A stretch of DNA of 35,287 bases from Lachnospiraceae bacterium (lineage in GTDB: Bacteria; Bacillota; Clostridia; Lachnospirales; Lachnospiraceae). The notes below the pieces were generated by a model. It searched no databases and was not told where the DNA came from. It saw only the letters and a list, made by a program, of their open reading frames with translations. The first letter of the stretch is position 1. Every line of letters starts with the position of its first letter. A program made the translations under genes and the position numbers. The stretch covers positions 1-35,287 of the forward strand of contig JAILCB010000009.1 of assembly GCA_024680595.1 (NCBI GenBank). Reading direction: 5' to 3'. Of this stretch, positions 1-35,287 are shown piece after piece.

Positions 1-1
1 A

Positions 2-1006
2 GATGTTTTGGATGGAGATATGCGGGACTCAGGGCCGACTGTAATCAGAAATGAGGCTGAAGGATGCGAGGCAGAGGAATGCGGGGCTGAAGGATGCGAG
101 GCAGAGGAATGCCGGGCTGAGGGATGCGAGGCTGAGGGATACGAGGCTGAGGGATACGAGGCTGAGGGATGTCGGGCTGAGGGATGCGAGGCCGAGGGAT
201 GTCGGGCTGAAGGATGCGAGGCAGAGGAATGCGGGGCTGAAGGATGCGAGGCTGAGGAATGCGAGGCTGAGGGATGCGGTGCTGAGGATGCCCTTTCCGG
301 AACCCCTGACGGAGGTGAGGAAGAGTGGACATGGCTTCCGCCTCTTTCCCCCCGGGAGTGCGCGGACAAGATTCTAGCGGATCTTTCTGTAATAAAGGCT
401 TCCTGCCGAAATCTTATCCTGGTTTCGGATGATGTATTTCGGGATGGAATCCGCTATGGCAGGGAGACTGAGGACTATAGGGAATTACTGGGGATTCTGC
501 ACCGGGAAATTGCGGCAGGGACAAACGCATGGGAGGGCTTTGAGACGGTGGAAGTGACCTGTGGAATACCTCTTAGGCCTGATATTGCCGGCAAGTCCCT
601 TGATGATAATATAGGTGAGAAAAGGAGAGAGGGCATGGTTCTGATTATCGGGGGAGCATATCAGGGCAAGCTGAATTATGCCAAAGGGCTTTTTCCGGAC
701 TATCCTGTGATTAATGGGGAGACGGAAGAGCTGCCGGATAAAGGGGATTTCCTCTTTCCGGCTTTTGACGCCTGGTTTCAGAGGAGGCTTTTAGAGGGGG
801 GAGAGCCTGAGAAGGAGGCTCTTGCCCTGATGAGGAGCGGGTCCCGGCCTGTGATTATTGCGGAGGAAGTGGGTTCAGGAATTGTCCCCATGGATGCCGG
901 GCAAAGGGAGTACAGAGAGCGCCTGGGCAGATGTCTGACGGATTTGGCCTTGGGCTGTCAGCAGGTGTACAGAGTGTTTGCGGGCCTGGGCTGCCGGATT
1001 TCGTGA
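2..1006 (+). CDS. cobU: CobU-type cobinamide kinase/guanylyltransferase fused to a second CobU-like P-loop domain (5' partial)
   Basis: The frame is open at the left edge, so the N-terminus lies outside the window. About 15 residues in, a 16-unit EAEGC-type repeat begins. It is followed by the C-terminal half of a CobU protein (VSDDVFRDGIRYG, then a TxxYRxLLG stretch and GIPLRP). CobU phosphorylates adenosylcobinamide and transfers GMP to it in the nucleotide-loop steps of cobalamin synthesis. From position 635 a second unit follows in the same frame: a P-loop-like GGAYQGKLNYA and then EEVGSGIVPMDAGQREYRE, the pattern of the short CobU-like proteins that Clostridia often encode beside CobU. 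The ATG at 635 has AAGGAG eight bases upstream, so this second unit may also be made alone. The CobU P-loop half is not visible, so the activity of the first unit cannot be judged. cbiB and cbiD follow on the same strand. Confidence 0.75.
   Translation, partial: DVLDGDMRDSGPTVIRNEAEGCEAEECGAEGCEAEECRAEGCEAEGYEAEGYEAEGCRAEGCEAEGCRAEGCEAEECGAEGCEAEECEAEGCGAEDALSGTPDGGEEEWTWLPPLSPRECADKILADLSVIKASCRNLILVSDDVFRDGIRYGRETEDYRELLGILHREIAAGTNAWEGFETVEVTCGIPLRPDIAGKSLDDNIGEKRREGMVLIIGGAYQGKLNYAKGLFPDYPVINGETEELPDKGDFLFPAFDAWFQRRLLEGGEPEKEALALMRSGSRPVIIAEEVGSGIVPMDAGQREYRERLGRCLTDLALGCQQVYRVFAGLGCRIS
53..292 (+). repeat. 15-bp in-frame minisatellite inside the CobU-type gene
   Basis: Sixteen consecutive 15-bp units (consensus GAGGCTGAGGGATGC) encode the pentapeptide E-A-E-G-C, with variants E-E-C, G-A-E and E-G-Y. 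The units are close to identical, and the length is a multiple of three, so other frames and the opposite strand also stay open across it. It lies where CobU proteins normally have a short variable segment after the conserved Asn-Glu of the N-terminal half. Confidence 0.95.
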
Positions 1007-1214
1007 CAAATAGAGTATTTCTGTGAATTTGAGGCATATATATTTAGTAGGCATTATGTCTTATTATGGTTTTTCCGGCTCCTTTCCGGCCCGGTTCTTT
1101 TATGCCGGGCGGTGGGCGGTTTAGACGAAACGAGTGCCGGAAGTAAGGTGGAGAGAGTTGGAGCTTTGTTATAATGTTTTAATTGGCCATACGATTGCAG
1201 GGGGTCTCTGTCAT

Positions 1215-2432
1215 ATGGCGGCCTTTTTTGTGGGATTTCTGATGGATCTACTAATAGGGGATCCCCATGGTTTTCCCCATCCGATTATTCTCATAGGGAA
1301 GGGAATTGCGGCGCTTGAGAAACTATTATATCCAAGGCAGAGAGAGAAGCAGACTCCGAAAAGGATGATTTTTCGGGGCTTTCTGCTGGCCATATTTCTT
1401 ATCAGCCTGACAGTTCTGACCGTGTTTGGCATTTTATATGTCTGTCATTTGGTATCGCCCTACCTGGCATTTGCCCTGGAGGCTGTAATGACCTGGCAGA
1501 TTCTGGCAATTAAGGGCCTAAAGGACGAGAGCATGAAGGTTTACGCGGCCCTGACCGGGGGGAGGGAGGAGCCGGAGGGAGAGGCGGAAGAGGGCCTTTC
1601 GCTGAGGACGGAGGCGGAGGGAGAGGATGCAGAGGGCCTTTCGCTGAGCCCGGAGTCAGATAAGGAAGAAGCCCTCTTGAAGGCAGGAACAGAGAAAACT
1701 TCTGTCGGGCAGGACTCCAAAGGAGAAGAGGTGAGGGCTTCTGTCAGTCAGGATTCCAAAGGAGATGAGGGAGATAAAGGGAAGGACGAGGAGGATACGC
1801 AATTAGTTCAGGCCCGATATGCGGTTTCCATGATAGTTGGACGGGATACGGCCAACCTTAGTAGAGAGGGTGTTATTAAGGCCGCCGTGGAAACGGTGGC
1901 GGAGAATGCATCGGACGGCGTCATTGCCCCCATGCTATTTCTGGCTCTTGGCGGCCCCATTCTCGGCTTTTTCTATAAATCCGTTAATACCATGGATTCT
2001 ATGATAGGCTATAAGAATGACCGCTATCTCTATTTTGGCCGATTTGCGGCCAAATTAGATGATGTCCTGAACTATCTGCCGGCCAGAATCTCGGCTCTGT
2101 TCATGATTTGCGCCTCTTTCTTTTCGGATGAGAGCCTTTCCGGTAAGAGAGCCTATCGTATATGGAAGAGGGATAGGAGGAAGCATGCCAGCCCCAATTC
2201 CGCCCAGACGGAGGCGGTGGCGGCAGGCGCCCTGGGGCTTGGCCTGGCCGGGGATGCCTACTATTTCGGAAAGCTGGTGCCCAAACAGGTCATAGGGGAT
2301 GCCACCCGTCCCCCTGAGGACCAGGATATTGTGAGGGCCAATAAGCTTTTATATGGAACGGCCATTTTGACAGAAGGGGTATGCCTTGCAGTCATGTCAG
2401 TGGTGAATCTATTGATTACAATGCCTTTCTAG
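1215..2432 (+). CDS. cbiB: adenosylcobinamide-phosphate synthase CbiB/CobD with a repetitive insertion
   Basis: An integral membrane enzyme that attaches the aminopropanol arm to cobyric acid in cobalamin synthesis. The N-terminus GFLMDLLIGDPHGFPHP is the family hallmark. AVSMIVGRDT, AVETVAENASDGVIAP and NTMDSMIGYKNDRY are the other conserved blocks, and several hydrophobic segments fit a polytopic membrane protein. I chose the ATG at 1215 because GCAGGGGG lies about ten bases upstream and the family pattern starts there. A GTG at 1134 in the same frame would add 27 residues but has no ribosome binding site. Between residues about 114 and 196 there is an acidic, repetitive stretch (EGLSL twice, QDSKG twice) where most CbiB proteins have under ten residues, so the protein (405 aa) is long for the family. 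Confidence 0.92.
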   Translation: MAAFFVGFLMDLLIGDPHGFPHPIILIGKGIAALEKLLYPRQREKQTPKRMIFRGFLLAIFLISLTVLTVFGILYVCHLVSPYLAFALEAVMTWQILAIKGLKDESMKVYAALTGGREEPEGEAEEGLSLRTEAEGEDAEGLSLSPESDKEEALLKAGTEKTSVGQDSKGEEVRASVSQDSKGDEGDKGKDEEDTQLVQARYAVSMIVGRDTANLSREGVIKAAVETVAENASDGVIAPMLFLALGGPILGFFYKSVNTMDSMIGYKNDRYLYFGRFAAKLDDVLNYLPARISALFMICASFFSDESLSGKRAYRIWKRDRRKHASPNSAQTEAVAAGALGLGLAGDAYYFGKLVPKQVIGDATRPPEDQDIVRANKLLYGTAILTEGVCLAVMSVVNLLITMPF

Positions 2433-2714
2433 GAACCGGGCTAGAATGAGTGGAAGTTGACATAACTCTAATTAGTTGACATAATTCTAAGCATTCGACA
2501 TAACCCTATTCGATCGACATAATTCCACCCAGTTGACATAAGTCGACATAATGCTGCTCTGTTTAGGAATTTTCCGGATTTGCAGGGGAAGTGTATTTGA
2601 AAGACCTGACCGATTAGGGGGAAATGTCATCCTGCTTTGCGGCAGTATCAATAGGAATGGCATATTATTAATTATATGTAGAAATATTCATATGTGAGGT
2701 TAGCTAAAAGTATT
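2433..2714 (+). other. cbiB-cbiD intergenic region
   Basis: It holds the 19-bp array described separately and an AT-rich stretch before cbiD. I looked for a cobalamin riboswitch B12 box (GCCACTG) and saw none. No convincing promoter is visible; TATTAT near 2664 lacks a well-spaced -35. Confidence 0.6.
2457..2552 (+). repeat. 19-bp array with TTGACATAAT core
   Basis: TTGACATAA or TCGACATAA cores begin at 2457, 2476, 2495, 2514 and 2533, exactly 19 bp apart, with a sixth ten bases later at 2543. Only the first 10-15 bases of each unit are conserved; the rest has diverged. The core contains a consensus -35 hexamer (TTGACA). The same decamer recurs at 9981-10120, and a near match (TTGACATAGT) covers the cbiD stop codon. 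Confidence 0.9.
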
Positions 2715-3929
2715 ATGGAGAAAACAAAAAAGAAAGTATTGCGCCATGGCTTTACTACAGGGAGCTGCGCGGCTGCAGCTTCGGCGGCCGCTGCCTATAT
2801 GCTTCTGACTGGCAGGGAAATGAAGGAGATTCTCATTGATACTCCTAAGGGTGTCCCCTTTACAGCAGAAATTCTGGAGGTTACCCGAGGGGAAAAGAGT
2901 GTAAAGTGCGCGGTCCGGAAGGACGCCGGGGATGATCCGGATATTACCAATGGATCCTTGGTCTTTTCGGAGGTTACTGTAGTGGAAGGCGGGGCCAGAT
3001 GGGAGCATGCGGAGGAAGTGCCGTCTGGGGCTTCTAATGAAGGGAAGGGGGCATCCTCACCAAAGCCTTATCAGGATAGTGACGTCGAGATTCGTATTGA
3101 TGGGGGAGAGGGCGTTGGACGGGTTACAATGCCCGGACTGGATCAGCCCATGGGTAATGCTGCCATTAATAGTGTGCCCAGGCGGATGATTCGGGAGGAA
3201 GTACTAAAGATTTGTGAATTCACAGATTTCCATGGCGTTCTGTCCTGCCTTATTTCTATTCCCGCCGGTGTTAATTTGGCGAAAAAGACCTTCAATCCCA
3301 AGCTGGGGATTGTGGGGGGCATCTCTGTCCTGGGCACCAGCGGGGTCGTGGAACCCATGAGTATGCGGGCTCTCTTGGAGACTATCCGGGTGGAGCTCAA
3401 TGTGCGCAAGGCCGGGGGTTATGAGAATGTAATTGTGGCTCCCGGTAATTATGGACGGGATTTTCTCAAGCGGGAATATGGCTATGACATTGACAAGAGT
3501 GTGAAATGCTCCAATTTCATTGGGGATGCCATCGATATGGCTGCGGATCTGGGCTTTCAAAAAATGCTGCTGGTGGGACATATCGGCAAACTTATTAAGG
3601 TCTCAGGCGGAGTTATGAATACCCATTCCAGAGAAGGGGATTGCCGGATGGAGCTTTTGGCTGCATCCGCTCTTCTGGCCGGAGCAGATGGGGATACGGC
3701 CCGGAGTCTTCTGTCCTGCGTGACCACAGAGGACGGGATCACTATCCTTAATGAAGCAGGACTCACGGAGAGGACTATGGAGATTGTTTTTGAAAAAGTA
3801 ATGGCTGCCCTTGAGAAAAGGGCCGATGAGAGGATAGAAATGGAATGCATTCTCTATTCTAATGTCTTTGGAGTTCTGGCCAAAAGTCCCGGGGCAGAGG
3901 ATATGCTGCGAGAGAATACATTAGATTGA
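2715..3929 (+). CDS. cbiD: cobalt-precorrin-5B C1-methyltransferase CbiD
   Basis: Methylates C1 of the corrin ring in the anaerobic (early cobalt insertion) cobalamin pathway. The N-terminus LRHGFTTGSCAAAASAAA and the block GGEGVGRVTMPGLDQP with GNAAINSVPR are diagnostic. GGISVLGTSGVVEPMS and LLVGHIGKLIKVSGG follow. The ATG at 2715 gives 404 residues, near the usual length. An in-frame GTG at 2694 is possible, but its GAGGT is better read as part of the ribosome binding site for 2715. A short extra segment (about residues 100-125, Gly/Ser/Glu-rich) lies before the RIDGGEG block. It sits 282 bp after cbiB and presumably works with it and the CobU-type protein. Confidence 0.95.
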   Translation: MEKTKKKVLRHGFTTGSCAAAASAAAAYMLLTGREMKEILIDTPKGVPFTAEILEVTRGEKSVKCAVRKDAGDDPDITNGSLVFSEVTVVEGGARWEHAEEVPSGASNEGKGASSPKPYQDSDVEIRIDGGEGVGRVTMPGLDQPMGNAAINSVPRRMIREEVLKICEFTDFHGVLSCLISIPAGVNLAKKTFNPKLGIVGGISVLGTSGVVEPMSMRALLETIRVELNVRKAGGYENVIVAPGNYGRDFLKREYGYDIDKSVKCSNFIGDAIDMAADLGFQKMLLVGHIGKLIKVSGGVMNTHSREGDCRMELLAASALLAGADGDTARSLLSCVTTEDGITILNEAGLTERTMEIVFEKVMAALEKRADERIEMECILYSNVFGVLAKSPGAEDMLRENTLD

Positions 3930-3954
3930 CATAGTATTTCTTTAATGATAAATT
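3926..3954 (+). promoter_or_regulatory. candidate promoter for the DegV gene
   Basis: TTGACA (3926-3931), a 17-bp spacer and TAAATT (3949-3954) overlap the cbiD stop codon. The -35 is perfect and the -10 is weak. DegV begins 74 bp downstream. The TTGACA is also part of the dispersed TTGACATAAT motif, so it could be a repeat rather than a promoter. Confidence 0.4.
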
Positions 3955-4027
3955 TTTAATTATTACTGTAAATCAGCTTTTTATTTGAGTAGAAGATAGG
4001 GTGCTCTATCCGGATGAGGGGGGATAA

Positions 4028-4912
4028 ATGAGCGATTACAAATTGACCTGTTGTTCTACGGCGGACTTGTCGGCCGGGGAGTATAAGAGCCGGGGTATAG
4101 AGTGGGTTCCTTTTCATGTGGAGATTAATGGGAAGGAGTATCTGGACGACAGAAAGGATATTTCCATTGAGGACTTCTATGGTCTGGAGCGTGAGGGGGC
4201 CTTTGCAAGAACCTCCCAGGTCAATGAGGAGCAATATAAGGAGATGTGGGAGCCTTTTCTGAAGGACGGTCTGGATATTCTGCATCTGACCCTTTCCTCC
4301 GGTATTTCCGGCACCATCAATTCTGCAAATTTGGCGGCGGATGAGCTCCGGGACAAGTATCCTGATAGGAAGCTTTATGTGGTGGATTCTCTCTGCGCCT
4401 CTTCAGGCTATGGTTTATTCATGCTGTATCTGGCGGATTTGAGGGACCGGGGGAAGTCCCTGGATGAGCTCAGAGACTGGGCAATTGCAAATCGCCTGAA
4501 GATGAATCATTGGTTTTTTGCCAGCGATTTGAAGAGCTTTGTCAGGGGGGGCAGAATCTCTGCCGCCAGTGGAGCGATTGGGACTCTATTGGGAATTTGC
4601 CCTTTATTAAATGTGAATAATGAGGGGAAATTGATTCCCCGGGCCAAGATTCGCACCAAGAAGAAGGTAATTGAGGAAATTGTGAAACGGATGGCTGAGC
4701 TGGCGGATGACGGTCTGAACTATTCCGGAATGTGCACTATCTGTCACTCGGATTGCGCTTCAGATGCGGAGCAGGTACGGCTTTTGGTGGAGAAGCGGTT
4801 CCCCCAATTGCAGGGCAAGGTGAAAATGTGCAGGATCGGAACGGTCATTGGGGCCCATACAGGAACCGGAACTGTGGCCTTATTCTTTATGGGGAAGGAA
4901 CGGGGGGAGTGA
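4028..4912 (+). CDS. DegV family fatty-acid-binding protein
   Basis: DegV/FakB proteins hold a fatty acid for phosphorylation by the FakA kinase and act in the cytoplasm in exogenous fatty-acid use. The N-terminal CCSTADLSAGEY resembles the family's STADL(S/T) start. ARTSQVNEEQYKE, LHLTLSSGISGTINSA (ligand-contact Ser region) and VVDSLCASSGYG all fit. FASDLKSFVRGGRIS and the C-terminal GTVIGAHTGTGTVALFF are typical of the second domain. At 294 residues it is of usual length. The ATG has GAGGGGGG just upstream. No fakA is in the window, so the substrate is unknown. Confidence 0.9.
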   Translation: MSDYKLTCCSTADLSAGEYKSRGIEWVPFHVEINGKEYLDDRKDISIEDFYGLEREGAFARTSQVNEEQYKEMWEPFLKDGLDILHLTLSSGISGTINSANLAADELRDKYPDRKLYVVDSLCASSGYGLFMLYLADLRDRGKSLDELRDWAIANRLKMNHWFFASDLKSFVRGGRISAASGAIGTLLGICPLLNVNNEGKLIPRAKIRTKKKVIEEIVKRMAELADDGLNYSGMCTICHSDCASDAEQVRLLVEKRFPQLQGKVKMCRIGTVIGAHTGTGTVALFFMGKERGE

Positions 4913-4973
4913 GCTCTTGACAGGCTCTTATGTATAAAGGAACGGGAGGAGTGAGCCTTTGACAGACTCTTTT
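4888..4973 (+). repeat. 42-bp tandem duplication spanning the DegV stop codon
   Basis: The last coding bases of the DegV gene with its stop codon (GGAACGGGGGGAGTGAGC and on to GACAGGCTCT) are repeated about 42 bp downstream with several substitutions (GGAACGGGAGGAGTGAGC and on to GACAGACTCT). The second copy is noncoding. Confidence 0.8.
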
Positions 4974-5128
4974 GGTTCTTGCTCTTGCCGGGGTAGGATA
5001 GATTTTGCAGCAGGACAGGATGACCGTAGCGAAGACAGCAGGGATTCGGTTTGGAAGATGTCAGCTGACGCTGGGGCGGATTTCGCGCCGGGTCTCGCAA
5101 GCGAGACTTAAATGAGGTAGGGATACGG

Positions 5129-5827
5129 ATGAAATTTATTCGGGTAAATGAAAATGAAATACGCTGTGTTCTGACTCATGAGGAACTGGTCCAATTTGGA
5201 ATCGAAATCGATGACATTGTGGCTAAGAATATGAAGACCAGGCGTTTTTTCCAGGCTCTTTTGGAACAGGCGGGGAAGGCCCTGGGTATGACCGGGCCAA
5301 AACAGATTCGGATTACCAGTGCTCAGATCAATGTTCTGGAGGACAAGAGTATTTCCATTCTTTTCCGTGAGGAAAAGAAGGAGCTGCCTGTAGAGCTGCG
5401 TCGGGAGATACTGAATGTCATGGAGGAACAGCTCAAGCTTGGCGGAAATGACACTGAAGAGGCTATGTCTGAACTTCGAAGGCTCCGGGAGGAATTGAAT
5501 GCAGAGGAGGATGATAGGGATTATTCCAGAGAATCCTTCCTGGTACAGTTTGACTCCATAGAGGATGCTGTAAACTATGCCCGGGAGTGCTCTTTCTCGG
5601 GTCAGGTTATCAGCCGCTTTTATAAGGATCTAAGAGACGATAGCTATTTTCTCATTGTCCTTCGGCATGTTCTAACGGATGAGGTTTTTCGCAGGCTTCG
5701 GATGACTGCGGAGGAATTTGGAAGGGTGCCTGAGCTGTCTCTGGCGGCCAGGGCCTATTTCATTGAAAACAGCGAGTGCCTCATTGAGGAGAATGCGTTT
5801 GCGGAGCTTTCCGCCCTGAATTCATGA
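5129..5827 (+). CDS. mecA: MecA-family adaptor protein
   Basis: MecA proteins deliver substrates to the ClpC unfoldase and negatively control competence and other programmes in Firmicutes. The N-terminal domain (MKFIRVNENEIRCVLTHEEL) and the C-terminal domain (residues about 135-225, with FDSIEDAVNYARE) match the family's two-domain plan, joined by an acidic, charged linker (about residues 100-135). At 232 residues it is of normal length. AGGTAGGG lies about seven bases before the ATG. Its stop overlaps the upstream-most ATG of the TtcA-type gene, so the two are probably co-transcribed. No clpC is in the window. Confidence 0.82.
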   Translation: MKFIRVNENEIRCVLTHEELVQFGIEIDDIVAKNMKTRRFFQALLEQAGKALGMTGPKQIRITSAQINVLEDKSISILFREEKKELPVELRREILNVMEEQLKLGGNDTEEAMSELRRLREELNAEEDDRDYSRESFLVQFDSIEDAVNYARECSFSGQVISRFYKDLRDDSYFLIVLRHVLTDEVFRRLRMTAEEFGRVPELSLAARAYFIENSECLIEENAFAELSALNS

Positions 5828-6759
5828 AGGGCGGCGGAGGAGAAATGGAATCAACAGCAGGGCCCGGGATTCAAGGGACTCCGGACAGGGAGATAAGGGA
5901 AGAGACTAGTGATATTACCCCTGACGGGAGACATGCCCCTATGCTGGACACAGAGCGCAGCATTATTAAGAAGTTCCGGCGCCAGCTCTGGACCAGGTTT
6001 ATCCGGGCCATACAGACCTATGACCTGATACAGGACGGGGATAGAATAGCGGTTTGTATTTCCGGGGGTAAGGACTCCACTTTGATGGCCAAGCTCTTTC
6101 AGGAGCTGTACCGGCATGGGAAGAGGAATTTTGAGCCTGTCTATCTGGTCATGGATCCCGGCTATAATGAGGCAAATGCCGCTAGAATCAGGGAGAATGC
6201 AGATCTTCTCCATATTCCAATTCAGGTTTTTCATTCCCAGATATTTCGGATTGTGGAGGGAGAGGGGGATTCGCCCTGTTATCTCTGTGCCAGAATGCGC
6301 CGGGGGGCGCTTTACAGCCATGCCCGAGATTTGGGCTGTAATAAGATTGCTCTCGGCCATCATTATGATGATGTCATAGAGACAATCCTCATGGGTATGC
6401 TATATGGGGGCCAGATTCAGACCATGATGCCCAAGCTGCACAGCACCAATTTTGAGGGAATGGAGCTTATCCGGCCCATGTATTTGATTCGGGAAGAGGA
6501 TATTAAAAAGTGGCGGGATTATCACCACCTAAGCTTTCTGGCCTGCGCCTGCAGATTCACGGAGAAGCTCAGTCCTGAGGCCCTATCGGAGACCACGGGG
6601 TCTAGCAGGGCGGACGTGAAGAGGCTTATCCGGGAGCTCCACGACAAGAATGAATTCGTAGAGGCTAATATTTTTAAGAGTGTGGAGAATGTGCATTTGG
6701 ACACTCTCATTGCCTATAAGCAAAAGGGTGTGAAGCACAGCTTTTTGGATGATTATTAG
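5824..6759 (+). CDS. ttcA: TtcA-type tRNA thiolation PP-loop ATPase
   Basis: An adenylating sulfur-transfer enzyme that would make 2-thiocytidine at position 32 of tRNAs. The PP-loop VCISGGKDSTLMAK is intact. CYLC is followed later by a third cysteine region (CACRF), the cysteine arrangement expected of TtcA, which uses an iron-sulfur cluster. GHHYDDVIETILM is the conserved second half of the ATPase core. The first ATG (5824) overlaps the mecA stop. An ATG at 5845 has GGAGGAG close upstream, and one at 5941 would start right at the conserved SIIKKFRRQLW region, so the first 40 residues (Gly/Glu/Thr-rich) may be an extension or untranslated. The exact modified base is family inference. Confidence 0.85.
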   Translation: MKGGGGEMESTAGPGIQGTPDREIREETSDITPDGRHAPMLDTERSIIKKFRRQLWTRFIRAIQTYDLIQDGDRIAVCISGGKDSTLMAKLFQELYRHGKRNFEPVYLVMDPGYNEANAARIRENADLLHIPIQVFHSQIFRIVEGEGDSPCYLCARMRRGALYSHARDLGCNKIALGHHYDDVIETILMGMLYGGQIQTMMPKLHSTNFEGMELIRPMYLIREEDIKKWRDYHHLSFLACACRFTEKLSPEALSETTGSSRADVKRLIRELHDKNEFVEANIFKSVENVHLDTLIAYKQKGVKHSFLDDY

Positions 6760-6854
6760 GAAATAACCCTTTGAATTGTAGAATAGGGTTAGGCATGGCG
6801 GTTTATAGAATGAAAATAAATTTGACGTGATATTGAATCAAGGAGGATAGGTGT

Positions 6855-8027
6855 ATGGGAATGATCGAGAAGGTTATGGAAGAGTTTCGGACCAGGTTTG
6901 GGTCGGAAGGCGATATCCGCGGTTACTTTGCCCCGGGCAGGGTGAATCTGATTGGAGAGCATACGGACTATAATGGGGGTCATGTTTTTCCCTGTGCCCT
7001 GGATATGGGACATTATGCGGTTGCCAGGAAGAGAAATGACAGGAAAATCCGCTGGTTTTGTACGACTTTTCCCGATAGCGGGGTGCAGGAAGCGGATATC
7101 GGGGATTTAGCCCCTAATGACAACGGACTCTGGTATGATTACCAGCAGGGCGTGCTCTGGGCCTTTGAACAGAATGGCTATCAGATTCCCTATGGCTATG
7201 ACATGGTTATGGCAGGGGATATGCCGGCAGGCGCAGGTCTTTCCGCTTCGGCTTCCATCGAGATGATTGCCGCTATTATTCTGAAGGATCTCATTGAAGT
7301 GCCTATTTCCCAGGTGGATTGCGCCAGGATGGGTCAGTATTCTGAGAATAAATATAATGGAATGAATTGTGGTATTATGGATCAGTTTGCCTCTGCCATG
7401 GGCAAGAAGGACTGTGCTATTTTCCTGGATACAGCCACATTGAAGTATGATTATGTGCCCCTGAATCTGGCTCATGAGAAGATTGTGATTACCAATAGTA
7501 ATGTGAAGCATTCTCTGGCGGGCAGCGCCTATAATGACCGGAGAAGGGATTCGGAGAATGCCCTGGAGGAGCTGCAGACGGTGATTGATATCAAGACTCT
7601 GGGTGACCTGGACGAGAAGACCTTTGAGGACAAGAAGGGTGTCATTACCGATCCTGTCTGCAGGAAGAGGGCCCGTCACGCGGTCTATGAGAATTTGAGA
7701 ACCATTGCCGCTGTAGATTATCTGAAAAACGGGGATTTGAAGGCTTTTGGAAAACTCATGCATGATTCCCATGTGTCCCTGAGGGATGATTATGAGGTGT
7801 CCTGTAAAGAGCTGGATATCCTTTCGGAAGAGGCCTGGAAGATTCCGGGCGTCATTGGATCCCGTATGACCGGTGGCGGCTTTGGCGGCTGTACCGTGAG
7901 TATCGTGGAGAATGATGCGGTTGAGGAGTTTAAGAAAAAGATTAGCGCCGTCTATGGTGAGAAGACCGGGCTGAAGGCGGATTTCTATATTGCTGATGCA
8001 TCGGACGGTGCGGGACGGATTCTGTAA
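6855..8027 (+). CDS. galK: galactokinase
   Basis: Phosphorylates alpha-D-galactose at C1 with ATP, the first committed step of the Leloir pathway. It carries the galactokinase signature APGRVNLIGEHTDYNGG (about residues 27-43), the GHMP ATP-binding loop PAGAGLSASASIE and the C-terminal GSRMTGGGFGGCTVSI. Length is 390 residues, as expected. AAGGAGGAT lies seven bases upstream of the ATG. galT follows 332 bp downstream, and the gap is mostly a tandem array that begins inside the last codons of this gene. Confidence 0.97.
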   Translation: MGMIEKVMEEFRTRFGSEGDIRGYFAPGRVNLIGEHTDYNGGHVFPCALDMGHYAVARKRNDRKIRWFCTTFPDSGVQEADIGDLAPNDNGLWYDYQQGVLWAFEQNGYQIPYGYDMVMAGDMPAGAGLSASASIEMIAAIILKDLIEVPISQVDCARMGQYSENKYNGMNCGIMDQFASAMGKKDCAIFLDTATLKYDYVPLNLAHEKIVITNSNVKHSLAGSAYNDRRRDSENALEELQTVIDIKTLGDLDEKTFEDKKGVITDPVCRKRARHAVYENLRTIAAVDYLKNGDLKAFGKLMHDSHVSLRDDYEVSCKELDILSEEAWKIPGVIGSRMTGGGFGGCTVSIVENDAVEEFKKKISAVYGEKTGLKADFYIADASDGAGRIL

Positions 8028-8252
8028 GGAAAAGGGAGTCTGACCCGGTATGACGGGCGTGACGGATTCTGTAAGGAAAAGGGAGTCTGCCCCGGTCTGA
8101 CGGGGCGGGCGGATTCTGTATGGAATTGGGAGTCTGTTTGGTCTAAGGGTCAGGATGGATTCTGTATGGAAAAGAGAGTCTGTCCCGGTCTGAGGGTCAG
8201 GATGGATTCTGTAAGGAAAAGGGAGTCTGACCCGGTATGACGGCACGGGCGG
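8017..8252 (+). repeat. 47-bp tandem array starting inside the galK 3' end
   Basis: GGATTCTGTA begins units at 8017, 8064, 8111, 8157 and 8204 (periods 47, 47, 46, 47). Each continues with a GGAAAAGGGAGTCTG-type stretch and a CCCGGT(A/C)TGA block. The first unit includes the final codons and stop of galK, so the array was generated from the gene end. It fills most of the galK-galT gap, and no gene lies in it. Confidence 0.93.
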
Positions 8253-8359
8253 CCCCTGAATAAGAAAGCAGTTGAAATTATAGGCGGGAGGCCGGCCTTG
8301 GGATTGGGCCGGCTCCTATTGATTCATGCCGCAGCTTATGGCGGAGAGGGAGACTTTTT

Positions 8360-9901
8360 GTGAATATTGATGAGGCTGTAAAAAATTTGATTTCATACGG
8401 TCTGGAAAAGGGACTTTTGACAGAGGATGATAGGGTTTATACGGCAAACTTAATATTGGACTGCCTGAAAAAAGACAGCTATGATGAGCCGGAGCAGGCG
8501 ACCACAAAGGATCTGCCATCCATTCTGGAGGCAATTCTCTCCTATGCGGCGGAGAAGGGGCTTTCCGGGGATAATGGTCCGGTGGCCCGGGATCTCTTTG
8601 ATACCCGTATCATGAACTGTCTCTTGCCCCGTCCATCAGAGGTAAGGCAGAAATTCAAGGGTCTCTATGAGGAGAGTCCTGAGGCCGCCACCGACTGGTA
8701 CTACCGCTTTAGCCAGGACAGTAATTATATTAGGCGGGACAGGATTGAAAAGGATGTGAAGTGGAAGACGCCCACCGAATATGGGGATTTGGATATTACC
8801 ATTAATCTGAGTAAGCCCGAAAAGGATCCCAAGGCTATTGCCGCCGCAAAGAATGCCCCCCAGTCCTCCTATCCCAAGTGCCAGCTCTGTATGGAGAATG
8901 AGGGCTATGCGGGGAGGGTGAATCATCCTGCCAGAGAGAATCATAGGATTATTCCTATTACCATCGCGGGTTATCCCTTCTTCTTCCAGTATTCGCCCTA
9001 TGTCTATTATAATGAGCACTGTATTGTATTTAATAGAGACCATACGCCTATGAGGGTGGATAGGCCTGCCTTCGAGAAGCTCTTTGGTTTCCTGCAGCAG
9101 TTTCCCCATTATACCATTGGATCCAATGCCGATTTGCCTATTGTGGGAGGTTCCATTCTGAGCCATGACCACTTCCAGGGCGGCCGCTATGATTTCCCTA
9201 TGGCAGGGGCGGATTATCAGAGAATGTTTACGGTTCCTGGATATGAGGATGTGGAATGCGGCACCGTCAAGTGGCCCCTATCAGTTATCCGGATCCGCAG
9301 TAAGAGGCCGGACAGGCTCATTGACCTCTCGGATTATATTCTGGGTAAATGGCGGGCCTATACGGATGAGAGCGCCTTTATTTTTGCGGAGACGGACGGG
9401 GAGCCCCATAATACCATTACTCCTATTGCCAGGATGCGGGGGGATCTATTCGAGATGGATCTGGCCCTTCGCAATAATATTACAACGGAGGAATGTCCGC
9501 TGGGCGTATATCATCCCCATAATGAGCTGCATCATATCAAAAAGGAGAATATAGGGCTTATTGAGGTTATGGGCCTGGCTATTCTGCCTGCCAGGCTGAA
9601 GGAGGAGATGGCGGTTCTGAAGGATGCCATTCTCTCCGGCAAGTCACTTAGGGATGATGAGGTAATTGAGAAGCATGCGGACTGGGCGGAGGCTTTTCTG
9701 GACAAGGTCGCCAAAGAGGCTGCTTCAGAGGGGGCGGATGCCGGTGATTCGCCTCATCCCGGAGTCAATGCAGGGAATATTGATGACATTCTGAGGCGGG
9801 AAATCGGCCTGGTATTCATGCGGGTTCTGGAGGATGCCGGGGTATTCAAGCAGACGGAAGAGGGACAGGCGGCCTTTAAGCGTTTCACAGATTCCCTGTA
9901 G
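8360..9901 (+). CDS. galT: galactose-1-phosphate uridylyltransferase, class 2
   Basis: Exchanges UMP between UDP-glucose and galactose-1-phosphate, the second Leloir step. The long class 2 form (513 residues) found in Firmicutes is recognised by CQLCMENEGYAGR, PYVYYNEHCIVF, GGSILSHDHFQGG and PHNTITPIARMRG, followed by GVYHPHNELHHIKKENIGL. The start is a GTG with GGAGAGGGAG about ten bases upstream. A short extra stretch rich in Ala, Gly and Asp near residues 455-475 interrupts the C-terminal helix region, in line with the low-complexity insertions in neighbouring genes. No galE is in the window. Confidence 0.95.
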   Translation: MNIDEAVKNLISYGLEKGLLTEDDRVYTANLILDCLKKDSYDEPEQATTKDLPSILEAILSYAAEKGLSGDNGPVARDLFDTRIMNCLLPRPSEVRQKFKGLYEESPEAATDWYYRFSQDSNYIRRDRIEKDVKWKTPTEYGDLDITINLSKPEKDPKAIAAAKNAPQSSYPKCQLCMENEGYAGRVNHPARENHRIIPITIAGYPFFFQYSPYVYYNEHCIVFNRDHTPMRVDRPAFEKLFGFLQQFPHYTIGSNADLPIVGGSILSHDHFQGGRYDFPMAGADYQRMFTVPGYEDVECGTVKWPLSVIRIRSKRPDRLIDLSDYILGKWRAYTDESAFIFAETDGEPHNTITPIARMRGDLFEMDLALRNNITTEECPLGVYHPHNELHHIKKENIGLIEVMGLAILPARLKEEMAVLKDAILSGKSLRDDEVIEKHADWAEAFLDKVAKEAASEGADAGDSPHPGVNAGNIDDILRREIGLVFMRVLEDAGVFKQTEEGQAAFKRFTDSL

Positions 9902-9980
9902 GACATAGGTATCTGTATATGAAGCGCTATAAGGAATCCCATAACTTCTGGCGTTTCATAGATTCACTATAGACTATAGG
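9880..9980 (+). repeat. 71-bp degenerate duplication of the galT 3' end
   Basis: GCGTTTCACAGATTCCCTGT at the galT stop (from 9880) recurs at 9951 as GCGTTTCATAGATTCACTAT, followed in both by a similar (G)ACxATAGGT. The second copy is noncoding and diverged. Confidence 0.7.
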
Positions 9981-10120
9981 TTGACATAATCTTAAAACGA
10001 GGCCGGTTATATACAAGTAAGGTTAACATAATTTGAAAGCCGGAGCTTTCGGTTTTATCATTAAGGCTGATATAATTCCTGATTCAGGATGTTGCAGCCG
10101 GGAGAATTAGTTGACATAAT
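9981..10120 (+). repeat. TTGACATAAT motifs at about 44-bp spacing
   Basis: TTGACATAAT (9981), TTAACATAAT (10023), a diverged CTGATATAAT (10067) and TTGACATAAT (10111) are 42, 44 and 44 bp apart. This is the core motif of the 19-bp array after cbiB. The stretch from 9902 to 10215 holds no gene: only this set, the galT-end duplication and a hairpin. Confidence 0.75.
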
Positions 10121-10159
10121 TACGAGATTCTAGAGAAAAAAGATGTATTGATAGGTTTA

Positions 10160-10200
10160 AGCGGCCTCTCGACAGTGAGTGGAGAGGCTGCCTTGGTTTT
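10160..10200 (+). terminator. hairpin with T-rich tail before the CNNM-type gene
   Basis: GCGGCCTCTC and GAGAGGCTGC pair around an 11-base loop, followed by CTTGGTTTT. It probably ends transcripts arriving from the gal region. It is only 16 bases before the next start, so an attenuator is also possible. Confidence 0.55.
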
Positions 10201-10215
10201 AGGGGGTAATTAATT

Positions 10216-11475
10216 TTGGGCGAATTTTTGCGGTGGGGAGCTTTAGTCCTGCTGATTATGTTATCCGCTTTTTTTTCGGGAACGGAAACAGCCCTGACGA
10301 CAGTCAACATGATTCGGATCCGTTCTCTGGCGGAGGAGGGCAATCCGAGGGCCAAGCGTCTGATGCGGCTTCATGAGCATTCAGCAAAGATGCTTTCGTC
10401 AATTCTTATCGGTAATAATATTGTAAACATTTCAGCGTCTGCCCTGGCTACCACCATTGCCTTGGACATAGGTCTTCCAGTGGGCTTCATGACCCTATTT
10501 CTCACGGTGATCCTTCTCATATTTGGAGAAATCACACCTAAGAATGCGGCGGCTGTGTATTCGGAGCAGATATCCCTGGCTCTTTGCGGCCTGGTTTGGA
10601 TCCTAATGCAGGTTCTGACCCCGGTCATCTGGATTATCGATCTCCTTTCCAAAGGTCTTTTGTGGATCCTGCATATTGATCTTTCCAAAGCAAATAAGGC
10701 TACTACGGAGAATGAATTGCGGACCTTTGTGGATGTGAGCCATGAGGACGGGGTCATAGAACGCAGCGAGAAAAAAATCATCAATAATGTGGTGGATTTC
10801 GGGGACAGCAGGGCCCGGGACATTATGATTCCCCGAATTGATGTGACAGAGGTGGATATAGGCTCCACTTATGATGAGATCGCCCGGGTCTTTCAGGAGG
10901 ACAAGTATTCCCGCATACCCGTTTATGCAGAGTCCACGGATAATGTGGTGGGGGTTTTGCATATGAAGGACGTTTTCTTCTCGGATAAGGAGAGCTTCAA
11001 GGTCAGGGATGTAATGAGGGAGGGCTATTATACCTATGAATTAAAGCGTACCTCGGAACTGCTGCTGGATATGAAGAAAAGTTCCGTTACTATGGCTATT
11101 GTCCTAAATGAGTACGGGTCCACGGTGGGCATCATTACCATGGAGGATCTGCTGGAGGAGATTGTCGGTGAGATTCGGGATGAATATGACGAGGATGAGG
11201 TGGATATCATCCAACAGATAAATGATCAGGAATTTGATGTGGATGCCAGTGTCAAGCTGGATGATCTGAATGATGCGCTGGGAACGGATTTTCATTCGGA
11301 GGATTATGATTCTCTGGGCGGTTTCATCATTGAAAAGCTGGATCATCTGCCGGTGGAGGGAGAGACCGTGGAGACTGAGGACGGTATTATGCTGGAGGTT
11401 TTGAGCGTGGCCAAGAACCGGGTTATTCGGGTCGATATAAGGCTGCCCAAACCCGCAGAGCCGGATAAGGTGTAG
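10216..11475 (+). CDS. CNNM/CorC (HlyC) family membrane protein with CBS pair
   Basis: Members are linked to divalent-cation (mainly Mg2+) efflux or homeostasis. The N-terminal DUF21 membrane domain (residues about 1-175) shows SAFFSGTETALTTVN, SSILIGNNIVNI and LIFGEITPKN. A cytoplasmic CBS pair (about 190-310) starts at RDIMIPRIDVTEVD and contains EYGSTVGIITMEDLLEEIVG. The C-terminal CorC_HlyC domain (about 330-410) has SLGGFIIEKLDHLPVEGE. The start is a TTG preceded by TAGGGGG nine bases upstream; no ATG is available near the conserved N-terminus. Length (419 aa) is typical. Older names such as hemolysin are historical. Confidence 0.9.
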   Translation: MGEFLRWGALVLLIMLSAFFSGTETALTTVNMIRIRSLAEEGNPRAKRLMRLHEHSAKMLSSILIGNNIVNISASALATTIALDIGLPVGFMTLFLTVILLIFGEITPKNAAAVYSEQISLALCGLVWILMQVLTPVIWIIDLLSKGLLWILHIDLSKANKATTENELRTFVDVSHEDGVIERSEKKIINNVVDFGDSRARDIMIPRIDVTEVDIGSTYDEIARVFQEDKYSRIPVYAESTDNVVGVLHMKDVFFSDKESFKVRDVMREGYYTYELKRTSELLLDMKKSSVTMAIVLNEYGSTVGIITMEDLLEEIVGEIRDEYDEDEVDIIQQINDQEFDVDASVKLDDLNDALGTDFHSEDYDSLGGFIIEKLDHLPVEGETVETEDGIMLEVLSVAKNRVIRVDIRLPKPAEPDKV

Positions 11476-11486
11476 GCCTTAAGCAC

Positions 11487-11712
11487 ATGGCATCGATTGT
11501 GGAATTGGAAATAAGGGATTTAAGGCTGCAGAACCAGATAGGTTGCAGGTCTCAAGCACATGGCATCGGTTGTTGAATTGGATACAGCGGATTCAGGGTT
11601 GCAGAGCTCTATTCACATGGCATCGGTTGTTGAATTGGATACAGCGGATTAGAGTTTCAGAGCCTTATTCAAATGGCATCGATTGTGGAACTGGATACAG
11701 CGGATTCAGACG
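11487..11712 (+). repeat. repeated pseudo-start units upstream of fumC
   Basis: ATGGCATCGRTTGTKGAAYT begins at 11487, 11560, 11617 and 11673 (spacings 73, 57, 56), each followed by GGATACAGCGGATT or a variant. The fourth copy is in frame with fumC and could extend it by 20 residues; the earlier copies are not clearly in use. It lies between the CNNM-type gene and fumC. Confidence 0.88.
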
Positions 11713-11732
11713 TTTTGAAGGAGATGATTGGG

Positions 11733-13133
11733 ATGGATTACAGAAAAGAGCATGATTCTATGGGGGAGGTTCTGGTGCCCCTGGACCGGTATTGGGGCGC
11801 CCAGACCCAGAGAAGCAAGGAGAACTTTCGGATTGGCGTAGGACTGGAGACCATGCCGATGGAGATTATTCATGCCTTTGGAATCCTCAAGGCCGCAGCT
11901 GCCCGTGCCAACCATTTCCTGCTGCCGGATAGGATGACGGACAGGAAATTAGAGGCTATTGAGACTGCGGCCCTGGAAGTGGCTCAGGGCAAACTGGATG
12001 ACCATTTCCCCCTGGTGGTATGGCAGACTGGCAGCGGGACCCAGTCCAATATGAATGCCAATGAAGTAATTGCCAATAGAGGCAATGAATTGGCCGGGGA
12101 TGCGGAAAATGGGGCAGCCGGAGAAAAGCTCCTGCATCCCAATGATGACGTGAATATGAGCCAGTCCTCCAATGATACCTTTCCAACGGCCCTTCATATA
12201 GCGGCAGTCCTGTCTGTGGAGGATAGGCTGATTCCTGCGGCAGAGGAACTGGTCCGGGTTCTGTCCGGGCTGGAGGAAGAGAATCAGGATATTGTAAAGA
12301 CCGGCCGCACTCATTTGCAGGACGCGGTGCCCATCCGCTTTTCCCAGGAAATTAGCGGCTGGAGGAGCTCTATAGAAAGGGATATAGAGCTATTGCGGCT
12401 TTCTCTAAAGCCCCTAAAGGAACTGGCCCTGGGCGGTACTGCCGTAGGAACTGGCCTCAATGCGCCTCAAGGCTTCGGGGAACGGGTTGCACAGGAAATA
12501 TCGGCTCTGACAGGGAAGAGCTTTGTCACAGCGGATAATAAATTTCACGCCCTGAGCTCCAGGGATGAAATTGTCTTTGCCCATGGCGGATTAAAGTCTC
12601 TGGCGGCAGACCTAATGAAGATAGCCAATGATGTGCGCTGGCTTGCCAGCGGCCCCCGCTGCGGTCTGGGGGAGATTACGATTCCGGAGAATGAGCCCGG
12701 AAGCTCCATTATGCCGGGAAAGGTGAATCCTACCCAATGTGAGCAGGTCACTATGGTGGCGGTTCAGGTCATGGGAAATGACTGTGCGGTGGGAATGGCG
12801 GCTTCCCAGGGAAATTTCCAGCTGAATGTATTTCTGCCTGTTCTTGCCTATAATTTCCTGCAATCGGCAAGATTATTAAGGGATTCCATTCAGTCCTTCA
12901 CACAGAATTGCGTTATCGGCATCAAGGCCAACAGGGACAAGATGAAGGGGAATCTCCATCAGTCTCTTATGCTGGTGACAGCCCTCAATCCCTATATTGG
13001 ATATGAAAATGCCGCAAAAACCGCCAAGTATGCCTATAGCAAGAATATCTCCCTTAAGGAGGCCTGCCTGGAGCTGGGCTTTCTAAGCGCGGAAAGGTTT
13101 GAAGAGGTATTTCATCCCGAGGACATGGCCTGA
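11733..13133 (+). CDS. fumC: fumarate hydratase, class II
   Basis: Interconverts fumarate and malate in the cytoplasm; the oxygen-stable, homotetrameric, cluster-free fumarase. SGTQSNMNANEVIANRG, GRTHLQDAVP and the superfamily signature GSSIMPGKVNPTQCEQ are all intact. I chose the ATG at 11733 because AAGGAG lies about nine bases upstream and the product then begins MDYRKEHDSMGEV, the normal FumC N-terminus, giving 466 residues. An in-frame ATG at 11673 would add 20 residues, but it lies in the repeated units. The last 60 bases, with the stop codon, are duplicated directly downstream. Confidence 0.96.
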   Translation: MDYRKEHDSMGEVLVPLDRYWGAQTQRSKENFRIGVGLETMPMEIIHAFGILKAAAARANHFLLPDRMTDRKLEAIETAALEVAQGKLDDHFPLVVWQTGSGTQSNMNANEVIANRGNELAGDAENGAAGEKLLHPNDDVNMSQSSNDTFPTALHIAAVLSVEDRLIPAAEELVRVLSGLEEENQDIVKTGRTHLQDAVPIRFSQEISGWRSSIERDIELLRLSLKPLKELALGGTAVGTGLNAPQGFGERVAQEISALTGKSFVTADNKFHALSSRDEIVFAHGGLKSLAADLMKIANDVRWLASGPRCGLGEITIPENEPGSSIMPGKVNPTQCEQVTMVAVQVMGNDCAVGMAASQGNFQLNVFLPVLAYNFLQSARLLRDSIQSFTQNCVIGIKANRDKMKGNLHQSLMLVTALNPYIGYENAAKTAKYAYSKNISLKEACLELGFLSAERFEEVFHPEDMA

Positions 13134-13194
13134 ACTGGGCTTTCTAAGCGCGGAAAGGTTTGAAGAGGTATTCCATCCCGAGGACATGGCCTGA
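13074..13194 (+). repeat. 61-bp tandem duplication of the fumC 3' end
   Basis: CTGGGCTTTCTAAGCGCGGA and the following 40 bases through the TGA stop (13074-13133) are repeated at 13135-13194 with essentially one substitution. The near-identity points to a recent event. The second copy is noncoding. Confidence 0.95.
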
Positions 13195-13648
13195 ATGTGG
13201 GGAAGCAGGTCTGTAAATCCCATAGATTATTTCTTCCCATGAGTGCTGTACATAACAAAACTATTTGCACCTCTCACTCCTGTCCCTATGAAGTACTTCT
13301 TGATCAGGGAATCATAGGCACAATGGACACCGAACTGGTTCAAGCTTTCCTCATTCCCTATAGGACAATAATCCGGTATAATAATATTAGATTGTGTGCG
13401 AGGCAAATCGAATCCGCATTAAGTCTCGGATTGTTTTGAAGGCAGTGTAAGCAATTCTCCGCTTCAAATACGTTAGTATTAAGCGGGGTGCTGCTTGCCT
13501 GTTTCATGAGTAAGGGGCGAAGCCGGTTGCGAATGACCGCTTACCTTTGCGATTATGAGAAGGTGACACATTGGCAAATCCCACATTTATCCTGTAGGAA
13601 TAAGGGATTTCTGATATTCGCCATTCTGTAGGAGAGGAGTAGGTTCTA
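13195..13648 (+). other. gene-poor region between fumC and folE
   Basis: I see no supportable gene. A short open frame (13197-13439) has no ribosome binding site and no family resemblance. The right half holds a hairpin-forming element (13437-13501) that shares a motif with the region after the PBP gene. GGAGAGGAG before folE is its ribosome binding site. Confidence 0.5.
13437..13501 (+). repeat. dispersed hairpin element, copy A
   Basis: AAGGCAGTGTAAGCAAT, a short gap and CCGCTT are followed by AAGCGG, TGCT and TGCCT, so the segment can fold on itself (CCGCTT/AAGCGG, AGCA/TGCT, AGGCA/TGCCT). The left 30 bases recur almost unchanged at 24914-24943. Confidence 0.6.
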
Positions 13649-14230
13649 ATGGATACAAAAGTTGAGTCTCGTGGCTTAGATGAAGAGAAGATTAAGAAGG
13701 CCATCCAATTATTTCTGGAAGGAATAGGGGAGGATCCCAATCGGGAGGGTCTCATAGAGACACCTGACCGGGTGGCTAGAATGAGCCGGGAGCTATTCTC
13801 GGGAATGGGCAGGGACGGCGAGGAACATCTGCGCAAGCAGTTCTCCACCCTGAATTCCGGTCTAGTGGTGGAAAAGGACATTCAGTTCTATTCATTATGT
13901 GAGCATCACCTGCTGCCCTTTTTTGGCCATGTACATATAGGATATGTGCCGGATGGCAGGGTTGCGGGGCTTAGTAAGCTGGCCAGAGCCGTGGAGGTCT
14001 ATGCTAGGAGGCTGCAGATCCAGGAGAACTTGACCTACCAGATTATGGAGGCTGTGAACCGGTCCGTGAAGCCCAAGGGAGTTATGGTTATGGCAGAGGC
14101 AGAGCATATGTGTATGTCTATGCGGGGGATAAAAAAAGACTCGGCAAAGACAGTGACCATTGCCATGTGCGGGTGCTTTGAAGGGGATGCGGCACTGCAG
14201 ACCGCCTTCTATCAGGCAGTGCAGAAGTAG
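13649..14230 (+). CDS. folE: GTP cyclohydrolase I
   Basis: Converts GTP to 7,8-dihydroneopterin triphosphate, the first step of folate synthesis. The zinc and active-site block [18 protein letters not shown] (from about residue 83) and [14 protein letters not shown] are intact. [15 protein letters not shown] and [19 protein letters not shown] also fit. Length is 193 residues, as usual. GGAGAGGAG lies about nine bases before the ATG. No folP, folK or folB is visible. The next genes are a glycosyltransferase and a RibD_C-HD fusion, the second of which may belong to pterin metabolism. Confidence 0.97.
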
Positions 14231-14410
14231 CTATTATAGGCCTATTATAATCAGGACAGGCTGTCTGCCGCCATCCGCTATCGCGAATACTTATGGGAGC
14301 AGGGGATGGGTAATTGGTGAGGGTTACTTGCTCGATACTGCATTATGTAAACCATATGGCACTTTCTGGGAGTTAATATTTACGGTTTTTGCCGGGATTT
14401 GAGGGGAAAC

Positions 14411-15553
14411 ATGAAACAAAGGCTGAAAATTCTCTTTCTTCTGGAATTTTTTAGTTTCTATGGGGGAACGGAATATATTAATTATAATCTCATTTCTGGA
14501 TTAAAGGAGCTGGGGCATGATGTAAGGGTTTGTGTCGGAGAGCGTCTCAGTCATGACGAATGGGAGAAAATGCTTCATGAGAAGGGGGTTGACTTACTGG
14601 TTTCGGATATTCCCTATGACATATCCTATAGTTTGGGCGGATATCTGGAGTTTATCCGGTACGTGGTGGATAGGCTTGTAGCAAAGTGGAAGCCGGATTT
14701 GATTTTTTCCCATCCACCCGGCAAGATGCTGATTTCCTACCTGGGAATCCATCTTCAGTCGACCATACCCGTGGCCGCTATGGAGTATACGGTTCCCGGG
14801 GAGAGTACAGATCACTGGTATCATCCGGAGCTAAAGACCATTCTGCCCAGGATCTCTGCCTTTATTGCCAAATGTGGGGAGGCGGAGAAGGGACTTCGGG
14901 ACTATTTCGGATATAAGGGGAAGATCTACCGGCTTCCAAATCTGGTGGCGAAAGTTCCTGCTCCGGAAACGGATATCAAAGGGGATCTTCTGTCTGTAGG
15001 CTGCGTGGGACGGCTTTCTCCGGAGAAGGGGATTGGATTTCTGCTGGGAGCCTGGAGACAGGTTGTGAAAGAGGTTCCTGAGGCGAGTCTGCATATATAC
15101 GGCCACGGCCAATATGGGGAATATTATCGGCAATTGGCAAATTCTCTGGGCTTACAGTCCCGGGTAATCTTTGAAGGGGCCTTCCATCCTATTACCGGGC
15201 TCGATAAGGTGGCGGATCGCCATAGGATATTTGTGCAGCCCTCCCTATTCGAGAGTATGCCCAATTCCCTTATTGAGCTCATGCTAAGGGGAAAGGCAAT
15301 TGTTGCCACCGGGGTCGGTGGTATTCCTGAGCTCATTCGGCCGGAACATGGGGAGGGTATCCTTGTGGAGCCGGGGTCCTCAGATTCTCTGGCCGCTGCC
15401 ATTTTGAGTCTCATGAGAGATGAGGGACTGGCGGATACTATGGCCCGTAAATCCCGGGAACAGGTTCAAAAGAATTATGATTATGACTCTAATCTATTGA
15501 AATATGAGCAGGTGCTTTTGGAGATTGCGGGTAAGGGGGCTATGAGGGAATGA
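14411..15553 (+). CDS. GT4-family glycosyltransferase
   Basis: A GT-B fold, retaining-type glycosyltransferase that would use a nucleotide sugar to build a glycan or glycolipid. The N-terminal domain has the glycine motif YGGTEYINYNLISGL. The C-terminal domain has VGRLSPEKGIGFLLGAW, IYGHGQYGEYY and the EX7E nucleotide-binding motif around ESMPNSLIELMLRGKAIV with VGGIPELI. The ATG at 14411 follows GAGGGG; a TTG at 14399 in frame is less likely. 380 residues is normal. The acceptor is unknown. Its stop overlaps the next ATG (ATGA), so it is translationally coupled to the RibD_C-HD gene. Confidence 0.9.
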   Translation: MKQRLKILFLLEFFSFYGGTEYINYNLISGLKELGHDVRVCVGERLSHDEWEKMLHEKGVDLLVSDIPYDISYSLGGYLEFIRYVVDRLVAKWKPDLIFSHPPGKMLISYLGIHLQSTIPVAAMEYTVPGESTDHWYHPELKTILPRISAFIAKCGEAEKGLRDYFGYKGKIYRLPNLVAKVPAPETDIKGDLLSVGCVGRLSPEKGIGFLLGAWRQVVKEVPEASLHIYGHGQYGEYYRQLANSLGLQSRVIFEGAFHPITGLDKVADRHRIFVQPSLFESMPNSLIELMLRGKAIVATGVGGIPELIRPEHGEGILVEPGSSDSLAAAILSLMRDEGLADTMARKSREQVQKNYDYDSNLLKYEQVLLEIAGKGAMRE

Positions 15554-16710
15554 AGCTGATTTTGTTTATGGTCATGAGCCTGGACGGCATCGTGGCCATA
15601 AATGAATTAAAGGATATTAGGGAATATTCATCTAAGGAGGATCACGAATTCTTTATCCGTGAAGCCTCCGCCTGCGACGCCGCCATTATGGGGCGTTTTT
15701 CCTTTAATGAGGGAATTTCCTGCAGGAGAAAGTATCTCCTGACCCATGAAAAGCCGGTGGATTTACCGGAGGACACGGTCAGATTAGAAGGGGATGTTTC
15801 TCAAATCTACAGGCGTATTCAGGAGGATGGGAATAAGAGGGTGGCCCTTTTGGCTGGACCCAGAACCAATAGGGAGTTTTTCCAAAAGGGTCTGGTGGAT
15901 CAAATATTTCTCACGGTAGAGCCGGTAATGATTGGAAAGGGGCTGCATTTCCTGGAGGGAGACGGTCTTCTGTCGTTCTGGAGGCTTTCCGCCTCGATCC
16001 GATTGAATGAAAAAGGAACGGTGGTCCATCATTATGTCCGGGAGGACCGGCAGGGGATGTCGCCGGCACGTTCCATGGGTGGGGCAGCTTCTGCAGAGCA
16101 TTCGGATCCCAATCGGGAAGCCGCCGGAGTAGAGCCCCTGTCCGGCAGGACCCGGGAGAATAACTATCAAGAGGGAGAGCCGGAAAAGGAGGACAGTAAT
16201 CTGGACAGGGAGCTTGATGGCTCCCGTTTTGAAAGAATTCTTCTGCATCCGGTTTTTCGGGATATTATGGATAGGCTGGAAGCAAGGGAGAAGGATCGGA
16301 TCTTTTGCAGACATGGCTTCACACATCTCATGGATACGGCCAGGGTCATGTATATTCTCAATCTGGAGGAGGGCCTGGGCCTTTCAAAGGATGTAATATA
16401 TGGGGCGGGCTTACTTCATGATATTGGAAGACTAAGGCAATATGAGGAGGGTGTGGATCATGATGTGGCAGGACCTCCTATTGCGGAAGAGATACTGGGA
16501 GAGTGCGGTTACAGGCAGGATGAGATTGAACTGATACTTTTTGCCATTTCGGCCCATAGGGTGGATTTGCAGAAAAGAGGGGATGACAGGGAGAATTTGG
16601 CCTATCTCCTCTATCGGGCGGATAAGGGGGCAAGGGCCTGTTTTCGCTGTAGTGCCAGACAGGAATGTCACTGGCCCGAGGAGAGGAAGAATAAAGTATT
16701 GATCCGTTAG
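15550..16710 (+). CDS. RibD_C/DHFR-like domain fused to an HD phosphohydrolase domain
   Basis: Residues 1 to about 165 look like a RibD C-terminal (dihydrofolate-reductase-like) reductase domain: MSLDGIVA, AAIMGRFSFNEG, and LLAGPRTNREFFQKGLVDQI with EPVMIGKGLHF. A low-complexity linker (about 168-225) leads to an HD domain with CRHGFTHLMDTARV, LLHDIGR (metal-binding His-Asp, about residue 290), VDHDVAG and ISAHRV. It ends in a cysteine cluster, CFRCSARQECHWPEE, which I recall from HD proteins encoded in clostridial folate clusters. Each domain is recognised with good confidence; the joint role (for example pterin reduction plus pterin-phosphate hydrolysis) is inference from folE two genes upstream. 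The start overlaps the glycosyltransferase stop. Confidence 0.8.
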   Translation: MKLILFMVMSLDGIVAINELKDIREYSSKEDHEFFIREASACDAAIMGRFSFNEGISCRRKYLLTHEKPVDLPEDTVRLEGDVSQIYRRIQEDGNKRVALLAGPRTNREFFQKGLVDQIFLTVEPVMIGKGLHFLEGDGLLSFWRLSASIRLNEKGTVVHHYVREDRQGMSPARSMGGAASAEHSDPNREAAGVEPLSGRTRENNYQEGEPEKEDSNLDRELDGSRFERILLHPVFRDIMDRLEAREKDRIFCRHGFTHLMDTARVMYILNLEEGLGLSKDVIYGAGLLHDIGRLRQYEEGVDHDVAGPPIAEEILGECGYRQDEIELILFAISAHRVDLQKRGDDRENLAYLLYRADKGARACFRCSARQECHWPEERKNKVLIR

Positions 16711-16734
16711 GGGCTGCTTTATAATGAGATTATA

Positions 16735-16905
16735 GAATCCGCGCATTCCGGTCGGGCCAGCTATGACCTAAGGAATGCGCGAATGTATGCCGGGGTTTCT
16801 GTGTCCCTTATGGAATCCGCGCATCCTGGCCGGGCTTGCTATGACCTAAGGAATGCGCGAATGTATGCTGGGTTTTCTATACCCTTATGGAATCCGCGGA
16901 TTTGA
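16735..16905 (+). repeat. 77/78-bp hairpin-containing tandem repeat
   Basis: GAATCCGCG begins at 16735, 16813 and 16890. In unit 1, CGCGCATTCC (16740-16749) pairs with GGAATGCGCG (16772-16781), with a nested GGTC/GACC. Unit 2 keeps the right arm but has changes in the left arm. Unit 3 is cut off after GAATCCGCGGATTT. It lies between the converging RibD_C-HD and DUF6935-like genes and may act as a terminator region, though no T-run follows. Confidence 0.9.
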
Positions 16906-16933
16906 TTCTTGCTGCTTTCAAGTAGTTTCGGAC

Positions 16934-17614
16934 TTAGGTCCAGAGCTTTGCCCGGGCCTCGGCTGATAGGCCTCCCCTCTGGTCATAGAAGAGACTGGAA
17001 GAGGAAGAACCCTTTGTCACATACCAGCGGCTGCCTCCGTCGAAATGGCTAATCTCTATATTAACCTTGTTTCCTGCGGCATTACTCTGGACCCAGTATA
17101 CAATATTTAGCCTGCCCAGCTGGACATGGGTCTGGCCATTGAGGGCTTCGGTCACCGGGGCATTGTAATGCAGCAATAGAGAAAGGGGCCGGGAGGGGTG
17201 GAAGCCATTCTCTGCCGTGGCATTGACGAAATAGGCCCTGGGCAGCCAGCGGAACTCGTCGTCCTGCAGCCGCTCATTGAAATAGGTATCCCAGCCCGCC
17301 CTTCCTGCTTTGCCGCCTTCGGTATAACCCCTGCCGAAGGGCTCAATATCCGCATAGAGGTATTTCATCATACTCATGCCGATATCATAGTCTGCGGTCA
17401 GGGCCATCACCGAATATATCCAATAGGCCGCGATACTTCCGGGATCCTGCACGTCTACGCAAGCCTTGAGCTCATCCAGACTCTCAGGGGCCGGATCCTT
17501 TAGCAGAATATGTCTGTCGCTTTTCCATTCGGGAGCCAGGATTATTCCGGCCTGCACATTCTGGGGGGTGGCGGGAGGGTTGGCAGGATTCATTATTTTG
17601 TCAAATAGACTCAT
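16934..17614 (-). CDS. conserved hypothetical protein resembling DUF6935
   Basis: A 226-residue soluble protein without signal peptide or membrane segment. The layout (IYSVMALTADYDIGMSMMKYL, a LPRAYFVNATAENGFHPSRP block, then an LLLHYNAPV region and a C-terminal stretch ending in a predicted beta segment, RWYVTKGSSSSSLFY) reminds me of the DUF6935 family of Clostridia, whose role is unknown. It has a strong AGGAGG eight bases before its ATG and its own promoter, so it is probably monocistronic. The family assignment is from memory. Confidence 0.6.
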   Translation of the reverse strand: MSLFDKIMNPANPPATPQNVQAGIILAPEWKSDRHILLKDPAPESLDELKACVDVQDPGSIAAYWIYSVMALTADYDIGMSMMKYLYADIEPFGRGYTEGGKAGRAGWDTYFNERLQDDEFRWLPRAYFVNATAENGFHPSRPLSLLLHYNAPVTEALNGQTHVQLGRLNIVYWVQSNAAGNKVNIEISHFDGGSRWYVTKGSSSSSLFYDQRGGLSAEARAKLWT

Positions 17615-17975
17615 TTCAATTGCCTCCTTTAATTTAGAAGATTGTATGTGTCTGTAGGCTATAGGCCGGATAAGCCCATTGGACAGAAGGTCTATTCTAG
17701 TGGATTTAGAGCGGTTGATGAACTATCTCCGGCAGACAGGTCTCTCATGGAGCGAGAGGAAAGTCATTGTTTATAATATAGCACATCTTTGAGGCAATGA
17801 AAAAGTATGATAGGACTTCGTTCTAGATTGAAATTGTATTAATATAAAAACAATTTTTCGAAAGTCTAGCTATTCTTGATTTTCCCACATAGTAGAATTT
17901 TTGTCAGTTTTGACGAATGGTTTTTGATTTGATATAATAACTTAGATTTTACCGATATTAAGGAGATTATGAGTC
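17615..17975. promoter_or_regulatory. divergent promoter region (DUF6935-like gene and zapA)
   Basis: Leftward, TTGCCT, 16 bp and TATAAA lie between about 17775 and 17805. Rightward, the zapA promoter sits at 17910-17938. About 160 bp of leader precedes the leftward gene. I see no gene in this region. Confidence 0.5.
17910..17938 (+). promoter_or_regulatory. sigma-A type promoter of zapA
   Basis: TTGACG (17910-17915), a 17-bp spacer and a perfect TATAAT (17933-17938). The zapA ATG is 38 bp further on, with AAGGAG in between. One of the best promoter matches in the window. Confidence 0.85.
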
Positions 17976-18425
17976 ATGGCATCCAAGATTGATACAGAGG
18001 TACTGATTGGTGGGCGGCTTTTTACCCTTACGGGCTATGAGAGTGAAGAGTATCTGCAGAGAGTGGCGGCCTACCTTAATGGGAAGATTTCTGAATTCGG
18101 GAAGATTGCCAGCTTTAAGCGGCAGAGCGTAGATACTCAGAATATTCTACTGCAGCTTAATATTGCTGATGATTATTTCAAGGCTCGCAGACAGCTGGAG
18201 GAGCTGCAGGAGTCTGTGGACGAAAAGGACAAAGAGCTCTATGATGTGAAGCATGATTTGATTACTACTCAGATCAAATTGAAGAGCATGGAGGAGGCTA
18301 TTCAGGAGCTGAAGGATCTGAATCATGAGCATGAGAAGACTATTGCCCAGCTTCAGGGGGAACTGGGGGCGGAGTCGACCTATCCGATTAAGCTTGCCCA
18401 GGGGAGTCAGACCAGGCATAAGTAG
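17976..18425 (+). CDS. zapA: cell division protein ZapA
   Basis: ZapA binds and bundles FtsZ filaments at the division site. The N-terminal head (DTEVLIGGRLFTLTGYESEEYLQRVAAYLN) is typical, and the rest (residues about 65-130) is heptad-like coiled coil with many Leu, Glu and Lys. At 149 residues it is longer than the shortest ZapA proteins but normal for Clostridia. AAGGAG lies ten bases before the ATG. A terminator follows, then the U32 peptidase gene, a common clostridial neighbour. Confidence 0.88.
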   Translation: MASKIDTEVLIGGRLFTLTGYESEEYLQRVAAYLNGKISEFGKIASFKRQSVDTQNILLQLNIADDYFKARRQLEELQESVDEKDKELYDVKHDLITTQIKLKSMEEAIQELKDLNHEHEKTIAQLQGELGAESTYPIKLAQGSQTRHK

Positions 18426-18515
18426 ATTAGACAGTCTATATGGGTAATTTTTCTTTAAGCTCCAGATTTGTAAAAGGCCGGTAGTTTTGTTTGGAATGAA
18501 ATATTGATAATGTGA

Positions 18516-18549
18516 AAACGGCTGCCCGTGAGTGGCAGCTTTTTCCTTT
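18516..18549 (+). terminator. intrinsic terminator after zapA
   Basis: GCTGCC (18521-18526) and GGCAGC (18533-18538) form a six-base stem with a CGTGAGT-type loop, followed by TTTTTCCTTTT. It lies just before the U32 gene, so starts upstream of 18550 for that gene are unlikely. Confidence 0.8.
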
Positions 18550-18567
18550 TCAGGAATTATAATTTCA

Positions 18568-21500
18568 GTGAATAATTTGAATTGTAATAATAGAATTGAA
18601 CTTCTTTCTCCGGCGGGCAATCCGGACTGTTTCTATGCGGCGGTTGCGGCCGGGGCGGATGCGGTTTATGCAGGCCTGTCTGCCTTTAGCGCCAGGGCTT
18701 ATGCGGGAAATTTCTCTATGGAGGAATTTCTGAAGGCCATGGACTATGCCCATTTATTTGGGAGAAAGCTCTATCTCACATTAAATACTCTTGTGAAAGA
18801 GCGGGAGTTTTCCTTAATTACGCCTCTCCTAGATCCCCTTTACCAAAATGGGCTGGATGGAGTCATTGTACAGGACATGGGGGTTATTTCCTTTCTCAGG
18901 GAGAATTATCCGCTCCTTCCCCTTCATGCCAGTACACAAATGGCCCTGACAGGGGTTTCCGGAGCCCGTTTATTAAAGGAGATGGGCGCCTGTAGAATTG
19001 TGACGGCCAGGGAGCTCTCTATAGGTGAATTAGAGGAAATCTGCAGGGATTCCGGCGTAGAGGTGGAGTGCTTTATCCATGGGGCCATGTGCTATTCCTA
19101 TTCCGGCCTTTGCCTCATGTCGTCTATGCTGGGGGGCAGGAGCGGGAACCGGGGCCGGTGCGCCGGCAGCTGCCGCCAGCCCTATAGCTGTGTGGAGGAG
19201 GATGACCTGAATTCCGGCCGCAGGAGGGACCCGATTTATCCCTCTAGTATAGAGGATTCCTACAAGGGCCGGAATCGTGGGCGGTCTGATTCTTCCGAAG
19301 AAGAAGGTTCCTGGAGGGGCCGGAAGCGGGGACGGTCTTATTCTTCTGGGGAAGAAGACCCTTGGAGGGGGCAGAAGCGGAACCAGTTCTATTCTTCCGG
19401 GGAAGAAAACCAGAAGTGGGGCCAGTTCAATTCTTCCGGGGAAGAAGACCCCTGGAGGGGGCAGAAGCGGGGACGATCCGATTCTTCCGGGACGGAAGGG
19501 GTCAGGAAGAGCCGTAAGCGTGGGCAGTCGCATTCTCCCGGGGCTGAAGGTTCCTCAATGGATGGGGAGGAATATCTCCTGTCTATGAGAGATCTCTGCG
19601 GCATCGAGAGGATTCCGGAACTAATCCGAATCGGTGTTTCCAGTCTCAAGATTGAGGGGCGGATGAAGAGCCCTGCCTATGTGGCCGGGGTCACGGAGAT
19701 TTATCGGAAATACATTGATCTTTATTATGAAAGGGGAGAGTTTTCGGTGGATCCCACCGATATGGAGGCCCTGATTTCCCTTTATTCCAGGGGGGGAAGT
19801 CCGGACGGCTATTTCAGGCGGAGAAATGGCAGGGATATGATTACCCTGACCCCCGGCGGCTATAAACGGGCTTTGCCGGAGGATTTTTCCGTGAAAAGGC
19901 TCCACATGCCTTTAGACGGGGAGGCCCGGATAGAGGCGGGGCAGCCTATGCGCCTGTATGTAAAGGATACGTCAGGGGCTAACTGCTTCACTGCCCTGGG
20001 GCAGGTGGCGGACAGGGCCGAGAAAAGGGCTGTTTCACAGGCAGATGTACGTAAGCAGCTATTAAAAACGGGAGACTCTTTCTTTTCGTTCAAATCTCTT
20101 TCTATTGACTTAGGAGGAGAAGTTTTTGTCCCGGTAAGTACCCTTAATTCCCTTAGAAGAGAAGCACTGGAAGGCCTGAAAAATAGCATTCTTCTGCCTT
20201 TTAAGAGAAATCTTCCGGATAAATATGAAGACAAGGCCAATGAGGATGGGGCTTCTAGCTCAGTCTGGGCAAAAGTAGGACAGGGAGGCGGAGAGGCTTC
20301 TTGTCTCCCGGGCTTTATTCTGCAGTTTGAGGATCAGGCCAGGGCGGAAGAGGTCTGCCGCTTGTTGGCGGAGAGCAGGAATGGGTTTGCCGGTATCTCT
20401 GCAATCTGCTGTCCGGAAAGGCCTTCTCTTCTTTCAAAATATGATGATTCGGATAGGGAGGGCATGGGTGCAGCCGGAGAGGGGGAAATAGCCTGGATTC
20501 AGCTGCTTCCCCATATTCTGCGATCCCAAAGTGCACCTCTGTCTGGGGGCGGGATGACGGATTCAGGCAGAAAAGGGGGGCGGGATACTGCTCCACAAAA
20601 AGTGAACGCAGAAACAATTGACGGTATGACGGATTCAGGCAGGAAAGAGGAGCAGAATACTGGCCGTTCAGAATCGTCCCCTTGTCAGGAGACTTACGGT
20701 GAAGGGCCTCGGCTCTTTGACTTTTCTGCAGAGGGGATCCTGGTACGAAATTATGAGGAGCTCTTTCTCCTAAAGGAGAGCCCTTATGCCGGAAGGATTA
20801 TAGCGGATGCCGCTCTCTATACCTGGAACTCAAGGGCTTGTCGGGAGATTAGGAGATTCGGGATTAGTGAAGACACGGTTCCCTATGAGCTCAATGAAAA
20901 GGAGATTCGGCAGAGGGGTATTGGGAATTCCAGTATAATATTGTATGGAAGGGCACCCCTCATGATTTCTGCCCAATGTATCCACAAAACTAGGACCGGG
21001 AAATGCGGCAGGCGGCTTCCGGAGGGCAGGAGAGGAGAACTCACCGATCGGAAAAAGGCGGTTTTTCCAGTTCAAATGGACTGCCGGAACTGCTATAATG
21101 TCATCTATAATTCTCTACCCCAGTCCCTGCACAGGGATTTTGACAAAATCCAGGCCTTAGAACCGGCTTCTATGAGGCTTTGCTTTACGGTGGAAGAGGC
21201 CGGTGAGTGTCTGGATATCATTAAGTATTATGTAAACCTATATTTCCGCCAGAGACCGGCGGGCCCGGGACAAAGGCAAACTGGCCGTCCGGAAGGGCAT
21301 ACGTCCGGGGAGAGGCATGCGGCGCCTGGAGACAAAGCCTTACAAAATAAGTCCCGAGAGGATCAGCATTTCCAGGACGAGGCTCTACAGGACGAGGCTC
21401 TACAGGACAAGGCTCCGCAGGACAAGGCCCTACAGGACAAAACCCTACAGACAAGGTCTCTACAGGACAAGGCTTTGCAGGGCAAGTCCTTAAAGGGCGG

Positions 21501-21585
21501 GTCTTTACAGGCTAAAGCGGCCCTGCAGGAGTGGCCTTCTTCCCGCCCCTACACCCGGGGGCACTTCGGCCGTGGCGCGGAATAA
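18568..21585 (+). CDS. U32 family peptidase with three repetitive insertions
   Basis: U32 proteins include collagenase-like proteases and RNA-hydroxylation factors. ELLSPAGNPDCFYAAVAAGA, DAVYAGLSAFSARAYAGNF and ECFIHGAMCYSYSGLCLMSS are the core signatures, then YLLSMRDLCGIERIPEL and VSSLKIEGRMKSPAYVAG. The C-terminus keeps the expected YTRGHFGRGAE. Three insertions expand it to 1005 residues: about 213-331 (Arg/Ser/Gly/Glu repeats), about 655-708 (GMTDSGRK twice) and about 922-991 (LQDKA repeats). I chose the GTG at 18568, since the longer frame begins inside the zapA terminator; its ribosome binding site is weak. The exact substrate is unknown. Confidence 0.88.
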   Translation: MNNLNCNNRIELLSPAGNPDCFYAAVAAGADAVYAGLSAFSARAYAGNFSMEEFLKAMDYAHLFGRKLYLTLNTLVKEREFSLITPLLDPLYQNGLDGVIVQDMGVISFLRENYPLLPLHASTQMALTGVSGARLLKEMGACRIVTARELSIGELEEICRDSGVEVECFIHGAMCYSYSGLCLMSSMLGGRSGNRGRCAGSCRQPYSCVEEDDLNSGRRRDPIYPSSIEDSYKGRNRGRSDSSEEEGSWRGRKRGRSYSSGEEDPWRGQKRNQFYSSGEENQKWGQFNSSGEEDPWRGQKRGRSDSSGTEGVRKSRKRGQSHSPGAEGSSMDGEEYLLSMRDLCGIERIPELIRIGVSSLKIEGRMKSPAYVAGVTEIYRKYIDLYYERGEFSVDPTDMEALISLYSRGGSPDGYFRRRNGRDMITLTPGGYKRALPEDFSVKRLHMPLDGEARIEAGQPMRLYVKDTSGANCFTALGQVADRAEKRAVSQADVRKQLLKTGDSFFSFKSLSIDLGGEVFVPVSTLNSLRREALEGLKNSILLPFKRNLPDKYEDKANEDGASSSVWAKVGQGGGEASCLPGFILQFEDQARAEEVCRLLAESRNGFAGISAICCPERPSLLSKYDDSDREGMGAAGEGEIAWIQLLPHILRSQSAPLSGGGMTDSGRKGGRDTAPQKVNAETIDGMTDSGRKEEQNTGRSESSPCQETYGEGPRLFDFSAEGILVRNYEELFLLKESPYAGRIIADAALYTWNSRACREIRRFGISEDTVPYELNEKEIRQRGIGNSSIILYGRAPLMISAQCIHKTRTGKCGRRLPEGRRGELTDRKKAVFPVQMDCRNCYNVIYNSLPQSLHRDFDKIQALEPASMRLCFTVEEAGECLDIIKYYVNLYFRQRPAGPGQRQTGRPEGHTSGERHAAPGDKALQNKSREDQHFQDEALQDEALQDKAPQDKALQDKTLQTRSLQDKALQGKSLKGGSLQAKAALQEWPSSRPYTRGHFGRGAE
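19291..19560 (+). repeat. 51-bp in-frame repeat inside the U32 gene
   Basis: TCTTCC(G)-type starts at 19291, 19342, 19393, 19432, 19483 and 19534 (51, 51, 39, 51, 51 bp) encode copies of a 17-residue unit like SSGEEDPWRGQKRGRSD, one of them shortened to 13. All lengths are multiples of three. It splits the conserved region between CRQPYSC and EEYLLSMRDLCG. Confidence 0.93.
21371..21518 (+). repeat. 15-bp in-frame repeat near the U32 C-terminus
   Basis: Units close to CTACAGGACAAGGCT encode LQDKA, LQDEA, LQDKT, LQGKS and similar pentapeptides. They separate the domain end (YVNLYFRQR) from the conserved tail (YTRGHFGRG). Confidence 0.9.
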
Positions 21586-21604
21586 TCCATTGGTGTGATA
21601 AAAT

Positions 21605-23113
21605 ATGAATCAAGCAATTCTAGGGCTTTCCCGATATGTTTTGGCGATTTTCATCGCCTTCTATACCCTTCACTGTTTCCTGACCTTCGGGGTTCATTCG
21701 GAGAAGGAAAGGGGAGGCTCCTACTTATTACAAACTATATTTCTATGTGTCATCCATATCTATGGTTTCGTCGTCCTCTACCTAAGGGAAGACAATGAAT
21801 GGATGCTCTTTTTTTGTGCCCTGCAGGAGGTCCTCTTTATTGGAATAATAGCCCTGTACCGGGTGCTCTATCCGGAAGCCAACCGGCTTGTTCTCAATAA
21901 TATGTGCCTGCTTTTGGCAGTGGGCTTTGTGATGCTGTCCCGGCTGTCCATGGGGCGGGCTCTGAGGCAGTTCTTCATTACAGTGATTTCCGTGGGACTT
22001 ACTCTGGTGGTACCCTGGTTTATGGAGAAAAGGGCACAGTTAAAGCGTTATTCCTGGCTTTTCGGTATTTTTGGCCTGTGCGCCCTGCTGGCAGTGAGGA
22101 TTGCGGGTTCCGTTACAAATGGCTCTACCATAACCTATTCCATTGGAGGGGTGACCTTCCAGCCCTCTGAATTTGTGAAGATTATCTACGTCCTCTTCCT
22201 GGCGGGAGTTCTGTCCGGACATGGCGTTAGCAGGGGTCATACACCTGTGGTGAATATGGGCTCCAATGGAGGCTTTGGCGAACAGGGGGCGGCCTGGGAA
22301 AATCGGGCCGGCTTTCAGCCGGATTCCGGGAAAAAGGGATTTTTAGGATTTTTTAAGGGGGAGAGCCACGAGAACCGGGATGGTTTTCAGACGGATGCGG
22401 TTTATGAGAATCCGATACCCCTGTCAAATATTCTTCCCGCGGCAGGTCTGGCGGCCGCCCATGTGGCTGTGCTGGTGGTTTCCAGGGATTTGGGGGCGGC
22501 CCTTATCTATTTCATTATCGGGCTTGCCATGATCTACACCGCCACCAGGAACCGGCTGACGGTGGCTGTGGGAGCGGTTCTGGGCTCTGTAGGCGCAGTT
22601 CTGGGCTATGTTCTCTTCTCCCATGTCCGGACCAGGGTGCGTGCCTGGAGGGATCCTTTCCGCTACATTGACGGACAGGGCTATCAGATTACCCAATCTC
22701 TCTTTGCCATTGGAACGGGGGGCTGGTTTGGAATGGGTCTTACCATGGGGTCTCCCAACAAAATCCCGGTGGTAGAGCAGGATTTCATTTTTTCCGCTAT
22801 TTCAGAGGAATTGGGTTGTATTTTCAGTTTTTGTCTAATCCTTATCTGCTTCAGCACCTTCCTAATGTTTATGAATATCGGAATGTCTATGAGAGATCCC
22901 TTCTATAGGCTGCTTGCCGTGGGCTTCGCTACGAACTATATTTTCCAGGTATTTCTGACCATCGGGGGCGCTACGAAATTCATCCCTCTGACCGGTGTGA
23001 CCCTGCCTTTGGTGAGCTATGGCGGTTCTTCGATTCTGTCTACTCTTATTATGTTTTCTGCGGTTCAGGGAATTTATATTATGAGGGCTAAGGGAAGGGG
23101 CGGAAGAGCCTGA
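21605..23113 (+). CDS. FtsW/RodA/SpoVE-family (SEDS) glycan polymerase
   Basis: SEDS proteins polymerise peptidoglycan glycan strands together with a partner class B PBP; the next gene encodes one. About ten membrane segments are visible. SIGGVTFQPSEFVKIIYVLFLAG, VVSRDLGAALIYFIIG, YQITQSLFAIGTGGWFGMGL and the C-terminal LPLVSYGGSSILSTL are family hallmarks. A hydrophilic insert (about residues 208-270, with ENRxGFQxD twice, 72 bp apart in DNA) lies in the loop after the QPSEF helix, which I believe faces the cytoplasm. 502 residues is long because of the insert and an N-terminal extension. Which SEDS subtype it is cannot be told here. It begins 19 bp after the U32 stop. Confidence 0.9.
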   Translation: MNQAILGLSRYVLAIFIAFYTLHCFLTFGVHSEKERGGSYLLQTIFLCVIHIYGFVVLYLREDNEWMLFFCALQEVLFIGIIALYRVLYPEANRLVLNNMCLLLAVGFVMLSRLSMGRALRQFFITVISVGLTLVVPWFMEKRAQLKRYSWLFGIFGLCALLAVRIAGSVTNGSTITYSIGGVTFQPSEFVKIIYVLFLAGVLSGHGVSRGHTPVVNMGSNGGFGEQGAAWENRAGFQPDSGKKGFLGFFKGESHENRDGFQTDAVYENPIPLSNILPAAGLAAAHVAVLVVSRDLGAALIYFIIGLAMIYTATRNRLTVAVGAVLGSVGAVLGYVLFSHVRTRVRAWRDPFRYIDGQGYQITQSLFAIGTGGWFGMGLTMGSPNKIPVVEQDFIFSAISEELGCIFSFCLILICFSTFLMFMNIGMSMRDPFYRLLAVGFATNYIFQVFLTIGGATKFIPLTGVTLPLVSYGGSSILSTLIMFSAVQGIYIMRAKGRGGRA

Positions 23114-23330
23114 CCTTCTGAAGACGACAGGTGGTATGGATTTGAAAATTCCGCGCATAAAGGCGGGGATGACTTCTGATCTAGAGAAGGAGGGACTGCT
23201 GAGGCCTGGACTTCTCTAGATGACAGGCGGGGATGACTTCTGGCCCGGAGAAGGATGGACTGCTGAGCCCTGACCTTCCAAAGGCAGGAGGGAGGCCAGA
23301 TTCGGCAATCCCGCGTACAAGGCGGGCCAG
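23105..23330 (+). repeat. 64-bp degenerate repeat spanning the ftsW-like stop
   Basis: GCCTGACCTTCT at the stop codon recurs as GCCTGGACTTCT (from 23204) and CCCTGACCTTCC (from 23268). The full 64-bp unit, starting GGCGGGGATGACTTCTG, appears at 23162 and 23226. The stretch has no gene. Confidence 0.8.
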
Positions 23331-23403
23331 GCCGCTGGCCCAGAGAGGATCCGGACAACAACTTAGTATATGAAATGCGCCCTGGAGGCCATTGATTGAG
23401 GAT

Positions 23404-24885
23404 ATGTGGAATTCAAGGAAGAAACGGAATAGAAAAGAGCTAATCGGACCCGGGGAGCCCCTGAAAAGAGAAGGGGGCCGCCGGAACCGGGAACTGTATG
23501 GAATCATGTATTTCTTCACGGCCATTTTCATTGCCTTGATGGGATATTTCGTTTATTATGTTCAATTTCGGTCGACTAAAGCCATCAATAGCTCCTATAA
23601 TATGAGGCAGCAGAATCTGGCAAAGCTAGTTATCCGCGGAAATGTCTACTCTGCAGGAGGAGATGTTTTGGCCGAACAGGCCCGGACCAAGGACGGGAAG
23701 GAAGTGCGCTATTATCCTGAACGGGAACTCTTTGCCCATGCGGTGGGATATGCGACCCATGGGGGATGCGGGGTGGAAAAGGCCGCTAATATCAGCCTTT
23801 TAACCTCCAATGCGCCTCTCTCGGAGCGGCTTCGCAATGAAATGGCGGGACAACGTAATTACGGGGACAATATTTATACTACCTATGACAAAAAACTGCA
23901 GCAGGCGGCATATCTGGCCCTGGGCAAATACCAGGGGGCGGCGATTGCCATGGAGGCCAAGACCGGGAAAATATTGGCCCTGGTTTCAAAGCCTGATTTC
24001 GATCCCAATAAAATCGACGAGGAATGGGATACCATTAATGCCGATTCGGATTCATCGGCCCTTGTAAATAGGGCTTTTCAGGGACTATATCCGCCGGGGT
24101 CCACCTTCAAGATTGTAACCCTGCTGGAATATCTGCGGGAGAACCCTGATAATTACACAGATTACCGCTATGACTGTAAGGGCAAAATGTCCTATGACGG
24201 TGTTTCTGTGGTCTGCTATCATGGCTCCGTCCATGGAAGTGTGGACTTATATGAGTCCTTTGAAAAGTCCTGCAACTGTTCCTTTGCCAATATGGGTACC
24301 CTTATTAATGTGGATCGCTTTAAGAGAACGGCGGAGGGGCTCCTGTTCAACGGGGAATTGCCCCTGGATCTGGCTTATTCCAAGAGCAGCTTTGTATTGT
24401 CAAATGAATCAGATTCGGAGGAATTGCTGCAAACTGCCATAGGGCAGGGAAATACTCTGGTAACGCCCATCCATATGGCCATGATTACGGCGGCTGCCGC
24501 TAATGACGGCAACTTGATGGTGCCCTATGAGATTGATCACAGGTCAAATTATAAGGGAAGCCTGATAGAGCAGTATTATCCTTCCTCCTATGGACGGATC
24601 ATGACTAAGGAGGAAGCCACCCTGGAACGGGAATTTATGGAGAGGGTGGTGGAGAAGGGCACCGGCAAGAAGCTGAGGGGCCTGTCCTATACGGCGGCGG
24701 GAAAGACCGGGTCTGCAGAGTATGGAACCGTTAAGGGCAACAGTCACGCCTGGTTTACGGGATATTCTAATGTAGAGGACCCCGAACTGGTGGTTACGGT
24801 GATTCTGGAGGGAGCCGGCAGCGGAGGCGATTATGCCGTACCCATGGCCAGGAAAATATTCGACGCCTATTATGCGAAAAAGTGA
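23404..24885 (+). CDS. class B penicillin-binding protein (transpeptidase)
   Basis: Cross-links peptidoglycan stem peptides at the outer membrane face. A cytoplasmic basic stretch and one membrane anchor (about residues 35-55) are followed by a periphery domain and the transpeptidase domain. The three active-site motifs are present: PGSTFKIVT (catalytic Ser near 233), SCN (near 289) and KTGSAEYG (near 434). It pairs with the SEDS gene just upstream, the usual partner arrangement. I chose the ATG at 23404; a TTG at 23392 with GGAGG close upstream is an alternative. Length 493 is at the short end for class B PBPs, so the N-terminal periphery domain is reduced. Confidence 0.92.
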   Translation: MWNSRKKRNRKELIGPGEPLKREGGRRNRELYGIMYFFTAIFIALMGYFVYYVQFRSTKAINSSYNMRQQNLAKLVIRGNVYSAGGDVLAEQARTKDGKEVRYYPERELFAHAVGYATHGGCGVEKAANISLLTSNAPLSERLRNEMAGQRNYGDNIYTTYDKKLQQAAYLALGKYQGAAIAMEAKTGKILALVSKPDFDPNKIDEEWDTINADSDSSALVNRAFQGLYPPGSTFKIVTLLEYLRENPDNYTDYRYDCKGKMSYDGVSVVCYHGSVHGSVDLYESFEKSCNCSFANMGTLINVDRFKRTAEGLLFNGELPLDLAYSKSSFVLSNESDSEELLQTAIGQGNTLVTPIHMAMITAAAANDGNLMVPYEIDHRSNYKGSLIEQYYPSSYGRIMTKEEATLEREFMERVVEKGTGKKLRGLSYTAAGKTGSAEYGTVKGNSHAWFTGYSNVEDPELVVTVILEGAGSGGDYAVPMARKIFDAYYAKK

Positions 24886-24913
24886 AGACGGAACCGGCAG
24901 CGGAAAGGATATT

Positions 24914-24963
24914 TAAAGGCAGAGTAAGCAATCCCCGCTTTAATTGGTTTAGCGTTAAATTTG
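24914..24963 (+). repeat. dispersed hairpin element, copy B
   Basis: AAAGGCAGAGTAAGCAATC, then CCCGCTTTAATTGGTTTAGCG, matches copy A at 13437 over its first 30 bases. CGCT and AGCG can pair and a TTAAATTTG follows, so it may also end the PBP transcript. Confidence 0.55.
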
Positions 24964-24994
24964 AAAAAATATTAGATGCATTTAACTGCATACC

Positions 24995-25023
24995 TTGAAA
25001 TCGATGTCAGAATGTGATATGCT
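24995..25023 (+). promoter_or_regulatory. thiolase promoter
   Basis: TTGAAA (24995-25000), a 17-bp spacer and TATGCT (25018-25023) lie 52 bp upstream of the ATG, with GGAGGTAAGGA before the start. The Rex box begins at the last -10 base. Confidence 0.7.
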
Positions 25024-25040
25024 TGTTAACAGTTTAACAA
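25023..25040 (+). promoter_or_regulatory. Rex repressor operator
   Basis: TTGTTAACAGTTTAACAA is a perfect inverted repeat and matches the established Rex consensus TTGTTAAnnnnTTAACAA at every fixed position. It covers the expected transcription start of the thiolase gene. Rex represses when NADH/NAD is low, and thiolase genes are known Rex targets in Clostridium. No rex gene is in the window. Confidence 0.9.
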
Positions 25041-25074
25041 TTTAGCTAATTCATAATTATTATGGAGGTAAGGA

Positions 25075-26286
25075 ATGGCAAGAAAAGTAGTATTGGCAGG
25101 AGCATGCAGAACTGCAGTTGGAACTATGGGCGGCGCACTTTCAACGACTTCCCCTGCGGATTTGGGTACTATCGTTATCAAGGAAGCCCTCAAGCGTGCC
25201 GGTGTTAAGCCTGAGCAGGTTGAAGAGGTTTACATGGGTTGTGTTATCCAGGCCGGCCAGGGACAGAACGTCGCCCGTCAGGCAGCAGTTCACGCAGGAA
25301 TCCCTGTAGAGGTTCCCGCAACTACCATTAACGTGCTCTGCGGCTCCGGTCTGCACTGCGTTAATCTGGCTGCAAAGCTGATTTCCATGGGAGATGCCGA
25401 CATCATCGTAGCAGGCGGCACCGAGAATATGTCTCTCGCTCCCTTTGCCCTTGACAAGGCCCGTTTCGGATACCGCATGGGTCACAATACCTTATATGAT
25501 ACCATGATCAAGGACGCTCTTACAGATGTTTTCGGAAATTACCACATGGGTATTACCGCTGAGAATATCTGCGAGGATTGGGGACTGACCCGTGAAGAGC
25601 TGGATGAGTTTGCCGCAAAATCTCAGCAGAAGTGTGAGAAGGCTATGGCCGAGGGCAAGTTCAAGGATGAGATCGTTCCCGTAGAAGTCAAGAAGAAGAA
25701 GGAAACCATTATCTTTGATACCGATGAAGGCCCCAGGAAGGGTGTTACAGTAGAAAGTCTTTCCAAGCTTCGTCCTGCATTCAAGAAGGACGGCATGGTT
25801 ACAGCCGGTAACGCATCAGGTATCAATGACGGAGCTGCCGCTATCGTCGTTATGAGCGAAGAGAAGGCTAAGGAGCTGGGCGTAAAGCCTATGGCTACCT
25901 GGATTGACGGCGCTCTGGCAGGCGTTGAGCCCCGCATCATGGGTATCGGCCCTGTTGCTTCCACCAGGAAGGTTATGGAGAGAACCAACATGAAGATCGA
26001 TGACTTCGATCTCATCGAGGCTAACGAGGCTTTCGCAGCTCAGTCTGTAGCAGTTGGCAAGGAGCTTGGCTTCGATCATGAGAAGCTCAATGTGAACGGC
26101 GGCGCTATCGCTCTTGGACATCCCGTAGGATGCTCCGGCGCCAGGATCCTGGTAAGCCTGCTCTATGAGATGGAGAGAAGGGATGCCAAGACTGGTCTGG
26201 CTACTCTTTGTGTCGGCGGCGGCATGGGCTGCTCAGCTGTTGTTAAGAGAGAGGACTATGATGTAGAGGAGAAGAAGGAAGACTAA
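25075..26286 (+). CDS. thlA: acetyl-CoA acetyltransferase (thiolase)
   Basis: Condenses two acetyl-CoA to acetoacetyl-CoA, the entry to butyrate-type fermentation. [17 protein letters not shown] contains the acyl-binding Cys (near residue 89), [13 protein letters not shown] the active-site His and [12 protein letters not shown] the second catalytic Cys. [15 protein letters not shown] and [17 protein letters not shown] also fit. Length is 403, with an acidic tail of about ten residues. The codon choice (many GTT, GCA, CGT, ATC) differs from neighbours and suits a highly expressed gene. It is controlled by its own promoter with a perfect Rex box and ends in a strong terminator, so it is probably monocistronic. 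Confidence 0.97.
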
Positions 26287-26360
26287 GCAGGGAATGACTT
26301 CCTGAGGGAAGCATCCGGTGTTTTCATTCTTTCGAATCATCTGAATGTTTTGAAGTGATA

Positions 26361-26392
26361 GGGCAGGGCGGATTATCCGTCCTGCTCTTTTT
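26361..26392 (+). terminator. intrinsic terminator after thiolase
   Basis: GCAGGGCGGA and TCCGTCCTGC form a ten-base stem with a TTA loop and one G-T pair, followed by TCTTTTT. It also sits just before the dispersed element, as the hairpin at 34503 does for the second copy. Confidence 0.9.
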
Positions 26393-26394
26393 GG

Positions 26395-26526
26395 CGCAGG
26401 CTACAAGGCAAGGCCTCATGGGGGGCGCTTGCTCACCAGTGAGGCTTTGGCGACAGCCCATCATCGAAAGTCCGAAGGACCTGAGATGTGGGCGTAGCCG
26501 GAATCGAGGGGGGCTTTCTTCCCCTC
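26395..26526 (+). ncRNA. candidate structured RNA or dispersed element, copy 1
   Basis: Starts GCAGGCTA and shares with the copy at 34546 the block GAGATGTGGGCGTAGCCGG and the following AATCGAG. Predicted stems are GCCTCA/TGAGGC (26413-26445), GTCC/GGAC (26470-26480), GCCC with CAT against ATG with GGGC (about 26456-26494) and GAGGGG/CCCCTC (26506-26526). I do not recognise it as a known riboswitch. No same-strand gene follows it. Confidence 0.5.
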
Positions 26527-26723
26527 TATCTCCATGGACAGGATATCAGGGTCAAGGTCCTGTGGAATGCCTGCCTACCCGGGCGCATAAAGCATGGATC
26601 CGTCTTGGGAGGCCTAAGGGTTTGTGATGTTTATACGCAGAATCTGGCGGGGGTTCTTTCCTTAACTCTTATTGTATGTTGAGAGTCGAAGCCTTTTGCG
26701 CCTGCTGAAAGCTGATTATGAAA
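26527..26723. other. unassigned intergenic stretch
   Basis: Between the structured element and the bidirectional terminator I see nothing supportable. Short open frames here lack ribosome binding sites. Confidence 0.4.
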
Positions 26724-26762
26724 GAAAGGAGCCAGGCTAAGTCGCTGCCTGACTCCTTTATA
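26724..26762 (-). terminator. terminator of the histidine phosphatase gene
   Basis: AAAGGAG-CAGGC and GCCTG-CTCCTTT form a stem with one mismatch and a nine-base loop. T-rich tails exist on both sides, so it can also stop rightward transcripts. Confidence 0.8.
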
Positions 26763-26803
26763 TTTGCGTGTTCTTATCAGTCTTCAAAAAATCTTTCCCT
26801 TGT

Positions 26804-27478
26804 CTAGTCCTCCGGGGTGTAGAAATCGAAGCAGAGGGACTTGTCATAGTAGACCTGGTTCTTGCTCACGAACTGCATTCTGCCGTTCACGGTTCTAAGG
26901 ATGTTGACCTCGCAGTTATAGGGCACCTTTCCCTGCCAGAAGTCCGTTTTGTCCTCGTAATAACGGTTCAGCATGGCGCGGCCGGCGCAGCCGTGGGTGG
27001 ACACCAGAATGATCTTGTCCTGGTAGGCGGGGGTATTGACAATCTGCTGAAGGGCGTCATCGGTTCTGGCGATAACCTCCTTTACACCCTCTCCATTGGG
27101 AAAAGGATCGATATGGAAGGGATCCGCATAGAATCTGCTAAAGGTCTTAAAGGTGTATCCGGGGAGGGCGAAATTCTCCTCTCCGCAGCCTAGGCCCTCG
27201 AAATCCCCGAAATCTATCTCCGCAAGTCTGGGATCTTCAATGAAGGGGATTTTTCTCCCAAAGCACTTCTCAGAGGGACCGACGGTGAGCTCGGCGGTTA
27301 ATCTGGCCCTGATTAGGGGACTGGTATAAACCATGTCAAAGGGAACGGCCTTTAAGGCTTCCCCCGTGACCTTGGCGAGCTCAATTCCTTTTTCGTTCAA
27401 AGGGATATTTAAACATCCCTGTAGTCTTTTTTCCCGATTTAAATCGGTTTCACCGTGGCGGATAACATATAAAATCAC
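26804..27478 (-). CDS. histidine phosphatase superfamily protein (phosphoglycerate-mutase-like)
   Basis: The N-terminal VIRHGETDLNREKRLQG carries the catalytic His (RHG motif), YTSPLIRARLTAEL is the family's second block, and LVSTHGCAGRAMLNR holds the second active-site His. The Glu-rich PRLAEIDFGDFEG block is also present. Length is 224. Such proteins dephosphorylate small phosphorylated metabolites or act as mutases; the substrate cannot be told. GGAGGT lies upstream of the ATG and a terminator lies 40 bp after the stop, so it is a single-gene unit. Confidence 0.9.
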   Translation of the reverse strand: MILYVIRHGETDLNREKRLQGCLNIPLNEKGIELAKVTGEALKAVPFDMVYTSPLIRARLTAELTVGPSEKCFGRKIPFIEDPRLAEIDFGDFEGLGCGEENFALPGYTFKTFSRFYADPFHIDPFPNGEGVKEVIARTDDALQQIVNTPAYQDKIILVSTHGCAGRAMLNRYYEDKTDFWQGKVPYNCEVNILRTVNGRMQFVSKNQVYYDKSLCFDFYTPED

Positions 27479-27796
27479 AAATAGACCTCCAATTATTTGG
27501 CTTGAATTATAAATTGTGATGTGATACCATTTAATGGAGAATTTAATAGCTGTTTAGCGGTGTACCGCTGGATGAGGCTGCCACCTCATCCAGCTTAGCG
27601 AGGCAGGATAGTGCCACACCTTACAGAAGAAATTCTGCGATACACGCAATGCTTATTATAACGCATCTAACTTGCGGTGACAAGTTGGGGGCTTGTTCTG
27701 ATTAGCATTAATATTGATCGTGAATTTATTTTATGCAGTAAAGATATGAGTGTGGAAGACCATATTCATATCTTTTTTATTTGAGGGTGTATGTAA
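27479..27796. other. intergenic region with a perfect hairpin
   Basis: It holds the leader of the phosphatase gene, a perfect 11-bp hairpin (27567-27594) with a CTGCCA loop and no T-run, and a terminator at 27741-27780. No gene is evident; a small RNA is possible. Confidence 0.4.
27741..27780. terminator. hairpin terminator, possibly bidirectional
   Basis: AGATATGA-TGTGG and CCATA-TCATATCT form a 13-14-bp stem. Rightward it is followed by TTTTTTATTT. Leftward the tail is weaker (TTTACTGC), but it lies about 150 bp after the O-antigen ligase-like gene and may end that transcript. Confidence 0.7.
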
Positions 27797-28018
27797 AGCT
27801 ATAAAATTTCTAATATTTCCGCTACTGGAAGCTCGGAATCCGGCGTAACCCGCATCAAGCCGGGATTTGTCGGGAACATGATGACCTTTGCGGTGGCCCA
27901 CCTGAGCGACTTTGCCATTGTGGATACTACCGGAAGTCAGGAGGAGAAGAAGGATGGGGCAGCTGCCGTTGACGATGGCTATGGGCCAGGCCGAATAGGA
28001 TGGCGGCAACCGGCGTGA
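27797..28018 (+). pseudogene. possible C-terminal fragment of a surface protein
   Basis: An open frame without a start reads about 70 codons, including TRIKPGFVGNMMTFAVAHLS and then DFAIVDTTG. The pattern of aromatic-x-x-x-HLS-x-(F/Y)-AIV resembles the end of secreted repeat proteins of Clostridia. It overlaps the ligase-like gene's 3' end on the other strand. This is a weak, resemblance-based call. Confidence 0.3.
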
Positions 28019-29744
28019 CGCAGATGGTGGAATCGTTTATGAGGGCTGTAATGAGATAGGCCAGCATGGCACCGAGACAGGCGGCCCGTAAGGGAACTTT
28101 TCCTGTCCTTTTAACCACTAGATTATATATAATGAGAAGAATCAGGGTCAGCACAAGGATCAGGACAGGAGCCCCCAGCTGCAGAAGTATCTGCAGATAC
28201 AGGCTGTGGGGCTTCATGGTGAGGTCGGCATATTGAAAGTCTGTAAGCATGAGCTTCCCCATATCATTTTGGGGAAAAATGGCCGTGAAGGTGTCGGGGC
28301 CTGAACCCAGCAAGAAATAGGAGGGTATAAGTGGGATGGTGCGGGACCAGATGTAACCCCGTCCGTTTATCATCTTCTCGTGGCCCTCCAAAGCCGCTGA
28401 ATATGGGGCATAGACCAGATCCGTCAGCTTTCCGTAGGCATTCATGGTGTGACAGAAACCGTTCTTATCCAGACCAAAGTACCATTGACGGCCGCGATAA
28501 AATACGACAAATCCCATATTTCCGTTTTGGAGCTGGATAGGATTGAAGTGATAGTTACTAAAGCGGATGTCATTAATATAATAGGTTCTTTCCTCCGGAT
28601 TCCCTTCATATTCCAGTTTATTTCCCATACCGTCATAGAGTTCAAAGCTCAATCTGGCATCCGCAAAAAGAAGGGCTCCAATGGAAAGCTCTTCATTTTC
28701 CTCGCGGAAAATGGCCCGGTTCTCCCGGGTTTCTATCTGAAAGGAAGAAATAGATTCGGGGGCACCTGTTTTAATGGTGAAAGTGCCTAGGATTCCGGCT
28801 ATAGCAAGGAATACTGCAGCAGAAAGGATAATGATCCCGGGGAAAAGAAAGCGTCGCCCCGGGGCTGCTGCATGAGTTGTCTCATTTAAGGTGTCATTAT
28901 TGTGAATAGCCTTGCTTTTCTCCAGAGATTTGCCGTTTTTTATTACGGAAAAGCTTCTTCCCTTTTCTGAAATGGTTCTAGAAGAGCTTTTCTTTTTGCC
29001 TATATATTTATTAAAATAAATAAGGAGGATACCGCAAAGAGTACCGATGACGGTTCCTATGATACCGGCCTGGGAGCTTGAAAGGATTAGCAGAATCAGA
29101 AGCAGGCCGGAGGGAATGAGAAATAATCTGGAACAAAGCCCCGAAATACAGGATAAGAGCAGCATAGGAAGGACTAAGGAAGCGTAGGATCCCACATAGT
29201 TTGGATTATAGAGGGTTGAAGCTACCGCGTCTCCCTCAATAAATTGGATAAATCCCATGAGGGAAAGGGGAAGAATCCCTGCGGAAAGAGAAAAGAGGAC
29301 TTTTTGGAAGTCTTTTTCGTCAGAGAGCCAGATATCCGCAGAGAGAAATAGCAGGATATAGGAAAGGAGCACGAAGATGCTTTCAAACTGCTCATTTATG
29401 CCCAGAAAGGAGATTCTCCTGTCAACTGACATGAGAGTTGAAAGGATCAAGCAGATAGTGATGGAAAGGAGAATAATGCAGCTCCTTCGGTATGTATGAT
29501 TCTTTCGGAATTTATCGATGATTTTTTTTGCGGTTAAGAATATAAGTCCCACCGATGCTATCAGTAGAACTACCATTTTCCCATAGAGGGCAGTATCGGA
29601 GAGCTGCTCCGATAGGGGGCCGAAGGCATAGGAAATAAGGCGGTTCTCTGTATGGGCTGGATATAGAATGAGGGGGAAAAGAGAAAGCATGAAGTAAAGG
29701 ATCCATTTTCCCGGTTCAAAGGTTTTGCTGGTGTTTCTCTTCAT
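27927..29744 (-). CDS. O-antigen ligase / Wzy-like polytopic membrane protein
   Basis: A 605-residue membrane protein with about ten hydrophobic segments, fitting the O-antigen ligase/polymerase (Wzy/WaaL) family that joins or extends surface glycans. STLYNPNYVGSYASLVLPML, the SSSQAGIIGTVIGT block and LLGSGPDTFTAIFP before a KPHSLYLQILLQLG helix are the typical landmarks. A large soluble loop (about residues 330-480) lies between the membrane halves, and a hydrophilic Ser/Lys-rich stretch (about 250-300) precedes it. The last 20 or so residues (HSHRQRQLPHPSSPPDFR) look non-native and overlap the possible surface-protein fragment on the other strand. No ribosome binding site is clear; an extended -10 (TGTTATAAT) lies just upstream of the ATG. 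Confidence 0.75.
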   Translation of the reverse strand: MKRNTSKTFEPGKWILYFMLSLFPLILYPAHTENRLISYAFGPLSEQLSDTALYGKMVVLLIASVGLIFLTAKKIIDKFRKNHTYRRSCIILLSITICLILSTLMSVDRRISFLGINEQFESIFVLLSYILLFLSADIWLSDEKDFQKVLFSLSAGILPLSLMGFIQFIEGDAVASTLYNPNYVGSYASLVLPMLLLSCISGLCSRLFLIPSGLLLILLILSSSQAGIIGTVIGTLCGILLIYFNKYIGKKKSSSRTISEKGRSFSVIKNGKSLEKSKAIHNNDTLNETTHAAAPGRRFLFPGIIILSAAVFLAIAGILGTFTIKTGAPESISSFQIETRENRAIFREENEELSIGALLFADARLSFELYDGMGNKLEYEGNPEERTYYINDIRFSNYHFNPIQLQNGNMGFVVFYRGRQWYFGLDKNGFCHTMNAYGKLTDLVYAPYSAALEGHEKMINGRGYIWSRTIPLIPSYFLLGSGPDTFTAIFPQNDMGKLMLTDFQYADLTMKPHSLYLQILLQLGAPVLILVLTLILLIIYNLVVKRTGKVPLRAACLGAMLAYLITALINDSTICVTPVAAILFGLAHSHRQRQLPHPSSPPDFR

Positions 29745-29810
29745 AATGTGGCCATTATAACAGATTTTTTGTGATTTCGGAATGAATTTCCGGGCTTGAA
29801 TTTGCGAGAT

Positions 29811-30026
29811 TTAATCGACCAGAATACGGAGAGCTTTTTCGGAAAGGATGGCATACCGTTCAGAGCGGTTCTTGGATCTGGCAATAAAGACACATTTTTG
29901 GGATATACGGATATCGCCACAATGGAGATGACATAGTTCGCCGACCCGGATACCAGAGGAATAATTAGGTATTGATTCGAAATAGACTTTCGAGAAGTCG
30001 AAAATCGTATTTGGAATCATATGCAT
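29811..30026 (-). pseudogene. fragment of a tyrosine recombinase (integrase)
   Basis: The reading GIRVGELCHLHCGDIR with KNRSERYAILSEKALRIL matches the first Arg-containing box of tyrosine recombinases (GxRxxEL) and the following beta region with the KNR motif. Only about 70 residues remain; the His-x-x-Arg and Tyr boxes are absent, and a stop follows LRILVD. It is probably the relic of an integrase-bearing mobile element, so the gene is nonfunctional. Confidence 0.7.
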
Positions 30027-30039
30027 GAGAGCGTATAAT
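30011..30039 (+). promoter_or_regulatory. candidate promoter upstream of the HAD gene
   Basis: TTGGAA (30011-30016), a 17-bp spacer and a perfect TATAAT (30034-30039). It would give a leader of about 225 bases before the HAD gene. The leader holds a hairpin (CTATCCCGC with GCGGGATATAG, 30220-30243). It overlaps the 5' end of the integrase fragment. I see no gene between 30040 and 30273. Confidence 0.6.
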
Positions 30040-30273
30040 GTACACTAGGACTAGAAGAAAAGATGGGAAGAGTATCGAATTATGCTTCCAGATTGAGTGA
30101 GTATGTTTCAAAAATCAATAAGTAGATAATTGATTGAGAGAGGGGCTATTTCTTTTTGGGATGAGACTATAATAAAAGAAGAATGCCACCGATGCAACGA
30201 CGGAAGTTAAGAAGAAGGGCTATCCCGCGCCTGCGGGATATAGTTCAATTTATAGATAGGAGTTTTGATCAAA

Positions 30274-31092
30274 ATGAAAGAATATCGGCTTATTGCTGTT
30301 GATATGGATGGGACCCTGCTTACATCGGACAAGAGAGTTGCTGAGGAGACTCAGGAGGATATTAGAAGGGCGATTGAGGCGGGAAAGGATGTGGTGCTTT
30401 CCACGGGCAGAGGCCTTTCGGAGTTGGTGGATTATCGTGAGGTCCTGTCTAATGTGAGATATGGTATTACGGCCAGCGGGGGGCTCATCTATGATTCTTG
30501 GGAGAAAAAGTCCCTTTTTCGGGCAGAGTTTGATAGGGATTTGATTCGGGAGATTTTTGAAGAGGTAAGGCCGGAGGCCCCTATGGTTCATTTCTTTTCC
30601 GGCCACAAGTCTGTGGTGCAGTCGGACCAGGTGCATCATATGGCGGATTATCATATGGGAATCTATCAAGATATGTTCCTTGCCAAGACAGAGCAGGTGG
30701 AGGATATCTATTCTGCAGTTGATAACTATCCTGAGATTGAGAAGATTAATGTCTATTTCCGCAGTAAGGAGGATAGGAGCAGGCATTTGGAGAGGATGAA
30801 CGCCCTTCCTGTCACCTATGCCTTTTCCGTGGAATCTCTGTCTGTGGAGATTTCGCCTAAGGGCATATCCAAGGGCTCGGGGCTTCTCTGGCTCTGTGAT
30901 TATCTGGGAATTGACCCCACCCAAACCATTGCGGTGGGGGACGGGGATAATGATCGGGCTGTTCTCAAGTCGGCAGGGCTTTCCGTGGCCATGGGGAACG
31001 CCGGAACCGCTATTCAGACTCTTTGCGATGAGAAGGTTTCGGATAATGATCACAATGGGGTGGGGGAGGCCATCCGCCGGTTCTTGCTCTAG
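30274..31092 (+). CDS. Cof-type HAD-IIB phosphatase
   Basis: A cytoplasmic sugar-phosphate or nucleotide phosphatase of the Cof subfamily. IAVDMDGTLLTSDKRV is the nucleophile motif (two Asp), VVLSTGRGLSELV is motif II, KGISKGSGL the Lys motif, and AVGDGDNDRAVLKSAGLSVAM the acidic motif IV. 272 residues from the ATG at 30274, which has AGGAG 12 bases upstream; an in-frame TTG at 30265 is less likely. The substrate is unknown. A strong terminator follows. Confidence 0.93.
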   Translation: MKEYRLIAVDMDGTLLTSDKRVAEETQEDIRRAIEAGKDVVLSTGRGLSELVDYREVLSNVRYGITASGGLIYDSWEKKSLFRAEFDRDLIREIFEEVRPEAPMVHFFSGHKSVVQSDQVHHMADYHMGIYQDMFLAKTEQVEDIYSAVDNYPEIEKINVYFRSKEDRSRHLERMNALPVTYAFSVESLSVEISPKGISKGSGLLWLCDYLGIDPTQTIAVGDGDNDRAVLKSAGLSVAMGNAGTAIQTLCDEKVSDNDHNGVGEAIRRFLL

Positions 31093-31135
31093 GAGCCGGA
31101 CTAAGTGACCTATAATTCTATGATGGTTGAAAGTC

Positions 31136-31175
31136 AAATCGAGAGGAGGGCTTCCTCCTCTCGAATTACTTTTTA
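31136..31175 (+). terminator. intrinsic terminator after the HAD gene
   Basis: TCGAGAGGAGG (31139-31149) and CCTCCTCTCGA (31154-31164) form a perfect 11-bp stem with a GCTT loop, followed by ATTACTTTTTAT. Confidence 0.9.
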
Positions 31176-31311
31176 TAACATTAAAGAACTGCCATACTTG
31201 ATCGTGAAGAGTTCAGATGCCCACAAAATACATCGGACAGGGACACGATCATCCGGACGCAGTTCCGGGCGGGCAGCGGTGCCCAATCGTTATTCTGTCT
31301 GCCCTTTTGCA

Positions 31312-31458
31312 TTACAACCAGTATCGTTTTAGTTCATTGTAGATGTTCTCGCGAGTGCCGACCATGATAACTACAACGGTCTCGGTTTCGCCGGATTCCT
31401 CATTAACCCGTTCCGCAACAGTATATGCAAGCTCATAATTGATCTTATTGTCTGGCAT
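31312..31458 (-). CDS. 48-residue protein of unknown function
   Basis: It starts MPDNKINYELAYTVAERV and ends RENIYNELKRYWL, a small, mostly acidic protein with no signal peptide or membrane segment. GGAGGT lies about nine bases before the ATG, the strongest support for it as a real gene. An upstream AT-rich stretch contains TATAAT (31508-31513 on the other strand) and a palindrome AACAAGG-n3-CCTTGTT between it and the ribosome binding site. I do not recognise a family. It lies 64 bp after the aldehyde dehydrogenase gene on the same strand. Confidence 0.6.
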   Translation of the reverse strand: MPDNKINYELAYTVAERVNEESGETETVVVIMVGTRENIYNELKRYWL

Positions 31459-31477
31459 AATTAAAACCTCCATTATT

Positions 31478-31494
31478 AACAAGGATTCCTTGTT
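31478..31494 (-). promoter_or_regulatory. palindromic site before the 48-aa gene
   Basis: AACAAGG-n3-CCTTGTT is a 7+7 inverted repeat around a three-base centre, and a further AACAAGGA half-site precedes it. Its position between the likely -10 and the ribosome binding site suits a repressor operator. It could instead be a hairpin. Confidence 0.45.
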
Positions 31495-31522
31495 TCCTTG
31501 TTATTATATTAAACAACGCTTC

Positions 31523-32902
31523 CTATTTGACAAATACATTTATTACCTTTCCATAGAGCTTGCGGTAGGGCTGGTAGCGCAAGGGGAATTCGACGTAATC
31601 CTTCTTTTCCACGATGGATTTCTGGTGGGAGAAGGCCCGGAAGCCGTCTTCTCCGTGGTAGGATCCCATGCCGCTTTCCCCTACACCGCCGAAGCCCATG
31701 GCAGAGGTGGCCAGGTGGATGATTACATCATTGACGCAGCCGCCTCCAAACTGGCAGCGGGAGAAGAGCAGGTGGATATTTTTCTTGTCCTTTGAGAAGA
31801 CATAGAAGGCCAAGGGCTTTTGCTTGTCGGACAGAAGGGCGGGAATATCCTTTATGTCCGTGAATGTAAGGACGGGAAGGACGGGCCCGAAGATTTCCTC
31901 CTGCATGACCGGGTCATCCCAGTTTACATAAGTCATAACCGTAGGCTCGATCTGAAGACGGGCCTTATTGGCTTTCCCGCCAATGATTACTTTCCCGGGA
32001 TCGATTAGGCGGATGATCCGGTCGAAGTGCTTGCCGCTGATGATTTTACCGTAATTTTTGTTATCCAGAGGTTTCTTTCCGAATTGCTTTCGGATTTGCA
32101 GCTCAATCTCTTCAATTAGGGCATCCCTTATGGACTCCTGGCAGAGAATATAGTCCGGAGCCACACAGGTCTGTCCCAGATTCAGGAATTTGCCCCAGAC
32201 TATGCGCTGGGCCGCCCTCTTTAGGTTGGCGGTGGCATCTATGATGCAGGGGCTTTTTCCGCCCAGCTCCAGAACGGCCGGGGTCAGATGGTCCGCTGCC
32301 GCATGGAGGACTGTTTTTCCGACGGTTTGGCTGCCGGTGAAGAAAATCATGTCGAATTTCTGCTGCAGAAGGGCCTGGTTCTCGGCCCTGCCCCCGGTGA
32401 CTACAGAGACATATTCCGGCGGGAAGATGTCTGTCAATATTTCCTCGACGAGAGCGGAGGTGGCGGGAGAGTAGGCGCTGGGCTTTAGGATTACAGTATT
32501 CCCTGCCGCAATGGCATCCGCCAGGGGATCCACGGACAGGAGAAAGGGATAGTTCCAGGGACTCATGATTAGGACGACCCCATAGGGTACGGGTTTCACA
32601 TAACTGCTTGCCGGCTGCAGGGCTATTGGGGTGGATTTCTTTTTGGGCCTGGCCAGGGCTGCCGTGTGTTTAATCATGTAGGAAATCTCGCTTAAGCCTA
32701 GGCCGATCTCGCACATATAGGCCTCCATAGCGCTTTTTCCCAGGTCCTTATTTAGGGCGGCCTGGATGTCAGACTGGCGCTTTTTTATGGTGGAGTAGAG
32801 CTTTCGCAAAGCTGCAAGCCGGTTCTCCACAGGAAGTGTTTTCCCTGTAGCGAAATAATTCCTTTGTAATTGAATGATGTTTTGGATTTCTTTCTCGGTC
32901 AT
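31523..32902 (-). CDS. aldehyde dehydrogenase (class 3-like)
   Basis: Oxidises aldehydes with NAD(P). PWNYPFLLSVDPLADAIAAG and VILKPSAYSPATS form the cofactor region, FFTGSQTVGKTV the glycine motif, and LELGGKSP carries the catalytic Glu and GQTCVAPDYI the catalytic Cys. EIFGPVLPVL and GGCVNDVIIHLATSAMGFGGVG complete the core. At 459 residues it matches the class 3 (short C-terminus) group. AAGGAGAAGG is close to the ATG. The substrate (medium-chain or aromatic aldehydes are common in the family) is not shown. Confidence 0.94.
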   Translation of the reverse strand: MTEKEIQNIIQLQRNYFATGKTLPVENRLAALRKLYSTIKKRQSDIQAALNKDLGKSAMEAYMCEIGLGLSEISYMIKHTAALARPKKKSTPIALQPASSYVKPVPYGVVLIMSPWNYPFLLSVDPLADAIAAGNTVILKPSAYSPATSALVEEILTDIFPPEYVSVVTGGRAENQALLQQKFDMIFFTGSQTVGKTVLHAAADHLTPAVLELGGKSPCIIDATANLKRAAQRIVWGKFLNLGQTCVAPDYILCQESIRDALIEEIELQIRKQFGKKPLDNKNYGKIISGKHFDRIIRLIDPGKVIIGGKANKARLQIEPTVMTYVNWDDPVMQEEIFGPVLPVLTFTDIKDIPALLSDKQKPLAFYVFSKDKKNIHLLFSRCQFGGGCVNDVIIHLATSAMGFGGVGESGMGSYHGEDGFRAFSHQKSIVEKKDYVEFPLRYQPYRKLYGKVINVFVK

Positions 32903-33010
32903 GTCCTTCTCCTTATCTAATCCTGATATTTGTAGCAGCTATTCTGTTATCGTATATATAATCTGATGAATAAAATCCTTCATTTCTATTCAGGTTTGGC
33001 TCAAAACTAT

Positions 33011-33312
33011 GAAACTGTGCCTAAATCGGCCCGTTTTCGCGGATTTAGGCACGCATGGGGGCTTCCGTCCGCTGGTCAGCGAGGGTGTGGAAGCGGAAAC
33101 TGTGCCTAAATTGGCCCGTTTTCGCGGATTTAGGCACACCTGGGGGCTTTCATCCGCTGGTCAGCGAGGGTGTGGAAGCGGATACTGTGCCTAAATCGGC
33201 CCGTTTTCGCGGATTTAGGCACACTTGGGGACTTTCATCCGCGGGTCAGCGAGGGTGTGGAAGCAGAAACTGTGCCTAAGTCGGCCTGTTTTCGCGGATT
33301 TAGGCACACCTG
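33011..33312 (+). repeat. 85-bp tandem array with perfect 11-bp hairpins
   Basis: Units begin at 33011, 33096, 33181 and 33266, exactly 85 bp apart (three full units and a fourth, partial one). Each holds the arms GTGCCTAAATC and GATTTAGGCAC (arm 33017-33027 and 33042-33052 in unit 1) with a 14-base loop, followed by a GGTCAGCGAGGGTGTGGAAGC spacer. In unit 4 the left arm has AAGTC in place of AAATC, which leaves a G-T pair. It lies between the aldehyde dehydrogenase promoter and the Dam gene's stop. No gene lies between 32903 and 33408. Confidence 0.95.
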
Positions 33313-33408
33313 GCCTGAATTTGGCTTTTTTCTTGGTTTTTCGGCTTTTTGCTGATGAAAATACCCTCCTCATGAAGACCGATTGCCAAAATGTGGGAAC
33401 AGACTCTT

Positions 33409-34245
33409 TTACCCGTAATTTCTCACCACCACCTCGTCTACCTCGCCCCGGCCGCTGGCTACCGAGTTCACGGCCCGTTTGGCCTGCACGAGGGTGATAT
33501 GGTAGGCGGAATATTGGTCCAGAATAAAGGGGGTGGCTGAGTTGGAGAGCATAAAGCGGATTCCTCTCCGATCTAGCTGGTCACAGCTTTCCCGCAGACG
33601 GATTTGATCTTCCTTTGAGAAGCCGGCCTTTGCGTATCCTGTAAAACTGGATGTCTGGGATACCGGGTCATAGGGCGGATCCAGATAGACGAAGCAATCG
33701 TTGTCCACCTGAGACAATACCTCTTCATAGTCCAGAGAGGAAAAGGAGACCTGGGCCTCATTAAAGTAGGCGCTTACCGCCAGGAGTACCTGTTCATTTA
33801 CGATATTGGGGTTATGGTAATTCCCAAAGGGGGCATTGAATTCCCCGGCCTTATTGACCCGATAGAGCCCATTGTAGCAGGTTTTGTTGAGATAGAGGAT
33901 TCGGGCCGCCTTTTGGATGTCTGTAAGAGAACTGTATTTTTCTTTATCCCGGTCCCATTCCCGCACGGAATAGAAAAAATCTGATTCATTCCGGTAGTTC
34001 TTTAATTCTTCAATTAATTCCTGAACGTTTTCCTTAATTACTAAATAAACCCTTATAAGGTCCGAATTGATGTCATTAATTAGGGCCTTTTCCGGCTGGA
34101 GATGGAAGAGCAGAGCACCGCCGCCGACAAATGGTTCACAGTATGAAGTTATTTGCTTTGGAAGAAGTGGGGAAAGGCTGTCTAGAAGCTGCCTTTTCCC
34201 GCCCACCCATTTCAGGACGGGCATGACCAGCCTGTTCTTTATCAC
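33409..34245 (-). CDS. dam: DNA adenine methylase (Dam, D12 class)
   Basis: Transfers a methyl group to adenine N6, with GATC the typical family target. LKWVGGKRQLLDSL, the AdoMet motif EPFVGGGALLFHL, the LNKTCYNGLYRVNKAGEFN block and the catalytic DPPYDPVS are all present. 278 residues is normal. The GTG at 34245 has AAGGAG about 12 bases upstream; an ATG at 34224 (MPVLKWVGGK) is an alternative. No restriction enzyme lies beside it in the window, so it looks like an orphan methylase. Confidence 0.93.
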   Translation of the reverse strand: MIKNRLVMPVLKWVGGKRQLLDSLSPLLPKQITSYCEPFVGGGALLFHLQPEKALINDINSDLIRVYLVIKENVQELIEELKNYRNESDFFYSVREWDRDKEKYSSLTDIQKAARILYLNKTCYNGLYRVNKAGEFNAPFGNYHNPNIVNEQVLLAVSAYFNEAQVSFSSLDYEEVLSQVDNDCFVYLDPPYDPVSQTSSFTGYAKAGFSKEDQIRLRESCDQLDRRGIRFMLSNSATPFILDQYSAYHITLVQAKRAVNSVASGRGEVDEVVVRNYG

Positions 34246-34325
34246 TGTTCGAAGATGCTCCTTTTTTCATTTCCTTTTGCCACTATTATAGACCATGGAC
34301 AAAAGAGAGGCAAATGTGCGGGCGT

Positions 34326-34450
34326 GCATCTGTGAGTGTATAGGAGAATTGTCTGGGTGGCTTTAGGGTGCTGTGTGCAGGCGTGCATATTATCGTGCAT
34401 CTGTGAACGAGCAGGAGAATTGTCCGGCTGGCTTTAGGTTCCTGAGTTGG
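34326..34450 (+). repeat. 71-bp duplicated unit
   Basis: GCATCTGTGA begins at 34326 and 34397. Both are followed by AGGAGAATTGTC, TGGCTTTAGG and a CCTG or GCTG end. The second copy differs at several positions. It has no gene. Confidence 0.75.
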
Positions 34451-34502
34451 TGGGGATGGACTGGGCGTGCGGGATAGAAGAAAAAGTGTTTTCATGATTT
34501 AA

Positions 34503-34538
34503 GCCATGAACAATATGAGACATATTGCTCATGGCCTT
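34503..34538. terminator. strong hairpin before the second dispersed element
   Basis: GCCATGA-CAATATG (34503-34517) pairs with CATATTG-TCATGGC (34521-34535), 14 of 15 pairs, with an AGA loop and CTTTGATTT after it. It may terminate or may belong to the element that follows. Confidence 0.6.
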
Positions 34539-34545
34539 TGATTTG

Positions 34546-34675
34546 TGCAGGCTAGGAGCTAAAGTCTCATGGGACGCCTGGGTCCCGATGAGACACAAGA
34601 CGCAGCCCTTCATCGAAGGCCTGAAAGGCCTGAGATGTGGGCGTAGCCGGAATCGAGCAGGGGAGATTCCCTCCT
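34546..34675 (+). ncRNA. candidate structured RNA or dispersed element, copy 2
   Basis: Begins GCAGGCTA as in copy 1. Stems are GTCTCAT/ATGAGAC (34564-34594), AGGCCT/AGGCCT with a GAA loop (34617-34631 region), GCCC with CAT against ATG with GGGC, and a GGGA/TCCC end. Stem positions that differ from copy 1 mostly change on both sides. The single-stranded block GCGTAGCCGGAATCGAG is identical. Confidence 0.5.
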
Positions 34676-34734
34676 ACTATTCGATTTGGTTCTGAAGGTT
34701 TTCTATCAATGAAATTAGGAGGGGCGGTTAGTCT

Positions 34735-34830
34735 TCACTCCATTACCATATTGAAGAACCTTTTCGATCGTGACACCCTGGGGATTGTCAACACATCACT
34801 CCATTACCATATAGAAGAAACGCTCCAGTT
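34735..34830 (-). repeat. 61-bp duplication of the alcohol dehydrogenase 3' end
   Basis: TCACTCCATTACCATAT at 34796 (the stop end of the gene on the minus strand) recurs at 34735 with the next bases (TGAAGAACC for AGAAGAAAC) also similar. The outer copy is noncoding. Confidence 0.85.
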
Positions 34831-35287
34831 CCCGGGCGTTCCAGAGGACCGGGACAGGGTAGAGGGGGTTTGCTTCCTTGGCCGCATGTCGGGCCAGGTA
34901 AGGAATGTCCTTTTCTTTGATTCCCGGGATAGTCTCCGGAATTCCCATTCTGCGGTTCAGTTCCCGGACAGCCTTTATGAATTTCTGGGCGGCCGCCCCG
35001 GGGGAATCCCTCCTGTCTGCTACTCCGGCGGCCAGGGCCAAGGTTTGCAGCTTCCCTGCAATGACTGGGCCATAGGCGTCCAGGAAATAGGGGAGCAATA
35101 CGGCGTTTGTCAGGCCGTGGGGTGAATTGTAGGCGGCACTCAGAGCGTGGGAGACGGCGTGAACATATCCCACATAGGACTTGGAGAAGGCATCTCCGGC
35201 CAGGAAGGAGGCATAGAGCATCTCCTTTCTAGCCCTCATATCATCTCCGTTCCGGTATGCCTTTTCGACATTCTGAAAAATCAGGTG
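34796..35287 (-). CDS. iron-type alcohol dehydrogenase, C-terminal part (cut by the right edge)
   Basis: Open to the right edge. The visible 163 residues contain the metal-binding block GYVHAVSHALSAAYNSPHGL with its conserved His residues, then LLPYFLDAYGP, followed by the helical C-terminal domain and ending in NARELERFFYMVME. This is the C-terminal domain of group III (iron-type) alcohol dehydrogenases, NAD(P)-linked enzymes that reduce aldehydes in fermentation or oxidise alcohols. The catalytic N-terminal half and promoter lie outside. The exact substrate is unknown. Confidence 0.92.
   Translation of the reverse strand, partial: HLIFQNVEKAYRNGDDMRARKEMLYASFLAGDAFSKSYVGYVHAVSHALSAAYNSPHGLTNAVLLPYFLDAYGPVIAGKLQTLALAAGVADRRDSPGAAAQKFIKAVRELNRRMGIPETIPGIKEKDIPYLARHAAKEANPLYPVPVLWNARELERFFYMVME

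Follow-up and report, generated by a model that had tools for sequence, protein, structure and literature searches.

Why are so many genes in one stretch of bacterial DNA followed by copies of their own ends? The stretch, here called the window, comprises 35,287 nt of contig JAILCB010000009.1 in assembly GCA_024680595.1, a metagenome-assembled genome (MAG) of an uncultured Lachnospiraceae bacterium (318 contigs, completeness 85%, contamination 4%). A preliminary description had listed six genes whose last coding bases, stop codon and some downstream DNA are repeated just behind the gene. Repeats in the window were detected with Tandem Repeats Finder (TRF) and an ungapped self-comparison, and each gene tail was aligned to its downstream DNA and compared with 300 dinucleotide shuffles per gene, giving a floor of p 0.0033. 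There were 25 genes called, 22 of which had enough downstream DNA to be testable, and seven gave p < 0.02:

4895..4974, + strand: end of the DegV-domain gene with its stop (4910-4912) and the DNA behind it, present in one extra copy; 37 nt aligned at a spacing of 42 nt, 87%, p 0.0033
8004..8243, + strand: galK (galactokinase domains) tail and stop (8025-8027); unit of about 47 nt, 5.1 copies in TRF, p 0.0033
9880..9981, + strand: galT tail 9880-9910 (stop 9899-9901) and diverged copy 9951-9981; about 31 nt at a spacing of 71 nt
11455..11710, + strand: CNNM/CorC-family gene tail and stop (11473-11475); 73-nt unit, p 0.0033, then 56-57-nt units
13066..13195, + strand: fumC tail and stop (13131-13133); 61-nt unit, copies 13071-13131 and 13132-13192, 97% identical, p 0.0033
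23068..23278, + strand: SEDS/FtsW-family gene tail (stop 23111-23113), diverged; p 0.013, marginal
34735..34819, - strand: iron-containing alcohol dehydrogenase tail including the stop, 34796-34819, and copy 34735-34758; 24 nt with one mismatch (96%) at a spacing of 61 nt, p 0.0033

The downstream stop-spanning copies described for DegV, galK, galT, fumC and the alcohol dehydrogenase were confirmed, each at p 0.0033, as was the reported range from near-identical copies in fumC to a diverged one in galT, where the score was 40 against a shuffle maximum of 39. The sixth gene, SEDS/FtsW, was only marginal; its clear 64-nt repeats (23161-23214 and 23225-23278, 85%) start 48 nt beyond the stop. The list was real but incomplete, as it had overlooked the CNNM/CorC-family gene, which brings the total to seven. 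The 56-57-nt units behind that gene end 22 nt short of the likely fumC start at 11733. An array lying over the called fumC start probably reflects an error in the start call, since the ten full-length homologues nearest to the called protein start only at its residues 15-22 and AAGGAG stands before the ATG at 11733. The second fumC copy was itself identified as a C-terminal fumarase fragment. Other arrays in the window, found with TRF and supported by self-comparison or a domain match, were:

53..291, + strand: in-frame array inside a CobU-family gene; 15-nt unit, 16 copies
16730..16898, + strand: array of a 78-nt unit, 19 nt past the stop of an HD/RibD-domain gene, the stop excluded
19266..19450, + strand: in-frame arrays inside a U32 peptidase gene; 51- and 39-nt units
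33011..33313, no strand: array of an 85-nt unit in a spacer, not stop-derived

The array at 33011-33313 has 42-45 nt in common with arrays on two other contigs, at 87-88% identity. At gathering cut-offs there were 0 Rfam matches in the window.

A larger sample of 596 kb, or 18.5% of the 85%-complete MAG, was analysed with gene starts taken from a simple gene caller of our own. A stop-spanning tail copy followed 42 of 290 gene ends, about one in seven, compared to a copy at 5 of 304 gene starts in the same sample (Fisher p 2e-9). Among these start copies, two sit more than 300 nt upstream and resemble non-tandem copies. In relatives, stop copies occurred at 1 of the 375 ends available from nine partly sampled congeners and at 3 of 606 ends in 80 Lachnospiraceae loci. 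Matches to a gene's own downstream DNA with a score of at least 36 occurred at 31/290 ends and in 0/869 permuted pairings. The median codirectional spacer was 153 nt, compared to 47-75 nt in relatives, and thus 2-3 times longer. The excess over relatives and the lengthened spacers bear out the earlier proposal of a recurring process that turns gene ends into intergenic DNA. A second strain was not found among the genomes searched, where the best congener galK was 79% identical.

Arrays outside genes with a period of at least 25 had periods from 26 to 164 nt with a median of 64, and 80% fell between 39 and 91; no period above 164 was found among them in a search that reached 500. Their copies had diverged to a median TRF match of 87.5% (range 67-97%). 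The units were mostly locus-specific: of 113 arrays, 11 pairs proved related, six of them inside a single locus and five linking different loci. A dispersed element family as their source was mostly ruled out because units at different loci are mostly unrelated. The array at 33011-33313 and one dispersed 90-nt unit are exceptions. Junctions were analysed in 29 arrays of close to two copies, whether in genes or not, in which the run was kept over 0.7 of the period. The run length minus the period had a median of 0 (10-90% range -13 to 16), and no consistent junction microhomology was seen in this low-powered set.

The placement of the arrays showed both a frame filter and an asymmetry between starts and stops. 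The period was a multiple of 3 in 56/57 arrays inside genes, 8/23 at stops and 21/63 in spacers. Upstream of starts, array cover was 2% in the adjacent DNA and about 20% beyond 180 nt. After stops it was 9% in the adjacent DNA, 21-25% at 90-210 nt and down to 12% at 270-300 nt. In codirectional spacers with an ancestral length of up to 250 or 400 nt, the share of arrays at stops was 0.475-0.509, and random placement away from starts expects 0.36-0.86. At these spacer lengths, a stop-specific mechanism is therefore not required. The 29 codirectional-spacer arrays without a stop copy had a mean relative position of 0.52 and no lean towards the stop, with the 50 nt before starts barred. Over all spacers, the stop share was 0.51 (39 regions versus 38 other arrays; codirectional 0.53), and the random expectation, 0.22-0.30, was about half of that. 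The preliminary description had named as a refutation a genome-wide scan in which stop-spanning repeats are no commoner than repeats elsewhere, and on this point the outcome is divided: they exceeded those at starts about tenfold, but not those in the rest of short and medium spacers. Arrays were unevenly spread among contigs (dispersion 2.1), and three 20-kb contigs were without any of period at least 25 outside genes.

We consider it slightly better than an even chance that this lineage makes short tandem duplications far more often than its relatives, genome-wide, and that selection filters them, with stops being a harmless gene edge. Short tandem duplications of about 26-164 bp (median 64) would arise over the whole genome. 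Inside genes they would be purged unless the frame is kept and the position falls in a tolerant loop, and in the approximately 100 nt ahead of a start codon they would be purged because promoter and ribosome binding are disturbed. A duplication covering a stop would be kept, since the upstream gene stays intact. Kept duplications may sometimes grow to several copies and later decay via substitution and deletion, which would leave many genes trailed by decaying copies of their own tails, and unusually long spacers. That the difference lies in a raised duplication rate rather than in retention is something we infer, and the source may be replication slippage or template switching in a short single-stranded stretch. 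A broader version, which we hold to be less likely than not, is a lasting mutator state for tandem duplications, with part of its activity centred on transcription ends; it would continually turn tails into spacer DNA and in-frame loop insertions and would have doubled or tripled the intergenic space relative to the genus.

Arrays with a period of at least 30 were about 7-fold more frequent in coding DNA than in the 80 Lachnospiraceae loci (0.069 versus 0.010 per kb) and 6-fold more frequent in spacers (0.445 versus 0.074 per kb), and the ratio of stop to spacer arrays was alike, at 21:52 here versus 4:14 there (p 0.77). A separate count of arrays gave similar rises. Compared to the nine congeners, spacer arrays were about 22-fold more frequent (0.445 versus 0.020 per kb), but coding arrays just 3.6-fold (0.069 versus 0.019 per kb), and compared to G027 and G041, which had 9 coding arrays (0.047 per kb), just 1.5-fold. 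A uniform change in rate should lift coding and spacer arrays equally and is therefore doubtful, unless many coding arrays of the congeners are old functional protein repeats. Due to this unequal rise, and to the excess at stops when long spacers are counted, targeting to gene 3′ ends and weaker removal of spacer DNA both keep some weight. Under targeting, which we judge unlikely, RNA polymerase that stalls or terminates, R-loops, or conflicts in termination zones would cause fork stalling and template switching at gene ends. It would fit the larger rise of stop copies and spacer arrays than of coding arrays over congeners and the stop share over all spacers at about twice the random expectation. 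Hairpins with a U-tract were recognisable at only 21/293 gene ends here (22/101 in G001 and 26/74 in G023), so that termination may be diffuse, but G041 is equally terminator-poor (3/41) and had stop copies at 0/40 ends. Against targeting are also the in-frame arrays within genes and those in divergent spacers, the peak of cover beyond the stop and not at it, and the sufficiency of random placement in the shorter spacers. Retention at an ordinary duplication rate, with surplus spacer DNA poorly removed because deletion bias or selection is weak, as in a small effective population, is in our judgement improbable. The long spacers, the 22-fold against 3.6-fold gap and the widely varying decay of the copies are what it would predict. 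Young copies speak against it (fumC at 97% and several others with a match of 94-97%), and spacer retention alone would not yield the 7-fold rise in coding arrays over the Lachnospiraceae loci.

Retention of the copies for a functional reason, such as added structure in the 3′ untranslated region, termination or the stability of transcripts, is very improbable. Strong hairpins were seen by eye in some units, for example in 16730-16898 and 33011-33313, and folding z was below -2 in 5/21 units at stops, with a median of -0.80 compared to -0.49 in array-free 3′ regions. However, the mean at stops (-0.67) was no lower than in the array-free regions (-0.89, with 22% below -2), the units are mostly unrelated from gene to gene, and few gene ends carry a recognisable terminator. 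The suggested selection for stop-proximal structure thus found no clear support. An artefact of metagenome assembly or binning might be feared in so fragmented and incomplete a MAG, but we give it hardly any credence. The substitutions between copies argue against a short-read assembly artefact, and the periods inside genes hold the frame. A mixed bin is not supported, since the 28 own contigs of at least 8 kb without N had a common tetranucleotide signature: their distances were at most 0.10, and the nearest comparison locus, out of portions of five congeners and at most 20 Lachnospiraceae loci, was at 0.16.

Returning to a raised duplication rate, no repair defect was found among the PolA 5′-nuclease, RecJ, MutS and ExoVII. 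Loss of the PolA 5′-nuclease, by analogy with yeast rad27, is excluded by a match to PF02739 over positions 1-163 of 164, and loss of RecJ, MutS1 or ExoVII by matches above cut-off in this MAG. The polymerase domain of PolA is divided over two contigs. The gene for RecG is present and reaches a contig end; behind its DEQH motif lies an in-frame stretch that derives from a repeat with a 69-nt unit.

Bacteria are generally held to lose non-functional DNA. A genome of this kind would point to a difference in repair, replication or population that could be found against near relatives, and it would allow a direct measurement of how short duplications arise, are filtered and decay, in and out of frame, at stops and starts, young and old. 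In the literature, the pattern was undescribed in the titles and abstract openings among the matches listed. Bacterial minisatellites (VNTR) resemble these arrays in their head-to-tail units, tens of bases in length and mostly specific to one locus, and in occurring both in spacers and, with the frame kept, within genes. Here, in contrast, 42/290 gene 3′ ends are involved, and the first copy is recognisable as the gene's own tail. Mycobacterial interspersed repetitive units (MIRU) are tandem spacer units of 40-100 bp that touch the adjacent stop and start codons, but they form one dispersed family, whereas the units here mostly lack such homology between loci. Yeast rad27 (FEN1) mutants, according to PMC5677150, acquire insertions of up to about 100 bp genome-wide, and an earlier range quoted there is 5-108 bp, via repeats of 3-12 bp. 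The size class is similar to ours, but the present case is a bacterium in which the PolA 5′-nuclease domain is present and no microhomology signal emerged at the junctions. Finally, marine Beggiatoaceae carry many sets of intergenic direct repeats within one bacterial lineage, as is the case here; according to PMC4679880, these TAACTGA repeats share a heptamer and lie mostly directly upstream of start codons, whereas the units described here are long, gene-specific and avoid starts.

When 75 coding bases and 25 downstream bases of each gene end were aligned to the following spacer, with 300 dinucleotide shuffles of the spacer as the null, 7 of the 22 testable gene ends in the window gave p < 0.02 (25 genes were called, their names were checked with Pfam, and the other three had too short a spacer). 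DegV, galK, galT, the CNNM/CorC-family gene, fumC and the alcohol dehydrogenase gene reached the floor of the test (p = 0.0033), the SEDS gene gave p = 0.013, and the alignment covered the stop codon in all seven. Thus, every gene for which the preliminary description had claimed a stop-spanning repeat (DegV, galK, galT, fumC, SEDS and alcohol dehydrogenase) was recovered at p < 0.02, SEDS marginally, and the CNNM/CorC-family gene was a seventh case. Tandem Repeats Finder (TRF) placed arrays over the stops of DegV, galK and fumC and over the end of the CNNM/CorC-family gene; the SEDS and alcohol dehydrogenase repeats come additionally from an ungapped self-comparison.

The window makes up all of contig C137. 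The metagenome-assembled genome to which it belongs has 3,216,399 bases in 318 contigs (completeness 85%, contamination 4%). The sample, analysed with a simple gene caller and TRF, joined the window to the leading 20 kb of contigs 1-60 and came to 596,406 bases, 16,270 of them N, or 18.5% of the genome. All 28 contigs of at least 8 kb without N lay within a tetranucleotide distance of 0.10 from their common profile, and the closest comparison locus lay at 0.16. Arrays were unevenly spread among the contigs (dispersion 2.1), and several array-poor contigs, though not all, had short spacers. Among the genomes searched, the galactokinase of the nearest congener was 79% identical, and a second strain of this species did not turn up. 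The named loci with the closest thiolases belonged mostly to Lachnospiraceae, many to Butyrivibrio, and 80 loci were retained as a wider comparison set.

The sample held 146 arrays of period at least 12, of which 57 lay inside genes, 23 over a stop, 63 in spacers and 3 over a start. Aligning 72-base gene ends to their own flank gave copies at 42/290 stops and 5/304 starts at a score of at least 30, and at 31 stops and 4 starts at a score of at least 36, compared to 0/869 and 0/908 permuted pairs. Applied to parts of nine congeners, this test scored 1/375 stops and 0/420 starts; in the 80 loci it scored 3/606 stops and 1/635 starts. With gene ends treated as independent, stops differed from starts (Fisher p 2e-9) and from congener stops (p 3e-15). 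The suggestion that gene 3' ends are recurrently duplicated therefore held beyond the window, against both 5' ends and related genomes; the observation is real, and of all the sampled genomes only this one shows it strongly.

Arrays of period at least 30 had a density of 0.069 per kb in coding DNA and 0.445 per kb in spacers, both raised six- to sevenfold over the 80 loci (0.010 and 0.074). The nine congeners pooled had 0.019 per coding kb (17 arrays) and 0.020 per spacer kb (3), so that spacer arrays were about 22-fold up and coding arrays just 3.6-fold; compared to G027 and G041 alone (0.047, 9 arrays; 0.071, 2 arrays), the coding excess was merely 1.5-fold. Coding arrays stood to non-coding ones as 32:73, a ratio that did not differ from that of the loci (11:18, p 0.50) but did from that of the congeners (17:3, p 7e-6). 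A uniform rate change matches the comparison with the loci but not that with the congeners, unless most coding arrays of the congeners are functional repeats of old standing. Periods were divisible by three in 56/57 arrays inside genes, 8/23 at stops and 21/63 in spacers, and in-frame arrays were found in a CobU-family protein, a U32 peptidase and RecG. In RecG (locus L269, contig C76), the repeat-derived stretch covers about 100 residues of the helicase domain, near the contig end.

The account that we favour is that short tandem duplications would arise at a high rate in this genome and that those covering a stop codon would be spared by selection. Array cover rose outward from starts, from 2% within 30 nt to 7% at 60-90 nt and roughly 20% past 180 nt, and from stops it was 9% at first, 15% at 30-60, 21-25% at 90-210 and 12% at 270-300, indicating that starts are protected and stops are not, with peak cover away from the stop itself. 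Alternatively, or in addition, duplication might possibly prefer gene 3' ends. In a null model, the extra copies were subtracted from the length of each spacer, and duplications of the observed periods were placed randomly, with 0-150 nt before starts barred (0-120 in one version). The observed stop shares, rough because regions with a stop copy are set against arrays in other regions, were near random in codirectional spacers up to 250 nt (19/40, 0.475; expected 0.465-0.856) and 400 nt (27/53, 0.509; expected 0.358-0.523), and above random without a length limit (33/62, 0.532, expected 0.276-0.304; all spacer types 39/77, 0.51, expected 0.22-0.25). The proposed special status of stops is therefore not needed in the shorter spacers and may apply over all lengths. 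The shares without a length limit are evidence against a purely random origin, and targeting of 3' ends stays in play as a rival. Long spacers may hold missed genes or other constraints invisible to the model. The 29 codirectional-spacer arrays without a stop copy showed no lean to the stop with 50 nt before starts barred.

Poor removal of spacer DNA could possibly also replace or supplement the favoured combination of frequent duplication and selective sparing. The median codirectional spacer was 153 nt, compared to 47 in G001, 61 in G023, 55 in G047, 70 in G027, 62 in G041 and 75 in the 80 loci. Recognisable arrays covered 12,599 of 93,557 spacer bases, a share that older copies decayed past recognition would enlarge.

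Outside genes, arrays of period at least 25 had periods of 26 to 164 (median 63.5; none longer in a search allowing up to 500), 1.8 to 6.6 copies and 67 to 97% match. Units were mostly unrelated, with 11 related pairs among 113 arrays, 6 of them within one locus; the array at 33011 of the window is akin to arrays on two other contigs. One 90-nt unit, in tandem at L167:14586-14766 and with internal inverted repeats, is a REP-like dispersed family; at least 11 further contigs of the sample match it in the listed 20 of 31 dispersed matches. In the 29 near-two-copy arrays keeping a long matching run, run minus period had a median of 0 (10-90% range -13 to 16), and no consistent flanking homology was found, at low power. 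Selection for stop-proximal structure, also proposed earlier, was not clearly supported: the mean folding z (median in brackets) was -0.67 (-0.80) at stops, -0.89 (-0.80) in spacers, -0.89 (-0.49) in array-free 3' regions and -0.15 (0.02) in coding DNA, and thus gave no clear excess of structure at stops. Rfam gave no matches in the window. Intrinsic terminators were recognisable at 21/293 gene ends, compared to 22/101 in G001 and 26/74 in G023; G041 was as terminator-poor (3/41).

Other repeats were also seen in window spacers. GACATAA motifs (TTGACATAA, TCGACATAA and variants) recur at 9973-10130, behind galT, and at 2455-2553, before a putative cbiD-like gene; they resemble promoter hexamers in sequence. 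Five of the six intergenic occurrences of TTGACATAA in the sampled genome fall in the window. A repeat containing ctgagatgtgggcgtagccggaatcgag was found by eye at 26455-26512 and 34607-34657.

Loss of the PolA 5'-nuclease domain, RecJ, MutS1 or ExoVII was rejected as the source of the array excess, as each gene is present; that of RecG is present yet incomplete at a contig end. Judged from the genes alone, with about 15% of the genome missing, none of the searched repair genes appears to be lost so as to explain the excess. Duplications in yeast rad27 mutants are quoted as 5-108 bp and mediated by 3-12 bp repeats (PMC5677150). The duplications described here are similar in size range to those quoted, as an analogy only.
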